Positions 1 to 64,000 of a stretch of 64,000 nucleotides of DNA are shown piece after piece (within the stretch, counting starts at the first letter, position 1; each line of letters begins with the position of its first letter). The position numbers and the translations under genes were made by a program. The DNA is from Streptomyces sp. QL37 (GTDB lineage: Bacteria; Actinomycetota; Actinomycetes; Streptomycetales; Streptomycetaceae): positions 1,550,001 to 1,614,000 of the forward strand of contig NZ_PTJS01000001.1 in assembly GCF_002941025.1 (NCBI RefSeq), read 5' to 3'. The notes under the pieces are model-generated. The model ran no database searches, was not told where the DNA came from, and saw nothing but the letters and a program-made list of their open reading frames with translations.

Positions 1-219
1 GGCACCTCGTCCCGCCCCGTGCGCGAACTCAAGGGCTTCGAGCGCGTGACGATCGGGGCAGGCGAAACCGAGACAGTGACGTTCGAGCTCGGCCCGGAGC
101 AGTTGCGCTACTGGTCCGCTGCTACGCGCGGCTATGTGCAGGATGCCACGACGCTGGACATCTGGGTCGGGGGGAGCTCCACGGCGCAGCTCACCACGAC
201 ATTGGGTGTGACCGCCTGA
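1..219 (+). CDS. GH3 beta-glucosidase family, C-terminal part only
   Basis: The reading frame is open from the first base to a TGA and gives the last 72 residues of a protein. The sequence RPVRELKGFERV, followed by a GET..V.F.L stretch and WVGGSST near the end, is the fibronectin-III-like domain (PF14310 type) that closes GH3 beta-glucosidases and beta-xylosidases. The catalytic barrel lies outside the window, so substrate cannot be judged. Its position next to arabinose genes fits a plant-glycan hydrolase. Confidence 0.8.
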   Translation, partial: GTSSRPVRELKGFERVTIGAGETETVTFELGPEQLRYWSAATRGYVQDATTLDIWVGGSSTAQLTTTLGVTA

Positions 220-588
220 CCCGGGACGCCACGCTCGCACCCACAGGAGGAAGCGGGCTCCGGTAGCGGAGAGAATTCAGCTCCTTGAGCCAGGTCGAGG
301 TCACGGTGACCGCGGGCGGTCACGTGACCTCGACCGGTCCGGGGTCTTGCCGGGGACGGCACCCGTCCGTGAGCCCCGTCGCCGAGCCTCGCCCCGGGAT
401 CGGGCCCGCCTCACCGACGGGCAGCCCTCACCCTCCGAACGCCGGCCGGCCACCTCCGGTCGGCACCGGGCTAGGCAAGCAGGACCGCGTACGGGGCCTC
501 GACGCTCGTCCCTCACAGGCGACGCACCGACGAACTTAATGGCCGGACAGGGCAAGCCCATGCGGGCGGGCGTGCCGCACGCGCTGCC
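220..588. other. intergenic, no gene seen
   Basis: This stretch lies between two convergent genes. Apart from the hairpin near its left end it shows only frame-shadow ORFs without recognisable motifs. Confidence 0.5.
293..335. terminator. long hairpin between convergent units
   Basis: Arms of about 20 bp (GGTCGAGGTCACG.. and ..CGTGACCTCGACC) pair with a single bulged G and a loop of two to three bases. It lies downstream of the GH3 gene and of the minus-strand arabinose operon, so it could stop both. There is no U-tract, as is usual in actinomycetes. Confidence 0.6.
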
Positions 589-1623
589 TCAGGTGCTCAG
601 CAGAACCGTCACGAGCGCCTCCGTGCTGCCGTCTCCAGCACACGCGGCGCCGTCGGCCAAGGATGCCACCGGAATCTCACGCGCGATGAGCGGGCGGGAG
701 TCGATAAGGCCCTCGTCGAAAGCCCGCACGGCGGTGTACCAGGCACGGGAGGTGGCCACCGTGGCTGTGAGCAGGCTCAGTTCGCGCAGTGCCAGCATGG
801 TCCGGTCCAGCAACGGCGTGCCTTCGGGGAACGTACGGGTGAACACGACCCGCGCCGAGCGGGCAGCCAGGAGACATGCCGAGCCGGGAGCGGCGGCGGT
901 CCCGGTGGTGTCCACCACCACGTCGAAGACGTTCGCCACCCTCGCGGCGTCCAGCGTCCGACAGTGGCGCGTGGCCCCTGCGGCAAGGGCAAGCGCGCCG
1001 CGCTCCGGGGACGGGTCGATGACGACGACCTCGCACGGGCGGGCGAGGGACAGTAGCTGCACCAGTAGGAGCCCCACCGCGCCGGCTCCGAAAATGGCAA
1101 CGCGCTCCCCCGCCTTCGGCTCAGCCGACTCCAGCACTTCGGCTGCCACCGAGGCGCGGCCCAGCAATGCGGCGGCCGCGAGATCTGTACCGTCCGGAAG
1201 CAGCTGCAGGGCCGACCGGGACACGGCCAGGTGTCCGGTGAGGAGACCAGGCACGACCTGACGCGAACGGGTTTCGACGTCGGTGGCTGTGCCTGCTTTC
1301 GCGGGGCGGGCACTGCTGATCGTCCGGTCCTCCAGGGCCTCGCGCGCCACGGTGTTTTGTCCCACCAGCTCCGGGCTCACTCCTGGGCCGGTCGACACGA
1401 CCCGCCCGGCCCAGTCCCACTCTCGAACGAGCGGGCGCCCAACGGCCGGCATGCCGGTGTCGCGCTCAGTCCAGTCGCTCTCGGACAACGCGAACGCGTG
1501 GACCTCGACGAGGACTTCACCGGGCCCGGGCTGCGGTGCGACACTGCTTTCCACCTGCCACGGCCCGGATCCATCTGTCCGGATGCACCAACTGGGCAGG
1601 TGCGGCGCATTGGATGGCGTCAT
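589..1623 (-). CDS. zinc-independent medium-chain dehydrogenase
   Basis: This is a 344-residue MDR-superfamily protein with an N-terminal GroES-like fold and a Rossmann domain (AIFGAGAVGLLLVQ). The catalytic Cys and His-Glu of zinc alcohol dehydrogenases are absent: the usual GHE is REWDWAG, and the four-Cys structural zinc loop is missing. It may therefore use another mechanism or an unusual substrate. The ATG was chosen because AGGAG lies about 12 bases upstream; the frame stays open further upstream but enters araD. It is the last gene of the ara operon, 52 bases after araD, so oxidation or reduction of an arabinose-related polyol, aldehyde or ketose is an inference. Confidence 0.8.
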   Translation of the reverse strand: MTPSNAPHLPSWCIRTDGSGPWQVESSVAPQPGPGEVLVEVHAFALSESDWTERDTGMPAVGRPLVREWDWAGRVVSTGPGVSPELVGQNTVAREALEDRTISSARPAKAGTATDVETRSRQVVPGLLTGHLAVSRSALQLLPDGTDLAAAALLGRASVAAEVLESAEPKAGERVAIFGAGAVGLLLVQLLSLARPCEVVVIDPSPERGALALAAGATRHCRTLDAARVANVFDVVVDTTGTAAAPGSACLLAARSARVVFTRTFPEGTPLLDRTMLALRELSLLTATVATSRAWYTAVRAFDEGLIDSRPLIAREIPVASLADGAACAGDGSTEALVTVLLST

Positions 1624-1675
1624 GAGAATCGCCTCGTCTCCTTCTGTTGTCACCGCCGCACTCGAGCGGGAGGGC

Positions 1676-2413
1676 TCAGCCGATGGGTGGGTTGCCGTAG
1701 TAGGCGTTCGGGCCGTGCTTACGGGTGTAGTGCCGGTCCAGAAGATGCCGGGGCGGCTCGCCGGCACCCAACGCAATGGTGTTGATGGCCATCTCCGCCA
1801 CCGCCTCGCAGATGATCGCGTGCTCCAGCGACTTCATCGCTGTCGCTCCCCAGGTGAAGGGGCCGTGGCAGGAGACCAGTGCCCCCGGCACTTCTGCGGC
1901 CCGCTGATCGCTTGCTTCGAGGAGGTCCACGATCACTTGGCCGGTGTTGAACTCGTAATCACGAGCGCACTGTTCGGGAGTCAGGTCCGCGGTGACGGGC
2001 ACAGGGCCGTTGAAGGTGTCCGCGTGCGTGGTCCCGAGGACAGGAATCGCACGGCGAGCCTGCGCGAACGCGACCGCGTGTGTGGAGTGTGTATGCGTGA
2101 TGCCCCCGATGGAGGGGAAAGCCAGGTAGAGGCTCCGATGTGTCTCCGTGTCGGTCGACGGCCGCAGATCGCCCTCGACGACGCTGCCGTCCTCAAGGCC
2201 GACCACCACCAGGTGTTCCTCGGAGAGCGAGTCGTAGGGCACGCCCGACGGCTTGATGACGAACACACCAGCCGCACGGTCTACGGCGCTTACGTTGCCC
2301 CACGTCAGCGTGGCAAGACCGGCCTGCGGAATGCGAAGGTTGGCTTCAAGAACCTCACGGCGTAGCTCCGCGGAGACGGTGCTGCTCGACGCGGGCTTTC
2401 CGGCGGTGCTCAT
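1676..2413 (-). CDS. araD: L-ribulose-5-phosphate 4-epimerase
   Basis: This enzyme converts L-ribulose 5-phosphate to D-xylulose 5-phosphate, the last specific step of L-arabinose catabolism. The 245-residue class II aldolase/epimerase fold shows GNVS (39-42), KPSG (54-57), D88, the zinc pair H107/H109 in THTHS, and H183 in SCHGPF. These are offset by a constant 12 residues from the ligands D76, H95, H97 and H171 of E. coli AraD. AGGAAG precedes the ATG. It sits 52 bases after araA in the araB-araA-araD-dehydrogenase operon. Confidence 0.95.
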   Translation of the reverse strand: MSTAGKPASSSTVSAELRREVLEANLRIPQAGLATLTWGNVSAVDRAAGVFVIKPSGVPYDSLSEEHLVVVGLEDGSVVEGDLRPSTDTETHRSLYLAFPSIGGITHTHSTHAVAFAQARRAIPVLGTTHADTFNGPVPVTADLTPEQCARDYEFNTGQVIVDLLEASDQRAAEVPGALVSCHGPFTWGATAMKSLEHAIICEAVAEMAINTIALGAGEPPRHLLDRHYTRKHGPNAYYGNPPIG

Positions 2414-2465
2414 GGACGTACTTCCTGTCGTGATCGGGGGGCGGCAGGTGCTCGGCTCTGGTGTG

Positions 2466-3971
2466 TCACAGACCTTGGGCTAGGCGGTGGTAAGCCTGGC
2501 TCCACCGCAGTTCACGCGTGAACTGACGCATCCGGGTATCCGAGTCGATGACGGCGAGCTCGACGTGCAGCATCTCGGCGAGGTCCTCGAGTTCCTCCAT
2601 GCCCAGGGAAGAGGTGAGGACGGTGTGGTGCGGCGCGCCGGCCGTGAGCCAGGCCTCCGTCGAAGTCCGCAGATCGGGATGCGGCTTCCACACCGCCCTG
2701 GCGACCGGAAGCTTCGGGAGCGGTGCCGGCGGTGTGACGACGTCGATCGTGTTGGCCACGAGGCGCAAGCGGTCGCCCATGTCCGCCAGTCCGACGACGA
2801 CGGCCGGGCCGGGCTCGGAGTCGAAGACGAGGCGGACAGGATCCTCCCGCCCGCCGATGCCCAGCGGGTGAATTTCGCATGAGGGGGTGCCCGCGGCGAT
2901 GGACGGGCAGACCTCGAGCATGTGCGCTCCGAGGATCAGCTCTTCGCCGGGCCCCAAGTCGTAGGTGTAGTCCTCCATGAAGGACGTGCCGCCAGGCAGA
3001 CCCTCGGCGGCCACCTTGAGTGTGCGCAACAGCAGCGACGTCTTCCAGTCTCCTTCGCCGCCGAACCCGTACCCGTCGGCCATGAGGCGCTGTACGGCCA
3101 GTCCCGGGAGCTGCCTGAGACCGCCGAGGTCCTCGAAATTGGTGGTGAACGCGCGGAATCCACCTTCCTGGAGGAAATCACGCAGACCCGCTTCGATCCG
3201 CGCGGCATACCGCAGGGACTCGTGGCGCTCTCCACCCTTCCGCAGTTCGGGAGCCAACCGGTACACCCCCTCGTACTCGTCGACGAGTCCCGCGACGGCG
3301 GTCTCGTCCACCGCGTCCACGACGGCGACGAGGTCGTTGACCCCGTAGGTGTTGACCGATACTCCGAGGCGGAGCTGCGCTTCCAGCTTGTCGCCCTCGG
3401 TGACGGCGACGTCCCGCATGTTGTCCCCGAACCGGGCGAGTTTGAGGGTGCTCAGCTCTGCGCGGCCGCGGGCTGCACGGGCCCAGGCATCGACGCGACG
3501 GCTGACCTCGGGGTCGGATACGTGGCCTGCCACGGTCTTGCGCGGAACCCCGAGACGCGTCTGGACGAAGCCGAACTCGCGGTCGCCGTGTGCGGCCTGG
3601 TTCAGGTTCATGAAGTCCATGTCGATGGTGGACCAGGGCAGTTGGCGATTGGCCTGGGTGTGCAGGTGGAGGAGTGGTTTGTTGAGGACGTCCAGGCCGG
3701 ATATCCACATCTTCGCGGGCGAGAAGGTGTGCATCCACGCGATCAGGCCGACGCAGTCGTCCGACGCGTTGGCTTCGAGGCAGAGCCGACGAATGGCGTC
3801 GGACTCGGTGAGCACGGGTTTCCACACCAGACGCACCGGGGTCCGCAGGTGGTCGGACAGCGTCGCGCAGATCTCCTGGGACTGGCCGGCTACCTGAGCC
3901 AGTGTCTCGTCGCCGTAGAGGCTCTGGCTACCGGTGAGAAACCAGATCTCACGCTCGGAGTGGACAGGCAT
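2466..3971 (-). CDS. araA: L-arabinose isomerase
   Basis: This isomerase converts L-arabinose to L-ribulose with Mn2+. Its 501 residues match the family length. The metal/catalytic residues fall at the same numbers as in E. coli: E306 (GFGGEGDW), E333 (FMEDYTY) and H350 (LGAHMLEV), with a His pair near 448-449 for the fourth ligand. A strong AAGGAG lies eight to nine bases before the ATG. It is the second gene of the operon, 63 bases after araB. Confidence 0.98.
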
Positions 3972-4034
3972 GTGGTGGTTCTCCTTGCTTGAAAATGTGT
4001 TGCCACGAACGTCGAGGTTCCGGGCGTCGGTGTG

Positions 4035-5774
4035 CTAAGCCCGGGGCCGGTCGGCGGGAGCAGCATCGGCAGAGGTGCCGGAGGTCCGCGCCTCGTTGCG
4101 CACGCGCCGCAGACGGTGCAGGAGGAGGTCCGTCCCTGCCCCGAAGTGGTCGTGCAGCTCCCGGTAAGCGGCGAAGAGGCTGTCGTACGCCTGCGCACGG
4201 TCGGGGTCGGGCAGGAAGGCGTGCCGACGGACCTTCCCCATCGCGGAGGCGGCGGAACGCACGTCCGGATAGGCCCCGGCGGCGACGGCAGCGTGAATGG
4301 CGGCGCCCAGCGCGGGACCCTGGTCCGAATCCGCCAGGGACACCGGGCGGTGCAGTACGTCGGCGTAGATCTGCATGAGCAGCGAGTTCTTCTTCAGCCC
4401 GCCCGCGACGACGAACTCCGTGACCGGGACCCCGCTGCCTTCGAACGCCTCGACGATCATGCGGGTGCCGAAGGCAGTGGCTTCGAGAAGCGCGCGGTAG
4501 ATTTCCTCCGGCCGGGTGTCCAGGGTCAGTCCGACAAGCACTCCTGACAGGTGGTGGTCCACCAGGACCGACCTGTTGCCGTTCATCCAGTCGAGTGCGA
4601 CCAGGCCGTGGGATCCCACCGGCTGTTCGGCACACTTGCGGGTGAGGAGGCTGTGGAGGTCCTCGCCGTTCCCCTCGGCCTCGGCCATGTAGTCGGCGGG
4701 CACCCCCTGTCGCAGCCACCAGGCGAAGATGTCTCCGACCGCACTCTGGCCGGCCTCGTACCCGTAGGCGCCGTCGACGATGCCTCCGTCGACGACACCG
4801 CAGATTCCGGGCACGTCCGCGAGGTGGTCGCTGTTGAGCACGTGGCAGGTCGAGGTGCCCATGATGGCGAGGAGTTGGCCGCTCTCGACTGCCTGGGCCG
4901 CCGGGGCGGCGACATGAGCATCGACGTTGCCCGCGGCGACCGCGGTCCCCGCGACCAGCCCGGTCCAGGCCGCCGCTTCGTCCGTGAGCGACCCGACTCG
5001 GCTGCCGAGTCGCGAGAGCGGGTGCTCCAGGCGGGTTCGCGCGAAGTCCGCGAAGTCAGGGTGGAGCGCTCCGAGGTATTCCTCGGAGGGGTAGGAACCC
5101 TCCTGATGAATGCCCTTGTAGCCGGCGGTGCAGGTGTTCCGGGACTCCGTGCCGGTGAGCTGCCAGACGATCCAGTCGGCAGCCTCGATCCAGCGAGTGC
5201 AGGCGGCGTACACCTCGGGGTCTTCTTCCAGGACCTGGAGCGCCTTGGCGTACTGCCACTCAGCGGAGATCTTGCCGCCGTAACGGTTGATCCACGCTTC
5301 CTTCCTCTCGTGGGCGAGGGCGTTGATCCGGTCCGCCTGCCCCTGGGCGGAGTGGTGCTTCCACAGTTTCGGCCAGGCGTGCGGCCGGGAGGCGAACTCG
5401 GTCGTCAGGGCAAGCGGTGTCCCGTCTGCGCGGGTGGGCAGCACGGTGCACGCCGTGAAGTCCGTGGCTACGCCGATCACCTGGCTCGCAGGGACGTCCG
5501 CCGCCGCGAGCGCGGCGGGAACGGCCGTGCGCAGCACGTCACGCCAGTCCTCGGGATGCTGGAGGGCCCAGTCCGGCGGCAGGCGAACCGCACCGTCCGG
5601 AAGGCATTCCTCGATGACGGCGTGCCGGTAGTCGTGCACCGCCGATCCCATTTCCTGTCCGTCACTGACCCGGACCACGACGGCACGACCGGAAAGAGTG
5701 CCGAAGTCGACGCCCACCGTGTATTGGTCGGATGCACTGCTGAGAGGGGATCGCAGCTGATTCGAAGCGGCCAT
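4035..5774 (-). CDS. araB: ribulokinase
   Basis: This FGGY-family kinase phosphorylates L-ribulose to L-ribulose 5-phosphate. The N-terminal phosphate-binding loop VGVDFGTLSGRAVV and a C-terminal ATP-domain glycine segment (VVAGGLKKN) are present. The length of 579 residues is a little over the E. coli protein. The start at MAASNQ was preferred because the family begins shortly before VGVDFGT. Upstream in-frame ATGs would add 10-47 residues of unlike composition. The SD is only GAGAGA, so the start is less secure than the function. It is the first gene of the operon, with operator A about 180 bases upstream. Confidence 0.93.
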   Translation of the reverse strand: MAASNQLRSPLSSASDQYTVGVDFGTLSGRAVVVRVSDGQEMGSAVHDYRHAVIEECLPDGAVRLPPDWALQHPEDWRDVLRTAVPAALAAADVPASQVIGVATDFTACTVLPTRADGTPLALTTEFASRPHAWPKLWKHHSAQGQADRINALAHERKEAWINRYGGKISAEWQYAKALQVLEEDPEVYAACTRWIEAADWIVWQLTGTESRNTCTAGYKGIHQEGSYPSEEYLGALHPDFADFARTRLEHPLSRLGSRVGSLTDEAAAWTGLVAGTAVAAGNVDAHVAAPAAQAVESGQLLAIMGTSTCHVLNSDHLADVPGICGVVDGGIVDGAYGYEAGQSAVGDIFAWWLRQGVPADYMAEAEGNGEDLHSLLTRKCAEQPVGSHGLVALDWMNGNRSVLVDHHLSGVLVGLTLDTRPEEIYRALLEATAFGTRMIVEAFEGSGVPVTEFVVAGGLKKNSLLMQIYADVLHRPVSLADSDQGPALGAAIHAAVAAGAYPDVRSAASAMGKVRRHAFLPDPDRAQAYDSLFAAYRELHDHFGAGTDLLLHRLRRVRNEARTSGTSADAAPADRPRA

Positions 5775-5954
5775 GGGCTTCTCTCGATCGATGGGAGTGA
5801 TGCGGACAATGCGCATCAGGTGCTTCGGTGCGCTGCGGACATGGCAGCGCTCTTGATTGCGTGGGTTCTTGCGCCGCTCGTCACTGTGCGGCCCAGCCGC
5901 GCCGGTGGACGACATGTCCGGGTATCGCTCACGAACAACTGGAGCGTACCGATT

Positions 5955-5981
5955 CTAAAATCTATCAGCTAATAATTTTGG
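5955..5981. promoter_or_regulatory. operator A, site 1 (araB)
   Basis: A 27-bp imperfect palindrome with left arm CTAAAATCTATC and right arm ATAATTTTGG stands out in GC-rich DNA. It lies upstream of araB and is one of seven copies in the window. A repressor or activator site is inferred from recurrence and position. Confidence 0.75.
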
Positions 5982-5993
5982 AGGCCACTCCCC

Positions 5994-6030
5994 CGTGGGG
6001 CAGGCGCCGGTCACCGGCACCCGCCCCACG
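5994..6030. terminator. hairpin between GH2 gene and ara promoter
   Basis: Nested arms CGTGGGGC / GCCCCACG and GCCGG / CCGGC with a TCA loop form a compact hairpin 13 bases from operator A. It probably stops leftward transcription from the GH2 gene before the araB promoter. Confidence 0.5.
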
Positions 6031-6193
6031 ACCTTTGGCCCATCGGCCACGGTGCTGTCCTACGTCAAGGCCAGGCCGGAGGCCTTTCGTGGCATACCTG
6101 CCGCCGCCCGCCCCACGGAAGGCCCGGGCAGTCGAAGGCGGCGGACCGGCCGCGGCAGGCCGAAAAACCGTATGCCGGTGACTCGGCGGTGCA

Positions 6194-6253
6194 GCCGAAG
6201 TGGCCCCTGCCGGTCATCCACGCGCACGCCGGATCGGGCCGGACCACTTCGGC
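6194..6253. terminator. possible GH2 gene terminator
   Basis: Perfect 10-bp arms GCCGAAGTGG and CCACTTCGGC are separated by 40 bases, about 70 bases after the GH2 stop. The long loop makes termination uncertain; the rest of the gap holds no gene. Confidence 0.3.
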
Positions 6254-6322
6254 GGTACGGGCGACGAATCAGCGCCTGGGCGTCAGCTGTGAACACCGCT
6301 CCTGATCTGCGCCCAGGGAGGC

Positions 6323-8776
6323 TCATTCAGCGGTGACGACGGTTTCGACCGGCTCATACCCGGGCGCGCTCACGGCGAGACGGATTTTACCGGGCCCGGT
6401 GGCGCGCAGTACGGCAAGCGCACGCCCCTCGTAGGTACGGCGGGTGGTCGTGTCGAAACGTTCCTCGGTCGAGGGGTTCGCGCTGCCGAACGCAAGCAGG
6501 ACGCCCGAACCGCTGACGTCCACGCTGACCTCACAGTCGTCAGCCGTGTGGCAGACGCCCTCGGCATCGGTGAGCTCCACGGTGACGTAAACCAGGTCCG
6601 CGCCGTTCGCAGCCACGCTCTGCCGGTCGGCCTCGACGGCCAGGTGCACAGCCTCCTGAGCCGAACGCACCGCACTTCGCCCGGTCTCGACTCCACCGCG
6701 GTAGGCGATGGCCAGCAGCTCGCCGGCTTCGTAGGCCGTCTCGAATTCGGTACGGAAGCGATGATCCGCACCGACTTCGCGCCGCCCGAGGGAGCGACCG
6801 TTGACGAAGAGCTCCAGCTCATCGGCGTCGCTGTACACCTCTACGGCGATCGGCGAGCCCTCGAAGCCGGGCCAGGTCCACGAAGAGATGGTGTCGCTCC
6901 ACGCCCAGGGCGAACCCGCCCATGCCTTGCCGTGCCCACCCGGCCTTCGAACCGCGATGTAGGGCTCCGAACGCAGGCCGAAGACGATCTCCCGGTAGTA
7001 AGAGGCCGGCCGCCGGTGGCCGGTGATGTCGATGTCTCCGCAACCCGCGACCAGGTAGGGGTAGGGCCCGTTGTGCGCGTGCTGCGGCTCGTCCGGCCCT
7101 GCGTACCGAGCTCGTCCTATGCCGACCTCGCCGAGGTACTCCCAGCCTGTCCAGGTGAAGTCACCGATAACGTGGCTGTTCCCTTCCACGAGACGCCAGT
7201 TGCCGTCGATGCGGGTGGGGAAGGTCTCCGTGCCCAGAATGACGCGGTTGGGGAAAAGTTCGCGATCCAGCGCGTAGCGCGCTTCGGCGTAGTTCATGCC
7301 TGCGACATCGAGGACAGCGAAGGACTCTGCGGTGCGCTGGGTGACGAGTTCGGAGGAGCTCACCGCGTTCATCGCGTCGCCGGCGTCGGCCATGAGGGTG
7401 TTGATCCCGGCACCCTCCTCGGCCGCCTGGTCCAAAGCCTGTTGCTGGAGGGCCCCCAGCTCGGACATCACAGCGAGCATGCCGTTGACAGCGTTGGTGA
7501 CATAGCGGGTGGGGTCCAGGGAGCGGACCTTCTCGGCCAGCCGCCGCCCCCACAGAGCACCGAACGGCGAACCCGTCTCCGGGATCTCGTTGCCGATCGA
7601 GTACATGATGACGCTTGGGTGGTTGAAGTCCTTGGCGACCATTGCCCCGAGGTCCCGTTCCCACCACTCGGGAAAACTCAGGCTGTAGTCGAACTCGCTC
7701 TTGCCGGAGGTCCAGACATCGAACGACTCGTCCACGACGAGCACGCCGATGCGGTCGCACGCGTCCAGCATCGCCCTGCTCATGGGCTGGTGAGAGATGC
7801 GGATCGCGTTGAAGCCCGCCTCCTTGAGGATCTCCACCCGGCGCTCCTCAGCCCGGGCGAAGGTCGCCGCACCAAGGGGCCCATTGTCATGGTGGACACA
7901 GGCACCCCGAAGCTTCACGGTCTCGCCATTGATGCGCAGGCCCTGCTCGGGGTCGAGCTGCAAGGTCCGGATCCCGAAGGTGGTCCCTGCTTCGTCCACC
8001 TGCTCGGCGCCCTCCTTCAGAGTCACACCGCACGCGTAGAGTGCGGGGGATTCCGTGCTCCAGAGGTCGGGCCGCTGCACATAGAGCCGCTGACGGAGCA
8101 CTGCCGGTTCACCGGGCAGCACCGTGACCCGTGAGACGTCACTCGCGACGACCTCCCCGGACCCCGTGGTGATGGCAGTGAGAACGTCCAACGTCCTTAC
8201 CGCAAAGGACTGGTTCACCACCTCCGCCACAACCTCGACCACGGCACGGGCGTGATCGACGTCGGGAGTGGTGATGCGAAGACTGTCGGGCGCGAGGTGC
8301 GTCTGCTCTCCGACGAGTAGCCACGTGTCTCGATAGATGCCCGCGCCGGTGTACCACCGCGAATCGCGGTGGGCGCGCGCCTCGACCCGGATCTCGTTCG
8401 CCTCGCCGTACTTCAGGAAGCGGTCGGCCTCTATCCGGAACTGCGAGTAGCCGTAAGGCCGCTGCCCCGCATAGTCGCCGTTGATATAGACGGCCGCGTC
8501 CCTGTACACGCCCTCGAACTCCAGGATGATCCGCTTCCCGCGGTACCCCTCGGGGACGTCGAAGGTCTTCCGGTACTCGAAGACACCGCCTGGGAAGTAG
8601 GCGCCGGCCGCCCCCTCCATGGTGACCTCACCCGCAGGGGCTACCCGGTTCTGTTCGATCATCGCGTCATGCGGAAGCGTCACGGACCGGTAGGGGACAA
8701 CCTGGCCGGACAACTCAGCGAAGGGATTGGCCTTGGGCCGGACCTGCCAGCTGTCGTTGAAGGACGTGCGGATCAT
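6323..8776 (-). CDS. GH2 family beta-galactosidase-like glycosidase
   Basis: This 817-residue glycoside hydrolase carries the GH2 sugar-binding, immunoglobulin-like and TIM-barrel domains followed by a DUF4982-like and a C-terminal Ig-like segment. The acid/base is E397 in YSIGNEIP and the nucleophile is E517 in LGTETFP. No signal peptide is visible, so it should act inside the cell on imported oligosaccharides. The start was set at MIRTSF because GGAG lies six bases upstream; the open frame continues into operator A and cannot be coding there. Activity on beta-galactosides is typical for the family, though arabino- or galacturono-linked substrates are possible in this context. Confidence 0.88.
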   Translation of the reverse strand: MIRTSFNDSWQVRPKANPFAELSGQVVPYRSVTLPHDAMIEQNRVAPAGEVTMEGAAGAYFPGGVFEYRKTFDVPEGYRGKRIILEFEGVYRDAAVYINGDYAGQRPYGYSQFRIEADRFLKYGEANEIRVEARAHRDSRWYTGAGIYRDTWLLVGEQTHLAPDSLRITTPDVDHARAVVEVVAEVVNQSFAVRTLDVLTAITTGSGEVVASDVSRVTVLPGEPAVLRQRLYVQRPDLWSTESPALYACGVTLKEGAEQVDEAGTTFGIRTLQLDPEQGLRINGETVKLRGACVHHDNGPLGAATFARAEERRVEILKEAGFNAIRISHQPMSRAMLDACDRIGVLVVDESFDVWTSGKSEFDYSLSFPEWWERDLGAMVAKDFNHPSVIMYSIGNEIPETGSPFGALWGRRLAEKVRSLDPTRYVTNAVNGMLAVMSELGALQQQALDQAAEEGAGINTLMADAGDAMNAVSSSELVTQRTAESFAVLDVAGMNYAEARYALDRELFPNRVILGTETFPTRIDGNWRLVEGNSHVIGDFTWTGWEYLGEVGIGRARYAGPDEPQHAHNGPYPYLVAGCGDIDITGHRRPASYYREIVFGLRSEPYIAVRRPGGHGKAWAGSPWAWSDTISSWTWPGFEGSPIAVEVYSDADELELFVNGRSLGRREVGADHRFRTEFETAYEAGELLAIAYRGGVETGRSAVRSAQEAVHLAVEADRQSVAANGADLVYVTVELTDAEGVCHTADDCEVSVDVSGSGVLLAFGSANPSTEERFDTTTRRTYEGRALAVLRATGPGKIRLAVSAPGYEPVETVVTAE

Positions 8777-8851
8777 GTGATCTCCATGCTCGGTCGGGCT
8801 CTGCCAGCACTCGCCTGCGGCACTGTTCGAGCAGCAGCGGCGCTTCGACCC

Positions 8852-8878
8852 TGAAAATCTATCATCATAAAAATTTAG
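8852..8878. promoter_or_regulatory. operator A, site 2 (GH2 gene)
   Basis: The 27-bp element has left arm TGAAAATCTATC and right arm AAAAATTTAG. It lies 76 bases before the GH2 start codon, in the divergent spacer with the permease gene. Confidence 0.75.
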
Positions 8879-9089
8879 GCTCCAGAGACGCGGCACGACC
8901 CACTTCGCCGCCACGGACAGTCAGGACCAGGACACCAGGGCAGTAGCCCGCACGGCACCCCGAGACCACATTCGACACATCCGACACCCCGCCCGCGACA
9001 CAACCCCCCGGTCGGCGCCGACCTCGAAGCCACCCGGGGGGGCCTCTCAGGCATCGACCACGCGAAGGTCACGGAAATGTTTCGGCTGT

Positions 9090-9116
9090 CGAAAATCTAT
9101 CGGTCCAAAATTTTGC
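9090..9116. promoter_or_regulatory. operator A, site 3 (permease)
   Basis: The element has left arm CGAAAATCTATC and right arm CAAAATTTTGC. It lies 60 bases before the permease start. The roughly 400-base divergent spacer therefore carries one site per promoter; nothing else was recognised in it. Confidence 0.75.
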
Positions 9117-9175
9117 GAGCTAGTGTGCGCGCTGGGAGCAGAGGGCTCCACCCGCACGAAAGGCTGGGGTGCCAC

Positions 9176-10639
9176 ATGACACTCGACGTCGAGTCATCAC
9201 GAGGGGAAGAAAGAGCCGGATCATCCGGTTTTGGTGCACGGTTCGCCCTGATTCTGATCGCGCTGCTGTGGGCTTCCCAGCTGAACGGTCTTGTCGGTCT
9301 GATGGGGTCCAACGCTCAGTCCGAGATCGCGATCCACTACCACACCACCCAGATCGCCTGGTTCAGCCAGATCGGCCTACTGGTAGGCGTCTTCTCCACA
9401 CCGTTCGTGGTGAAGGCCGCCGGCATGTACGGCAAGAAGCGGATCCTGATCGTTATCACCGCACTGGGCCTTCTCGGCGACCTCATCGCGGCACTCTCCA
9501 CGAACTTCGAGACGCTGCTCATCGGTCGCGCTGTCGCCGGCTTCTACGGCCCGTCGATCGCCCTCGTCTACGCAATGGCCCGTGACGTGTTCCCACGCCA
9601 TCTGGTCGGTCCTGCCAGTGGTTTCCTCGGCGGTGGCATGGGCGTGCTGGCCCTTGGCGGCCCCTTCCTGTCCGGATGGGTCATCGACAGCTTCGGCTAC
9701 CAAGGTGTCCTGTGGTTCATGGTGATCGCCACCGGGGTCAGCTTGGTAGCCCTCGTGACCATCGTGCCCGAGAGCCCCGTGCGAGAGGCCCGAACTCCGA
9801 TGGACTGGGTCGGAGGCATCCTGCTGGGCGGGGGCCTGGCGTCCGTCATCTACGGCGTGGGCCAGGGCGCGGAATGGGGCTGGACCAGCGGGAACACCAT
9901 CGCCTTCATCGGCTGCGGGCTCGTCGCCGTGGGCGTCTTCGTCCAGGTCGAGCGCAAGGTCGCGCATCCCATGTTCCCGATATCCTTGCTCGGGCGCCGC
10001 AGGGTGTGGGCGACCTTCCTGGTCGCGGCCCTCGTCATGGGAGCTGTCTACGCTCAGGGCACCGTGCTGAACCTGCTCATCCTCATGCCCGACATCCCCG
10101 GCCTTTCCGACGGTCTCGGGTGGACGGCTACGAAGAATGCCTGGGTCAGCGCGCCCAACAGCCTCCTCCTCATCGTCGTCTCCGTAGTCACCGGTGTCAT
10201 CGCCCGGCGTATCGACACCCGCCTTCTGTTCGCGATCGGTGGCACATTGGTCGCCGCCAGCATCGCGCTCACCTCACAGTTCCACTACAGCGTCGCGCAG
10301 TTCCTGTCGGTCGGTGTGCTCAGCGGGATAGGGATGGGCATCGTCGTAGCTCTCGTTCCCATCATGATCATCGAATCGGTGAAACCGGAGGAACAGGCTC
10401 TGGGTAACGGCGCACAGAACATGATGCAAGGCGTCATGCAGGGCATCTTGACCCAGCTCGCCTTCGTGGTCGTCGCGCACAACAGCAACGTGGCGGAAGG
10501 CACCGCCTTCTACACGGACAGCAGCTTCACCAACGGGTTCCTCCTGTTCGCCGGGGTGGTGGCCGTCGGCACCGTCCTGGTCGCGCTTATTCCCAAGGCC
10601 AAGAACCTGGACCAGGTGGAAGCCGGCCAAGCGGCCTGA
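9176..10639 (+). CDS. MFS transporter, DHA2-like (about 14 TM)
   Basis: This 487-residue integral membrane protein has many hydrophobic helices, an early motif resembling MFS motif A (GMYGKKR) and a GFLGGGMGVLALGGPFLSGW stretch like motif C of drug:H+ antiporters. Length and pattern fit the 14-helix DHA2 group, usually exporters. Here the gene shares operator A with arabinose genes, so sugar, sugar-acid or oligosaccharide transport is inferred. The start MTLDVES was chosen because the upstream in-frame ATG would place operator A inside the coding region. Confidence 0.85.
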   Translation: MTLDVESSRGEERAGSSGFGARFALILIALLWASQLNGLVGLMGSNAQSEIAIHYHTTQIAWFSQIGLLVGVFSTPFVVKAAGMYGKKRILIVITALGLLGDLIAALSTNFETLLIGRAVAGFYGPSIALVYAMARDVFPRHLVGPASGFLGGGMGVLALGGPFLSGWVIDSFGYQGVLWFMVIATGVSLVALVTIVPESPVREARTPMDWVGGILLGGGLASVIYGVGQGAEWGWTSGNTIAFIGCGLVAVGVFVQVERKVAHPMFPISLLGRRRVWATFLVAALVMGAVYAQGTVLNLLILMPDIPGLSDGLGWTATKNAWVSAPNSLLLIVVSVVTGVIARRIDTRLLFAIGGTLVAASIALTSQFHYSVAQFLSVGVLSGIGMGIVVALVPIMIIESVKPEEQALGNGAQNMMQGVMQGILTQLAFVVVAHNSNVAEGTAFYTDSSFTNGFLLFAGVVAVGTVLVALIPKAKNLDQVEAGQAA

Positions 10640-10660
10640 CCACTGCCCACCGCCGTGGGC

Positions 10661-10695
10661 GCGGCCGGCCCCGACTCCCCGTCGGAGTCGGCCGC
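10661..10695. terminator. terminator after the permease
   Basis: Arms CCGACTCC and GGAGTCGG are perfect around a five-base loop and extend as GCGG/CCGC after a bulge. The hairpin starts about 20 bases after the permease stop. Confidence 0.7.
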
Positions 10696-10770
10696 GCCCG
10701 CACGTCATACTCTCGCGGGTGCGGCCGAGGGCAACCTCGCATACTTGCCGACTCCCTCCAGGGGAGAGCT

Positions 10771-11406
10771 ATGCCTTACCCGAATCACGCTCTCTGTTCG
10801 CCGGGCCCAGAGGATCCGTCGGAGCCCCGCCACGGCCGTCTGAGCTTCGAACGCGAGGGCAATCTGTTCTCCACGGTGCTCGATCTGGTGCGCCGGTCCG
10901 GGTACGACGGGTTGACCTTGGATGCGGTCGCTTCCGCAGCGTGCTGCAGCAAAGCCACCTTGTACCGCCGGTACAGCGGCAAGCGAGGACTGGTGGCCGA
11001 GGCGCTCCGTCGTCTCGACCCCCTGTGTCCTGACAGCGTCGACACCGGTTCCCTCGCCGGCGACCTGCACGCGCTGGTGGAGGGAAGGGGCGAGGGTCAG
11101 CTACGCGACGATGCGTCGCTGCTCCGCGGCCTGCAGCGTGCGCTGTACAACGATCCGGAGCTCGTGACAGCACTCCGCGGATCCGGGCCGTCCCAATTGG
11201 ACGCCCTGATCGAACGAGCCGTCGTGCGGGGTGAGTTGACGGCAACGGGGTCTGCTTCGCGATACCTTCCCCACCTGTTGCTCGGGGCGGTCCTCGCCTG
11301 GCCACTTCTCGATATGGCGCCCGTCGACCGTCCGTCCTTGCACCGGTACATCGACTCGGTAGTTCTGCCCGCTCTCGGCATCGAGCGTCCGAGCGCGGCA
11401 ACGTAG
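10771..11406 (+). CDS. TetR/AcrR family transcriptional regulator
   Basis: This 211-residue regulator has an N-terminal TetR DNA-binding domain. The helix-turn-helix is visible at about residues 49-68 (LTLDAVAS..CCSKATLYRRY). The C-terminal half is helical and resembles the TetR_C_11-type ligand domain. GGGGAG sits just before the ATG. It follows the permease on the same strand but after a strong hairpin, so it is probably transcribed alone. Its target is not evident; control of the permease is a weak inference. Confidence 0.88.
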   Translation: MPYPNHALCSPGPEDPSEPRHGRLSFEREGNLFSTVLDLVRRSGYDGLTLDAVASAACCSKATLYRRYSGKRGLVAEALRRLDPLCPDSVDTGSLAGDLHALVEGRGEGQLRDDASLLRGLQRALYNDPELVTALRGSGPSQLDALIERAVVRGELTATGSASRYLPHLLLGAVLAWPLLDMAPVDRPSLHRYIDSVVLPALGIERPSAAT

Positions 11407-11996
11407 GCCCGTCCAGCCATTTCTGGCAGCGAGCACGTGCCAGGGACTCTAAGTCTCAGCACCGGTGCCCGCGCGAGGCGCAGCACACAGGAGGCGACGA
11501 ATCGCTCCTCCGCCTCGGCGGGAACTGACAGACCGTCAAAGGATGGTTTCCCCCGTCGAAGTGCCGCACCCTGACCTGGCGTACCGACGGCGAGGCTACG
11601 CGTCATCCCGTCCCGCAACCCGCCTTGGCTCCCGAGAGGAGGCGGGAAGCGGGTCAGCACACCGCCCTGGCAGTCGCCTCCTGGGGCAGCGGAGCTGCGC
11701 ACGGGTGGGCCGTCACCGTGATGGAGGTCGCCGGCCTTTCGCATGCTCCCGGCTGTACCACTGACACGTGGTCGGCGCGGATCGAGAAGCAGCGAATGGC
11801 TCGGGCGAAGTACTACACGGCGATCCGGTGCGACATGGGACTGCCGCCCGGCCACTCGGGCCGATGGCAGCTCCCGCCGCCTCAGCCCTCATGAGTCGAA
11901 TCCGCGGCGCACGACCCGGACCGGCCTCTGCTCAATCTGCTGCGCCCCGCCGAGTTGGAGCATGTGACTTGGCGCGCGTCACACCGGCGACGAGAC
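11407..11996. other. intergenic, no recognisable gene
   Basis: Several open frames of 60-250 codons cross this gap on both strands, but none has a credible start and SD or a family motif. A plus-strand frame ending at 11894 has a plausible-looking tail (MARAKYYTAIRCDMGLP) that I cannot assign, so a decayed gene is possible. Confidence 0.35.
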
Positions 11997-12027
11997 GCGG
12001 GCGGTGTGCCGTCGGCACACCGCCCGC
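11997..12027. terminator. terminator of the SDR gene
   Basis: A perfect 14-bp stem (GCGGGCGGTGTGCC with its complement) and a GTC loop lie about 110 bases past the stop of the minus-strand SDR gene. Confidence 0.7.
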
Positions 12028-12138
12028 GCGCATCGAGACAGGACGATCCTTGGCGTGTGTCAGCACACGTCTGGCTTGGCTGTGGCAGAACCCGTCCGGA
12101 GAGCCCAGGCAACGGACAGGCGATCGTACGGGCCGCGG

Positions 12139-12906
12139 TCAGACCGCCGCCCAGGCATCGTCGACCGGCAGGACCACGCCGTTGACGAACGATGCCGCGT
12201 CGGACGCCAGATAGAGGATCGCGTCAGCCTGTTCCTCGGCAGAGCCGAGCCGCCCGATGTTCGCATTGATAAGTCCGCCGACGACCGCAGGGCCGTGGGC
12301 GTCCGCCGCCGCGTCCGGACGCATAGCGGTGGCCGTGGGGCCCGGGGCAACAGCGTTGGCCCGAATGCCCTGCGCCCGGTACATGACCGCCAGGTTCTTG
12401 ACCAGGCCCACTATGCCGTGCTTGGAAGCCGTGTAGGCCGCTCCCGCGGCGCTGCCTCGCAGGCCGGCCTCCGAGGCGGTGAACACGATGGAACCGCCTC
12501 CTCCGGCGAGCATGTGCGGCAGCACGGCGCGGGTCAGCAGGAACGGCGCCGTCAGATTGATCCGGAGAGTGCGTTCCCACTCCGCGTCCTGCGTCTCACC
12601 GAGTGCTGACATGCGGTCCATGATCCCGGCGTTGTTGACCAGGACGTCTATGCGCCCAAAGACTTCGACGGCGTTCGCTACGACTGCGTCCACCATCTGC
12701 TGCTCGCTCAGGTCTCCCACAACGGCGTGAGCGGAGCCGCCTTCCGCTGTGATCTGCTTGACGGTGTTCTCGGCGCCGACCTGGTCGAGATCCGCAACCA
12801 CCACCTTCGCCCCTGCCTGCGCGAACTTGAGGGCCGTAGCCCTGCCGATGCCTGAGGCGGCGCCGGTGACGATGACGCTGCGGCCTTCAAAGCCAACACT
12901 GGCCAT
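12139..12906 (-). CDS. SDR family oxidoreductase
   Basis: This classical short-chain dehydrogenase of 255 residues has the cofactor loop TGAASGIG (14-21), NNAG (91-94), catalytic S145 and the Y158-x3-K162 pair. An Asp after the second beta strand (VADLD) suggests NAD(H). Substrate cannot be read from sequence; sugar or polyol dehydrogenases are common in this group. AAGGAA precedes the ATG. Operator A is present upstream but about 410 bases away, with a doubtful small ORF between. Confidence 0.9.
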   Translation of the reverse strand: MASVGFEGRSVIVTGAASGIGRATALKFAQAGAKVVVADLDQVGAENTVKQITAEGGSAHAVVGDLSEQQMVDAVVANAVEVFGRIDVLVNNAGIMDRMSALGETQDAEWERTLRINLTAPFLLTRAVLPHMLAGGGGSIVFTASEAGLRGSAAGAAYTASKHGIVGLVKNLAVMYRAQGIRANAVAPGPTATAMRPDAAADAHGPAVVGGLINANIGRLGSAEEQADAILYLASDAASFVNGVVLPVDDAWAAV

Positions 12907-13249
12907 GATCTTTCCTTCTCTCTGTGAGTCTGCCGACTTTGCACGGGTTCAGCTCGGTACGCCGTGACCGGCCTTGGGCGGGATGCGCGTACGGTGCCCG
13001 CTCGACCGGCTCCCTCTCCGTCCAGGTGGAGAGACTTACGCCGGCGTCCATCAGCTCGTCGCCAGCAGTGATCCTCACAGTCATGGAGCGTGTCGCGAAC
13101 GGAACTCGTCGGCACGGCGACGTTGCCACGTCCGGGAGCCCCCCGTAGGCCGCCGATTCCGGCTGCGGTGACAGCGCCTCGACAACCGTCTTCGGGAGGG
13201 CGGTCGGAACGCCTGCCGGCTTCAGAGGGTCGGTCCACGTGGGCTCCAT
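12887..13249 (-). CDS. doubtful ORF between operator A and the SDR gene
   Basis: A frame of 120 residues (MEPTWTDPLKPAG...) begins about 65 bases after operator A and ends 20 bases inside the start of the SDR gene, as a coupled upstream gene might. Third-position GC is high in the first two-thirds only. No family is recognised, no good SD is visible, and the C-terminus is Arg-rich like a shadow frame. It could equally be a decayed gene or an untranslated leader. Confidence 0.2.
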   Translation of the reverse strand: MEPTWTDPLKPAGVPTALPKTVVEALSPQPESAAYGGLPDVATSPCRRVPFATRSMTVRITAGDELMDAGVSLSTWTEREPVERAPYAHPAQGRSRRTELNPCKVGRLTERRKDHGQCWL

Positions 13250-13314
13250 CGGGCATCGGACGGACAGTGATGCACCCAAAGGCCTCGTACGACAGATCGC
13301 AAAACCTTTCGTAC

Positions 13315-13341
13315 TGAAAATCTATCACGCAATAAAATTGA
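13315..13341. promoter_or_regulatory. operator A, site 4 (SDR region)
   Basis: The element has left arm TGAAAATCTATC and right arm ATAAAATTGA. It is the copy furthest from a sure gene: the SDR start is about 410 bases to the left. Confidence 0.65.
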
Positions 13342-13427
13342 CACGAGGAGCGGTCCTGCACCCCCCTCCGGAGTGACGATCACACAGGTCAACAGCGCCG
13401 CGGCGAGGCGCCAGGCCGGCGGACGGG

Positions 13428-13508
13428 ATGGTCGCCCCAAGGGGCGGAAACCTCTTCGCCGTCACCGAGGACAAGACCGGTTTCCGGCCGGACAGCGACG
13501 GCCTGTAA
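13428..13508 (+). pseudogene. unidentified gene tail
   Basis: Twenty-seven codons ending in TAA read like a real C-terminus (GNLFAVTEDKTGF then RPDSDGL) with GC-rich third positions. There is no SD and no upstream continuation in frame, so this is probably the remnant of a gene that once ran rightward from the operator A site. Confidence 0.25.
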
Positions 13509-13678
13509 CAACAAGTGCGCCTCAGCCCTCTTGCAGATGGCCGCCCATGCGGCGGTCGCCCGTCTTCGCCGCCCTTCCCCCGCCGCAATGCGGCAGGGGG
13601 CACCCCGGCCGAAGAAGGACGACCGCCGAGCCGGCCGCGCCGACGACGGGCGCATCCCGGGCGGAGTTACCGGGGGCG

Positions 13679-13726
13679 CGTTCCTCCCGGCAACAGGGGC
13701 ACGTGCCCCTATCCGGGAGGGGAACG
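13679..13726. terminator. hairpin upstream of operator B
   Basis: Outer arms CGTTCCTCCCGG / CCGGGAGGGGAACG and inner arms GGGGCAC / GTGCCCC make a long interrupted hairpin. It may insulate the galactonate-cluster promoter from leftward sequences. Confidence 0.45.
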
Positions 13727-13769
13727 TCGTTTGCTCATGTGACGGGCACCACCATTGAATCCCTGAATT

Positions 13770-13783
13770 AATTCATATTTAAT
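13770..13783. promoter_or_regulatory. operator B, site 1 (permease operon)
   Basis: The 14-mer AATTCATATTTAAT is repeated exactly, in reverse orientation, before the catabolic operon at 24.4 kb. It lies 61 bases before the permease start. The GntR/FCD regulator in this cluster is the likely binder. Confidence 0.65.
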
Positions 13784-13844
13784 GGCTGCGCTTGCCGCTT
13801 CCGGCTAGTCCCCGGCCTGCCCCTGGCCTCAGGAAGGAACCTCG

Positions 13845-15191
13845 ATGAGCACAGCCCCCGGCGCGCCGACGGTGCCGCGCAGCGCGCTGCCCTGGATGGA
13901 GCGCATAGGCATCCCCCGCCCTCTGATGTGGGGATACGTCGCGGTTCTGATCTTCATGATCGGTGACGGCGTGGAGTCCAACTACCTGGAGCCGTACCTC
14001 CGCGACAGTGGTTTCACCTCCTCCGGCGCAGGTCTCGTCATCAGCGTCTACGGCGCCTTCGTCGCCCTCGGCTCCTGGCTCTCCGGCGCCCTGTCGAACG
14101 TGTGGGGGCCACGCCGAGTGATGCGGATCGGCGCGGTGCTCTGGATCGTCTTCGAGGTCCTCTTCCTCACGGTGGCTCTCCCCAGCGAGAACCAGTCCCT
14201 CGTCTACGTCTTCTACGGCCTGCGCGGCATCGCCTATCCGCTGTTCGCCTACGCGTTCCTCCTGTGGATTCAGCTCACCGCCCGCAAGGAGCAGCGCGGT
14301 TCCGCCGCGGGCTGGTTCTGGTTCGCCTACAGCGCCGGGCTGCCGACCATCGGCTCCGCCGTCGCCGCCGTGAGCATCCCGTTGGTCGGTGCCTATTCCA
14401 CGTTCTGGCTCTCCCTGGGGCTGGTCGCGGTGGGCGCGGCGATCGGTTCCTTCGCCGTCAAGGAGGCCCGCGGCACCCGGCCGATGGTCGACACCACGGC
14501 CCCGGACTTCTCCTTCCGGTCGGAACTGCTGCGCGGTGTCAGTGTGCTCAAGCGCCATCCGCGCATCGGGATCGCCGCGGTGGTCCGGATGATCAACACG
14601 ACGCCGTACTTCGGGTTCTTCGTTTTCCTGCCGTCGTTCTTCACCGACGAGATCGGCATCAGCGAGTCCAAGTACCTCGCGCTGGTCACCTTCATGGGCG
14701 TCATCGGCATCCTCGCCGATCCGTTCTTCGGCCGAATGAGCGACCGGCTGGGCTGGCGCTCCACCATCGCCTGGGCCGGCGGTGTCGGCTGCGCACTCGG
14801 CGTGGCACTCATCTACTGGGTGCCCCAGCTCGCGCCCGGCAACTATGCCGTCGCCCTGCTGGCCACGGTCGTCTACGGCATCATGCTCGCCGGGTACATC
14901 CCGCTGTCCGCACTCCTGCCGTCCCTGGTCCCTGAGGAGGACAAGGGCAACGCCATGGGTATCTACAGCCTCGCCGCCGGACTCTCCACCTTCGTCGGGC
15001 CGCTGACGTACTCCGTCGTCGACCCCCTCGTGGGCCACACCGGCGTCGTCATCGTCTACATCTGCATGTATCTGGCGGGCGCACTCCTCACCTGGCGCTA
15101 TCTGGACGTGCCCGAGGATCCCGGGTCGCGCCGCGCCGACGGTGTCCTCACCGCTGCCTCCCCCGCGTCCAAGGACCTTCAGTCCTCCTGA
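13845..15191 (+). CDS. MFS polyol permease, RbtT/DalT/CsbX type
   Basis: This 448-residue transporter of 12 predicted helices belongs to the family of ribitol/D-arabinitol permeases. The N-terminal block IPRPLMWGYVAV, then FMIGDGVESNYLEPYL, is characteristic of that group. It should import a polyol, sugar or sugar acid by H+ symport. GGAAGGAA precedes the ATG. It opens a three-gene unit (permease, zinc dehydrogenase, DUF4380 protein) controlled by operator B, so its substrate should feed the galactonate route. Confidence 0.9.
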   Translation: MSTAPGAPTVPRSALPWMERIGIPRPLMWGYVAVLIFMIGDGVESNYLEPYLRDSGFTSSGAGLVISVYGAFVALGSWLSGALSNVWGPRRVMRIGAVLWIVFEVLFLTVALPSENQSLVYVFYGLRGIAYPLFAYAFLLWIQLTARKEQRGSAAGWFWFAYSAGLPTIGSAVAAVSIPLVGAYSTFWLSLGLVAVGAAIGSFAVKEARGTRPMVDTTAPDFSFRSELLRGVSVLKRHPRIGIAAVVRMINTTPYFGFFVFLPSFFTDEIGISESKYLALVTFMGVIGILADPFFGRMSDRLGWRSTIAWAGGVGCALGVALIYWVPQLAPGNYAVALLATVVYGIMLAGYIPLSALLPSLVPEEDKGNAMGIYSLAAGLSTFVGPLTYSVVDPLVGHTGVVIVYICMYLAGALLTWRYLDVPEDPGSRRADGVLTAASPASKDLQSS

Positions 15192-15240
15192 GTGCGCCTC
15201 CCCTCCCCCACCTCCTGTACCCGAAGCAATGAGGAACGAC

Positions 15241-16317
15241 ATGAGCACGGACACCAACACCACCACGATGACCGGCGCATTCCTGCCCGGTGACGGCACG
15301 GTCGACCTGCGCGAGACGTCCCGACCCCGGGCCGGCCACGGCCAGGTCGTCCTGCGCACGCGCGCCTCGGGGATCTGCGGCAGCGACATCCACTACATCT
15401 ACAACGGCCACATCGGTGAGGGAGGCGCCCGCTACGACGACGTCGTGGCCGGACACGAGCCGGCCGGCGAGGTCGTCGAGGTGGGCCCCGGGTGCAAGCG
15501 CCTCAAGCCCGGCGACCGTGTCGCGGTCTACCACATCTCCGGCTGCGGCCAGTGCGACGAGTGCGCGCGCGGATACTTCATCGGCTGCACCTCCGAGTCC
15601 CGTGCCGCATACGGTTGGCAACGCGACGGTGGCCACGCCCCGTACCTCCTGGCCGAGGAGAACACCTGCGTCCCGCTGCCCGAACCGCTCACCTTCGTCG
15701 ACGGCGCGTTCATCGCCTGCGGCATCGGCACGGTATACGAGGCGCTCTCCCGGATCGCGCTGAGCGGCGCGGACCGGCTGCTGATCACCGGGCTCGGCCC
15801 GGTCGGCGCCGCGGCGGCCATGGTTGCCCGCGCCCTCGGCGTACGCACCGTGTACGGCGCCGAAGTCGTCCCGGAGCGCATGGAGTGGGCCCGTTCGCTC
15901 GGCCTGTTCGACGAGGTGCTCGACTCCTCCGGCGAGCCGCTGGGCCGCGTGCTGGAGCTGACCGGTGGTACCGGTGTCGAGGCGGCCGTGGACTGCTCCG
16001 GCCACCCCGCGGCACGCTCCCTCGCCCTCAAGGCGTTGCGCGTGCGCGGCCGGCTCGCGCTCGTCGGTGAGGGCGGGCAGATGACACTGGACGTCTCCGA
16101 CGACGTCCTGCACAAGCAGGTGGTGATCTCGGGCTCCTGGGTCACCTCGGTGCAGGGCATGACCCGGCTGGCCGAGCTGCTCGCCCGGCAGGAACTGCAC
16201 CCTGAGCGGCTGGTCAGCGACCGTTTCCCGCTCACCGACGCGCAGTACGCCTACGAGGCTGCGGCGGGCCGGGCCGCCGGCAAGGTCTGTCTCGTCTTCG
16301 AGGACACCGAGGACTGA
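15241..16317 (+). CDS. zinc-dependent alcohol/sugar dehydrogenase
   Basis: This is a 358-residue MDR dehydrogenase. Catalytic zinc ligands are C46 (CGSDIH) and H72-E73; structural zinc ligands are C102, C105, C108 and C116. A Rossmann segment (ITGLGPVGAAAA) follows. It resembles sorbitol, threonine and idonate dehydrogenases. The second of two ATGs was chosen because GAGGAAC lies six bases before it. It may oxidise the imported polyol or sugar acid; galactitol, L-idonate or L-galactonate are possible substrates that sequence alone cannot separate. Confidence 0.9.
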   Translation: MSTDTNTTTMTGAFLPGDGTVDLRETSRPRAGHGQVVLRTRASGICGSDIHYIYNGHIGEGGARYDDVVAGHEPAGEVVEVGPGCKRLKPGDRVAVYHISGCGQCDECARGYFIGCTSESRAAYGWQRDGGHAPYLLAEENTCVPLPEPLTFVDGAFIACGIGTVYEALSRIALSGADRLLITGLGPVGAAAAMVARALGVRTVYGAEVVPERMEWARSLGLFDEVLDSSGEPLGRVLELTGGTGVEAAVDCSGHPAARSLALKALRVRGRLALVGEGGQMTLDVSDDVLHKQVVISGSWVTSVQGMTRLAELLARQELHPERLVSDRFPLTDAQYAYEAAAGRAAGKVCLVFEDTED

Positions 16318-16405
16318 CCGGGGCACCGCGAGGTCACCTTTCCGCGCGGCCCGGAGAGCGAGTCCCCCGGCGCCGCCCGGACCCCTTCCTGCGAGGAGCA
16401 CGTTC

Positions 16406-17677
16406 GTGAGCAGTACACCCGCACACCGCACCGGCGAGGGCCGGGTCAGCGCCGTCCGCCGGGCGCGGTCCGGACACGAGGTCGTGGAGGTGGACAACGG
16501 CCTGATCCGACTGGTGATCGCCCCCGCACTGGGCGGCCGCGTCCTGTCGGCGGTCCGGGACGGCCGGGAGTTCCTCCACCGGAACCCTGACCTCTTGGAC
16601 GAAGCCTTCGGCGCCCGGGAGCCGCGAACCGTCGGACCGCACGACGGCCCGATGTCCGCCTGGCACAACTGGGGCGGCGACAAGACCTGGCCGGCCCCGC
16701 AGGGCTGGTCGGGACCCGAGGAGTGGGCGGGCCCTCCGGATCCGGTCCTGGACTCGGGGGCGTACGCCTGCGAGGTGGCGGTTGCGGCCGACGGCTCGTG
16801 CGCCGACATCGCCCTGACCAGCGACGATGACCCTCGCACCGGGCTCCGTCTGAGCCGCAGGATCAGTCTGGCGGCCGGCCGGAGCGACTTCGCCCTGAAG
16901 CTGTCCGCACGGAACGTTTCGACACGGGCCGTCCGCTGGGCACTGTGGAACGTCACACAGTTGCCGGGGCACCCCGCCGAGCGACCGGGCGACGGCGTAT
17001 GGCTGGGCACGGCAGGTTCGGGCGCGCCGGGCACCGTGGACCTGGTCGCGGGCACCGGACGGCCGCGCGTCGAGCGCCACGGCGACGTGCTGCACGTCCC
17101 GGCACAGGACGTCGTCGGCAAGGTCGGTTTCCCCGACGCGGCCGGGTGGATCTCCCACGTCGGCCAGGCCGGCACCTGGACGTACCGCTTCCCGGTCGAT
17201 CCCGACGCGCCCTACACGGACGGCGGTTCGCGGGCCGAGGTCTGGATGGAGCACCCGCTGGACGCACCACTGGAACACCTCGGGGGCCTGCGTCCGCGCC
17301 ACCGGGTCGTGGAGTGCGAGGCGCTCGGCCCGTACCGGGAACTGGCGCCCGGCGACACCACCACGCTGGACTGCACGGTGTCCCTCGGCCCGCGGCTCGG
17401 CCCGGTGACCGCGGTGGGCCCGCACGCCTGGTGGGGGGAACCGCTCACCTACGTCGGGGGGAAGGTGACCGGCGTATGCGTGCCGTCGGGCGGCGGCTCC
17501 GCGGAACTACTGTTGCGGGACGTGGCCGGGCACCTGGTCCAGCGACACCTGCTCGGCACCTGTGAAGCGGGCGCACCCCTGGTCCTGGATGCCCAGGTGC
17601 CGACCGACCCGGGCACGGCGCGCCTGGAGGTGTGCTGTGGGGAAGACGTCCTCGGCTCGCTGGAGCTGACCGGCTGA
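16406..17677 (+). CDS. DUF4380-like, mutarotase-fold protein
   Basis: A 423-residue protein starts at a GTG with GAGGAG about eight bases before it. The sequence opens like a galactose-mutarotase superfamily member (VEVDNGLIRLVIAPALGGRV), with a conserved WHNWGGDKTWPAPQ block typical of DUF4380 proteins. Such folds bind or epimerise aldoses, or form part of lyases. As third gene of the operator-B unit it may convert anomers of the imported sugar or bind it. No catalytic His pair could be fixed with confidence. Confidence 0.7.
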   Translation: MSSTPAHRTGEGRVSAVRRARSGHEVVEVDNGLIRLVIAPALGGRVLSAVRDGREFLHRNPDLLDEAFGAREPRTVGPHDGPMSAWHNWGGDKTWPAPQGWSGPEEWAGPPDPVLDSGAYACEVAVAADGSCADIALTSDDDPRTGLRLSRRISLAAGRSDFALKLSARNVSTRAVRWALWNVTQLPGHPAERPGDGVWLGTAGSGAPGTVDLVAGTGRPRVERHGDVLHVPAQDVVGKVGFPDAAGWISHVGQAGTWTYRFPVDPDAPYTDGGSRAEVWMEHPLDAPLEHLGGLRPRHRVVECEALGPYRELAPGDTTTLDCTVSLGPRLGPVTAVGPHAWWGEPLTYVGGKVTGVCVPSGGGSAELLLRDVAGHLVQRHLLGTCEAGAPLVLDAQVPTDPGTARLEVCCGEDVLGSLELTG

Positions 17678-17699
17678 CCCGGTCGGCCGCGACGAGGAG

Positions 17700-18626
17700 C
17701 TACGACGGGTGGCAGTGCTCAGCCCCTTGCCCGAGCAACGCCTGGATGTAGGCGCTCAGCGCCGGTGTGGTGGAGGACTGCTCCCGGGTCACGACGTACA
17801 GACGCCGGCTCAGGCCGGTCTCAGCGATGTCACGGATGGCCAGGAGCCGATCCCCCGTGGGCAGGGTGAGGTCCGGCAGCAGGGTCACGGCGCCGGCGGT
17901 GCGCACGAGTTCGAGCTGTACGTCGGCGTCGTCGGACTGATGCCGCAGGTCGGGGTCGAATCCGCCGTGGGCGCGGCAGGTTCCCACGACCATGGCGTGG
18001 TGCCCCGTGCCGGCACTGGAGGATGCCCACACTGCGTCACGCAGCGCCGAGAGGGAGACCGGGCCAGGTCCGGCCGCTAGTGGGTGCTGCGCCGGAAGGA
18101 CGAGACGTGTTCCTTCGCGAAGCAGCAGCTGATGGTGCAGCCCGTCCGGGCGGGGGCGCGGGTAACCGTCGTACTCGTCGCTGATGAGCAGGTCGACGGT
18201 GCCCAGTCGCAGTTCTGGAAGGGCGAGTTCCAGTTCGAGCTCGGTGATCTCGACCTCGACGAGTGGTCGCGCGCTGGCCAGCTCCACCAGCGCGGGGATG
18301 AGCAGTCGTCGAGCTGCCGACTGTAGGCCCACCGCGCGGATCCTGCCCCGTACTTCCCCGGAGAGCCCCGCCAGTTCGGCTTCGGCGGCCGCGGCGGCGT
18401 CAAGCAGCACGCCGGCGTGGCGCGCCAGCACCATGCCTGCCTCGGTGAGACGCACGCCCCGGCCGGCCGGCTCGATGAGGCGGCTGCCGGCCTCTCGCTC
18501 CAGCACCGTCAACTGCTGCGAGACCGCTGAAGGGCTGTAGTCGGTCGCCGCCGCCACCGCGGCGAGGGTCCCCCGCTCGGCGAGTTCGCGCAGCAGACGC
18601 AGGCGGCGGAGGTCAGTCAAGGTCAT
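17700..18626 (-). CDS. LysR family regulator
   Basis: This 308-residue LysR-type protein has the N-terminal winged helix-turn-helix (DYSPSAVSQQLTVLEREAG) and a periplasmic-binding-like effector domain. The start at MTLTDLRRL matches the family; the frame extends only two codons further. It is divergent from the EamA transporter gene, and the AT-rich 130-base spacer probably holds the shared operator. It controls that transporter by the usual LysR logic; this is inference. It has no visible link to galactonate genes. Confidence 0.9.
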   Translation of the reverse strand: MTLTDLRRLRLLRELAERGTLAAVAAATDYSPSAVSQQLTVLEREAGSRLIEPAGRGVRLTEAGMVLARHAGVLLDAAAAAEAELAGLSGEVRGRIRAVGLQSAARRLLIPALVELASARPLVEVEITELELELALPELRLGTVDLLISDEYDGYPRPRPDGLHHQLLLREGTRLVLPAQHPLAAGPGPVSLSALRDAVWASSSAGTGHHAMVVGTCRAHGGFDPDLRHQSDDADVQLELVRTAGAVTLLPDLTLPTGDRLLAIRDIAETGLSRRLYVVTREQSSTTPALSAYIQALLGQGAEHCHPS

Positions 18627-18760
18627 GCACATATTCTAATGAATCAACTCCAATAATCATCGCTGGATCTTACCGATCCCGTCGTGGAGGCTTGCTGGGG
18701 GCCCGCTGCGGCGGACCTGTTCCTCTGCCTCGTCACCCTCCCGAAAGGTCCTGTTCAGCA

Positions 18761-19702
18761 GTGAAGACGCGCAACGCCGTCGCCGGACGATCCGGCGTCC
18801 TGTCCTCGGTCGGGGCATCAGCCATATTCGGGGTGATCTTCGTTCTGCCCCCGCACCTGGCGCCTCTCGAGCCGGAGCAGATCCTGGCCTACCGCATCGT
18901 CCTGATGGTCGTCTTCCTGGCTGCCTTGTTCTGTGTGGCACGCATGTGGGACGGGGTCGTCGCTCTTGTCGGCCGTATCCGGTCCGCCCCGCACCTGATC
19001 GGAATCCTGGTCATGGACGCCGCACTTCTCGGGCTCCAGCTGTGGCTGTTCGGCTGGGCGCCGCAGACCGGGCACGGCCTGGACCTCTCGCTGGGGTATC
19101 TCATTCTGCCCCTGGTCATGGTGCTGGTCAGCGTGACGGTCCACGGCGAGAGACTGTCGAGGCTGCGGATCGCCGCAGTGGCGTGTGCCGCCGTGGGGGT
19201 GGCGGTGGCCGTGGGGGGCGCCGGCGGGTTGCGCTGGCCGACCTTGCTGGTGGCTCTCGGCTTTCCGCTGTACTTCATCTGCCGACGCGCGTCCGGCCTG
19301 GACTCCGCGGGCGCTCAGCTGCTGGAACTCACCGCGATGCTGCCCTTCGCGGCGTACGCCTTCGCCGCACGGCCCTCTTTCCATGTCGTCGCCGACCATC
19401 CGCGTCTCCTCTTCGGGCTCCTGCTGCTGGGACTGCTCAGTGCTGCCGGGTTCGCGCTGTACCTGACAGCAAGCCGAGTACTGCCCTTCTCACTGTTCGG
19501 TGTGCTGAGCTACGTCGAACCCGTGCTGCTGGTGATGGTGTCCCTGACGTTCCTCCGCGAGACGTGGGAGCCGAAGGACGCGCTCACCTACGTCCCCATC
19601 TGTACCGGCCTCGCTCTTCTCGCGTTCGAGGCGGTGAGCAAGAAGAGCCCCGCCGCGCCCGCTTCTCGCCTCGACGGCGATCAGCCCGCCGCGCGGCGAT
19701 AG
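18761..19702 (+). CDS. EamA/DMT family transporter (RarD-like)
   Basis: This protein has 313 residues and about ten hydrophobic helices in two EamA-type repeats. GTG was taken as start because the first helix follows within a few residues; AAAGG is somewhat distant, so the start is tentative. Members export amino acids, metabolites or drugs; the substrate is unknown. The gene pairs with the divergent LysR and overlaps the end of the converging lactonase gene by 22 bases. Confidence 0.85.
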   Translation: MKTRNAVAGRSGVLSSVGASAIFGVIFVLPPHLAPLEPEQILAYRIVLMVVFLAALFCVARMWDGVVALVGRIRSAPHLIGILVMDAALLGLQLWLFGWAPQTGHGLDLSLGYLILPLVMVLVSVTVHGERLSRLRIAAVACAAVGVAVAVGGAGGLRWPTLLVALGFPLYFICRRASGLDSAGAQLLELTAMLPFAAYAFAARPSFHVVADHPRLLFGLLLLGLLSAAGFALYLTASRVLPFSLFGVLSYVEPVLLVMVSLTFLRETWEPKDALTYVPICTGLALLAFEAVSKKSPAAPASRLDGDQPAARR

Positions 19703-20553
19703 GCGGCCGTCGGTAGGCCGGGGACGCGGACCCGGGCGCTGAACACGGCCCCGTCCAGCGGGCTGGGCGCCGCCAGACCCAACCGTGCCGTCGTGACGTA
19801 CAGGGTGCGTCCGTCGCCGCCGCCGAGGCAGACGCCCGCGGGCTGGGAGACCGGCAGGTGCAGTACGGTCCCCAGGGTGCCGTCGGGCAGGTAGCGGCGG
19901 ACCTCGCCCGCTCCCCAGACCGCCGTCCACAGGGCACCTTCGGTGTCCACCGTCATGCCGTCGGGGCTGCCGTCGGTGACCTCGATGAACGCCTCACCCT
20001 CGCCCAGGCTCCCGTCGCGCGGGGCGACGGGGTAACGGCGTACGACACCGCGCGCGCTGTCCGCGAGGTACATGGTCGTGCCGTCCCGGTCGAAGGCGGG
20101 ACCGTTGGGGATGGTGATGCCGGCGAGTATGCGCGTGACCGACCCGCCGGAATCCGTCCGGTACAGGGCACCGGCGTCCGGTGTCCCGTCGTAGGCCATG
20201 CTGCCGGCCCAGAAGCGGCCGTGCGGGTCGACGCACCCGTCGTTCATCCGCATCGCGGTCGGCGCGTCCCGTTCGGGTTCGGCCAGCCACACGGGGTCCT
20301 CGCCCGGGGTGAGCAGGCAGACGCCTGTGCCCGCCGCCGCGACCCAGGTGCCGGGCCGGCCGGCGACCGGGGCGACCGCGCCGAGCGGCCCGTCCAGGCG
20401 GGTGACGGTCCGCAGCGGGGCGGTGCCGTCGCCTTCCGGAGTCAGCAGACGACCGGTGAGGATGTCGACGCAGACGAGCCTGCCGTCGGCCCAGCGAATC
20501 CCCTCGCCGAGGTCCAGGCGATCCGGTACGCCCAGGGGCATCAGATCGGTCAT
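19681..20553 (-). CDS. SMP-30/gluconolactonase family lactonase
   Basis: This 290-residue six-bladed propeller lactonase has metal-site residues at E17 (GEGIRW), N150 (IPNG) and D198 (SPDG), as in regucalcin, and N104 in the NDG block. It should open galactono-1,4-lactone or a related sugar lactone to the free acid, step two of the De Ley-Doudoroff route. It is the last gene of the operator-B operon, starting 25 bases after the kinase stop. Confidence 0.88.
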   Translation of the reverse strand: MTDLMPLGVPDRLDLGEGIRWADGRLVCVDILTGRLLTPEGDGTAPLRTVTRLDGPLGAVAPVAGRPGTWVAAAGTGVCLLTPGEDPVWLAEPERDAPTAMRMNDGCVDPHGRFWAGSMAYDGTPDAGALYRTDSGGSVTRILAGITIPNGPAFDRDGTTMYLADSARGVVRRYPVAPRDGSLGEGEAFIEVTDGSPDGMTVDTEGALWTAVWGAGEVRRYLPDGTLGTVLHLPVSQPAGVCLGGGDGRTLYVTTARLGLAAPSPLDGAVFSARVRVPGLPTAAYRRAAG

Positions 20554-20578
20554 CGTGCGGCACCCCAATGGTCGACGG

Positions 20579-21568
20579 TCAGCGGATCGTGGTTCCCGGA
20601 GCGGAGGCGAGTAGGCCCAGTTCGTCGCGGCGGGGCAGGCCCTCCCAGTCGCCGTCCGAGGCGACGGCGAAGGCTCCGAGGGTGTTGGCGCGTGCGAGGC
20701 GTTCGGCCGGCGGCAGGTCGTCGAGCAACCCGGAGAGATAGCCGGCGCAGAAGGCGTCGCCCGCCCCGACCGTGTCCCGTACGGGCACCCGCAGGGCCGG
20801 CACCGTGTGCCGGGAGCCGTCGCGGTCGTGGACGGCGGCCCCCTGCCCGCCGCGTTTGACCACCACTTCCCGAACCCCGGCCGCGAGCAACGCGCCGACG
20901 GCGGACTCCTCCCCGCACGGCCGCTCGGCAAAGGCGCCGGTGACGACGGGGAGTTCGTCGTCGGAGGCGATCAGGACGGTGATGTGCTCCAGCAGCGGCA
21001 GCAGGGCCTTCCCCGCGTCCTCGGCCGTCCACAGCCGCTGCCGGTGGTTGACGTCCAGGGTGACGGTCCATCCCTGGGCGTGGGCGTGGGCGGCGGCATT
21101 GCGTACCGCCCGGAGCGGCCCGGGGCCGAGGGCGCAGGTGATGCCGGTCAGGTGCAGGAAGCGAGCGCCAGGGCGCAGGGCGGGCGCGAGGTCGTCGGGG
21201 GTGAGCAGGGAGGCGGCGGAGTGGCGGCGCCAGTAGTGGACTCGGCTCAGGTCGGCGACGCGGCGTTCGCGGAGCATGCCGCCGGTGGGCGCCTCCGGGC
21301 GGACGCCGGCGTACGCGGTGTCGACACCCTCGGCGCGCAGGGTGCGCAGGATCAGGCGGCCGGGTTCGTCATCGCCGACCAGACCTGCCCAGGCGGCCCG
21401 GTGACCGAGCCGGGCCAGGCCGATGGCGACGTTGGACTCGGCACCGGCGATCGTGGTTCGGGCTTCGGCGTTCACCGTGAGCGGTCCGGGAAGCTGTGCG
21501 GCGAGCATGGTCTCGCCGAACGTCAGGACATCGGTGGTCACCCGTCCGGCGTCTGGTCCCGTGCTCAT
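20579..21568 (-). CDS. kdgK: 2-dehydro-3-deoxygluconate/galactonate kinase
   Basis: This PfkB-family sugar kinase of 329 residues has an N-terminal GE-motif (TFGETML), NVNR-like substrate strand segments and the C-terminal anion hole DTVGAGDAF with catalytic D271. It phosphorylates 2-keto-3-deoxy sugar acids; placed between galactonate dehydratase and aldolase genes, its substrate is most likely 2-keto-3-deoxygalactonate (dgoK function). The ATG overlaps the aldolase stop as ATGA. Confidence 0.88.
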   Translation of the reverse strand: MSTGPDAGRVTTDVLTFGETMLAAQLPGPLTVNAEARTTIAGAESNVAIGLARLGHRAAWAGLVGDDEPGRLILRTLRAEGVDTAYAGVRPEAPTGGMLRERRVADLSRVHYWRRHSAASLLTPDDLAPALRPGARFLHLTGITCALGPGPLRAVRNAAAHAHAQGWTVTLDVNHRQRLWTAEDAGKALLPLLEHITVLIASDDELPVVTGAFAERPCGEESAVGALLAAGVREVVVKRGGQGAAVHDRDGSRHTVPALRVPVRDTVGAGDAFCAGYLSGLLDDLPPAERLARANTLGAFAVASDGDWEGLPRRDELGLLASAPGTTIR

Positions 21569-22233
21569 GCCTGCTCCTGTCGCGGGGCGCCGGCGCAGAG
21601 CGCGACGAAGCGGCGGGCGCGGGCGCGCAGGGCGTCCAGATCGCCGCCGCTCACGGCGTCGCCGACCAGCGGCGATCCGACGCCGACCGCGACTGCGCCG
21701 TGCGCGAGGTATTGCTCGGCACCGGTCAGGTCCACCCCGCCGACCGGTACGAAGGGCAGGTCGGGGAAGGGGTCGCGGAGAGCCTTGAGGTAGCCGGGGC
21801 CGCCGATCGAGGCGGGGAACAGCTTGACGGCGTCGGCGCCTGCCCGCCGGGCGGCGACAGCCTCGGTCGGGGTGAGGGCACCGGCCAGGACGGGCATACC
21901 GGCGCGGACCGAGGCGGCCAGGGATTCGGTGAGCGCGGGAGTCACGATCCAGCTCGCGCCGGCCTCCCGGGCGCGGGCGACGTCGTCCTCGGTCAGCACG
22001 GTGCCCGCGCCGATGAAGGCCTCGGGGCGGGCTTCGGCGACGGCCCGGCGAATGACCCCGAGGGCGTCGGCGGTGTTGAGGGAGACCTCGACGAGGGACA
22101 CGCCCTCGTCCAGCAGGGCCAGGACGGTGCGCAGCGCGGCGTCGGCGTCCGGGCCCCGCACGATGGCGGCCAGCCGGGTGCGCCGCAGTACGGCGGAGAA
22201 GGTGTCGGTGGCGCGGGTCTGCGGAGCGTTCAT
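21565..22233 (-). CDS. dgoA: KDPG/KDPGal aldolase
   Basis: This class I aldolase of 222 residues cleaves 2-keto-3-deoxy-6-phospho-sugar acids to pyruvate and glyceraldehyde 3-phosphate. The Schiff-base lysine is K137 (DAVKLFP) and E49 (VEVSLNT) is the general base. The start MNAPQT leaves a short tail before the first strand; an upstream ATG overlapping the dehydratase stop would add 30 residues and cannot be excluded because neither has a good SD. The galactonate specificity is inferred from context. Confidence 0.88.
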   Translation of the reverse strand: MNAPQTRATDTFSAVLRRTRLAAIVRGPDADAALRTVLALLDEGVSLVEVSLNTADALGVIRRAVAEARPEAFIGAGTVLTEDDVARAREAGASWIVTPALTESLAASVRAGMPVLAGALTPTEAVAARRAGADAVKLFPASIGGPGYLKALRDPFPDLPFVPVGGVDLTGAEQYLAHGAVAVGVGSPLVGDAVSGGDLDALRARARRFVALCAGAPRQEQA

Positions 22234-22316
22234 GGGCACGTCCAGGGAGGTTTCGGGGTTGGCGAGGGTCAGGTCCGCGAAGGGTCCGGGGTGGACAGGG
22301 AGGACATGTGGGGGCG

Positions 22317-23462
22317 TCACCATTCGGCGAAAGCACCGTCGGTGTGCCGCCACTGCGGGTTGTGCCAGTCCGGGGCGGTGCCGTCGGCGGCGCGGACCGC
22401 CTTCTCGTCCACCTCGATCCCGAGGCCGGGGGCGGCGGTGCGCACCAGGTGCCCCTCCTGGAAGCGCAGTGGCTCCGGGTCGACGAGGTAGTCCAGTGGA
22501 CCGGCGCCGACGTTGTAGTGCATGCCCAAGCTCTGCTCCTGGATGAGGAAGTTCGGGGTGCAGAAGGCGACCTGGAGGCTGGCGGCGAGGGAGACGGGGC
22601 CCAGCGGACAGTGCGGCGCGAGGAGCACGTCGAAGGTCTCGGCGAGCGCGGCGATCCGCCGGACCTCGGAGATGCCGCCGGCGTGGGAGAGGTCGGGCTG
22701 AAGGACCGCGACCCCTGCGGTGAGGGCTGGGAGCACGTCGGTGCGTGAGTAGAGGCGTTCCCCGAGGGCCAGCGGCACGGGGGACGACGCGGTCAGGTCG
22801 CGCAGTCGGTGGGTGTACTCGGGGAGGACCGGCTCCTCGACGAACAGTGGGTTGTACGGGGCGAGGTGCGGGATGACCTTGGCGGCGTTGGCGACGGTGA
22901 ACCGGCCGTGGAAGTCCACAGCGAAGTCCCTGTCGTCGCCCAGGGCTTCGCGGGCGGCGGCGGCACGGGAGACGACCTCGTCGATGTCACGGACGGTCGC
23001 CAACCGGTTCATCCGACCGCTCGCGTTCATCTTCACCGCGGTGAAACCGGCCTCCACCTGTTCCTGGACCGCCTCGGCGATCTGGGCGGGCTCGTCGCCG
23101 CCGACCCAGCTGTAGGCCCGTACCCGGTCCCGCACGGGGCCGCCGAGCAACTGGTACACGGGGGCGCCGTACACCTTGCCGGCGATGTCCCACAGGGCCT
23201 GGTCGAGTCCGGCGACCGCGCTGGAGAGGACCGGGCCGCCGCGGTAGAACGACCCCTTGGACATGGTCTGCCAGTGATCCTCGATGCGCAGCGGGTCCTG
23301 CCCGACGAGGAGCTCGGCCAGCTCGTGCACGGCTGTGCGGACCGTGGCGGCGCGGCCCTCGACCATCGGCTCGCCCCAGCCGACGACGCCGTCGTCCGTC
23401 TCGACCCGGCACAGCAGCCAGCGCGGCGGCACGGCGAAGGTCTCGACGCGGGTGATTTTCAT
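22317..23462 (-). CDS. dgoD: D-galactonate dehydratase
   Basis: This enolase-superfamily (mandelate racemase subgroup) enzyme of 381 residues converts D-galactonate to 2-keto-3-deoxygalactonate. Mg2+ ligands D183, E209 and E235 and acid/base residues H185 and H284 align almost position for position with E. coli DgoD (D183, H185, E209, E235, H285). The opening MKIT..ET..VPPRW and ending WRH.DG..AEW are also shared. AAGGAG lies six bases before the ATG. It is the second gene of the operator-B operon. Confidence 0.95.
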   Translation of the reverse strand: MKITRVETFAVPPRWLLCRVETDDGVVGWGEPMVEGRAATVRTAVHELAELLVGQDPLRIEDHWQTMSKGSFYRGGPVLSSAVAGLDQALWDIAGKVYGAPVYQLLGGPVRDRVRAYSWVGGDEPAQIAEAVQEQVEAGFTAVKMNASGRMNRLATVRDIDEVVSRAAAAREALGDDRDFAVDFHGRFTVANAAKVIPHLAPYNPLFVEEPVLPEYTHRLRDLTASSPVPLALGERLYSRTDVLPALTAGVAVLQPDLSHAGGISEVRRIAALAETFDVLLAPHCPLGPVSLAASLQVAFCTPNFLIQEQSLGMHYNVGAGPLDYLVDPEPLRFQEGHLVRTAAPGLGIEVDEKAVRAADGTAPDWHNPQWRHTDGAFAEW

Positions 23463-23521
23463 ACTTCTCCTTGGAACGGCCGGACACGGCCGGGCACGGG
23501 CCGCGGCCGGACGCCGGATGG

Positions 23522-24306
23522 TCAGGACGAGGTCTTGTACGCGCTCCAGCCGCCGTCCACGACCAGCGAGGCACCGGTGACGAAGGAGGCGTCGTCGCTC
23601 AGCAGGAAAGCGGTGCCCGCGGCGATCTCCTCGGGGCGGCCGAGCCGTCCGGCCACGGTCTGCTCCGCGCTGGCCCGTCGGTCCTCCTCCCCGACCCCGT
23701 CCCACGCGCGGGTGAGTACCGGCCCGGGGAGCAGCGAGTTGACCCGCACCTCGGGCCCGTACTCGACGGCCAGCTGGCGGGCGAGCCCAGTGAGCCCGGC
23801 TTTCGCGGAGGCGTAGGCGGGACGGCCCGGGAGGCCGACAAGGGCGTGCACGGAGGAGATCAGCACGGCACTGCCCCGGGTGGCGCGCAGGTCGTCCAAG
23901 CAGGCCTTGAAGCCGAGGAAGGCGCCGGTGAGGGTGACGCCGAGCTGCTGGTCCACTGGTCGAGCGTCGTGTCGTGGGCGGGCGTGACGCGTACGGCGTA
24001 GGCGTTGGAGACGAGGGCAGACACCGGGCCGTACACATCGCGCACGGTCTCCAGTGCCGACGCCCATGACTCCTCGTCACTCACGTCGGTCCGGTGGAAG
24101 TACGCCTCGCCGCCGCCGTCCCGCAGGGCTCGGGCCGTGCGCTCGCCCTCCACGGTGTCGATGTCGGCGACGAGGACGCGGGCCCCCTCGTCGGCGAGCC
24201 GCCGGGCGATCGCGGCTCCGATGCCGCCGGCCGCTCCCGTCACCACTGCGACACGTCCGTCGAAGCGGGAGGCCGCCCAGGCGGGCTGCGGGTACGAGGA
24301 CGACAT
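23522..24306 (-). pseudogene. SDR oxidoreductase with one frameshift (sugar dehydrogenase-like)
   Basis: The N-terminal frame gives a cofactor loop TGAAGGIG and continues to HDTTLDQW. The remainder, from QLGVTLTGAFLGF through the YASAKAG active site to VVDGGWSAY, is in another frame. One base is missing in the run corresponding to TGGGAC around 23952-23955; restoring a G rebuilds a full SDR of about 261 residues. It could be a true mutation or a base-calling error. As first gene of the galactonate operon it would supply galactose 1-dehydrogenase activity (inference). Operator B lies about 77 bases upstream. Confidence 0.75.
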
Positions 24307-24382
24307 GGGGCGGCTCCGGAGGCTGCGGTGCGGACGGGTGGGCAGGTCACTCCGATGGGACGCGATCCGCCGACTGGAGATT

Positions 24383-24396
24383 ATTAAATATGAATT
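24383..24396. promoter_or_regulatory. operator B, site 2 (galactonate operon)
   Basis: ATTAAATATGAATT is the exact reverse complement of site 1. It lies between the divergent-looking spacer of the SDR gene and the GntR gene, 77 bases before the SDR start. Confidence 0.65.
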
Positions 24397-24463
24397 ATTG
24401 AGCGAGGCCAAGGTGCCTCGCTTGAGGCACGGATCACAGCATGCGTGAGCAGCGCCCGCCGGT

Positions 24464-25195
24464 TCAGCGCACTCCGCCGGACGACCGGGAGGCAGCCGGG
24501 TCACCGGTGAGCCGCCCCAGGTCCTCGACGGCCTTCGCCAACAGGTCGAGCATGGCGAGTTCGGCCCGGACGGGATCGCCGTCGCGCACGGCGTCGAGGA
24601 CCGCCCGGTGGCTGGGTACAGGGTCACCGACGGCGGAGTGGGCGTGGACGAGACGGTCACGCTCACGCAGACCCGGTTCGAGGAGCAGGTCCATGCGGGC
24701 GAGCATCTCGTTGCCGGTTGCCGCCAGGAGGGCGCGATGGAAGGCGGCGTCGGCCTCGGCGGCGTCGGCGGAGTCCATCTGGGCCCGCCCCATGGATCCG
24801 AGGGCGGCTTCCAACGCCTCCAGGTCGGCGTCCGTGTGATGCAGGGCGGCCCGGCGCGCAGCGGCCGGCTCGATGATGGAGCGGACGTCGGCGAGGTCCC
24901 GCATCAGCTCCTCACCGGCACCACCTTCCACCCTCCAGCGGATGACGTCGGCGTCGAGGAGGTTCCAGTGCTCACGCTCACGGACGAACGTGCCCCGCTT
25001 CTGCCGCGCGTCGATGAGCCCCTTACCGGCCAGGACCTTCAGCGACTCACGCATCACGGTCAGACTCACATCGAGTTCCTCACCCAGTGCCCGCACGTCC
25101 AGGGTCGCTCCCTCGGCCACGGCGCCGCCCACGATGCGCGCCCCGAGCGACTGCACCACCTGACCGTGCACGCCACGGGCGCTGTAGGCCGCCAT
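24464..25195 (-). CDS. GntR/FadR-type (FCD) regulator, DgoR-like
   Basis: This 243-residue regulator has a winged HTH (residues about 30-75, LDVSLTVMRESLKVLAGKGL) and an all-helical FCD domain with the metal-binding pattern ..D..FHRALL...GN...H..... Family members such as DgoR repress sugar-acid operons and are released by the acid or its keto-deoxy product. AAGGAGATG lies just before the ATG. An operator-B-like palindrome lies about 90 bases upstream, suggesting autoregulation. The gene follows directly upstream of the galactonate operon on the same strand. Confidence 0.9.
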   Translation of the reverse strand: MAAYSARGVHGQVVQSLGARIVGGAVAEGATLDVRALGEELDVSLTVMRESLKVLAGKGLIDARQKRGTFVREREHWNLLDADVIRWRVEGGAGEELMRDLADVRSIIEPAAARRAALHHTDADLEALEAALGSMGRAQMDSADAAEADAAFHRALLAATGNEMLARMDLLLEPGLRERDRLVHAHSAVGDPVPSHRAVLDAVRDGDPVRAELAMLDLLAKAVEDLGRLTGDPAASRSSGGVR

Positions 25196-25285
25196 GCCGT
25201 CATCTCCTTGACATCGGGCACGCTCGGCGCGCGCGGGGGTGAGGTGCCTTGGGTGCGTGAACGCAGGCCCATGATACGGGCAGGC

Positions 25286-25298
25286 ATTAATTATTAAT
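25286..25298. promoter_or_regulatory. operator B-like palindrome (regulator gene)
   Basis: ATTAATTATTAAT is a near-perfect palindrome sharing the TTAAT/ATTAA half-sites of operator B. It lies 91 bases before the GntR start codon. Confidence 0.55.
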
Positions 25299-25415
25299 AC
25301 ATCTTGACGGCCCCGTGACCGGCGGTGACGGTGAACCCCACCTCAGCGAGTCGCGTTTGAGCGAGTCACTTCGGCGAGACACCTCGGCAAGCCACTGACA
25401 GGGGAGCCGCCCGTC

Positions 25416-25572
25416 GTGCTTCTGATGGGCGACCTCGCATGGAACGGCCTCGGCTACAACCCGTGGATGCCGCTTTTCCGCCACCACCCACGGCCCGGCC
25501 TTCCACTCGCTGAGCCAGTGGCAGCTCGACGCCCGGACCGGGCGGTGGCGGGTGGGAGCGGACAACGACTAA
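25416..25572 (+). pseudogene. unidentified gene remnant with frameshift
   Basis: A frame reading MGDLAWNGLGYNPWMPLF passes, after a one-base shift, into SATTHGPAFHSL then SQWQLDARTGRWRVGADND and a TAA. Both halves have coding-like composition and the tail looks like a genuine C-terminus, but I cannot name the family. There is no promoter or SD of note. Confidence 0.35.
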
Positions 25573-25680
25573 TCGGCGTCCTCCCACAGGTAGCGGCGGG
25601 TGCCGAAGTGCGCTTCTGCCGGCGCACCGGTTCCGAGGGTCCGCGGTCGGCGCCGGAGCGCGTACAGCCGCGCGATCGCG

Positions 25681-26334
25681 TCAGTCCTCAGGAGTGACCG
25701 GAGCCCGCCAGAGGGCGACGATGACGTCGATCAGCCCGTTCGCAGTGTCGTGCCAGCTGCCTCGGAACGTGGGCGCGCTGTTCGCAAGGGCACGCTCCCG
25801 TTCAGCCGTCATCTGCGTGATGAGGTGACGGGTCATGGCCTCCCGCTCCGCGTGTACCTCCGCGGGGAGATGGGGAAGGCAACGGTTCAAGCCGTTCTGC
25901 AGTGCGCCCATCGAGGGCGACGCGCGCGCGAACTCCTCCGCGGCGACCGCGTGCAACCCAGGGTCTGCGGTGACCTGGGCGATGAACCGGGCGTACCAAC
26001 TGGGGACGCCCAGAGCCTCGACGTGGCCCGTCACGGGACGAACCGCGCACGCGACCCAGTCCCGCAGGTCCGTTGAGTCACCCGTGTAGCTCATCATGAG
26101 CTCGCGCCTAGTCTCGATCCGCTCCGCATGCGTCCGGAGAATGGCCCGGACCAGGTCGATCTTGGTACCGAAGTGATAGTTGACCGCTGCGGTGTTGCCC
26201 TGCCGGGCTGCCGCGCTGATCTCGCGGTTGGTGACCGCGTGCACGCCACGCTCGGCGAACAGCATCTCCGCCGCTTCCAGAAGCGCTTCCCGGGTCGCGC
26301 TCACCTGTTCGACGCGCTTCGTTCTCTCCGCCAT
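25681..26334 (-). CDS. TetR family regulator
   Basis: This 217-residue protein has a TetR DNA-binding domain (HAVTNREISAAARQGNTAAVNYHFG) and a longer C-terminal ligand domain with a conserved RFIAQV segment, as in TetR proteins of the TetR_C_36/YbiH-like kind. The ATG was preferred to GTG codons immediately upstream. It is divergent from the GH43 gene, 370 bases from operator A, so it is one of the few local candidates for the operator A binder. That link is speculative. Confidence 0.88.
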   Translation of the reverse strand: MAERTKRVEQVSATREALLEAAEMLFAERGVHAVTNREISAAARQGNTAAVNYHFGTKIDLVRAILRTHAERIETRRELMMSYTGDSTDLRDWVACAVRPVTGHVEALGVPSWYARFIAQVTADPGLHAVAAEEFARASPSMGALQNGLNRCLPHLPAEVHAEREAMTRHLITQMTAERERALANSAPTFRGSWHDTANGLIDVIVALWRAPVTPED

Positions 26335-26808
26335 CACCACCACCGTTTCGGGACGTCAGGGCATTACGTAGGCCCGTATCCCGGCCCCCGCCACCCGCCT
26401 GCCGAACCGACGAGTGCGCACGGACGAAAGGGTACGCACATTCTCGCGACTCTGATCCGCGCGTCTGCCTGGGCCGCGGGACGGCCCCCGCCATGTATCC
26501 ATACCAGCCCCGGCAGTCCCTCCCCCCGGGGTGGCCTGCGTGCAGACGTTCAGCTCAGAAAGCACATACGACAGCCCACTCCGAGCTCCCACCGTACGAG
26601 GCCTCGCCCCATCGCCACCACGGGGTGCGCCGCACTCATCGGGCTGCGCCCTCGTTCGTCGGTCATCGGACTGTCGCGAGCACGGAAAGGCACCACCTGA
26701 CGCTAAATTCTATCGACCATCAACTTTAGGGTCTAGGGTGGACATCCCCACTCCCCAATACCTGAGGCCCTCCTGCCTCTGACCACACCCGTACTCCTAG
26801 GGACACGC
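26335..26808. other. divergent spacer before the GH43 gene
   Basis: Apart from operator A near its right end no gene, hairpin or repeat was recognised here. Confidence 0.5.
26703..26729. promoter_or_regulatory. operator A, site 5 (GH43 gene)
   Basis: The element has left arm CTAAATTCTATC and right arm TCAACTTTAG, so both outer ends read CTAAA / TTTAG. It lies 80 bases before the GH43 start. Confidence 0.75.
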
Positions 26809-28320
26809 ATGAGCGCCCGCAACGCCCTCCCGGTCATTCCGGGCTTCTACCCTGATCCGTCCGTCTGTCGTGTCGGCGACGACTACTACCTGGTGACCTC
26901 CAGCTTCGAGTACTTCCCCGGCGTCCCCATCTTCCACAGCCGCAATCTGGTCGACTGGAAGCAGATCGGCAACGTCCTGGACCGGCCCGGCCAGCTCGTT
27001 GTGCGGCCTGGCAGGGAAGGCGCGAGTGCGGGCATCTACGCGCCCACGATCCGGCACCACGACGGCCGGTTCTGGGTGACGACGACCAACCGCGAAACGG
27101 TCATGGACGGGCACCTCATCGTCCACACCGACGATCCCGCGGGCGACTGGAGCGACCCGGTCCACACAACCGGCGCTCTCGGGATCGACCCGGACCTGGC
27201 ATGGGACACGGACGGCACCTGTTACCTGACCTACTCCTCCCCCGGCGGCATCTGGCAGACCACGGTCGAGCCGACGACCGGCAAGGTCCTGTCCACGCCC
27301 CAGGTCATCTGGACCGGGACCGGTCTGGCCCACCCCGAAGGGCCGCATTTGATCCGGCGCGGCGCCTACTGGTACCTGTTGATCGCCGAGGGGGGAACCG
27401 GCCCCGGCCATGGGATCTGCCTCGCACGGTCAGAATCGCCCTCCGGCCCCTGGGAATCGCACCCGAACAACCCTGTGCTGAGCCACCGGAGCACGGAACA
27501 CCCGGTGCAGAACACCGGCCATGGCGACCTGGTCGAGCTGCCCGACGGCTCCTGGGCCATGGTGCATCTGGGTGTACGACCCCGTGGCTCATTTCCCGAG
27601 ACGCACGTCAACGGCCGCGAGACCTTCCTCACCGGAATCGACTGGGTGGACGACTGGCCGGTGGTTGTCGAGGACCGCTTCACCGTCCCGGAGCAACCGA
27701 CCGCGTTCACCGAGGAGTTCGCCGGCCAAGGGCTGGACCCGCGCTTCGTCGCCCCAGGGGTTGACCCGCGTTCGTTCACCGAGATCACGCCAGGCGGGGG
27801 CGTGCGCCTGGCGGCCGGGCGGGCCCCTGAGGCACGGGAGGCCGAGAGGCTACTCGCCTTCCGCGCCCGCGACACTGCGTGGACGGCCACCGCGACCGTT
27901 CCGGAAGGCGACGTCGCCTTCGTCGTGCGCATCGACGACGCCCACTGGGCCGGGCTGGAGCGCCGGGGCCGGACACTCTCTGCACGGGTCGTCATCGGCC
28001 CACTGGACCAGGTCCTGGCCTCCGTCGAGGATGCCGCCCCGGATCGGCCCCTCGTCCTGCGCACGACCTCCAACACCGAACAGTTCAGTTTCGCCAAAGG
28101 CCCTGACGACCTGCACCTCGGCTATCTGGGCGAGGAAGGGTTCCAACCTCTGATCACCATCGACGGCCGCTACCTCTCCACCGAGGTCGCAGGCGGCTTC
28201 ACCGGTCGCGTCATCGGTCTCGAAGCCCTGAGCTCCGGCACCCTGGTGACCAGGCTGACCTACACGCCCGACCCGGTTCTTGAGCCGGCCCCATCTCACC
28301 AGCCTGCCGTGGAGGCCTGA
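26809..28320 (+). CDS. GH43 beta-xylosidase / alpha-L-arabinofuranosidase
   Basis: This 503-residue GH43 enzyme has a five-bladed propeller followed by a C-terminal beta-sandwich of the beta-xylosidase C2 type (from about residue 305). The triad is D16 (FYPDPS), D127 (GIDPDL) and E177 (HPEGPH). No signal peptide is present, so it acts on imported xylo- or arabino-oligosaccharides. AGGGAC precedes the ATG. It is monocistronic under operator A. Subfamily 11/12 features are visible but the xylose versus arabinose preference cannot be decided. Confidence 0.92.
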   Translation: MSARNALPVIPGFYPDPSVCRVGDDYYLVTSSFEYFPGVPIFHSRNLVDWKQIGNVLDRPGQLVVRPGREGASAGIYAPTIRHHDGRFWVTTTNRETVMDGHLIVHTDDPAGDWSDPVHTTGALGIDPDLAWDTDGTCYLTYSSPGGIWQTTVEPTTGKVLSTPQVIWTGTGLAHPEGPHLIRRGAYWYLLIAEGGTGPGHGICLARSESPSGPWESHPNNPVLSHRSTEHPVQNTGHGDLVELPDGSWAMVHLGVRPRGSFPETHVNGRETFLTGIDWVDDWPVVVEDRFTVPEQPTAFTEEFAGQGLDPRFVAPGVDPRSFTEITPGGGVRLAAGRAPEAREAERLLAFRARDTAWTATATVPEGDVAFVVRIDDAHWAGLERRGRTLSARVVIGPLDQVLASVEDAAPDRPLVLRTTSNTEQFSFAKGPDDLHLGYLGEEGFQPLITIDGRYLSTEVAGGFTGRVIGLEALSSGTLVTRLTYTPDPVLEPAPSHQPAVEA

Positions 28321-28338
28321 TTCCTCCCGCCTTCGACT

Positions 28339-28377
28339 CCGCTGCCCGGCATGCGCAGGTCGAATGCCGGGCAGCGG
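28339..28377. terminator. strong terminator after GH43 gene
   Basis: Perfect 14-bp arms CCGCTGCCCGGCAT and ATGCCGGGCAGCGG with an 11-base loop lie between converging genes. Confidence 0.8.
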
Positions 28378-28407
28378 ACGTACGCACCAACCACTTGACC
28401 CGGCCCG

Positions 28408-29104
28408 TCAGTCTGCGCTGCCCGACACGCCGCGGCTACGCGCGACGTTCCCGAGCCAGGCCACACTCGGCTTCGGCGTGCGGACGATGGTCCGACGGTC
28501 GACGGCGATGAGTTCGAACGTCGGCGCCCAACGGCCCTGTTCGAAGTTGTCCGGCGCGACCGTTGCAGACCCGCGTACGTCGACACCTTCGGCGACCACC
28601 GCGTAAAGGTGCTCGAGGGCCCGGCTGGTGCAGGCGATGGGACGCGAGTCGTCGTCGGTGGCAATGCCGTTCTCCGTGACGAGCAGCAGCAAGCTGCCGT
28701 CGGTGTCCTCCCACGCCTGGCGCGGAGCGGCGCCCAGCCAGTCATCACCGTGGGGACCCGAGTGATAGAGGCCCTCCCATTCCCTCCGCGGTCGAGCGTG
28801 TAGCCGCTCGCTCCGGGTGAAGGGACGAGTGCCTGCTGCGCCACGGTCCATCCGACCTTCGCGCTGGTGTGCTCGCGGACGACGGCGACGGCTGCGCGAT
28901 GTGTGCTCCCGCCTCCGCCAACAAGCGCATCTCCTGGGGGTAGCGGTTGCATCTGCCACAAGCGTCGCCGCTGAGTTCCAGGTGGCCGCGGCTCTGGTGT
29001 TCCATGCGCCACCAGTCGCTGTGGCGGCTGTTGCCCTCGGTCTGGTGCGGCAAGGTGGAAGCGCCCCACAAGATGCCGGGACGGAGGCCGGGGACACAAG
29101 TCAT
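28408..29104 (-). pseudogene. GH1 beta-glucosidase remnant
   Basis: Three frames are needed to read this gene. The start (LRPGILWGASTLPHQTEGN, then SDWW) and RYPQEMRLLAEAG are the GH1 N-terminus. SAKVGWTVAQQALVPSPG and then LLVTENGIATDD, with the nucleophile Glu, belong to the C-terminal half, followed by RTPKPSVAWLGNVAR. The central 200 or so residues carrying the TxNEP acid/base are deleted and at least two frameshifts remain, so it is inactive. Its start overlaps the preceding GH3 remnant as ATGA, so both once formed one operon. Confidence 0.8.
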
Positions 29105-29508
29105 CGCATGGCCTCCAGGATTCGATTCAAGTCGTCGGCGGACACCGGGACTCCGGGGAAGTGCGGGTACTGGCCGGCCGGAATGGAGGCGACCACGTCC
29201 GTGAGATCGCTGCCGGCTTCGGCCCGTCGGCGTTGTTCCTCGGTCATCCCGGCCAGGAGTACGTCCTGAAGCAGCGGTCCGGCGACCGGATGGGAGAACC
29301 AGTCGCCGATCGCGGAGTCCAGGGTGAGCGCACCGTTCGCAGCGTCGCCGACTACGGCGAGTGACCTCTCAGCAACACCTCTCACGTCGACCTGGCCGAC
29401 TGGGCGCGCTCCATCCTCTTCCGGTTGCCGAGCAGACGAGAAATCGCCGCTCGGGTGCAGCAAGGCCTTCTCTTCCCGGGAGGGCGCTACGGGTTCGGAC
29501 TGCGGCAT
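29101..29508 (-). pseudogene. GH3 beta-glucosidase remnant with large internal deletion
   Basis: A continuous 135-residue frame joins a GH3-like opening (PSREEKALLHPSGDF, compare the usual LEEKASLTSGGDFW) to the tail found at the end of some actinobacterial GH3 enzymes (LTLDSAIGDWFSHPVAGP.. to ..ILEAMR). The catalytic barrel, about 700 residues, is missing. The frame, an SD-like AAGGGA and an upstream operator A have survived, so a short peptide may still be made, but it cannot be a glycosidase. Confidence 0.65.
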
Positions 29509-29608
29509 GAACGAACGTCCCTTCTCGTCGCGCGACCACATGGCCGCCGGATCGGGGACGACGTGCCGACGGGCTCCGCCCGCCCGGAGGTCGCAGGGAA
29601 TACCTCCT

Positions 29609-29635
29609 CTAAAATCTACCATTTAAAAAATTTAG
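29609..29635. promoter_or_regulatory. operator A, site 6 (decayed GH3-GH1 operon)
   Basis: The best-preserved palindrome of the set has arms CTAAAATCTACC and AAAAAATTTAG. It lies 101 bases before the GH3 remnant start. No gene was seen between it and the TetR gene to the right. Confidence 0.75.
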
Positions 29636-29825
29636 CCCCGGCCTGTAACTCAGGAAGGGGGCGACATCACATCGTGGGTGTGCTCGGCCGTTCCGACGTG
29701 TCGGACCTCAGCAGCCCCGCACCCCGTGCTCCCCCGGCAACAAGTCTGCCTGCCCGGCTCGACGCGCTGCGCATCGGCGACGGTGGACGCGTCGTCGCCG
29801 ACGGCACGGGCAGGTGGCCGAGAGG

Positions 29826-30491
29826 TCAGCCCGTGGGCGGCTCCGCTCGCGCCCCGGACGTGGTTGCGCCCGGACCGGTCAACAGGCGGGTGAACGTCTC
29901 GGCGATGGTCGCGATGTCGACTGTGGGATCGTGCATCCATTGGATCTGCAACCCGTCCAGGACGGCGAGCAGCGCCCTGGCCAGATGTTCCGCAGGTGCG
30001 TCGTCTCGCATTTCCCCGAGTCGCTGCTGTGTTGCGAAGTCCCGCGTGACCTCGTCGGCGAGGGTCCGGTAGCGGTTACGGAAGTGGTCGTACGCCGGGC
30101 TTGCAGGATCGGTGGCCGCCGCTGAGAGCGTGACGTACAGCTTCGCGAGCCCGGGGTGATCGGTGGTGTGGCGGGCACTCGCCACCATTCCGTCGATCAT
30201 GGTGTGCTCGGTCGAAACCGCGGCTGCCGTCGCCTTCCCCATCGCGTCACGTCGTTCGAGGACGGCGAGGAGGAGGTCATCGCGAGTGGGGAAATAGTAG
30301 GTGAGTGCCGGCTGCGTCACTCCGACCCGGTCGGCGATGTCCTGGAGGGAAGCTCGTTCTCCGTGCTCGTCGATGGCCTCGTAAGCGGCCTGGAGGATCT
30401 GCTCCCGCCGCTCGGCGCTCTTGCGGTAGGGCCCCCGCGGCTTTCGCGGCTTCGTCACTGCGGAGCTTCCCGATTTCTTCTTGTCCGTCAC
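29826..30491 (-). CDS. TetR family regulator
   Basis: This 221-residue TetR protein starts at GTG after a Lys-rich tail. The HTH ASLQDIADRVGVTQPALTYYFPTRDDLL is clear, followed by a BetI-like/TetR_C_6 C-terminal domain (LHPG-type segment DHPGLAKLYVTLSAAA). It is separated from rhaB by hairpins and reads away from it, so it is a lone unit beside operator A site 6. Control of the rhamnose or glucosidase genes is possible but not shown by sequence. Confidence 0.88.
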   Translation of the reverse strand: MTDKKKSGSSAVTKPRKPRGPYRKSAERREQILQAAYEAIDEHGERASLQDIADRVGVTQPALTYYFPTRDDLLLAVLERRDAMGKATAAAVSTEHTMIDGMVASARHTTDHPGLAKLYVTLSAAATDPASPAYDHFRNRYRTLADEVTRDFATQQRLGEMRDDAPAEHLARALLAVLDGLQIQWMHDPTVDIATIAETFTRLLTGPGATTSGARAEPPTG

Positions 30492-30572
30492 CCGTCAGAC
30501 CGTACTTCAATTCAGCATGGAGACGGTGCGCGCCCCATGTCGTCGTGCCGCCGTCGCCCCCCGCCGCCGTTC

Positions 30573-30600
30573 GCGGGGCGGAGGCCTCGGAGCGCCCCGC
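30573..30600. terminator. secondary hairpin beyond rhaB
   Basis: Arms GCGGGGCG and CGCCCCGC enclose 12 bases that include the palindrome GAGGCCTC. Confidence 0.45.
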
Positions 30601-30625
30601 TGATCGGCACAGCAGCAGCCGTCTC

Positions 30626-30657
30626 GGCGACACACCCGAGCCGACGGGGGTGTCGCC
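30626..30657. terminator. terminator of the rhamnose operon
   Basis: Arms GGCGACACACCC and GGGGGTGTCGCC pair with one mismatch about 12 bases after the rhaB stop. Confidence 0.65.
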
Positions 30658-30668
30658 GCTACTCCGGT

Positions 30669-32072
30669 CTACAACGTGCGGTCGAAAGAGCGCTCGGCCA
30701 AGGCACGCAGCGCCTCCGGATCCGGGGAGACATGTCCTGCCGCCGCTGCCTGGATCAGGACGTTGCCCAGCGCCGTGGCCTCCGCCGGTCCCGCCAGGAC
30801 CTGAAGCCCTGAACGCTCTGCGATCGCCTCGCGCAACAGCGCGTTGCGGGACCCGCCCCCCACCACATGGATGCGGTTGATGGAGCGCCCGGTCAGCCGT
30901 GAAGCCGCTTCTACCGCGAGGGAGAAGCTTTCGGCCAAGCTGTCCACGATGGACCGGACGATCTCCGTCTGTGAGCGCGGCGGCTCCAGTCCCCGGTCGT
31001 CGTACCAGTCCACGATCCTCTGCGGCATGTCTCCCGGCCCGGAGAAGACCGGATCGTCCACGTCGAAGACGGGCCTGGCCGAGACAGCCCGTGCACCGGC
31101 CAGGAGCTGCGGCAACGTGCGGGCATCACCCAGCACATTCCACCGGCGGACGCATTCATTGAGCAGCCACAGCCCCATCAGGTTGCGCTGGAAGCAGACT
31201 CTGCCGCCGTGGCCCACCTCGTTGGTGAAGCCTTCCTGATAGGCGTCCTCGCTGACGAGGGGGGTCTCGAGTTCCACCCCGGCCAGACCCCACGTCCCAC
31301 AGCTGATGTAGGCATCGCCGGGGCGGAGGGGAGTCGCGGCCACAGCGCAAGCCGTGTCGTGCGACGCGACGGAGGTGATCATCAGCCGCTCGTTCCCGAC
31401 TGCCCGCCCGACGTCGGCGAGGACGGGGACCTGCTCGTGACCGGTGCCGACAAGTGGCGGCAGCGCGGTGTCGGGAAGTCCCAGTGACCGGGCGAGTTGT
31501 CCGTCCCAGGCGCCGTTCACGTCGAGCAGCCCCGTCGTCGAGGCGATGGAAGGCTCAGCGCGCTGTACGCCGGTGAGCAGGTACTCGACCAGTTGCGGAA
31601 TCAGGAGAACGGAATCACCCTCCTTCAGCCTTGCGTGGCGCCGGTCGTCCACCAGTTGGTACAGCGTGTTGATGGCCATCGGCTGCACACCACTGCGCCG
31701 GTACAGGTCGGCCGGCCGGAGATGCTGGTGCACGTCCTCAGCGACAGGAGCGGTGCGGGGGTCCCGGTAGTGGAATGGATCGTCGACCAGCGCCCCTCGC
31801 CGCACCAGGCCGTAGTCGACGCCCCATGAGTCGACCGCCAGGCCGGAAAGTCCCGGCTCCAGGCGAACGGCTTCCCGGAGACCCTCCATGATGTGGGTGT
31901 GCAGCTCGCCGATGTTCCACCTCAGCGTCGAGCGCGCTCCCTGCCACTCCTGGACGGGTGTGTTCGAGAATCGTCTGATCTCCCGGAGTGAGACCCGGTC
32001 GTCCGTGACGGTACCGAGCATGACCCGGCCACTCGTCGCACCGAGGTCGACCGCAGCCACTGAGTGCGTCAT
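30669..32072 (-). CDS. rhaB: rhamnulokinase
   Basis: This FGGY-family kinase phosphorylates L-rhamnulose at C1. Its 467 residues carry the N-terminal loop VDLGATSGRVML, the block SWGVDYGLV, GTWGLAGVE and the C-terminal HVVGGGSRN adenosine site, all typical of RhaB rather than xylulo- or glycerol kinases. It is the last gene of the rhamnosidase-aldolase-isomerase-kinase operon, 88 bases after rhaI. No strong SD is visible. Confidence 0.95.
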   Translation of the reverse strand: MTHSVAAVDLGATSGRVMLGTVTDDRVSLREIRRFSNTPVQEWQGARSTLRWNIGELHTHIMEGLREAVRLEPGLSGLAVDSWGVDYGLVRRGALVDDPFHYRDPRTAPVAEDVHQHLRPADLYRRSGVQPMAINTLYQLVDDRRHARLKEGDSVLLIPQLVEYLLTGVQRAEPSIASTTGLLDVNGAWDGQLARSLGLPDTALPPLVGTGHEQVPVLADVGRAVGNERLMITSVASHDTACAVAATPLRPGDAYISCGTWGLAGVELETPLVSEDAYQEGFTNEVGHGGRVCFQRNLMGLWLLNECVRRWNVLGDARTLPQLLAGARAVSARPVFDVDDPVFSGPGDMPQRIVDWYDDRGLEPPRSQTEIVRSIVDSLAESFSLAVEAASRLTGRSINRIHVVGGGSRNALLREAIAERSGLQVLAGPAEATALGNVLIQAAAAGHVSPDPEALRALAERSFDRTL

Positions 32073-32160
32073 CGCAGCTGGCCGACAGAAGCGTCCGATG
32101 AGGTCACGGGGAGCTCAGCCCTCGCCGGGGCCGATGTATGCCGTCGCCCTCGCATTGCCG

Positions 32161-33333
32161 TCACCAGCCCGCGGGCGTGCCGACGCGCTCGTCGATGCGC
32201 TTGCGGCGCTCGGCGGACCCGGCGAACGCCTTCAGCGGGTTCTCCGGCACGCCGAGCCGCTCGCGCAGCTCACGCAGCATGGGCCGCACGTCGGTCTCAT
32301 AGGCGTCGGAGAGCACCTCGTTGGCACCTACGACGTCCCCCTGGGCCTGATGCTCGGCCAACTCCTCGTGATCGACGAGAAGGGCCTTCGCGAAGGCGGT
32401 CTGCATAGCGGTGACGCTACGCAGCATCGCGGGGATCTTGTCCTCGACCATCGCGCACTGATCGATCTTGTAGAGCACCGCACGGGCCGTGTCCGCGACC
32501 GATGCCGCCGGATCGTCCTCCGCCTTCACCAGTTCGAGAGCTATCAGGAACAGTTCGTGGGGGTTGATCGCACCCACGAACAGGTCGTCGTCCGCGTACT
32601 TCTTGTTGTTCAGGTCGAAGCCACCGAGCCGACCCTCGTCGAGCAGGGTGGCCACGATGTGCTCGATGTTCACACCGAGTGCGTGATGCCCGAGGTCGAC
32701 GAGCACCTTGGCCCTGTCGCCAATCTTCTGACACATGGTCAGCGACTGACCCCAGTCCGCGATGTCTGTGTGGTAAAAGGCCGGCTCGAAGAGCTTGTAC
32801 TCGAGGATGAGGGTCATGTCGTCGTCGAGAGCCTCGTAGATCTCACGCAGCGACTGGAGGATGTGGTTACGGCGGATCCGGAAATCACCCTGGCCGGGGT
32901 AGTTCGTGCCGTCGGCCAGCCACATCGACATGGTCTTCGATCCGGTCGCCCGCATCACGTCGACGACCTCCTGCGAGTGCCCGATCGCCTTCCGCCGGAC
33001 CGCCGCGTCGAGATGAGCGAGGGAACCGAAGCGATAGTCGTCGTCCTGGAAGAGGTTCGGGCTGATCGATCCTATGCGCACCCCCTGGTCGGCGGCGTAT
33101 CGCGCGAGAGCGCCGTAGTCGTCGACACGGTCCCAGGGAATGTGCAGGGCAACGCTGGGGGCGACGCCGGTCAGCCGGTGCACGAGAGCGGCGTCGTCGA
33201 TCTTCTCCCAGACGTCACGGGGTGTCCCAGGAGTGTTGAAGACCTTGAAACGGGTCCCCGTACTCACGTATCCCCAGGATTGCGTTTCTATGTGCTGAGC
33301 CGCCAGACGGTCGAGGATCTGGCTCTTACTCAT
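32161..33333 (-). CDS. rhaI: L-rhamnose isomerase
   Basis: This TIM-barrel isomerase of 390 residues interconverts L-rhamnose and L-rhamnulose. It is of the type known from Pseudomonas stutzeri rather than E. coli RhaA. Metal-site motifs are visible: LEYKLFEPAFYHT with its Glu, DLGHHALGVN with Asp and His, and GGFDLNNKKYADDD. The ATG at MSKSQI was chosen on family length; the SD is poor, and a GTG three codons upstream is also possible. It starts 53 bases after the aldolase gene ends. Confidence 0.93.
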   Translation of the reverse strand: MSKSQILDRLAAQHIETQSWGYVSTGTRFKVFNTPGTPRDVWEKIDDAALVHRLTGVAPSVALHIPWDRVDDYGALARYAADQGVRIGSISPNLFQDDDYRFGSLAHLDAAVRRKAIGHSQEVVDVMRATGSKTMSMWLADGTNYPGQGDFRIRRNHILQSLREIYEALDDDMTLILEYKLFEPAFYHTDIADWGQSLTMCQKIGDRAKVLVDLGHHALGVNIEHIVATLLDEGRLGGFDLNNKKYADDDLFVGAINPHELFLIALELVKAEDDPAASVADTARAVLYKIDQCAMVEDKIPAMLRSVTAMQTAFAKALLVDHEELAEHQAQGDVVGANEVLSDAYETDVRPMLRELRERLGVPENPLKAFAGSAERRKRIDERVGTPAGW

Positions 33334-33386
33334 AGTTGTCACTGACTGCCTACTTTCATGAAAGGGGAAGGCCGGGGCCTGCCGCG

Positions 33387-34169
33387 TCACTTCGCGTCGG
33401 TCGAGAGCATGCCGCGCCGCAAGAGCTCGTCCGGCCGGGTATCGATCCGCTCGCAGTCTTCGGCGGAGAGATACGCGGGCACGCCCACAGTCATGGTGCC
33501 GAGCAGGACACGGGCACACTTCGTCGCCATCTCGGTGATGTCCAGCACCTCCCGGGAGGAGTTACCGAGTGCGAAGAAGCCGTGGTTGGCCAGGTAGATG
33601 GCTTTTGGGGCTGTTCCGTGGCTCGCGGAGAAGGCCCGCAGGTCCGCCCGGACCCGCCGCGCCAGGGCGAGACCGGGGTCGACATAAGGGACGAGGAGTT
33701 GGTGGCGCCCGAGCACGACGATCTGGTCAGGGATGAGGCTTCCCTGGACGAGCAACTCCGGTCGGCTGGAGCAGAGAAAGGCGTTGAGGTCCGCCGGGTG
33801 GCTGTGACCGACGACGGTGGCGTTGCCTTCGTCGACGCAGACCGCGTGCAGCAGGGACTCCACCGATGGGCGCTTGCCCTCGGGATCGGTTCGTGCTGCC
33901 TCAAAGGCCGCTTCGACGTGCTGGTCCCCGACCCGGTCCCCGTCGATGAGCTCCAGGAGAGCAGCCAGCCGGACCTGCACGAAGTCGGACGGCTGGGCCT
34001 CTCGCATCCGGGCACCACTCGCCTTGACCAGCAGAGTGCCGTCACCGAGGGATGCGGAGACGTTGCCTTCCGCCACGCACGCCCAGTCCTGATCCTCGTG
34101 CCCGAGCCGCCGCGAGAGATGGACCAGATCGGCGGCGACGGAGGAGACGCTCTCGTCGGAGGGAAGCAT
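33387..34169 (-). CDS. rhaD: class II aldolase, probable rhamnulose-1-phosphate aldolase
   Basis: This AraD/FucA/RhaD-family aldolase of about 260 residues should cleave L-rhamnulose 1-phosphate to dihydroxyacetone phosphate and L-lactaldehyde. Zinc ligands are visible as H122 and H124 (GHSHP) and H196 (LANHGF), with a candidate general acid/base near E104 (SVESLL). The sequence is divergent from E. coli RhaD, and it lacks the C-terminal dehydrogenase domain of the bifunctional RhaEW/YuxG type. A GTG three codons upstream has a closer SD-like AAAG. The assignment rests mainly on operon position. Confidence 0.8.
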   Translation of the reverse strand: MLPSDESVSSVAADLVHLSRRLGHEDQDWACVAEGNVSASLGDGTLLVKASGARMREAQPSDFVQVRLAALLELIDGDRVGDQHVEAAFEAARTDPEGKRPSVESLLHAVCVDEGNATVVGHSHPADLNAFLCSSRPELLVQGSLIPDQIVVLGRHQLLVPYVDPGLALARRVRADLRAFSASHGTAPKAIYLANHGFFALGNSSREVLDITEMATKCARVLLGTMTVGVPAYLSAEDCERIDTRPDELLRRGMLSTDAK

Positions 34170-34226
34170 GATGTGCACAGCTTTCGTCAGTAGCGGGTGT
34201 GTTGTACGTCCTGGACGGATGTGCGG

Positions 34227-36521
34227 TCAGAGGACAGGAACCCGTTCTTCGATCTGGTGGCGCCCCGGGGCGAGGGTCCGCTCGGCCATACCCGGCAGGC
34301 TGAGAATCCCCTCGGTTCCTTCCGGCACCTGTACTGCGGCCCGTATGCGGTCGCCATCGATGCTCCAGTCGATGGCCGCTTCCCCCTGCGGGGTGCGCAC
34401 GCGCGCGGCGGCCGACGACAGTCCGCCTCCGGGCCTCGGCGCGAAGAGCACGCGTCGGTAGCCCGGCTCCAGCGGGCTCAGCCCCGCCACTACTCGGTGC
34501 ATCCAGTCCGCGACGGATCCGAATGCATAGTGGTTGAAGCTGGTCATCTCGCCCGGGTTGACACTTCCATCGGGGCGGATCGCGTCCCAGCGCTCCCAGA
34601 TCGTGGTCGCACCCATGCTGACCTGGTAAAGCCAGGACGGACACTCCTTCTGGGTCAGCAGACGGTAAGCGGTGTCAGTGTGGCCGGATGCGCTCAGCGC
34701 ATGGAGGATGAAGGGCGTTCCCACGAACCCGGTCGCGATGACATGGCCACCATCGGCCACCAGTTGGGCCAAGCGGTCGCCGGCCGCGCGGGCACCGGCC
34801 CCGGAGACCAGCCCGAAGGCGATGGCCAGGGCGTACACGGTGGGTGCGTCGGAGCGTATCCGGCCGTCCGTACCCACGTAGCGGGTGGTGAAGCCCTGCC
34901 GAATCCGGTCGGCGACCAGGGCGCGGCGCTCAGCCTCCTCGTCGTCGCCGAGGGCCCGCGCCATCCGGGCGGCCAGATCGACGGAACGGTACATGCAGGC
35001 GGTGGCCAGGACCTCTCGGTCCGCGCGGGCGGCGCTGGGGTCCTCCGGCGGAGCGGCCGGGTCGAGCCAGTCCCCGAGCTGGAAGCCCTCGGTGAGTGTC
35101 CCGTCTTCATTGAGAGTGTCCTCGATGAGCTTGAGGTAGTCCGCCACCGACCGGCGCTGCTCCTCCAAGAACCGGAGGTCCCCGTACTGCTCGTACAGGG
35201 CCCACGGGATCCAGACGGCACCGTCGTGGTAGAGGGCCATCGGTGCAGGCTTGATGACGACTCCCTCAGGAGGCGTGTACATACCCGTCTCGTATTTGAG
35301 TACGTCGGGTACGACGATGGGGACCAAGCCCCCGGCCTTCTCCTGCTCCAGGGAAAGGTCTCGCAGCCAGTCACGCATGAAGTCCCGTACGTCGAAGAGG
35401 TACGCGGCCGTGGGCGCGAAGGCGGCCAGGTCTCCGATGTAGCCCATGCGCTCGTCACGCTGCGGACAGTCGGTGGGCACCTCGAGGAAGTTGCCGCGCA
35501 TCCCCCACACGACGTTCTCGTGCAGACGCGTGAGATCCGCGTCCGAGCAGGAGAAGTGCCCGGTGCGTTCGAGGACCGATCCGACCACCACGGCCTTGAC
35601 GGCTTCGACGGCCGACTCGTCCGTGCCGGTCCATCCTTCGATGGTGGCGTACTGGAAACCGTGGAAGGTGAACGTCGGCTCGAGCACGTCCTCGGCCCCG
35701 GACAGGACGTACCGGTCCACAGCCGCCGCCGACCGCAGCGGACGCACCGAGAGATCGCCGTCCTCCAGCACTTCGGCGTGGCGGACGACCAGTTCGGCCC
35801 CCTCGGCCCCCTGCACCCGGATACGGAGCCAGCCGACGATGTTCTGCCGGAAGTCGAGCAGCAGGTGGCCCTCAGCGGTCCGCCCCACGACGGTGGGGGC
35901 GATCTCCTCATGTCGGCGCACGGGCGGTCCGATGTACGGCTCCAGCACCGAAGGATCGAAGTCCACCACCCGCGCCTGGGTCCATACGTCGTCCGGGGCA
36001 AGATGCGCATCGGCCGGCATCAGAAGCCGGGTGTCCGTGACCTGCCCATCGTACCAGTCGTCGGAGAGGACCCCACTCGATGCAGCCTGCCAGTGTTCAT
36101 CGGTCACCACGGTCTGGCGGTGTCCGTCCTCGAAGGTCAGCAGCAGTTCGGCGGCGGCCGCGCGTTCGGGACCGTAGACGGACTGCATCCCGAGCCAGCC
36201 CATCCGGCCGCGGTACCAGCCGTTGCCGACGGAGAGCACCACTATGGTCGTGGGCCGGATCAGTTCGCGTACGTCCCATTCGGCGTATCGCAGCCTCTGT
36301 TCGTACGCGGACCATCCCGGCGTGAGCACATCCGGCGAGGCGGGCACACCATTCAGGCGGGCTTCGACCACTCCGAGGGCCGTCGCCCTGAGAACGGCCG
36401 CGACCACGGCGCCATGGCCGGCGTCCAGATCGACCGAGGTTCGCAGCAGCGGCGCGGACGGACAGTCGGCTGTGATCATCCGCGCTGACCAGTGCGGAGA
36501 TGGCGCGTTGCGCTCGGACAC
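34227..36521 (-). CDS. GH78 alpha-L-rhamnosidase
   Basis: This enzyme releases terminal L-rhamnose from glycans and glycosides. The 764-residue protein starts at a GTG preceded at ideal spacing by GAGGAG. It has an N-terminal Bac_rhamnosid_N-like domain (ARLNGVPAS..WSAYEQRL), a beta-sandwich, the (alpha/alpha)6 catalytic barrel and a C-terminal sandwich. The general acid is E357 (CPQRDERMG) and the base E643 (TTIWERW). It lacks the first accessory domain of longer homologues and any signal peptide, so it should be cytoplasmic. It opens the rha operon, operator A being 171 bases upstream. Confidence 0.93.
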   Translation of the reverse strand: MSERNAPSPHWSARMITADCPSAPLLRTSVDLDAGHGAVVAAVLRATALGVVEARLNGVPASPDVLTPGWSAYEQRLRYAEWDVRELIRPTTIVVLSVGNGWYRGRMGWLGMQSVYGPERAAAAELLLTFEDGHRQTVVTDEHWQAASSGVLSDDWYDGQVTDTRLLMPADAHLAPDDVWTQARVVDFDPSVLEPYIGPPVRRHEEIAPTVVGRTAEGHLLLDFRQNIVGWLRIRVQGAEGAELVVRHAEVLEDGDLSVRPLRSAAAVDRYVLSGAEDVLEPTFTFHGFQYATIEGWTGTDESAVEAVKAVVVGSVLERTGHFSCSDADLTRLHENVVWGMRGNFLEVPTDCPQRDERMGYIGDLAAFAPTAAYLFDVRDFMRDWLRDLSLEQEKAGGLVPIVVPDVLKYETGMYTPPEGVVIKPAPMALYHDGAVWIPWALYEQYGDLRFLEEQRRSVADYLKLIEDTLNEDGTLTEGFQLGDWLDPAAPPEDPSAARADREVLATACMYRSVDLAARMARALGDDEEAERRALVADRIRQGFTTRYVGTDGRIRSDAPTVYALAIAFGLVSGAGARAAGDRLAQLVADGGHVIATGFVGTPFILHALSASGHTDTAYRLLTQKECPSWLYQVSMGATTIWERWDAIRPDGSVNPGEMTSFNHYAFGSVADWMHRVVAGLSPLEPGYRRVLFAPRPGGGLSSAAARVRTPQGEAAIDWSIDGDRIRAAVQVPEGTEGILSLPGMAERTLAPGRHQIEERVPVL

Positions 36522-36691
36522 AAGAACTCCTCGAACAGGAACGATGAATACGGACGAAAGCCTCGGTGGGCACTCGACCGTCGATGCCGCCGCGATGTCG
36601 TGAGGCACGCCCACCACCGGTCGCCTCGACCAGGGAACCGGACACCACTGGAACAGACGCGACGGGCAGCCGGACGAGCGCCGGCGCCCGT

Positions 36692-36718
36692 CAAAATCTA
36701 TTGGTGATAAAAATCTAG
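36692..36718. promoter_or_regulatory. operator A, site 7 (rhamnose operon)
   Basis: The element has arms CAAAATCTATT and ATAAAAATCTAG. Counting from the first C, the two ends match as in other sites but shifted by one base against the consensus. Confidence 0.7.
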
Positions 36719-37000
36719 CGGACTTCCTCGCCCTGTCAATGGTCACGGCAGGAGATGGTGCTCGACCGGCAAGCGGACGGATGAGCCCTGAAGCGTCCGA
36801 GCACGCAGTGGCTCGGCTCAGCGCCTGTTGGACGACGGCCGCTCGTGCGAGCAGCGGCTCATGGCAGGAGAACTTCCTTGCCCCTCCACCGGCGGCCCTT
36901 GCCACGGCCGAAAGGCAGCACGGAGAGGCGAAACGGCCGCCAGGTGCCCTCGAACCGCGATGGCGTTCCGGTACCACTGGTCAACGTCGACGGGTATGTC

Positions 37001-37044
37001 CGCCCTCTTCGCGTGCCGCCGGAGAACGGCACGCGAAGAGGGCG
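37001..37044. terminator. perfect 18-bp hairpin
   Basis: Arms CGCCCTCTTCGCGTGCCG and its exact complement flank an eight-base loop. It lies about 200 bases after the stop of the minus-strand LysR gene and should terminate it. Confidence 0.75.
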
Positions 37045-37239
37045 GGAAGGACGCTGGGGTGAGAGGGCGGTTCTACACACTTGCCGCTCGACTGCGTACC
37101 GCTTGCCCCTGCCCGCTCAAGCAGGCGCTTGAATCCCTGCACCACGTCTCGGTACACGGCCCAAACCGCACCCCCGTTCCGTGAGCATCCGAAGAAGCAA
37201 ACGTGTTCAGGACCTCAGGACAACAGCGTCGGACAGCTT

Positions 37240-38193
37240 TCAGCCCCGCCGAACCGTCCCCAGGTGCGCTTTGTGCAGTCCAGGAGCGGCGAAACGCTGC
37301 GCGACCGTGCGCAGCACGTCAGCCATCACCTGCGCCGGTGGGGTGGCGGGCCTGGTCCGGGCACGGGCGAGCAGAACGCGTCGGGTGGGGGCGGGCCCGT
37401 CCGAGGCGAAAGGAAGAAGACGCACGTCACTTCGGCGACTGGTAAGGGCGAGACGGGGCGCCAGCGCGATGCCGAGCCCGGCGGCAACCATGGCCTGCGC
37501 TTCCTGGTAATCGTGCGAGGCATAGGCGATGCGAGGTTCGAAACCGGCCTGCCGGCAGCTGCGGCGCAACACATCGGCGACGGGGTGGTTGTCGGCGCGG
37601 ATGATCCACTCCTGATCGGCGAGATCACTCAGGTGCACATCCGCGTCTGCGTTCAACGGCGAGTCCGCAGGCACCACCAGCACCGTCGGATCGTCAAGCA
37701 AATGAGTGAGAGCCAGGGCCTGGTCGTCGATGCGGCTCCAGCTGTAGTCCCACAGCAGTGCCTGCTCCACCTCGCCGGTGTGCAGCATCTCGCACAGTTC
37801 AGCCAGCACTCCCGCGCGCACCTCGATGCGGACCCCCGAGTGGCGACGGCGAAAGCGGGTGAGGGCCAGCGGCAGCAGAGACGCGCTGGCGGTGGGAAAC
37901 GATCCGAGTCGCAACGTGCCCTGGTCGAGGTCGGCATAAGACTCCAGGTCCGCCTGGGCGGCTCGCAGCTCGCGGCGAATCGCCTGTCCGCGTTCAGCCA
38001 GCGCAGCGCCTGCCGGCGTCGGACGGACGCCGCGGGGCAACCGCTCGATCAAGGGCTGCCCGGCCTCTCGCTCCAGCAGGGACATCTGCTGCGATGCGGC
38101 CGAGGTGGTCATGCCCATCGCCTCGGCCGCGGCGGTGAGTGAGCCGCGTTCGGAGGCTTCGGTGAGCAGGAGCAGGCGGCGCACATTCAGCAT
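37240..38193 (-). CDS. LysR family regulator of the prpF-carrier pair
   Basis: This 317-residue LysR protein has an N-terminal HTH (GMTTSAASQQMSLLEREAG) and an effector domain. The start MLNVRRLLLL fits the family better than a GTG/ATG further upstream. It is divergent from prpF; the palindrome GTTTAGC-CCA-GCTAAAC lies in the spacer nine bases from its start codon and is probably its binding site. Effector likely an unsaturated di- or tricarboxylate (inference from its neighbours). Confidence 0.9.
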   Translation of the reverse strand: MLNVRRLLLLTEASERGSLTAAAEAMGMTTSAASQQMSLLEREAGQPLIERLPRGVRPTPAGAALAERGQAIRRELRAAQADLESYADLDQGTLRLGSFPTASASLLPLALTRFRRRHSGVRIEVRAGVLAELCEMLHTGEVEQALLWDYSWSRIDDQALALTHLLDDPTVLVVPADSPLNADADVHLSDLADQEWIIRADNHPVADVLRRSCRQAGFEPRIAYASHDYQEAQAMVAAGLGIALAPRLALTSRRSDVRLLPFASDGPAPTRRVLLARARTRPATPPAQVMADVLRTVAQRFAAPGLHKAHLGTVRRG

Positions 38194-38201
38194 GACAGTG
38201 A

Positions 38202-38218
38202 GTTTAGCCCAGCTAAAC
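38202..38218. promoter_or_regulatory. palindromic LysR-type operator
   Basis: Perfect 7-bp arms GTTTAGC and GCTAAAC are separated by CCA, giving a T-N11-A pattern. It lies between the divergent LysR and prpF genes, close to the LysR start, fitting autorepression. Confidence 0.6.
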
Positions 38219-38353
38219 CATCGTGAAGAAAACTGCCATTGTGTCCAAGGCATGCCTCTGCGAAGGTTTTCGCATTCGGGACCGGTTCACACGTTGGCAT
38301 CACGCCCGTAACCTCCGCGTCCCTTCCATGCCTTGATCGAGAAAGAGCCTGAC

Positions 38354-39475
38354 GTGCACACTCCCGCGACACTGGTCCGCGGCGGCACCAGCAAGTGCTG
38401 GTTGTTCCACCAGGTCCACGTCCCCGCTGAACGCGGTGAGCTGGAAGAACTCCTGGTGGCGGCGTACGGCGCCACCGATCCCGTGGAACTTGACGGAGTC
38501 GGTGGAGCGACCCCCACCACCTCCAAGGCCGCAGTGGTAAGCGCTTCGGCCGAACCGGGTACAGACATCGACTACCTGTTCGCTCAAGTCGGTGTGGGTA
38601 CCGGAAAGGTCGAGTGGTCGAGCAACTGCGGCAACTGCGCGACGGGTGTTGCGTTGTACGCAGTCGCAAAGGGCCTCGTGCCGATCACGGGCGACCGGAC
38701 TCTGGTACGAATGCGCAACCGCAACACAGGAGCTCAGCTGGAAGGCGTCGTGGACACCGCAGGCGGCCTGGTGCACGACTTCGGTGTGCAGACCGTGCCG
38801 GGTACCCGGGCAGGCGGGGTTGCGGTCGGCCTCACCTTTCTCGATGCGGCCGGGCGCACCACCGGCTCTCTCCTACCCACCGGGCAGACCGCACAAGAGC
38901 TGCGTGTCGACTCCGGGGACCCAGTGCTGGTGAGCATGGTGGACGCCGGCGCGCCGGTCGTTCTGGTGGACGCTGGCAGTGTCGCGCTCACCGGCTCCGA
39001 GACAGTGGACCAGATGCTCACGCACGTCCCCTGGCTGCGCGCCGTCCGCCATGCCGCCGCGCCACTGATGGGACTGACCGAACCGGGGGAAGCTCCGGGC
39101 GATGCAGTGCCCAAGGTCGGCCTGGTCGGCAAGCCTGTTCCCTATACAACCCCCTTGGGCGAAACCATAGCGGCTGAGGACTACGACGTCTCCGTGCGCA
39201 TGCTCAGCATGAACACTCCTCACCCCGCGATCGGCCTGACCTCAGCTGTAGCCGTTGCTGCCGCGGGTCTGCTCAAGGGTTCCGTGGCCTTCCGTGCCGC
39301 GGGTGGACCGACCGGCGACTGGCTGCGCATCGGTACCCCCGCCGGCGTGGTCCCAGTCCGCTGTTCGGACCTCAGGAACGGTCTGCCGGGTCGGGTCACT
39401 GTGCAGCGGGCGGCTCGGCTGCTCGCCGATGCCCGGATCTACGTGCCTGAGCCGAGCCGGCCGCAAGCCGCCTGA
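38354..39475 (+). CDS. PrpF family isomerase/tautomerase
   Basis: This 373-residue member of the PrpF (AcnD-accessory, methylaconitate/4-oxalomesaconate isomerase) family has two DapF-like halves. The signature opening PATLVRGGTSKCW (with a conserved Lys and Cys) and the SNCGNCATG block with the catalytic cysteine region are present. It should shift a double bond in a carboxylate such as methylaconitate or oxalomesaconate. GTG was taken as start because of AAAGAG; a TTG seven codons upstream is in frame. No AcnD or PrpC gene lies beside it. Confidence 0.88.
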   Translation: MHTPATLVRGGTSKCWLFHQVHVPAERGELEELLVAAYGATDPVELDGVGGATPTTSKAAVVSASAEPGTDIDYLFAQVGVGTGKVEWSSNCGNCATGVALYAVAKGLVPITGDRTLVRMRNRNTGAQLEGVVDTAGGLVHDFGVQTVPGTRAGGVAVGLTFLDAAGRTTGSLLPTGQTAQELRVDSGDPVLVSMVDAGAPVVLVDAGSVALTGSETVDQMLTHVPWLRAVRHAAAPLMGLTEPGEAPGDAVPKVGLVGKPVPYTTPLGETIAAEDYDVSVRMLSMNTPHPAIGLTSAVAVAAAGLLKGSVAFRAAGGPTGDWLRIGTPAGVVPVRCSDLRNGLPGRVTVQRAARLLADARIYVPEPSRPQAA

Positions 39476-39581
39476 GCGGGAAGGACGCCATCTGCCGGGA
39501 GCCTGTCCGAAAGCCTCGTTGCCGGGTTAACCTCGCGCCTTCAGAAGCGCGCACCCCTGTCCCCACGCACCAAGGACAATG

Positions 39582-40835
39582 ATGTCTGCTGAAGTGATTT
39601 CCATAGGCGCGCTGCTGGCGATGTTCGTCATCGGCACCATACTGCCGATCAACCTGGGCATTCTCGCCTTCGTCGCCGCGTTTGCCGTCGGTACCGCCTC
39701 GCTCGGCCTCACCGAGGACGAGATCTTCGACGGCTTCCCGGTGAAACTCTTCGTCACCATCGTGGGCGTCACCTACCTGTTCTCCGTCGCGCGCCGCAAC
39801 GGCACGATCGACTGGGTCGTTGCAACAGGGGTGCGGCTCGTGCGCGGCAAGGTGGCGCTCATCCCCTGGGTCCTCTTCGTGGTCGCTGCGACGCTTACGG
39901 CGTTCGGCACCTTTACACCGGCGGCCGTCGCGCTCCTGGTGCCGATCGCCATGGACTTCGCTTACAGGTACAAGATCAATCCACTGGTGGCCGGGATGAT
40001 GGTGATCAGCGGTGGTCACGCGGGCGCGTTCTCCCCACTCGCCGTGTCCGGGGCCTTGGTGCTGGGTCTCGTCGACGACACCCAGTTGCACGTCTCCCCC
40101 CTGGTCCTCTTCTTCTCCAGTTTTGCGATCAACTTGCTGATCTCCGTCATCACGTACGTGTTCCTCGCCAAGCGGTCTGCGCCTCTGGCCGAGGCGCCGA
40201 CCGACGCGTCCGGGGACGAGGAAATCGCCCCGCCGTCGGCACTCGACTGGCGTCAGCGGTTGACACTCGTGTGCCTCCTCGCATTGGTGGTCGGCGCGCT
40301 CGGCTTCCAGATGGAAATCGGGTTCCTGGCCCTCGTGGCCGGCGCGCTGATCGCGCTGGTGGACATGAAACGGCAGGAGAAAGCCGTGGACGGCATCAGC
40401 TGGTCCACCCTGTTGCTGGTCGCGGGCATGATGACGTACATCGCGATGCTCGAAAAGGCCGGAATCATCGAGAACATCTCCGAGCATGCTGCGGATCTCG
40501 GCGCCCCGATCGTCGTCGCCCTCGTACTTTGCTTCACCGTGGCCATCACCTCGGCTTTCGCTTCCTCCACGGCGATCCTGACGGCAATCATCCCCCTCGC
40601 GGTGCCGCTGTTGCTCTCCAGCCATCTCAGCGTCGCCGGGCTGATCGCGGCCTTGGCGGTATCCACGACGATCGTCGACACTTCCCCGTTCTCCACCAAC
40701 GGCGCGCTCGTCCTCGGCAACGCCCGCGGTGTCGACACCCGCCGCTTCTACCGACAGGTCATGGGCTACACGGGGGGCATCGTCGCCGTCGGCCCGGTCG
40801 TCGCTTGGGGAACCCTGGTCCTGCCCTGGTCTTGA
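39582..40835 (+). CDS. MatC/SLC13-type dicarboxylate carrier
   Basis: This 417-residue membrane protein with about twelve helices resembles the dicarboxylate carrier MatC and wider ArsB/NhaD/SLC13 transporters. The half-repeat loop segments GGHAGAFSPLAVSG and TIVDTSPFSTNGAL are where these carriers bind substrate. It probably imports the carboxylate acted on by the preceding isomerase. AAGGA lies five bases before the second of two adjacent ATGs. The unit ends in an unusually strong hairpin. Confidence 0.85.
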   Translation: MSAEVISIGALLAMFVIGTILPINLGILAFVAAFAVGTASLGLTEDEIFDGFPVKLFVTIVGVTYLFSVARRNGTIDWVVATGVRLVRGKVALIPWVLFVVAATLTAFGTFTPAAVALLVPIAMDFAYRYKINPLVAGMMVISGGHAGAFSPLAVSGALVLGLVDDTQLHVSPLVLFFSSFAINLLISVITYVFLAKRSAPLAEAPTDASGDEEIAPPSALDWRQRLTLVCLLALVVGALGFQMEIGFLALVAGALIALVDMKRQEKAVDGISWSTLLLVAGMMTYIAMLEKAGIIENISEHAADLGAPIVVALVLCFTVAITSAFASSTAILTAIIPLAVPLLLSSHLSVAGLIAALAVSTTIVDTSPFSTNGALVLGNARGVDTRRFYRQVMGYTGGIVAVGPVVAWGTLVLPWS

Positions 40836-40845
40836 ACAGTGCGGT

Positions 40846-40899
40846 GACAGCCCCGTGCGGGCACCGGACGCTCGCGTCCGGTGCCCGCACGGGGCTGTC
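40846..40899. terminator. 25-bp perfect hairpin terminator
   Basis: Arms starting GACAGCCCCGTGCGG pair without mismatch to ..CCGCACGGGGCTGTC over 25 bp around a CTCG loop, 10 bases after the carrier stop. It also marks the left edge of the degraded region. Confidence 0.88.
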
Positions 40900-41339
40900 C
40901 TGACGGTCCTTGCTCAAACGGGGACGAGCCGTTCGGGGCGGTGGCTGGTACCCCGCTCTTGCCCCCCTGCATGCCTGATGGAACTTCGTGCACATCTCGG
41001 TGCTGATCGTCTCGACGAAAACGCGCCACTGGTCGTCGATCCACCAACGTGAGCGCACCGCCGCCGAGCGCGAGGAACGCTGGCGCACTCTCAAGCACAG
41101 CACCGTGAACCCCAGCCCCGTCGGCGACACAACCCGTGTCGCTCTCGTCCTCAACGGACGCGGTAAGTGATCTTCGTTGAGAACACCTCACCAGGCGGGC
41201 CGAGGAGGTTGTTGGGGGCTGCCTTCGTCTCCAGTGGTCTCGTCGTCGATCAGCCCGTAGGGGGCCGGTCCTCGTTACGGCAGTACCGGACCACACCTCT
41301 CTTCCACGAGCACGGGCGGACTGTGCCGAGAAAACCGCT
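40900..41339. other. degraded sequence, no gene assigned
   Basis: Competing frames look partly coding. A minus-strand one contains WWIDDQWRVFVETISTEMC, a plus-strand one ends RVALVLNGRGK. Neither has a start with SD or a recognised family; probably relic DNA at the edge of the integrated element. Confidence 0.35.
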
Positions 41340-41671
41340 GTGCCGGTCAGCGTCCGACTGGCTACCGCCATCGAGCACCGCCCCGATCGCCCTCATCCCT
41401 ACCGCGCGCGAGTCCGCTGGTTCGATCCGGCTACGAAGCGGCTCTTGTCCCTGTCGGAGGGGAAGGCGGACGAGGGCGAAGCGCAGGAGTGGCTCCAGTC
41501 CATCATCGAAGCCGCTGAGGCAGGGCTGCCCCCGTCGCTCGCTACCGTGTTGGCCTCGCCGAACACGGCGAGGCCAACACCGATCTCGCCCTGCGCGGCC
41601 TGCAGTTGAGAACGCTGGTCCCCTACCCGTCAGGCTGGCGGATGCGTGTCGTCCCCGCCCCGGCCACCTAA
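41340..41671 (+). pseudogene. phage-type tyrosine integrase, N-terminal remnant
   Basis: The first frame (IEHRPDRPHPYRARVRW..DPATK) and, after a one- or two-base shift near 41560, GEANTDLALRGLQLRTL then VPYPSGWRMRVVPA match the AP2-like and SAM-like N-terminal domains of integrases on Streptomyces integrative elements. The catalytic R-H-R-Y domain is gone: the frame stops where the IS701 remnant begins. Confidence 0.75.
41547..41580. repeat. inverted repeat inside the integrase remnant
   Basis: Perfect 15-bp arms beginning GTGTTGGCCTCGCCG flank AACA. It coincides with the integrase frameshift, so a template-switch event may have created both. Confidence 0.6.
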
Positions 41672-42477
41672 AAGTTGCGCGGCACCGGCCGGTATCGGGG
41701 AAGCGTCGGCGGGCCCAGTCCTCCGTAATCCGGCTGGTAGGGCTAGATGTTCAGCTCGTGGGCGACTTCCTTCCCGGTCAGTGCCAGCACATACAACAGG
41801 CCCCGCGCCTCCAGACCGTGGCGGAAGGGCGTGCTGACGCCGTAACCCGCATCCGCGACCACGACCGGGGCTCTCAGCCCCCGCTCGCTCACGTTGGCCA
41901 GCAGCCCGAGCGCGAGACGCCATTTCTCCTGATGGACGATGCCGTCAGGGACGCCGGCCCGGCGGCAACGGCCCGGCTCGTCCGTCCACTCCCGCGGCAG
42001 ATACAACTGCCAGTCCAGCGGACACGACGCCGTATCGGTCGCGGCATGGACACTGACCGCGACCTGGCAGTTCACCCGCTTCCCCAGGGCTCCGCAGTAC
42101 TGGCGGGCGACCCCGGCCGAGGCCCGGCCGCACTTGGGAAACGACACGTCGTCGATCACCCACACCTGCGGCGCGATCGCCTCGGACAGTCTCCGGGCGA
42201 TCCGTCGCCGCACCGGCAACGGATCCCACGGCGACTGGTTCACGAACTGCTGCAGGGCCTGCATGTTACCGTCCGGCAGCCGCTCGGCCATCGGCTGGAT
42301 CGACTTACGCCGACCGTCCAGCATCAGGCCCCGCAGATAACACGCACCCCACCGCCGCTGATCCCGCCGCGGCAACGACCCGAACACATCACCCACGAAC
42401 TCCGCCAACTCACCCCGGAGCCGCTCGACATCCCCCAGCTTCACACCCCATAGATGCCCACCACCAGGCAAGATCAC
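41668..42477 (-). pseudogene. IS701 family transposase, damaged
   Basis: The N-terminal 244 residues match IS701-type transposases (YLRGLMLDGRRKSIQPMAERL, QQFVNQSPWD, VIDDVSFPKCG with a catalytic Asp, VVADAGYG). The frame stops after LTGKEVAHELNI. A shifted stretch continues with YQPDYGGLGPPTLPRYRPV before the integrase remnant. At least the last 100-150 residues, including the DDE glutamate region, are missing, and no terminal inverted repeats could be defined. Confidence 0.8.
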
Positions 42478-43216
42478 TCAAGGTAACGAAGCACTACTAG
42501 GAGGCGTGGGTCTCGGCAAGGGCTTGAAACGGGCGAGCGCCGCCCCGCTTCCCTGCGCGACGCCATCGCCGCCCGGTTCGGCGCCTGACCCCCTAAAGAT
42601 CATTTCGTTGGGGGTTCTGCGCACGCAGCGCCCTCGGCGATAGCCCGCTCCGTCAGCTCCGCTCGTCCCCAGGTCGCGCGAGGGTCGACCGACACTGTCG
42701 GCTCACTGCCATCGGCGGCCGGGGAGTTGTCGTCGATCATCAGGGCCATCCCGCAAGGCATCATGAGCGCCCAGGTTCGCTCTCGTGGCGAAGGAGGCGG
42801 CCGACGAGCCCGTACTGCCGTATAGAGCCGAAAGGCACCCGTCAGTAGTGGGATCCCTCTGGGACTTTTCTGGGACTTCCAGCCCCATCAACCGGCACGA
42901 GCGTGAAAGAACCAAAGACCATTCGCGCAGGTCAGCTGCCATTGCGCACTCATCACGGCAGGTCACAGCGCTCGCTGGTCTCTTCCGGGACAACTGACCA
43001 TCGAGAGCCAGCAGCTCCGCACAGCGTCGCTCGCCCTCGGCGCCCCATCGATATGCGCCCCCCGAGAGGGCCTGACCTGCCCAACAGGTCGCCTGATACC
43101 CCATCAGAACGAGCGTCAAATGAGCGTCAAGATGCCTCGGAGAGCGTCACTTCAGCGTCAAGATATCGCCCGTAACGCCCACAATGCACATAGCACACAC
43201 TACCCAAACGTGCAGG
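42478..43216. other. relic DNA of an integrated element
   Basis: There is no intact gene. A plus-strand frame ends with RPASLRDAIAARFGA and a TGA; a minus-strand frame near 43.1 kb reads MGYQATCWAGQALSGGAYRW. Neither is assigned. Lower coding bias and repeated GAGCGTCA words near 43.1-43.2 kb set it apart from both flanks. Confidence 0.4.
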
Positions 43217-43306
43217 TCAGACGCCCTTTGCGACGGGTTCGAGGATCGCGACACACTCCACATGATGCGTCATGGGAAAGATGTCGGCTTCCGACGGAGG
43301 GTTGTA
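43217..43306 (-). pseudogene. C-terminal scrap of a TrmA/RumA-type RNA methyltransferase
   Basis: The minus strand reads ADIFPMTHHVECVAILEPV and ends in a stop codon. The FPMTHHVECVA ending is characteristic of uracil-5 RNA methyltransferases (C-terminal DxFPxTxHvE motif). Only about 28 codons remain; nothing upstream continues the protein. Confidence 0.7.
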
Positions 43307-43616
43307 ACTTGACTCTTGCTCAAGCACAGCCAGGCCCACGCCTGGCGCTCATGCGCTCGACGCAGGCTCGAGCCCGCCCTCGCAGGCCGTCGCTCAACGT
43401 GCCCTTGGCAGCGCTTCGAGTGGCATGACGGCCCGTGCCACCATGCCCGCCACAACGGCACCTCCTGGGGAGAATCTGGGGAGTATCGACGGCCCTGGGG
43501 AGCGCGTAGGGAGAATCGACCGCGTAACGCAGCACGATCCCGAAAGAGCTGAAAGACCTATCCGCCCAGGTCAGGGGCGGGTATGGCCGCATCGATGCAG
43601 GTCAGCACCCCCGGTG

Positions 43617-43666
43617 GACAACTTCATGCCGAAGGTGCCCTGGAGGGTGGGGCGGGTGGTGAACAC
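43617..43666 (-). pseudogene. first codons of a gamma-glutamyltransferase gene
   Basis: A GTG with AAGGAG eight bases upstream starts VFTTRPTLQGTFGM, the invariant opening of actinobacterial gamma-glutamyltransferases. It then runs into unrelated codons and a stop. It lies right after the oligopeptide transporter operon on the same strand, where such a gene is often found. The rest of the gene has been lost to the relic element. Confidence 0.7.
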
Positions 43667-43740
43667 GGGTGCGGCTCCTTGCTGCGGGCGTGCGAGTTCT
43701 GTGGTGCGTGGTGGATGTTACGGAGAGCGGGCGGGGCCCG

Positions 43741-44787
43741 TCAGGCCGCCGCGTCCGGGGCGGTGCCGTCGTCGGCCACGAGATGGCAGGACACCTGCCG
43801 GCCGCCGGGGATCTCGCGCAGCGCGGGGACCTCGGTGCGGCACCGGTCGACGGCGAGGGGACAGCGGGTGTGGAAGCGGCAGCCGGGCGGCGGGTCGAGG
43901 GGGCTGGGGAGTTCACCGTGCAGCACGATGCGCTCGCGCGAGCGCTGGGCGACGGGGTCGGGGACCGGCGCGGCGGAGAGCAGTGCCTGGGTGTAGGGGT
44001 GCTTGGGGGCGGCGAACAGTTCGGCGGTGGGGGCCTGTTCGACGATCTGCCCGAGGTACATCACGGCGATCCGGTCGGCGAGGAACTCGACGGCAGCCAG
44101 GTCGTGGGTGATGAACAGGCAGCCGAAGCCGCGGTCGCGCTGGAGGTCGGCCAGGAGGTTGAGCACGGACGCCTGGACCGAGACGTCGAGCGCCGAGGTG
44201 GGTTCGTCGGCGACGACCAGGTCCGGGTCGCAGGAGAGGGCCCGGGCGATCGAGATGCGCTGGCGCTGCCCGCCGGACAGTTCGTGGGGGTGCCGGTCGG
44301 CGTGCTCGGGGCGCAGCCCGACCTGGCCGAGCAGCTGCTCGACCCGTTCCCGTACGGCCGCTCCACGGGCGCGGCGGTGCAGCCGGATGGGCTCGGCGAT
44401 GATCTGGCCGACGGTCATCCGGGGGTCGAGCGAGGACGAGGGGTCCTGGAAGACCAGGTGGAAGTCCTTGCGCAGGGGGCGCAGGGCCCGGCGGGAGAGG
44501 TGGCTGATGTCGGTCCCGTTGATGTGGACGGTTCCGGCGGTGGGTTCGTCGAGGCGTACGGCGCACCGGCCGACGGTCGACTTGCCGCTGCCCGACTCGC
44601 CGACGAGACCGACGACCTCGCCTCGGCCGATGGTGATCGAGACACCGTCGACGGCCCGGACGGTGCCGCCGCCGGAGGCACCGAAGTGCCGTTCCATGCC
44701 GCTGATCTCCAGCACCGGGGGGAGCTCTGCGGCGGCTTCCTCGCCGTCGGCGTCGCGCGGGACGGGGACGGTCTGCGCGGTGGTCAC
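43741..44787 (-). CDS. oligopeptide ABC transporter ATP-binding protein (OppF/DppF)
   Basis: This 348-residue ATPase has Walker [10 protein letters not shown] (63-71), signature LSGGQRQR, Walker [13 protein letters not shown] and an H-loop THDL, plus the C-terminal oligopeptide-transporter extension with [10 protein letters not shown]. It powers uptake with OppD. GTG start overlaps the oppD stop (GTGA). It is the last intact gene of a five-gene operon. Confidence 0.93.
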
Positions 44788-45887
44788 TTTCCGGCCTCCT
44801 GGTCGGGTCGTGCTCCGAGGTCCTCGGGGCGCGTGGGCGTTTCGGGCGTGACCTCGGCATCGGTCTGCGCGTACGGGTGCCAGCAGGCGGCCCGGTGCGG
44901 CGCGTCCGCTCCCGCCTCGGGGTCGACGGCGCGGAAGCCGGGGCGGCTGCCCGTGCAGGTGTCGTCGGCGCGGGAGCAGCGGGGCGCGAAGGTGCAGGCG
45001 TCGGGCTGGCTGTCCAGGCTCGGGACCAGGCCGGGGATCTCGGGCAGCCGCCGCTTGCCCTCGCCGCCGGGCCGGAGCACGGCGCCCAGCAGACCCCGGG
45101 TGTACGGGTGCCTGCCCGAGGCGAACAGCTCGTGGACCGGGGCCTGTTCGACGGCCCGTCCGGCGTACATGACGAGCACCCGGTCGGCGGCGTCGGCGAC
45201 GACACCGAGGTCGTGGGTGACCAGGACGATGGCGGTGCCGAGGCGCTCGCGCAGGGACTGGAGGACCTCGAGGATGCCGGCCTGCACGGTGACGTCCAGG
45301 GCGGTCGTCGGTTCGTCGGCGATGAGGACGGCCGGGTCACAGGCCACCGCGATGGCGATCATGACGCGCTGCCGCATGCCGCCGGAGAGCTGGTGCGGGT
45401 ACTCGTCGATCCGGCGTGCCGGTGCCGGGATCCCGACGATTTCGAGGAGCTCGACGGCGCGGGCCTTGGCCTCCTTGCGGCTCAGCCCCTGGTGCCTGCG
45501 CAGCACTTCGCCGATCTGCCGGCCGATGGTGAGGACCGGGTTCAGCGAGGTCATCGGCTCCTGGAAGATCATCGCGATGTCCTTGCCGCGGACCTTCTGC
45601 AGCTCCTTCTCCGGAGCTCCGACCAGCTCGCGCCCGCCGAGCCTGATCGAGCCGCCGATCCGGGCGGTCGGCGGGAGCAGACCCATGGCGGCCATCGAGG
45701 TGACGGACTTCCCGCAGCCCGACTCCCCCACCACGGCGAGGACCTCGCCGGGCGCCAGGTCGTAGGAGACACCGTCGACGGCGTGCACGGTGCGGGTGTC
45801 GGAGTGGAAGGAGACCGACAGGTCGCGCACGCTCAGGGCGGGTTCGGCCGCCGTCTTGCGCGCGGGTTCGAGAACGGTCTCGGTCAT
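44784..45887 (-). CDS. oligopeptide ABC transporter ATP-binding protein (OppD/DppD)
   Basis: This 367-residue ATPase has Walker A GESGCGKS (54-61), Q-loop, [12 protein letters not shown] signature, [13 protein letters not shown]alker B and the C-terminal Cys-containing oligo_HPY extension. GAGGAG precedes the ATG. It overlaps both neighbours by four bases, showing tight coupling. Confidence 0.93.
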
Positions 45888-46774
45888 CGGGTCGCTCCTC
45901 GGGGGTCCAGGACGTCACGCAGCCCGTCGCCGAGCAGGTTGAAGGCCAGCGTCGCCGCGACGATCGCGAGGCCGGGGAAGACGGCCAGCCACGGGGCGGG
46001 CGCCAGGAAGGACTGGGCGCCCGAGAGCATCACGCCCAGCGAGGGGTCCGGCGGCTGGACGCCGAGGCCGAGGAAGCTCAGCAGGGCCTCGCCGATGATC
46101 GCTGCGGGGATGCCCACGGTCGCCTGGACGATCAGGGCGGAGGTGGCGTTGGGGAGGATGTGCCGGAAGAGAACCGTGCCGTCGCCACCCCCGTTGGCGA
46201 CGGCCGCGGCGACGTAGTCGACGTGCTTGAGCCGCAGGGTCTCCGCCCTGGTGATCCGGATGACGGCGGGGATCTGCGAGATGCCGATGGCGATGGTCGC
46301 GTTGGTGAGCGACGGGCCGAGGATCGCGGCGAGTCCGACGGCGAGCACCAGGAAGGGGAACGCCAGCATGGTGTCGGTGAGGCGGGAGACGGCGGTGTCC
46401 GCGAACCGGCCGTAGTACCCGGCGAGCAGCCCCAGCGGTACGCCGACGAGGAAGGCCAGCACGACGGCGACGAGGCCGACCTGCATCGACGCGCGGGCGC
46501 CGTGCACGATGCGGGAGAGCTGGTCGCGTCCGAGGTCGTCCGTGCCGAGCCAGTGCGAGGCGCTGGGCTCTGCCAGGACGTTCCCGAAGTCTGGCTGCGA
46601 CGGGTCGTACGGGGCGATGAGCGGGGCGAACAGGGCGGCCAGGACGAAGACGGCGGCGATGACCGCGCCGGTCAGGGCGAGCCGGTTCCTGCGCAGGGCG
46701 CGCAGCTTGCCGCCGCCGGACTTCCGCTTGTCCGCCTGGGGTGGGGTGGGGAGCGCTGTGGTCGCGGTGGTCAC
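45884..46774 (-). CDS. oligopeptide ABC transporter permease (OppC/DppC)
   Basis: This 296-residue inner-membrane permease has the OppC-type N-terminal segment and five to six further helices. The EAA loop is recognisable before the fourth core helix (VAAAVANGGGDGTVLFRHILPN). The GTG with GGAGGTG upstream was chosen; the open frame before it belongs to a shadow of oppB. It forms the channel with OppB. Confidence 0.92.
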   Translation of the reverse strand: MTTATTALPTPPQADKRKSGGGKLRALRRNRLALTGAVIAAVFVLAALFAPLIAPYDPSQPDFGNVLAEPSASHWLGTDDLGRDQLSRIVHGARASMQVGLVAVVLAFLVGVPLGLLAGYYGRFADTAVSRLTDTMLAFPFLVLAVGLAAILGPSLTNATIAIGISQIPAVIRITRAETLRLKHVDYVAAAVANGGGDGTVLFRHILPNATSALIVQATVGIPAAIIGEALLSFLGLGVQPPDPSLGVMLSGAQSFLAPAPWLAVFPGLAIVAATLAFNLLGDGLRDVLDPRGATR

Positions 46775-47724
46775 CGGGCACCTCCGAGCCGGATGCGCGG
46801 GTCGATGACCGAATAGACCACGTCGACCAGCAGGTTGATGAGGATGTACGCGGCGGAGGTGCAGAGCACCACGGCCTGGAGTGTCGCGTAGTCGCGGGTG
46901 AAGACGGCGTCGATGGTGAGCTTGCCGAAGCCGGGGAGGACGAAGATCTGCTCGGTGACCACGGCGCCGGAGATCAGGTGCCCCAGTTGGAGGCCGAGCA
47001 CGGTCACGACGGTGACGAGCGAGTTGCGCAGCGCGTGCCCGCCGACGACGGAGCCCCTGGACAGGCCCTTGGCGCGGGCGGTCCTGACGTAGTCGGCGGA
47101 GAGCGAGTCGAGCATCGCGGCACGTGTCTGCCGCATCACGACGGCGGCGAGGCCGGAGCCGAGCACGATCGCGGGGAGCACCATGCGGCGCAGGTTGTCG
47201 ACGGGATCGGTGCCGAAGGGTACGTAGCCGGAGGCGGCGAACACCGGGATGGCGATGGCGAATCCGAGGACGAGCACGATGCCGAGCCAGAAGGTCGGGA
47301 TGGAGAGGCCGATCAGCGCGATGGCGTTGGCGATCCACTCCTCCGGCTTCCCTCGCCGGACGGCGGCGACCACTCCGGCGCCGATGCCGACCACGATCGC
47401 CAGGAGCAGGGAGAGCGCGGCCAGTTCCAGTGTGACGGGCAGTGCCTGCCCGATCGCGTCGGCGACGGGGAGGCCGGTACGGGAGGAAGTCCCTAGGTCG
47501 CCGGTCAGGGCGTGCCCGATGAACCTTCCGTACTGGATGACGACGTTGTCGTTCAGCCCGTAGCTCTCGCGGATCGCGGCGAGCGCCTCGGGGCTGCGTT
47601 CCTCACCGGCCAGCGCGAGCGCCGGGTCGCCGGGCAGGGCCCGGATGCCGGCGAAGACGACGACGCTGACGAGGAAGAGGGTGATGAGGGACTGACGCAG
47701 GCGCGTCAGCAGGTACTTCGTCAT
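46771..47724 (-). CDS. oligopeptide ABC transporter permease (OppB/DppB)
   Basis: This 317-residue permease has six helices. The opening KYLLTRLRQSLITLFLVSV and the EAA loop (VRTARAKGLSRGSVVGGHALRN) are typical of OppB. The ATG overlaps the stop of the binding-protein gene. Products of this operon import di- or oligopeptides, nickel chelates or related solutes; the ligand is not evident. Confidence 0.92.
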   Translation of the reverse strand: MTKYLLTRLRQSLITLFLVSVVVFAGIRALPGDPALALAGEERSPEALAAIRESYGLNDNVVIQYGRFIGHALTGDLGTSSRTGLPVADAIGQALPVTLELAALSLLLAIVVGIGAGVVAAVRRGKPEEWIANAIALIGLSIPTFWLGIVLVLGFAIAIPVFAASGYVPFGTDPVDNLRRMVLPAIVLGSGLAAVVMRQTRAAMLDSLSADYVRTARAKGLSRGSVVGGHALRNSLVTVVTVLGLQLGHLISGAVVTEQIFVLPGFGKLTIDAVFTRDYATLQAVVLCTSAAYILINLLVDVVYSVIDPRIRLGGAR

Positions 47725-49328
47725 CGGGTGTACCCCGCATTCTTGACCCGGATCAGTCCGTCGCCGTAGACGTGGATGCCGGCCACGTCCTTGCCGGCGA
47801 CGACGTAGTTCTTCTGCCGGTAGAGGTAGACCAGGGCGTGGGCGTCCTGGACGCGCCGGGTGAGCTCGCCGTAGATCTCGGTGCGCCGTGCGGGGTCCGC
47901 GACGCTGCGGCCCTCGGCGATCAGCTTGTCGATCTCCGGGTCGCCGAGACCGTAGGCGTTCATGGCGCCCGCGGTCTTGAGGAAGTTGGAGACGTTGCCG
48001 TCCGGGTCGAGCCGGCCGGACCAGCCGCTGGTGAAGACGTCGTAGTCGCCGGCGTCGGTCTCCGCGAGCATGGTGGCGTACTCGGTGGGTCGCAGCGACA
48101 GCTCGAAGCCCGCCTCCTTGACCATGGCCTGGAGTACCTGTCCGACGCGTCCCTGCTCGGGGGTGGTGGACGTCTTCAGCTCGATCTTCACCGGGGTCTT
48201 CACCCCGGCCTCCTTCAGCAGTTCCTTCGCCCGGTCGACGTCCCGCTTCGGACAGTTCTCCGGCGCGACGCCCGGGGCGATCGCGGACTGCGGGGAGATG
48301 GGGCCGCAGGCCGGTTCGTACATGCCCTGGAAGACGACCTTGTTGAGGAGGTCGCGGTCGATGGCCAGTTCGAAGGCCTCGCGGACCCGGACGTCGCGGG
48401 CGATCGGGGTGTCGATCTTCCCGGGCTTCTGCCCGAGTCCCTTCACGTTGCCGACGTTGAGTCCGATGCCCTGGTAGCCGAGCGAGGGCGAGTTGAAGAG
48501 CTGGAGCTTCGGCTCGGTCAGAGCGCTCTGTACGTCGACGGGTGCCATCTGGTCGCCGACCTGGAGGTCGCCGGAGCGCAGGTTGGCGAGCCGGACGTTG
48601 CCGTCGGGTATCGGCTTGTAGACCACACCGTCGAGGTGCACCTGGTCGGCGTCGTAGTAGTTCGTGTCCTTCTCGAGCACGATCCGGTCGCCGCCGACGC
48701 GCTCGACGAAGCGGAAGGGGCCGACGCAGGAGGGGTGGTTGGTGAAGTTCTTACCGTACTTCTCTAGTGCGGTGGGTGACATCACCATCCCGGCCCGGTC
48801 GGCGAGTACGCCGGTGAGCGGGACATAGGGGTGGTCGAGCGTCAGCCGGACGGTGAGCGGCCCGGTCGCCTCGGCCTTGCTGACCGGTGCGAGTTCGGTG
48901 GCGCGCGCGGACCCGGGGAGGTCGCGGTGGCGCAGCAGCGAGGTGACCACCGCGTCGGCGTCCAGCCGGGTGCCGTCGCTGAATTTCACCCCCGGACGCA
49001 CCTGGAAGGTGACCGTACGGCCGTCGGCCGAGGTGGTGGGGAGGGACGAGGCCAGCTGCGGCACGACGGTGCCGTCCTCGTCGATGTCGAAGAGCTTCTC
49101 GCACATGCTCGCGAAGACCGTGCGGCCTACGAGGGTCTGGGCGAGGGTGGGGTCCAGCTTGTCGGGGTCGGAGTTGAGAGCGACGGTGAGTGTCCCGCCG
49201 TCGCGTACGGACCGGTCATCGGTCATGCGCACACCACCGACTTCGGTCGCCGAGGACTGCAACGACGCGCAGCCCGAGGTGAGGGACACCAACGCAACCG
49301 CCACCAGGGCAACCGCTTTTCGGCGCAC
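47721..49328 (-). CDS. ABC transporter substrate-binding lipoprotein, family 5
   Basis: This 535-residue secreted lipoprotein has a signal peptide ending in the lipobox LTSGC (C20). The mature part shows the SBP_bac_5 fold (LNSDPDKLDPTLAQTLV, TVTFQVRPGVKFSDGT). It captures the ligand outside the membrane for OppBCDF. GTG start with GGGAGG upstream. It is the first gene of the operon. The adjacent gamma-glutamyltransferase fragment suggests peptides or glutathione-like ligands (inference). Confidence 0.92.
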   Translation of the reverse strand: MRRKAVALVAVALVSLTSGCASLQSSATEVGGVRMTDDRSVRDGGTLTVALNSDPDKLDPTLAQTLVGRTVFASMCEKLFDIDEDGTVVPQLASSLPTTSADGRTVTFQVRPGVKFSDGTRLDADAVVTSLLRHRDLPGSARATELAPVSKAEATGPLTVRLTLDHPYVPLTGVLADRAGMVMSPTALEKYGKNFTNHPSCVGPFRFVERVGGDRIVLEKDTNYYDADQVHLDGVVYKPIPDGNVRLANLRSGDLQVGDQMAPVDVQSALTEPKLQLFNSPSLGYQGIGLNVGNVKGLGQKPGKIDTPIARDVRVREAFELAIDRDLLNKVVFQGMYEPACGPISPQSAIAPGVAPENCPKRDVDRAKELLKEAGVKTPVKIELKTSTTPEQGRVGQVLQAMVKEAGFELSLRPTEYATMLAETDAGDYDVFTSGWSGRLDPDGNVSNFLKTAGAMNAYGLGDPEIDKLIAEGRSVADPARRTEIYGELTRRVQDAHALVYLYRQKNYVVAGKDVAGIHVYGDGLIRVKNAGYTR

Positions 49329-49809
49329 GGGGGCCTACCTCCCGCCAGGGGTGATCAAGGAATATCGCCGACCGTATTTCGCATACAGTCCGCAAGGCAA
49401 GGCCTCGGCTCACATAGCGGACGGGTTTTACCTGACGATCGGATAACGGAGCGCCGCCGACCGCCCCGGCCCGTGCGCTCACCTGCGGGTTTCCGGGCTC
49501 GACGGCCCGGTCGCATCCTCCCGTTCGTATACGGATGCCCGGAACGTGTCACTCCGTTCCCGACGGCGGCTTGGCCGGCGACGCCGGGAGCCGTGGTCGG
49601 GAGCCGTCGCCGGGAGGAGTGGCCGGGGGCCGCGATCGGAGTCGGCGCCGGGAGTCTCCGTCAGGACTACGGACCGGCGCCACCGCGCGTTGCGGCTCTT
49701 TCCTGATCCACTTTCCCGCAGCCTTTTCACCGACCGTCATTCGCGGGGAAGACAACGAGCCTCGCGAGTGCTGACGTCAGTGGCGATTCAACTCATCGGA
49801 GGCCCGGCA
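49329..49809. other. divergent promoter spacer
   Basis: The stretch separates the transporter operon from the lipoate-ligase gene. It contains G-rich, imperfectly repeated CCGGGAG words around 49.58-49.66 kb and no credible gene. Confidence 0.45.
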
Positions 49810-50874
49810 ATGCACGGCGAATACAAGGTTCCTGGCGGCAAACTCGTGGTGGTCGACCTGAACAATCAGGACGGCGTGCTGCGCGACGTACGAGTCGCGG
49901 GCGATTTCTTCCTGGAGCCCGACGAGGCGATCACGTCGATCGACCAGGCCCTGGAAGGCGCCCCGGCCGACACCGACGCCGCAGGTCTGGCAGCCCGCAT
50001 CGAAGGGATGCTGCCCGAGGGCACCGTCATGTACGGGATCACCGCGGAGGGCGTCGCCGTGGCGGTCCGGCGCGCACTCGCGCAGGCCACCGACTGGACC
50101 GACTACGACTGGCAGTTGATCCACGAGGGTCCCCAGTCCCCCGCGCTGCACATGGCCCTCGACGAGGTGCTGACCGCGGAGGTCGCCGCCGGACGCCGGC
50201 CCCCGACGCTGCGCGTCTGGGAATGGGGGGCACCGGCCGTCATCATCGGCAGCTTCCAGTCCCTCCGCAACGAGGTCGACGCAGAGGGCGCGGCGCGCCA
50301 CGGCGTCACGGTCGTGCGCCGCATCTCGGGCGGCGGAGCCATGTTCGTGGAGACCGGGAACACCATTACGTATTCCCTTTCGGTCCCCTCCTCCCTGGTC
50401 TCGGGACTTTCGTTCGCCGACTCCTACGCCTATCTCGACGAATGGGTTCTCGACGCGCTCGGCGACATGGGAATCAAGGCGTGGTACCAGCCCCTCAACG
50501 ACATCGCGACGGACGTCGGGAAAATCGCCGGCGCCGCCCAGAAACGCATGGTCGGCCCCGACGGCGGGCCGGGCGCGATCCTCCACCACGTGACGATGTC
50601 CTACGACATCGACGCCGACAAGATGCTCGACGTCCTCCGCATCGGCAAGGAGAAGATGTCCGACAAAGGCACCAAGTCGGCCAAGAAGCGGGTCGATCCG
50701 CTGCGCCGTCAGACCGGTCTGCCCCGGGAGGCGGTCATCGAGCGCATGGTGCGGTCCTTCCGCGACCGCTACGGACTCGCCGCCGGCGGTGTCACCCGCG
50801 AGGAGCTGGCGCGGGCGGAGGAGCTGGCCGCCACGAAGTTCAGCAGCGCGGAGTGGACGGCGCGGGTGCCGTAG
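49810..50874 (+). CDS. lipoate-protein ligase A family protein
   Basis: This 354-residue protein combines an N-terminal accessory segment resembling the lipoate ligase C domain (residues about 5-90) with a BPL_LplA_LipB catalytic domain. The lipoyl-AMP loop RRISGGGAMF and the downstream KIAGAAQKR block are clear. It should attach lipoate or octanoate to E2/GcvH proteins; the swapped domain order makes a distinct ligase or amidotransferase possible. GGAGG lies eight bases before the ATG. The longer open frame upstream lacks coding character. Confidence 0.85.
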   Translation: MHGEYKVPGGKLVVVDLNNQDGVLRDVRVAGDFFLEPDEAITSIDQALEGAPADTDAAGLAARIEGMLPEGTVMYGITAEGVAVAVRRALAQATDWTDYDWQLIHEGPQSPALHMALDEVLTAEVAAGRRPPTLRVWEWGAPAVIIGSFQSLRNEVDAEGAARHGVTVVRRISGGGAMFVETGNTITYSLSVPSSLVSGLSFADSYAYLDEWVLDALGDMGIKAWYQPLNDIATDVGKIAGAAQKRMVGPDGGPGAILHHVTMSYDIDADKMLDVLRIGKEKMSDKGTKSAKKRVDPLRRQTGLPREAVIERMVRSFRDRYGLAAGGVTREELARAEELAATKFSSAEWTARVP

Positions 50875-50916
50875 GAGCGCTTCGTCGCCGGACGGGGCGG
50901 AGCCGGGAACACGCGC

Positions 50917-50952
50917 GGCCGCCCCGGCAGGTGGGTACCTGCCGGGGCGGCC
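50917..50952. terminator. bidirectional terminator
   Basis: A perfect 16-bp stem (GGCCGCCCCGGCAGGT and complement) with a GGGT loop lies between the two converging genes. Confidence 0.85.
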
Positions 50953-50979
50953 GTCGTTCTGCGCGATGCGGGAGTGGGA

Positions 50980-53301
<2,322 letters not shown>

Positions 53302-53994
53302 TCACTCCTGTCCGGCGGGGCGCGGAGTGCCGGGGGCCCTGCGCGCTTCGACCAGCCCGGACTCGTACGCGAAGACGACCAGCTGGGCCCGGTCACGGGC
53401 GCCCAGCTTCGTCATGGCGCGGCTGATGTGGGTCTTGGCCGTGAAGGGGCTGACCACCATGTGGACCGCGATCTCCTCGTTGGACAGGCCCCGGGCCGCC
53501 AGTGCGGTCACCTCGCGCTCACGGCGGGTGAGCGCCTCCAGGCCCGGTGCGGTGGCGCGGTCGGGGGGCCTGGAGACGAACTCTCCGATCAGCCGGCGCG
53601 TGATGGACGGTGAGAGCAGGGCCTCGCCACCGGCCGCGACCTCGATGGCCCTCAGGAGTTCGGCCGGTTCGGTGTCCTTGAGCAGGAACCCGGCGGCGCC
53701 GGCGCGCAGGGCGTCGAAGACGTACTCGTCGAGACCGTAGTTGGTGAGGATGACCACATGGACGCCGTCGAGCGCCGGATCTGCCGCGATCTCGCGCGTG
53801 GCGTCGATCCCGGTCATGACGGGCATCTGTACGTCCATGAGCACCACGTCCGGGGTGTGCGCACGGACCAGCTCCACGCCCGCCCGTCCGTCGGCGGCCT
53901 CCCCGATGACCTCGATGCACTCCTCGGCGTCCAGCAGCGCACGGAATCCCGCGCGCATCAGGGCCTGGTCGTCGACGATCACGACGCGGATCAT
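53302..53994 (-). CDS. NarL/FixJ family response regulator
   Basis: This 230-residue regulator has a receiver domain with phospho-acceptor D54 (VLMDVQMP), acidic pocket D8-D9 and the Lys of FLLKDTEP. A LuxR-type HTH follows (LTRREREVTALAARGLSNEE). Its ATG overlaps the kinase stop as ATGA, so kinase and regulator are co-translated. Target genes unknown. Confidence 0.93.
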   Translation of the reverse strand: MIRVVIVDDQALMRAGFRALLDAEECIEVIGEAADGRAGVELVRAHTPDVVLMDVQMPVMTGIDATREIAADPALDGVHVVILTNYGLDEYVFDALRAGAAGFLLKDTEPAELLRAIEVAAGGEALLSPSITRRLIGEFVSRPPDRATAPGLEALTRREREVTALAARGLSNEEIAVHMVVSPFTAKTHISRAMTKLGARDRAQLVVFAYESGLVEARRAPGTPRPAGQE

Positions 53995-55136
53995 CCGGTG
54001 CCCGCCCGGGGTGCCAGTGGCAGTTCGGCGCGGACCGAGAAGCCCCCTCGGGCGCGGGGCACGGCTTCCAGGGTGCCGCCGAGAGCGGTGACGCGCTCGC
54101 GCATGCCGGTCAGTCCGGTGCCGGGCGTGACGTGGTCGCCCGGCAGGCAGGGGCCCTCGTCGTCCACGGACACGACGAGCGCGGTGTCCGCGTAGGTGAG
54201 CCGCACCGAGGTCCCCGCCCGGTCCGCGTGCCGGGCGACGTTGGTCAGCGCCTCCTGCACGATGCGGTACGCCGCGCCGTCCACATCCGCCGGCACCGCC
54301 CGTACGTCGCCCTCGACGGCGACGGTCAGCACGATGCCCGCGGCTCTGGCCCGCCCGGCGAGCTCGTCCATCCGGTCGAGGCCGGAGCACGGGTCCACCA
54401 CGTCCGTGCGGAGCACCTCCAGTGTCGAGCGGAGCTCCCGCATCGCCTCGCCGCTCGCCTCCTGGATGGCGAGCAGTGCCGGTTCCACCTCCGCGCCCCG
54501 CTTGCGGGCCAGGTGGACGGCGACCCCGGCCTGGAGCTTCACGATCGAGATGGAGTGGGTCAGCGAGTCGTGCAGTTCGCGGGCGATGCGCAGCCGTTCC
54601 TCGCCTGCCCGGCGCAGGGCCGTCTCCTCCCGTGTGCGCTCGGCGTCCAGCGCACGCTTCTCGGTCTGCCGCAGATAGGCCTGCCAGTTCTTGTCGATGA
54701 GGCCGGTGACCCCCGCGCACAGGAACCAGCCGAGCAGGAGCAGCGTGCGCTCGACGGTGTCCTGGACCCCCGGCACGGAGACGAACAGCACCACGGAGTA
54801 GCCGACGAGGAACACCGCCCCGACTCCGGCCGCCTGCGTCCGGTGCCCGTTGCGCGCCGCCGCGTGGACGGCGACGACGACGGGCAGCGCCACCCAGCTC
54901 CCCGGATGCGCGTGGACGGCGTACCCGAACATGCACAGCGTGGTCACCACGAGCACGGCGCGGGGCGCCCGGCGGTGGGCGGCGAGGGCGAGGGAGCCGG
55001 CCAGGACGAGCAGCACGTCGAGACCGCCGGGCGAGGAGGCGAGGCACGCCGCCGCCACGACGACCGCCCCGATGACCGCCGCGGCCGCCGCGTCCAGCAG
55101 TGTCCGCCGGTCGATGTCCCCCCGCATGAGCGGCAC
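53991..55136 (-). CDS. sensor histidine kinase, HisKA_3 type
   Basis: This 381-residue membrane kinase has four to five N-terminal helices, a dimerisation helix with phospho-His in ELHDSLTHS and an HATPase domain (EALTNVARHA, GTGLTGMRERV). GTG was taken as start because AAGGGAG lies five bases upstream; an ATG three codons in is also possible. It has no extracytoplasmic sensor domain, so it may sense membrane state. Forms a pair with the following response regulator. Confidence 0.9.
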   Translation of the reverse strand: MPLMRGDIDRRTLLDAAAAAVIGAVVVAAACLASSPGGLDVLLVLAGSLALAAHRRAPRAVLVVTTLCMFGYAVHAHPGSWVALPVVVAVHAAARNGHRTQAAGVGAVFLVGYSVVLFVSVPGVQDTVERTLLLLGWFLCAGVTGLIDKNWQAYLRQTEKRALDAERTREETALRRAGEERLRIARELHDSLTHSISIVKLQAGVAVHLARKRGAEVEPALLAIQEASGEAMRELRSTLEVLRTDVVDPCSGLDRMDELAGRARAAGIVLTVAVEGDVRAVPADVDGAAYRIVQEALTNVARHADRAGTSVRLTYADTALVVSVDDEGPCLPGDHVTPGTGLTGMRERVTALGGTLEAVPRARGGFSVRAELPLAPRAGTG

Positions 55137-55295
55137 ACTAACTCCCTTGCGCCGGCGGGCGCGTCGTCCTGGAGGACGGTGTCCCCACTGCTCCCGGGGA
55201 AGTAGTACGGCCCCTTTCCCGTCGCCCCGGGGCAGCCGCAACAGTCTTCGGCCGTACGACGACCCGGGCGGGCCGCGCGGGTGAGCATCGTCGCC

Positions 55296-56276
55296 ATGAC
55301 CGGACCTTTCCGATACACCTCGCCCGCACCGCCGAAGTCCGCCACCGGAGAGGTGGCGGACGTCTACGCGCAACTGGCCACCGACTTCGGCATCAAGGAC
55401 GCCACGACGTTCGTCGTCCTGTCGGCCTCCCCTCCCCTCCTGACCGCCACCTGGGCCCTGATGCGGGAGTCGCTGCTCGCGGGGCGTGCTTCGCGCACCG
55501 GGAAGGAGCTGGTGGCGGCCGGGGTGTCCCTGGCCAACCGGTGCCCGTTCTGCGCCACCGCGCACGCCGTGCTGCTGCACGCCACCGGTGATCACGGGCT
55601 CGCCGAGACCGTGCTGCGGGGCGACGAGCCGGAGGACCCCGGCGACAGCGGCCTGCTCGCCTGGGGCAAGGACATGACCAGGCCGCGGCCGTTCCCGGAG
55701 GACGAGACCGCCGAGTACGTGGGGACGGCGCTCGCCTTCCACTTCATCAACCGGGTGGTGTCCTCGCTGCTGTCCGAACGGATGCTGCCGTGCGGTCTGG
55801 AGAAGTACCGGCTGGTGCGCAGGACGGCGGGCCGTTCGCTGGCGGCGACCGTACGCCGCGACCTGCGCCCCGGCACGTCCCTGCCACTGCTCGGCACGGC
55901 CGGTGAGACCCCGCCGTGGGCGGCGGACAGCCCGGTCGGCACGGCTTACGGCGCGCTGCTGTCCGCCGCGCGCCAGGGGGCGGGACTGCTCAGCGACGAG
56001 GACGCCGCGTTCGTGCGGCAGTCGGTGGCGGACTGGGACGGTGTCGCACCACTGCCCCTGAACGCACCGCTGCCGGACCGGGCGGAGAGGCCCGGAGCCA
56101 GGCTCGCGCTGCTCGCCGCACGGGCCCCGTACCGGATCACCGACGAGGACGTGGCGGCCTGGCGCGTGCCGGCCTTCACGGATCACTCCCTGGTCCATCT
56201 GATCGCCTTCGGCGCGATCTGCGCCGTCGAGCGCGTCGAGACCGCCGTGCGGACGACCGCCGAGGAGCGCACGTGA
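55296..56276 (+). CDS. AhpD-like carboxymuconolactone decarboxylase family protein
   Basis: This 326-residue all-helical protein has the AhpD redox motif in NRCPFCATAH (CxxC with nearby His). It may act as an alkylhydroperoxidase-type thiol redox enzyme. The ATG at MTGPFR was preferred; a GTG five codons upstream is also in frame. It is divergent from the two-component pair, which might regulate it, and its stop overlaps the GTG of the methyltransferase gene. Confidence 0.8.
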   Translation: MTGPFRYTSPAPPKSATGEVADVYAQLATDFGIKDATTFVVLSASPPLLTATWALMRESLLAGRASRTGKELVAAGVSLANRCPFCATAHAVLLHATGDHGLAETVLRGDEPEDPGDSGLLAWGKDMTRPRPFPEDETAEYVGTALAFHFINRVVSSLLSERMLPCGLEKYRLVRRTAGRSLAATVRRDLRPGTSLPLLGTAGETPPWAADSPVGTAYGALLSAARQGAGLLSDEDAAFVRQSVADWDGVAPLPLNAPLPDRAERPGARLALLAARAPYRITDEDVAAWRVPAFTDHSLVHLIAFGAICAVERVETAVRTTAEERT

Positions 56277-57083
56277 CCGCCGCGGACGCGTGGAACGGGC
56301 CTCTGGGCCGGCACTGGGCCGATCACCCTGACCGGTACGACGCGACGCTGGCGCCCTTCGACGCGGCACTCTTCGACGCCGCGGCCATCGGCGTGACCGA
56401 CCGGGTGCTCGACATCGGGTGCGGCAGCGGGGGAACGAGCCGGGCGGCCGCCCGGCTGTCGCCGCGGGGGCGGGTCACCGGCGTCGACATCTCGGCGCCC
56501 CTCGTCGCGCGGGCACGTGCCCTGACCGATCCCGCGCGGGACGGCGATGTGGCCTTCGAGCTGGGCGACGCCCAGGTCCATCCGTTCGAACCGGGCGGCT
56601 ACGACGTGGCGATCAGCCGGGGCGGGGTGATGTTCTTCGCCGACCACGTCGCGGCCTTCGCCCACATCGGTGAGGCTCTGCGCGCCGGCGGCCGCCTGGT
56701 CTTCGTCTGTCCCCGGCCTGCCCCGCCGGACGGCCAGGAGCGCCGCGCACTGGGCCTTCTGGCCTCCCAGGTGGGCGGGGACCACGCCGTCGACACCTCC
56801 GTGGCCGCGGCCATGGCGTCGTTGTCGGATCCGGAGCGGATCACGGCGGTACTGGGTGCCGCGGGCTTCGAGGACGTCACCTCGGTGCCGGTGTCCGCCG
56901 CGACCCGCTGGGGCGGGGACGCGGCGGACGCGGTGGACTTCTTCGTCTCGCGTACGCAGGGGTCACCGGGTCACGGACCGGACGCGTGCCGCGATGGCGG
57001 ACGTGTTCCGGCCCTACGAGACCCCGGAGGGTGTCCTGCTGCGTGCGGGGGTGTGGGTGGTCAGCGCCCGTCGGCCGCGCTGA
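56273..57083 (+). CDS. class I SAM-dependent methyltransferase with C-terminal frameshift
   Basis: The start (GTG, GAGGAG upstream) leads to a Rossmann methyltransferase: motif I is VLDIGCGSGGTSRAA, then GVDIS, GDAQ and FFADHVAAF. The frame is good through VDFFVSR (about residue 228). After that the natural-looking end VTDRTRAAMADVFRPYETPEG to SARRPR and its TGA lie in the next frame, so one base is missing around 56960-56975. Without correction the frame runs on to 57274 inside the amidase gene. It is translationally coupled to the AhpD-like gene; substrate unknown. Confidence 0.75.
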
Positions 57084-58551
57084 CCACGCCCGGGGCCGGC
57101 GGCCGGTGCTCGTACCAGCGCCGGTCGGCCTCCAGCTGCGCGGCGAGCGAGACGAGCCGGGCCTCGCTGCGGGAGGGGCCGAGGAGCTGGGCGCCGAGAG
57201 GCAGGCCGTCGCGGGTGAAACCCGCCGGGACGTTGACGCCGGGCCAGCCGAGGACGTTCCAGGGCCAGGCGTAGGGGCAGGCCGAGGTCATGGCGAGGTC
57301 GGTGCGCCAGGCACTGAGCCGGTCGAACGCCCCGACCCGTGGCGGCGGGGCGGCCGTGGTCGGGGTGAGCAGCACGTCGTAACCGCGCCGGCCCCGGGAC
57401 GTGTCGAAGAAGGCGCCGATCCTGGCGTGCTGACGTACCTCACGGGCGCGGGCGGCCCGCACGATCCGGCCGCCGAGACGGGTCCCGGTGCGCAGGGCGC
57501 TGCGGGTGCGCGGGTCCAGGAGCGCGGGCTCGGGGTGCAGCGCGGCGAGCTCGGCGATGCCCGCCGTGGCCCGGGGGACGAAGGAGAGGCCGATGAGCCC
57601 GTAGCGGGGGTGGGCCTCCTCGACCTGGTGGCCGAGCCGGGCGAGGACTTCGGCGAGGGCGGTGACGGCGCGCAGGACCTCCGGGTGGGGCGCGTTGCGG
57701 GTGAGGGTGAGCGGGGGCCGCAGCGAGAGGCCGATGCGCAGCCTGCCCGGGTCGCGGCGCGCGGCGGCGGACGCGTCGACGGCGGGCGGGCGGTGCGGGT
57801 CCCGGGGATGCGGTCCCGCCGCTGCGTCCAGAAGGAGGGCGGCGTCCGCGACGGTACGGGCGAGGGGGCCGTTGACCGTGAGGCCCTGGAAGGCGTCGGT
57901 GTTGGGGTGGACGGAGACCCGGCCGCGCTGCGGCTTGATGCCGACGAGGTGGGTCCAGGCGGCGGGAATGCGGATGGAGCCCGCGCCGTCCGAACCCAGT
58001 GCGGCCGGGACGAGCCCTGCTGCGACGGCCGCCGCGGAGCCGCCGGAGGAACCCCCGGGCGTGTGCGCGGTGCTCCAGGGGTTACGGGTCGCCCCGAAGG
58101 CGGCCCCTTCCGTGAATGCCCACTGGCCCAGCTCGCAGGAGTTGGTCTTGCCGACGACGACGGCCCCGGCGGCCCGGAGTCTGCGGACCGCCTCGCTGTC
58201 GGCGGTGGCGGGCGGCAGTGCGCCGTCGCAGCCGAAGTAGGTGGGCATCCCGGCGACGTCGGTGTCGTCCTTGACCGCGACCGGCACCCCGAGCAGTGGA
58301 AGCCGCTCCCCCGCCTCGAGCCGCCGGTCGGCCTCGGCGGCCTCGGCGAGTGCGGCTTCCGTACGGAGCTGGCGGAACGCGTTGAGGGTGTGACGGCTCG
58401 CCTCGATGCGTGCGAGCGCCTCGGCGACGAGGGCGGCCGAGGTCGTTCCGCCCTCGGCCAGCCGCCGGGCGCACTCCGTGAGTCCGGGCTGTACGGGCGG
58501 CTCCACCGGCCTGACCGGCCCGGTCCGCTCCGTGGGGTCTGCTGAGGACAT
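57061..58551 (-). CDS. amidase signature family amidohydrolase
   Basis: This 496-residue enzyme hydrolyses an amide. The Ser-cisSer-Lys triad is K94 (VAVKDDTD), a Ser of TPGGSSGGS (166-172) and nucleophile S192 in SDGAGSIRIP. The nucleophile loop has GAG instead of the common TGG, a known variant. GAGGAGG lies eight bases before the ATG. It converges on the methyltransferase gene with a short overlap. The natural substrate is unknown. Confidence 0.9.
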   Translation of the reverse strand: MSSADPTERTGPVRPVEPPVQPGLTECARRLAEGGTTSAALVAEALARIEASRHTLNAFRQLRTEAALAEAAEADRRLEAGERLPLLGVPVAVKDDTDVAGMPTYFGCDGALPPATADSEAVRRLRAAGAVVVGKTNSCELGQWAFTEGAAFGATRNPWSTAHTPGGSSGGSAAAVAAGLVPAALGSDGAGSIRIPAAWTHLVGIKPQRGRVSVHPNTDAFQGLTVNGPLARTVADAALLLDAAAGPHPRDPHRPPAVDASAAARRDPGRLRIGLSLRPPLTLTRNAPHPEVLRAVTALAEVLARLGHQVEEAHPRYGLIGLSFVPRATAGIAELAALHPEPALLDPRTRSALRTGTRLGGRIVRAARAREVRQHARIGAFFDTSRGRRGYDVLLTPTTAAPPPRVGAFDRLSAWRTDLAMTSACPYAWPWNVLGWPGVNVPAGFTRDGLPLGAQLLGPSRSEARLVSLAAQLEADRRWYEHRPPAPGVVSAADGR

Positions 58552-58742
58552 CGCCACCGCCTCCTCGCGTCCGCCGGAGCACCGGCCCCGGGGTCCGCCC
58601 GGAGTCCGCCGAGCGGTCTACCGGAGAGTAACGAGGCAGGCAGGTCCGCTCAAGCACGCCGCACACGACCGGCGCCCGTCTCCCTCCCCCGGGCGGTGAT
58701 GCCCCTGGCAGTACGCGGGAGGCGGGCATCCGGCAGCGGATG

Positions 58743-59099
58743 CTACGGGCGCACGTGGATCTCGCCGATCCCTGAACCGAGGCCGGCGCAGTGGGCTGTC
58801 GACTGCCCGGACTCGCCCGGCCTCAACGTGACGTGGTTACCGTCGACGTCGGGCGACCAGCCACAGACCAGGTGCACCCAGAAGGTCTGCGTGGCCGAAC
58901 CGTTGTTCCGGCAGAGCGCGAAGCCGGTGTAGTCGTCGATCGCGTGCTTGCCGGTGTCGCACGACAGGCCCGGCGGAGTGGCGGCGGGTGCGACGGCCAC
59001 GGCGGCGGTGGCCGGCACCGCGAGCGCGACGGTCAGACCGGTGACGGTGGCACCCCGCGCCAGCGCGTGGACGACGGTCCCCTTGAACGGCTTCTTCAT
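58743..59099 (-). CDS. small secreted protein with four cysteines
   Basis: This 118-residue protein starts with a Sec signal peptide (KKPF.. then VTGLTVALAVPATAAVAVA). The mature part holds four Cys (LSCD, ALCRN, LVCGW, AHCAG), likely two disulfides. AAGGGGAG lies just before the ATG. No family is recognised; similar small Cys-rich exported proteins are common in Streptomyces. Confidence 0.8.
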   Translation of the reverse strand: MKKPFKGTVVHALARGATVTGLTVALAVPATAAVAVAPAATPPGLSCDTGKHAIDDYTGFALCRNNGSATQTFWVHLVCGWSPDVDGNHVTLRPGESGQSTAHCAGLGSGIGEIHVRP

Positions 59100-59624
59100 G
59101 TCTCCCCTTGATTCCGGTCGAGTCCGGTGATCTTCAGGGCTGTGCTCCCCCACGTTCCGTAGCCGAAAACAGCGCCGAACCTCACCCTCCGTGCACCCGG
59201 CCCGCCGCGGACGCAACCGTGCGCGGGCAAGACGACCGGTCGGCCGGCCCTCCACCCGCGAGGTGCGATTACCTCCCTGGCGACAGGCAAAAATCTATGC
59301 TGCCCGGAGTAGACATTGAGTGGTGGCGCGGTTATGGTTTCTCTCGTAGCCGAGATCGACAGGGCCCGGCAGAGATGAACTGCCGGGCAGTGGTACACGC
59401 AGTCGCAGTGCGCAGGACGGTGCGGTGGTGGAGTCCCGAAGCCAGGGTTTTCGCATGACGGCGACGGGACTGACGACCGCACCGGGTGGCCCGCAGCATT
59501 CAGGGGCCCGCCATGGGGCAGTCCGAAGTGGCTGCCCGGTCAGTGCAGTTCGCAGTACCAGCAGTAGGTAAGTGATCGATACCAGAGGGAAGAACGGAGG
59601 AGCCCCGCGCCATCAGGATCGCCC

Positions 59625-59649
59625 GGGTGCAGTGAGTGGGCCCGGGTAC
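59625..59649 (+). promoter_or_regulatory. candidate SigB-type promoter
   Basis: GGGT, 15 bases, then GGGTAC fits the GNNT-N14-16-GGGTA(C/T) pattern of Streptomyces SigB-group promoters. It would give a leader of about 185 bases before the MerR-like gene. Confidence 0.4.
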
Positions 59650-59785
59650 CGCAGGACATCGACAGTGAGGTGGTCTCCGGTCAAGCAACCGCGATCCCCG
59701 CGCCCCCGACAGCATTCGGGTCGGGTCCGCGGAAACAGAGGGCCGACGCGGTACGAGAGTCGGCAGATGGTGTAGCAGTTCCTTC

Positions 59786-59818
59786 GGGGCCTTGGTGCCG
59801 GTACGGCGCCAAGGCCCC
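59786..59818 (+). promoter_or_regulatory. leader hairpin before the MerR-like gene
   Basis: GGGGCCTTGG and CCAAGGCCCC enclose GCCG-GTA-CGGC, giving a 14-bp stem with one mismatch. It ends 14 bases before the SD, so it could be an attenuator or a terminator of upstream transcription. Confidence 0.45.
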
Positions 59819-59844
59819 TCAACGCGTTCCACGGAGAGGTGCAA

Positions 59845-60183
59845 GTGACAGCAGACGATTCGTTCGACCGTCTCGATGACGACGACTACCCCGCCTACAC
59901 CATGGGCCGGGCCGCCGACATGCTCGGCACCACCCAGGGCTTCCTCCGCGCCATCGGCGAAGCCCGACTGATCACCCCGCTCCGCTCCGCGGGCGGCCAC
60001 CGACGCTACTCCCGCTACCAGCTGCGCATCGCCGCCCGAGCCCGCGAACTCGTCGACCGGGGCACCCCCATCGAAGCCGCCTGCCGCATCATCATCCTCG
60101 AGGACCAGCTCGAAGAAGCGCAGCGCATCAACGCCGAACACCGCCGCACCTCCGACCCGGCGAACCCCCCGGTCCAGGCCTGA
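59845..60183 (+). CDS. MerR-like single-domain regulator
   Basis: This 112-residue protein consists of a MerR winged HTH (YTMGRAADMLGTTQGFLRAIGEA, then RSAGGHRRYSRYQL) and a short helical tail. It has no effector domain, as in BldC- or HspR-like proteins. The GTG at residue V of VTADDS was chosen because GGAGAGG lies six bases away. Similar genes often sit next to LPFR-motif small proteins, as here. Confidence 0.88.
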   Translation: MTADDSFDRLDDDDYPAYTMGRAADMLGTTQGFLRAIGEARLITPLRSAGGHRRYSRYQLRIAARARELVDRGTPIEAACRIIILEDQLEEAQRINAEHRRTSDPANPPVQA

Positions 60184-60499
60184 GGCTGCCGGGGCCTTAC
60201 GGGCCACCGGAACTCTCACCGCCGGCATCCCGCAGGAGGAATTCTCCACGTGTCGCAGCGGGGGAATAGAACCGGCGCGATCCACCAGAGCGTCCGTCGA
60301 GACGCGGAAGCCTCCGCGGGAACCGGCGAACAACGACCACCGACCGCATTTCCGGCGACATATTTTCGCCGGCGGCGAAGCGCTCGCCCTCCGACGTACA
60401 GGAGGGGGAGTTTCCCCGTAATTCAAGTGGGTACCAGCTGACCAACACCACATCGCGGATTCCTCCGCGCGGTGACCGAAAAAAGCGAAAGAGTAACAC
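60184..60499. other. spacer with one candidate promoter
   Basis: Only the SigB-type promoter listed separately was recognised. Confidence 0.4.
60410..60434 (+). promoter_or_regulatory. candidate SigB-type promoter of the LPFR gene
   Basis: GTTT, 15 bases, then GGGTAC matches the GNNT-N14-16-GGGTA(C/T) consensus exactly. It lies about 65 bases before the LPFR start codon. Confidence 0.6.
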
Positions 60500-60628
60500 A
60501 TGCTCAAGGCAATCGCAGATGTAATTCGTTCAATCGGAGGGGCCATCGCCACCGTCGTGGCCCTGCCTTTCCGTGCTGTCGCACGGCTCTTCGGCGGAGC
60601 CTCCGACAGCGCCCACGGCCGCCACTGA
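60500..60628 (+). CDS. LPFR-motif small protein
   Basis: This 42-residue protein (MLKAIADVIRSI.. to ..SDSAHGRH) has one amphipathic to hydrophobic helix ending in the motif VALPFRAVARLFGG. It matches the small Streptomyces family named for this LPFR motif, of unknown function. GAAAGAG lies eight bases before the ATG. It follows the MerR-like gene and has its own stress-type promoter. Confidence 0.85.
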   Translation: MLKAIADVIRSIGGAIATVVALPFRAVARLFGGASDSAHGRH

Positions 60629-60893
60629 TCAGCACTGCCACCAGGCCGGCAGGTCACCTTTCGACAGAAGCGGCCCTCCACGCGCCCGGTCGTACGGAAG
60701 TGGGTGAGGCCAGATTCCCGCATCGCATCGAATTCGGATCACGCCTGCCGGATCGTCATTGGTTTTTCATGTGGGCGCCGGGTCGGGGGACGTAAGTGCG
60801 AAGGCGCCGCCGACACGGCTGTCCGGGTCAGCAGGCCGCCCAGCGAGAAACATCACGTGCCGCACCAGAGGCGAGCTACTGGAATCTGTCCGG

Positions 60894-60966
60894 CACTGAG
60901 CCTTTTTCAACCTCAGGCTGAGGCAGGTTGCAGGACGAGGGCAGCCTTCACGATCTCGGTGATCCG
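60894..60966 (-). mobile_element. IS5-family right-end fragment, inverted
   Basis: On the minus strand the text RITEIVKAALVLQPAS plus stop and the following CTGAGGTTGAAAAAGGCTCAGTG copy the last codons and terminal repeat of the IS at 61.3-62.2 kb. Only the last 70 bases are present, with several differences, so it is an older, independent copy. Confidence 0.7.
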
Positions 60967-61109
60967 GCCTTCTGCTCCAGCACACGAAGGCGCGGGATTG
61001 GCGCTGTGGCGCACGTTCTCGGTCCGACGTTCCGGCGACTCTCACGGACGCGGTGTGCGCGACGTCCGTGATCGACAAAGCCGCCGCTCGCTGCCGACGA
61101 ATCTCCGAC

Positions 61110-61292
61110 TCAGGTCACGGAGATTATGTAGAGCGAAGACCCCAGAGAGGCCAATCCCAGGCAGAGCCAAAGAGCGACGATTTCATACCGTCGCCTTTCC
61201 CGAGGGACGTCGAAGTAGCCGAGAGCGAAGAAGAAGAACAAGCCCGCGAGCATCATGAGGCCCACAGCGACAAGGAAGAGCTTGACGTTCAC
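61110..61292 (-). CDS. small membrane protein
   Basis: This 60-residue protein has two hydrophobic helices (LFLVAVGLMMLAGLFFFFAL and IVALWLCLGLASLGSSLYI) joined by a basic loop DVPRERRRYE. GTG start with GGTGGGGGA upstream. No family is recognised. It is trapped between the two IS ends, the intact element beginning 29 bases before its start, so its native promoter may be lost. Confidence 0.55.
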   Translation of the reverse strand: MNVKLFLVAVGLMMLAGLFFFFALGYFDVPRERRRYEIVALWLCLGLASLGSSLYIISVT

Positions 61293-61320
61293 AGTCCCCC
61301 ACCTTCAAGATTTTCTGACG

Positions 61321-62209
61321 ATGAGCCCTTTGCAACCTGAGCTCGCCACCTCGGAGTTGGGCTGCTGTACAACACGACGAAGCTCCTGATAGACGGGCCC
61401 TCAACCAAGATCACCCGTGTCCGTCAGGAGCCTCGCGTGCTTGTCTACCCGTCGTCGATCGATCTGTCCAGCCGTACTCTGTGCTTCCTGGCCAACCATC
61501 TCCGTTCCCGGCGGCTGGAGATCGGGACCCGGTGGCGACGCCTCACGACGGGGCGGCAAGCACTGCTCGCCCTGGCTCACCTGCGGTGCGGCGATACCTA
61601 CGCCCAGCTGGCCGCCGGGTTCCGCATCGGCATCGCGACGGTGTACCGCTACATACGTGAGGCCGTCGACATCCTGGCAGTCCTCGCCCCGTCACTCACC
61701 GAGGCAATGAGGTCGGCGCGGACGAAGGCGTTCGTGCTGCTGGACGGCACCCTGCTACCGATCGACCGGATCGCCGCCGACACCCCGTACTACTCGGGCA
61801 AGCACAAGCGTCACGGCATGAACGTCCAGGTCCTCACCGACCCATTCGGCCGACTGCTGTGGGCATCCCCGGCGCTGCCCGGATGCACCCACGATCTCAC
61901 CGCCGCGAGAACTCACGGAATCATCGACGCGCTCGCCGGTGCAGGGCTGAAGTGCTGGGCGGACAAGGCATACCAGGGCGCCGGCAGTCACGTCCGCGTG
62001 CCGTTTCGAGGTCGCCGTCTCGAGCGATGGAAGCGACGCCACAACAGCAGCCACGCCAAGATCCGCTGCCTCGTCGAGCAGGCCATGGCCGTCCTCAAGT
62101 GCTGGCGCCTACTCCGAAAGCTCCGGTGCAGCACGAACCGCATCACCGAGATCGTGAAGGCCGTCCTCGTCCTGCAACTCGCCTCAACCTGAGGTTGGAA
62201 AAGCCTCAC
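61321..62209 (+). mobile_element. IS5-family insertion sequence
   Basis: About 890 bases are bounded by imperfect inverted ends: left TGAGCCCTTTGCAACCT, right AGGTTGGAAAAGCCTCA. One transposase fills the element. Exact ends and target duplication could not be fixed by eye. Confidence 0.7.
61437..62192 (+). CDS. IS5-family transposase
   Basis: This 251-residue DDE transposase has an N-terminal HTH (GDTYAQLAAGFRIGIATVYRY) and a DDE_4 catalytic domain. The likely triad is D103 (LLDGTLLPI), D176 (WADKAYQG) and E214 (CLVEQAM). GTG start with AGGAG seven bases upstream. The frame is intact, so the element may still be active. Confidence 0.92.
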   Translation: MLVYPSSIDLSSRTLCFLANHLRSRRLEIGTRWRRLTTGRQALLALAHLRCGDTYAQLAAGFRIGIATVYRYIREAVDILAVLAPSLTEAMRSARTKAFVLLDGTLLPIDRIAADTPYYSGKHKRHGMNVQVLTDPFGRLLWASPALPGCTHDLTAARTHGIIDALAGAGLKCWADKAYQGAGSHVRVPFRGRRLERWKRRHNSSHAKIRCLVEQAMAVLKCWRLLRKLRCSTNRITEIVKAVLVLQLAST

Positions 62210-62221
62210 TGTCTGGGGGCA

Positions 62222-62247
62222 TTACCCCGCCGCGCGTGGCGGGGTAA
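62222..62247. terminator. hairpin after the IS element
   Basis: Perfect 10-bp arms TTACCCCGCC and GGCGGGGTAA enclose six bases. It lies between the transposase and the sigma factor gene; the rest of that gap shows nothing else. Confidence 0.55.
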
Positions 62248-62494
62248 CGGCTTCCCGGCAAGTTGCGCAATGGCGCGGTTCCGCCGGCGCGCCCGCCATC
62301 CCGGTTCTGGCAGTGGCTGCTGCCGGGCCGGGTTGCCTCGCTCCGGCCCCCGCTTCGCCGACTCCGTACTCTGCGACACCCTGCCGCAACGCCGTGCTCG
62401 GTCTCTTGGAAAAAGTCGGAGGAGTGCAGGAATGACTGCGTGGTCGCGGGGGTAAGCGGTCGCCCGGAAGAGAGAACCAGAGGGAGGGCGAACC

Positions 62495-63409
62495 ATGACC
62501 GCGATGTCGGTGCGAACCACCGAAGCCCATGACATGACCGCAGAGTCGGATGACATGAGCGCTGCGCGGACAGCTGCCGGCACGGATGCCGGAGCTCTGG
62601 AACTGCCGTGGATCGAGGATGCGGGGAAGGTCGCGCCGCGGGATGCGCGCGACATGTCGAAGCTGTTCTTCGACCGCCTCCAGACCTTGGAGGAAGGCAC
62701 CCGCGAGCACCAGTACGCCCGCAACACCCTGATCGAGATGAATCTCTCGCTCGTCCGCTTCGCCGCGCAGCGGTTCCGCAGTCGGGGCGGGGAGGACACC
62801 GAGGACATCATCCAGGTCGGCACGATCGGTCTCATCAAGGCGATCGACCGGTTCGACCTTTCGCGCGAGGTGGAGTTCGCCACCTTCGCGGTCCCCTACA
62901 TCGTGGGCGAGATCAAGCGGTTCTTCCGGGACACCACCTGGTCCGTACACGTGCCGCGCCGACTCCAGGAGCTGCGGGTCGAGCTGGCCAAGGCCAAGGA
63001 AACGCTCTCCTCGAAGCTCGACCGGGACCCCACGGTCAAGGAGCTCGCCACCCACCTGGACCTCAGCGAGGAAGAGGTGATCGAGGGTCTGGTGGCGGCC
63101 AACGGCTACTCCGCCGGTTCCCTGGACTCCTCCTCTTCCGACGGTGAGGACAGCCAGGACCAGCGGTCCTATGCCGAGGTGCTCGGCGAGTGGGACCCTG
63201 CCATGGAGACCGTCGAGAACCTGCACACGCTCGCCCCACTGCTGGAACAGCTCGACGACCGTGAACGCCTGATCATCCAGATGCGCTTCGGCGCCGAGAT
63301 GACCCAGGCACAGATCGGAGCCGAGTTGGGCATCTCGCAGATGCAGATCTCCCGACTGCTGACCCGCATCGTGCGCAAGCTGCGCGCCGGCATGAGCATC
63401 GACGCCTGA
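62495..63409 (+). CDS. SigB/SigF family RNA polymerase sigma factor
   Basis: This 304-residue group 3 sigma factor has regions 2 (EDTEDIIQVGTIGLIKAIDRF), 3 and 4 (MTQAQIGAELGISQMQISRLL) of the general-stress/sporulation SigB-SigF group. The N-terminal 35 residues are variable; later in-frame ATGs exist, but GGGAGGGCGAACC fits this one. No anti-sigma or anti-anti-sigma gene lies next to it. It could read the GNNT/GGGTAC promoters noted at 59.6 and 60.4 kb. Confidence 0.93.
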   Translation: MTAMSVRTTEAHDMTAESDDMSAARTAAGTDAGALELPWIEDAGKVAPRDARDMSKLFFDRLQTLEEGTREHQYARNTLIEMNLSLVRFAAQRFRSRGGEDTEDIIQVGTIGLIKAIDRFDLSREVEFATFAVPYIVGEIKRFFRDTTWSVHVPRRLQELRVELAKAKETLSSKLDRDPTVKELATHLDLSEEEVIEGLVAANGYSAGSLDSSSSDGEDSQDQRSYAEVLGEWDPAMETVENLHTLAPLLEQLDDRERLIIQMRFGAEMTQAQIGAELGISQMQISRLLTRIVRKLRAGMSIDA

Positions 63410-63415
63410 CCGGCG

Positions 63416-63461
63416 CTCGCTCCGCTTCCCGCCGAAGACGATCGGCGGGAAGCGGAGCGAG
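63416..63461. terminator. terminator of the sigma factor gene
   Basis: Perfect 20-bp arms beginning CTCGCTCCGCTTCCCG flank AGACGA, six bases after the sigma factor stop. Confidence 0.88.
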
Positions 63462-63764
63462 ATCACGCCCGATCCCATGGAAACGATGCCCGGTGGCGGC
63501 ATTGCTCTCATACGGGAGTGGGGCACGGCGAGCTCGCGGCAGGCAGTCGACCTGACGCGCCGGGTCTGGGCCGAGACGTCAGGGAATGGAGTCACCCCGA
63601 GGCCGATCGGTTCCCCTCCGAGGGGCCCTCATCCCACTCGGCAGAACCTTCAACGTAAATGTTCGTGAGAGTGCTAGCCATATTGTTAACAATTCTATAG
63701 CGTGCGTCGCACCTCGGCCCCGAGGTATCGGCAGAGCACTTGGTGCCCCACGAGCGGAGATGCC
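63462..63764. other. spacer, no gene seen
   Basis: Only the palindrome listed next was recognised. Confidence 0.45.
63682..63693. promoter_or_regulatory. palindrome ATTGTTAACAAT before a secreted protein
   Basis: A perfect 12-bp palindrome stands out 72 bases before the next start codon and resembles operators of sugar-responsive repressors. The binder is unknown. Confidence 0.45.
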
Positions 63765-64000
63765 ATGCGGCGGTTCTCGGCGTCCTCAGGACGCGATGCA
63801 GAAGTCCGGACCACGGGCCCTCGGACAGGAGGCCCCGCAAGCCGCGCGTACGTGCTCAAAGGTATGGCGCTCGCGGGCTCCCTCGCCCTCACAGCCATCG
63901 CGGTGCCGACGTCATTCGCCGCTGCTGACAGCATGGTCCCGTCGCAGAGCCGCGGCCATACCGCGGACCCGGAGGACGCCGGGCTGGCCTTCGACTCCGC
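63765..64000 (+). CDS. secreted protein, N-terminal part only
   Basis: An ATG with GGAG six bases upstream opens a frame that is still open at the window edge (78 complete codons). A basic N-terminus (RRFSASSGR) is followed by a hydrophobic core ALAGSLALTAIAV and a likely cleavage site SFAA-AD, giving an exported protein. The mature part begins PSQSRGHTADPEDAGLAF; the family cannot be told. Confidence 0.6.
   Translation, partial: MRRFSASSGRDAEVRTTGPRTGGPASRAYVLKGMALAGSLALTAIAVPTSFAAADSMVPSQSRGHTADPEDAGLAFDS

Follow-up and report, generated by a model that had tools for sequence, protein, structure and literature searches.

Seven copies of an AT-rich, 27-bp palindrome recur among arabinose, rhamnose and glycosidase genes in a 64,000-nucleotide stretch of Streptomyces sp. 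QL37 DNA (hereafter the window), raising the question of which regulator acts at these sites and which substrate the genes beside them serve. The original prediction described a sugar-polymer regulon with no identified regulator. All seven sites are present where they were reported. Taken as a whole, the explanation that we consider probable is that TetR1, encoded within the cluster, represses a dedicated set of glycoside-catabolic genes, with the 27-bp pseudo-palindrome as its putative operator (Table 1).

The operator is approximated by CGAAAATCTATC-n-AAAAAATTTAG, and the segment AAAATCTA forms part of an operator site. The sites are real, but the layout first given for them was idealised: TAAAATCTATCNNNNTAAAATTTAG (25 bp) fits two of the seven within three mismatches, a stringency at which it has no match in 100 shuffles. 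Inverted symmetry correlates at r = 0.64 over the 27 columns; a direct-repeat reading reaches at most 0.55 (shifts of 8 to 19, 9–20 columns) and was rejected. A search of the whole genome with AAAATCTATC-N6-AAAATTT, allowing up to three mismatches, returns nine matches, against one for the backwards control. These comprise the seven known sites, an overlapping shifted match at 13301 that was removed before counting, and an eighth site at C1:1547825 (about −2175 in window coordinates), which lies ~2.2 kb outside the window and precedes a GH3 gene. Within 8.78 Mb, the motif at up to three mismatches is therefore confined to one cluster. The original prediction had itself named scatter across the genome, unrelated to sugar genes, as one outcome that would refute it; the scan gives zero own-genome matches elsewhere. 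By a matrix built from only the 24 sites of other genomes, the own eight score 22–48 bits, compared with a best score of 14.9 bits in six simulated sequences for the same 104 kb, although this test is not fully independent, the 24 foreign sites having been found via a pattern taken from the own ones. The matrix also adds one lower-scoring site, the ninth, at −13310 (20.1 bits), flanked by a TetR gene and a GH78 gene.

Table 1. Operator sites, promoter elements and genes of the cluster, in window coordinates (negative positions precede the window).
Feature	Position	Strand	Remarks
Operator site 1	5955..5981	+	36.7 bits; 180 bp before araB start codon (5774)
Operator site 2	8852..8878	+	45.6 bits; 75 bp before GH2
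Operator site 3	9090..9116	+	35.7 bits; 59 bp before MFS permease start (9176)
Operator site 4	13315..13341	+	42.4 bits; 410 bp before SDR gene (−)
Operator site 5	26703..26729	+	22.2 bits, lowest score among the seven; 79 bp before GH43
Operator site 6	29609..29635	+	48.3 bits; between TetR1 and decayed GH3-GH1 pair
Operator site 7	36691..36718	+	32.0 bits; about 212 bp before GH78
−10-like TAGTGT, MFS permease promoter	9121..9126	+	fixed distance from site 3
−10-like TAGGGT, GH43 promoter	26734..26739	+	downstream of site 5
GH3 gene, 3' end	1..219	+	gene begins about −2057; operator (about −2175, L010) 95 bp before start
araD, L-ribulose-5-phosphate 4-epimerase	1676..2413	−	
araA, L-arabinose isomerase	2466..3971	−	
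araB, ribulokinase	4035..5774	−	
GH2 glycosidase	6323..8776	−	no clear signal peptide
MFS permease (MFSa)	9176..10639	+	orthologues under operator in four other loci
SDR	12139..12906	−	78–82% identical to SDR of relatives' BVMO operon
TetR2	25681..26343	−	paralogue beside P450 operon; does not always accompany the motif
GH43 (beta-xylosidase/arabinofuranosidase type)	26809..28320	+	no clear signal peptide
GH3 (C-terminus only) and GH1 (pieces, three frames) remnants	28429..29400	−	
TetR1, proposed repressor	29826..30458	−	210 aa; PF00440 and TetR_C_6
rhaB-like rhamnulokinase	30669..32072	−	best model TIGR02627, below cut-off
L-rhamnose isomerase	32161..33342	−	start inferred from L036 orthologue
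Class II aldolase, RhaD-like	33387..34178	−	below curated cut-offs
GH78 alpha-L-rhamnosidase	34227..36479	−	

The sites occupy promoter-proximal positions, in variable orientation and at variable distance relative to genes. With start codons corrected by homology, the spacing of 60–180 bases first proposed holds for araB (180), GH2 (75) and GH43 (79) but not for the permease (59) or GH78 (212), the latter being the first gene of a run, GH78-rhaD-rhaA-rhaB-tetR1, that site 7 precedes. The GH3-GH1 pair is decayed as claimed, what remains being the C-terminus of GH3 and fragments of GH1 spread over three frames. No target gene had been named for the site at 13315. Over the own and other genomes, 31 of the 34 entries in the site list have a gene start ahead of them at no more than 450 bp, most often that of GH2 (7), a Baeyer-Villiger monooxygenase (BVMO; 7), an MFS permease (6), GH43 (4), GH3 (4) or araB (2), among others, with the own GH2 and permease each counted twice. 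The site list excludes three duplicate loci (L037, L039 and L045, matching G062C54, G177 and G180) and G010, and the L040 site, identical to that of G177, is counted once among the 32 sites.

All 11 sites that were assigned to a gene on the same strand have a TAGNNT box at a fixed offset, compared with none of the 20 others (Fisher for TAG, 1.4e-7). Counting 8852 on both sides gives 11/12 versus 1/19 (1.6e-6), and the value is 4.0e-6 when two hand-assigned sites are also excluded, 29609 (to the decayed GH3) and 36692 (to GH78), neither of which received a gene in the facing-gene listing. The comparison omits a G055 site (32292) that faces no start and ignores farther opposite-side genes at 8852, 9090 and 26703 (425, 315 and 361 bp). 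Such fixed spacing fits repression.

Contrary to the claim that no regulator could be named, co-occurrence across 392 same-genus genomes points to TetR1, whose gene accompanies the motif. TetR1 (E ≤ 1e-60) is present in seven of these genomes; the motif at up to two mismatches is found in six of the seven and in 5 of the 385 without TetR1 (Fisher 6.6e-10), and at three mismatches in all seven, although such Fisher values overstate independence, given the relatedness of the genomes and a possible spread of the clusters by transfer. The backwards pattern matches once across the 392. The motif accompanies 12 of 14 loci of close TetR1 orthologues versus none of six loci of more distant TetR proteins; the two exceptions are L038 and L043, the latter a 3.3-kb contig. 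G225, from an enlarged sample, carries a perfect site, a 705-aa gene and tetR1 in succession. Farther TetR1-like genes are common (E ≤ 1e-30 in 52 of 199 genomes), and a wide gap separates the orthologues, at 373 bits or more, from the next best match at 187 bits (G110). The five TetR1-less genomes with the motif (G010, G213, G259, G301 and G349, one match each at up to two mismatches) are treated as background. No regulon genes occur within 19 kb in G213 or 20 kb in G010, except a 48% ALDH in G213, or within ~3 kb in each of the other three, a span too short to exclude neighbours. A three-mismatch match in G180 (C2:5648674) falls inside a gene, distant from that genome's cluster.

The protein itself has the expected form, with an N-terminal TetR_N helix-turn-helix (PF00440, 42.7 bits; cut-off 24) and a C-terminal PF13977 domain (29.8 bits; cut-off 27). 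Its predicted structure is all-helical, with nine helices and a C-terminal ligand domain (pLDDT 87, pTM 0.78). Among the best 50 of 265 PDB matches to this model (E ≤ 0.001) are TetR regulators and putative transcriptional regulators, the remainder being proteins that we take to be TetR-type. Residues invariant among 13 orthologues make up 54 of 70 positions in the DNA-binding half versus 45 of 123 elsewhere. On these sequence comparisons, TetR1 is likely the regulator acting at the 27-bp operator. No LacI protein is among the regulators scanned in the window (two LysR, one GntR, two TetR), and LacI-like N-termini, assigned by sequence reading, lie close to tetR1 only in L038, L040 and G225.

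Two other views of the sites have been weighed. The original prediction offered both local TetR genes as candidates; the one at 29.8 kb, TetR1, is the better, and the one at 25.7 kb, TetR2, fits less well. Copies of TetR2 do flank both of the weakest sites (26703 and −13310), and a TetR2 match at E ≤ 1e-15 exists in six of the seven TetR1 genomes, with at least 58% identity in five of the seven. However, G062 has six operator sites and no TetR2 match at that threshold, G225 pairs its perfect site with only a 39%-identical relative located elsewhere, and in G177 and G195 the relative sits on a different contig. Binding by TetR2 instead of TetR1 is accordingly disfavoured, if less fully tested, and we give it very little credence. 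The sites might otherwise serve an activator, or form a composite promoter for another factor, with TetR1 co-travelling and binding elsewhere. Conservation does continue beyond the palindrome, with 22 of 32 sites carrying C[CT]AG at +6 to +9, and no clear −35 element was seen by inspection on the same-strand side. Yet, counted from the TAGNNT box, the site centre would fall at about −30 and so overlap the promoter, a position unusual for an activator, and the inverted symmetry over 27 bp suits a dimeric repressor; this view, too, deserves little credence.

That a single operator links the arabinose and rhamnose operons with several for glycosidases, as proposed, is supported, whereas the notion of a polymer substrate is not. 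Hydropathy of 14 N-termini (four own, ten from relatives, including a 710-aa protein of one relative, with starts from in-house gene calls) reveals no clear signal peptide; the highest value, 1.62 from residue 26 of the L036 GH78, approaches the lower of those for two secreted-looking controls (1.82 and 2.31). In relatives, the same operator precedes an operon of BVMO, SMP-30-type and SDR genes, and the motif stands before the BVMO in seven of seven loci compared, in surrounding DNA that is largely divergent. The best solved BVMO relative is 5mq6. The own BVMO is 61–63% identical to those of relatives, but no strong site precedes its start, a point against the TetR1 model. Oxidising genes linked to the glycosidases comprise the BVMO, P450s, a ferredoxin and, by similarity, the SDR; a reductase, an ALDH and an ADH are named by reading of their sequences. 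GH2, GH3 and GH78 are clustered here, GH3 being assigned by similarity to relatives' GH3. The intracellular look of the glycosidases and, in relatives, the operator before BVMO/SMP-30/SDR operons suggest that the substrate is no polymer but a small glycoside whose aglycone can be oxidised. The cluster would thus serve catabolism of a small plant glycoside whose aglycone is probably terpenoid or steroid, and saponin-like.

A plain plant-sugar regulon of the kind first predicted, for arabinan or rhamnogalacturonan oligosaccharides, would have TetR1 bind the same sites and sense a sugar, the oxygenases being neighbours from another pathway. The araBAD, rha, GH43, GH78 and GH2 genes under the sites are consistent with this, as is an ABC-type operon, so named by reading, that stands with a 47% GH78 before tetR1 in L040. 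It is unlikely, however, in light of the lack of clear signal peptides and the seven gene-facing sites directly before BVMO in relatives. Moreover, the permease under the sites is of the MFS type, and in the loci read no site faces an ABC importer, including the ABC-type sugar importers (by reading) near tetR1 in L039 and L040.

Under the preferred model, a glycoside-catabolic cluster repressed by TetR1, the protein would sit on or beside core promoters and, without ligand, block RNA polymerase. Its release may be triggered by the glycoside after import, by the aglycone or by some early product, allowing co-expression of the MFS permease, the intracellular glycosidases (GH2, GH3, GH43, GH78, and GH1 in relatives) and the L-arabinose and L-rhamnose pathways that would consume the freed sugars; in relatives, the BVMO/SMP-30-type/SDR operon under the same operator would open the aglycone. 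A more tentative extension, to which we incline slightly less than to its denial, is that TetR1 marks a sporadic, probably mobile gene set, a glycoside catabolon, in Streptomyces and related actinobacteria, in which one hydrophobic signal would trigger import, complete deglycosylation, L-arabinose and L-rhamnose use and oxidative cleavage of triterpenoid or steroid rings. A single asymmetric operator would fit promoters both ways, the −10 box lying immediately beyond its edge for one strand and, for the other, falling within its invariant half (TAGATT).

Several known systems bear partial resemblance. CamR-type TetR repressors control catabolism of camphor, a terpene, through P450 and BVMO enzymes; their regulon contains, to our knowledge, no glycosidases or sugar pathways. 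The TetR1 system shares a putative TetR repressor, P450 and BVMO, and differs in its glycosidases and sugar pathways. Sphingobium, a further point of comparison, is an alphaproteobacterium. Sphingobium sp. RC1 is reported to catabolise tomatine, a steroid saponin, with glycosidases and aglycone-oxidising enzymes, the aglycone route using orthologues of known steroid enzymes (PMC10653915); glycosidases plus aglycone oxidation for saponins would be common to both, the saponin here being putative. A term search of that article's main text finds neither 'TetR' nor 'Baeyer'. Potato glycoalkaloids are described as substrates of GH2-GH3-GH78 trisaccharide utilisation loci in Glutamicibacter halophytocola S2 and Arthrobacter sp. 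S41 (PMC9597252; cited in PMC10653915). Those loci, as described, remove the sugars of a steroidal plant glycoside and share with this cluster the three clustered GH families, a likeness by family, and an actinobacterial host, whereas araBAD, rha genes, GH43/GH1, the MFS permease and oxygenases are found here in addition; 'TetR', 'regulator', 'MFS' and 'transporter' are absent from the main text of PMC9597252 by term search. In Actinomycetales, the LacI-type RhaR is reported to control L-rhamnose genes and rhamnose-oligosaccharide uptake, and the regulator families named for rhamnose genes are LacI, DeoR and AraC (PMC3870299), the single 'TetR' in the passages available from that source being a kit name. 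The linked regulator here is, by contrast, a TetR protein, and arabinose genes share the operator; if the model is true, arabinose and rhamnose operons would be under a TetR repressor instead of the families named in those passages. Among the matches listed from the open-licence PMC literature, none describes the motif (including its two 10-mers), TetR1 or a TetR-controlled saponin locus. An orphan motif becomes part of a candidate regulator-operator pair. Genes for the breakdown of plant defence glycosides have been called largely unknown (PMC10653915), and TetR1 with its motif may provide a handle on such pathways in actinobacteria, as well as a possible biosensor for these compounds.

Individual enzymes add further detail. 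SGR_2426, the best GH1 relative, is reported as beta-1,2-glucan-associated, which speaks neither for nor against a glycoside substrate. The co-regulated protein of 705–710 aa gives a weak Pfam GH65 match (E 0.0077) and a structure model too poor to use (pLDDT 33). The start of the window GH78, which lies outside the 14 N-termini, resembles that of the L036 GH78, and the best solved relatives of the L036 GH3 are beta-glucosidases.

All seven operator sites of the original prediction are present in the window (starts 5955, 8852, 9090, 13315, 26703, 29609 and 36692), and the motif has its best symmetry as a 27-bp inverted repeat (r = 0.64). With up to three mismatches allowed, AAAATCTATC-N6-AAAATTT yields nine matches in the entire 8.78-Mb genome of Streptomyces sp. 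QL37, every one within C1:1547825-1586715, including a shifted duplicate overlapping site 13315 and an extra site 2.2 kb before the window, 5' of a GH3 gene. Run as a control, the backwards pattern matches once. The eight own sites also rank highest in 104 kb scanned (22-48 bits, against a maximum of 14.9 bits in six simulated sequences) with a matrix of 24 sites from other genomes, which is not fully independent because those sites were found using the own-site pattern. A weaker site of 20.1 bits, at about -13310, has a GH78 gene on one side and, on the other, the TetR2 paralogue that adjoins a P450 operon. These scans confirm and extend the motif observation. In 22 of 32 sites C[CT]AG is fixed at +6 to +9 past the core, its second base being T nearly only ahead of a same-strand gene; conservation extends beyond the palindrome. 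A weak palindromic site about 39 bp before a GH31 gene (about -23641) scores 12.7 bits, within simulated-sequence noise.

Coordinates of features (window numbering unless a sequence locus, L, is named; negative values lie before the window)
Feature	Position	Remark
tetR1	29826-30458 (-)	encodes a 210-aa TetR protein
tetR2	25681-26343 (-)	
TetR2 paralogue	L010:5753-6376 (-)	67% identical to window TetR2
BVMO (Baeyer-Villiger monooxygenase)	-4267 to -2417	61-63% identical to relatives' BVMO
SMP-30 gene	-5475 to -4633	different from relatives' gene, ~28-34% similar in parts
SDR	12139	
Two P450s, ferredoxin, GH31, second GH78, esterase, MMPL transporter		farther upstream of BVMO and SMP-30 gene
araB		site 180 bp before start codon
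GH2		site 75 bp before start codon
MFS permease		site 59 bp before start codon
GH43		site 79 bp before start codon
GH78		site 212 bp before start codon
D-galactonate pathway cluster	19681-25195	
GH31 gene with weak palindromic site	L070:14293-16320 (-)	
705-710-aa protein	L024:6960-9092	
705-710-aa protein	L041:7645-9762	
705-710-aa protein	L078:9078-11195	

The regulon had been described as lacking an identified regulator, but comparative genomics points to TetR1, which we regard with good confidence as the putative regulator of these sites. A search with a five-orthologue alignment returned 14 close relatives, 72-82% identical, from 12 named organisms, namely ten Streptomyces (two with two loci each), Frankia sp. 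AgB1.9 and Marinitenerispora sediminis; the motif (up to three mismatches) lies within ~10 kb at 12 of the 14 loci. By the same measure it is absent at L038 and present at L048 of the same genome, and the other motif-less locus, L043, is a contig of 3.3 kb. The six more distant TetR loci (34-44% identity) all lack the motif. In a screen of 392 same-genus genomes, with seven first-look candidates scored in each, TetR1 occurs in seven at E <= 1e-60. The motif (up to two mismatches) is found in 11 genomes, six of the seven with TetR1 and five of the 385 without (Fisher 6.6e-10; the trials are not independent, the genomes having common ancestry and some named loci coming from the same strains as numbered genomes). 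The five without TetR1 have a single match each, with no regulon genes around them but one 48% ALDH (3 kb examined at three), and the backwards control matches once across all 392. At three mismatches the motif occurs in all seven TetR1 genomes, one match in genome G180 lying far from its cluster. Within TetR1, 54 of 70 positions of the DNA-binding part are invariant vs 45 of 123 elsewhere. The motif heads runs that include tetR1 in genome G225 (motif, 705-aa gene, tetR1), at L036 (GH78-rhaD-rhaA-rhaB-GH2-tetR1) and in the window (GH78, rha genes, tetR1), which fits a predicted autoregulation.

Both local TetR genes had been put forward as candidates, and TetR1 is the better supported. That TetR2 works the operator in its place is very improbable: six of the seven TetR1 genomes do have a TetR2 match, with at least 58% identity in five, but the motif-bearing G062 has none at E <= 1e-15, the relative in G225 is 39% identical, and those in G177 and G195 sit on another contig. 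The two TetR2 paralogues of the own genome adjoin its weakest operator sites, one of them beside the P450 operon. Elsewhere, contig C50 of G062 (L026-L028) has three sites along with a GH2 gene and GH2 fragments; two of the sites read AAAATCTAGC. Two TetR1 relatives (33-38% identical) lie close by, and operator and regulator are possibly diverging locally there. At L071 (G110), a 44% identical TetR1 relative stands beside an MFS permease, GH78 and GH3, the motif was not found within the 20 kb read, and the protein is predicted to be a related regulator with a different operator.

TetR1 would act by repression, as judged from promoter geometry. At each of the seven loci compared the motif precedes BVMO, with the DNA around it mostly divergent (L039 and L040 are near-identical, and a stretch at the start codon is common too); MAFFT aligned the motif in five, and in L045 and L048 it sits at a shorter distance from the start. 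All 11 sites that share the orientation of their gene (MFS permease, GH43, plus two others) are followed by TAGNNT at +7 to +12, vs TAG once, its final T missing, in 20 sites assigned only in the opposite direction (Fisher 1.4e-7 for TAG, or 3.5e-7 to 4.0e-6 when debatable assignments are changed). TAGNNT resembles the Streptomyces -10 consensus; as a -10 box, it would place the operator at roughly -43 to -17. For genes reading the other way, the invariant half is GATAGATTTT, containing a -10-like TAGATT, and many sites have CTGG/CTAG ~17 bp upstream (both by sequence reading), tentatively suggesting a promoter with TAGATT as -10. Either geometry would make the operator overlap the core promoter, as expected of a repressor.

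The site distances in the table refer to start codons placed by homology. Of the 34 entries for sites, comprising 32 distinct sites, a duplicate and a weak own site, 31 have a gene start ahead of them within 450 bp. Curated cut-offs are passed by araA, araB, araD (subfamily model) and L-rhamnose isomerase, and rhamnulokinase and rhamnulose-phosphate aldolase give below-cut-off matches only; site 29609 is followed by a decayed GH3-GH1 pair, as had been noted. The MFS permease is a recurrent target (own genome, G055, G062, L036 and L044), and in relatives seven sites face a BVMO-SMP-30-type-SDR operon, whose SMP-30-type protein matches the Vgb_lyase and SGL models about equally. The best solved relative of BVMO is 5mq6, a polycyclic-ketone monooxygenase. 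A matrix scan detected no strong site before the own BVMO; ferredoxin reductase, ALDH and ADH also lie upstream, assigned by sequence reading alone. Hydropathy revealed no clear signal peptide in 14 regulon glycosidase N-termini (four own, ten from relatives), L036 GH78 coming nearest.

The absence of clear signal peptides, the MFS permease, the BVMO operon and the oxidative genes upstream together suggest a small glycoside whose aglycone is hydrophobic and oxidisable, e.g. a terpenoid or steroid, and whose sugars are arabinose, rhamnose and glucose, galactose or xylose; a saponin is our best guess, not a result. Small-glycoside catabolism should replace the original sugar-polymer label, although an ABC-type operon (by sequence reading) near tetR1 in L039 and L040, which no site faces, counts against it. 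In the parts of the literature consulted, actinobacterial GH2-GH3-GH78 clusters deglycosylate potato steroidal glycoalkaloids (PMC9597252; PMC10653915), and the portion seen of a rhamnose-regulon survey describes LacI, DeoR and AraC family regulators, with LacI-type RhaR in Actinomycetales (PMC3870299), whereas the candidate here is a TetR protein over rha and ara genes. No paper on the motif or the TetR1 regulator was found among the open-licence matches listed.

Two further gene groups accompany the regulon. The D-galactonate cluster sits within it and has no operator site; it comprises a galactonate dehydratase above cut-off, a kinase below, an SMP-30 gene, an aldolase assigned by sequence reading and its own GntR/FCD regulator. 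The gene for a 705-710-aa protein immediately precedes tetR1 in G225; in G055 and L041 it neighbours GH2 and tetR1. This protein has no Pfam match above cut-off (GH65 weakly, E 0.0077), its AlphaFold model reaches pLDDT 33 from an alignment of only three rows, and it is possibly an undescribed glycosidase type.
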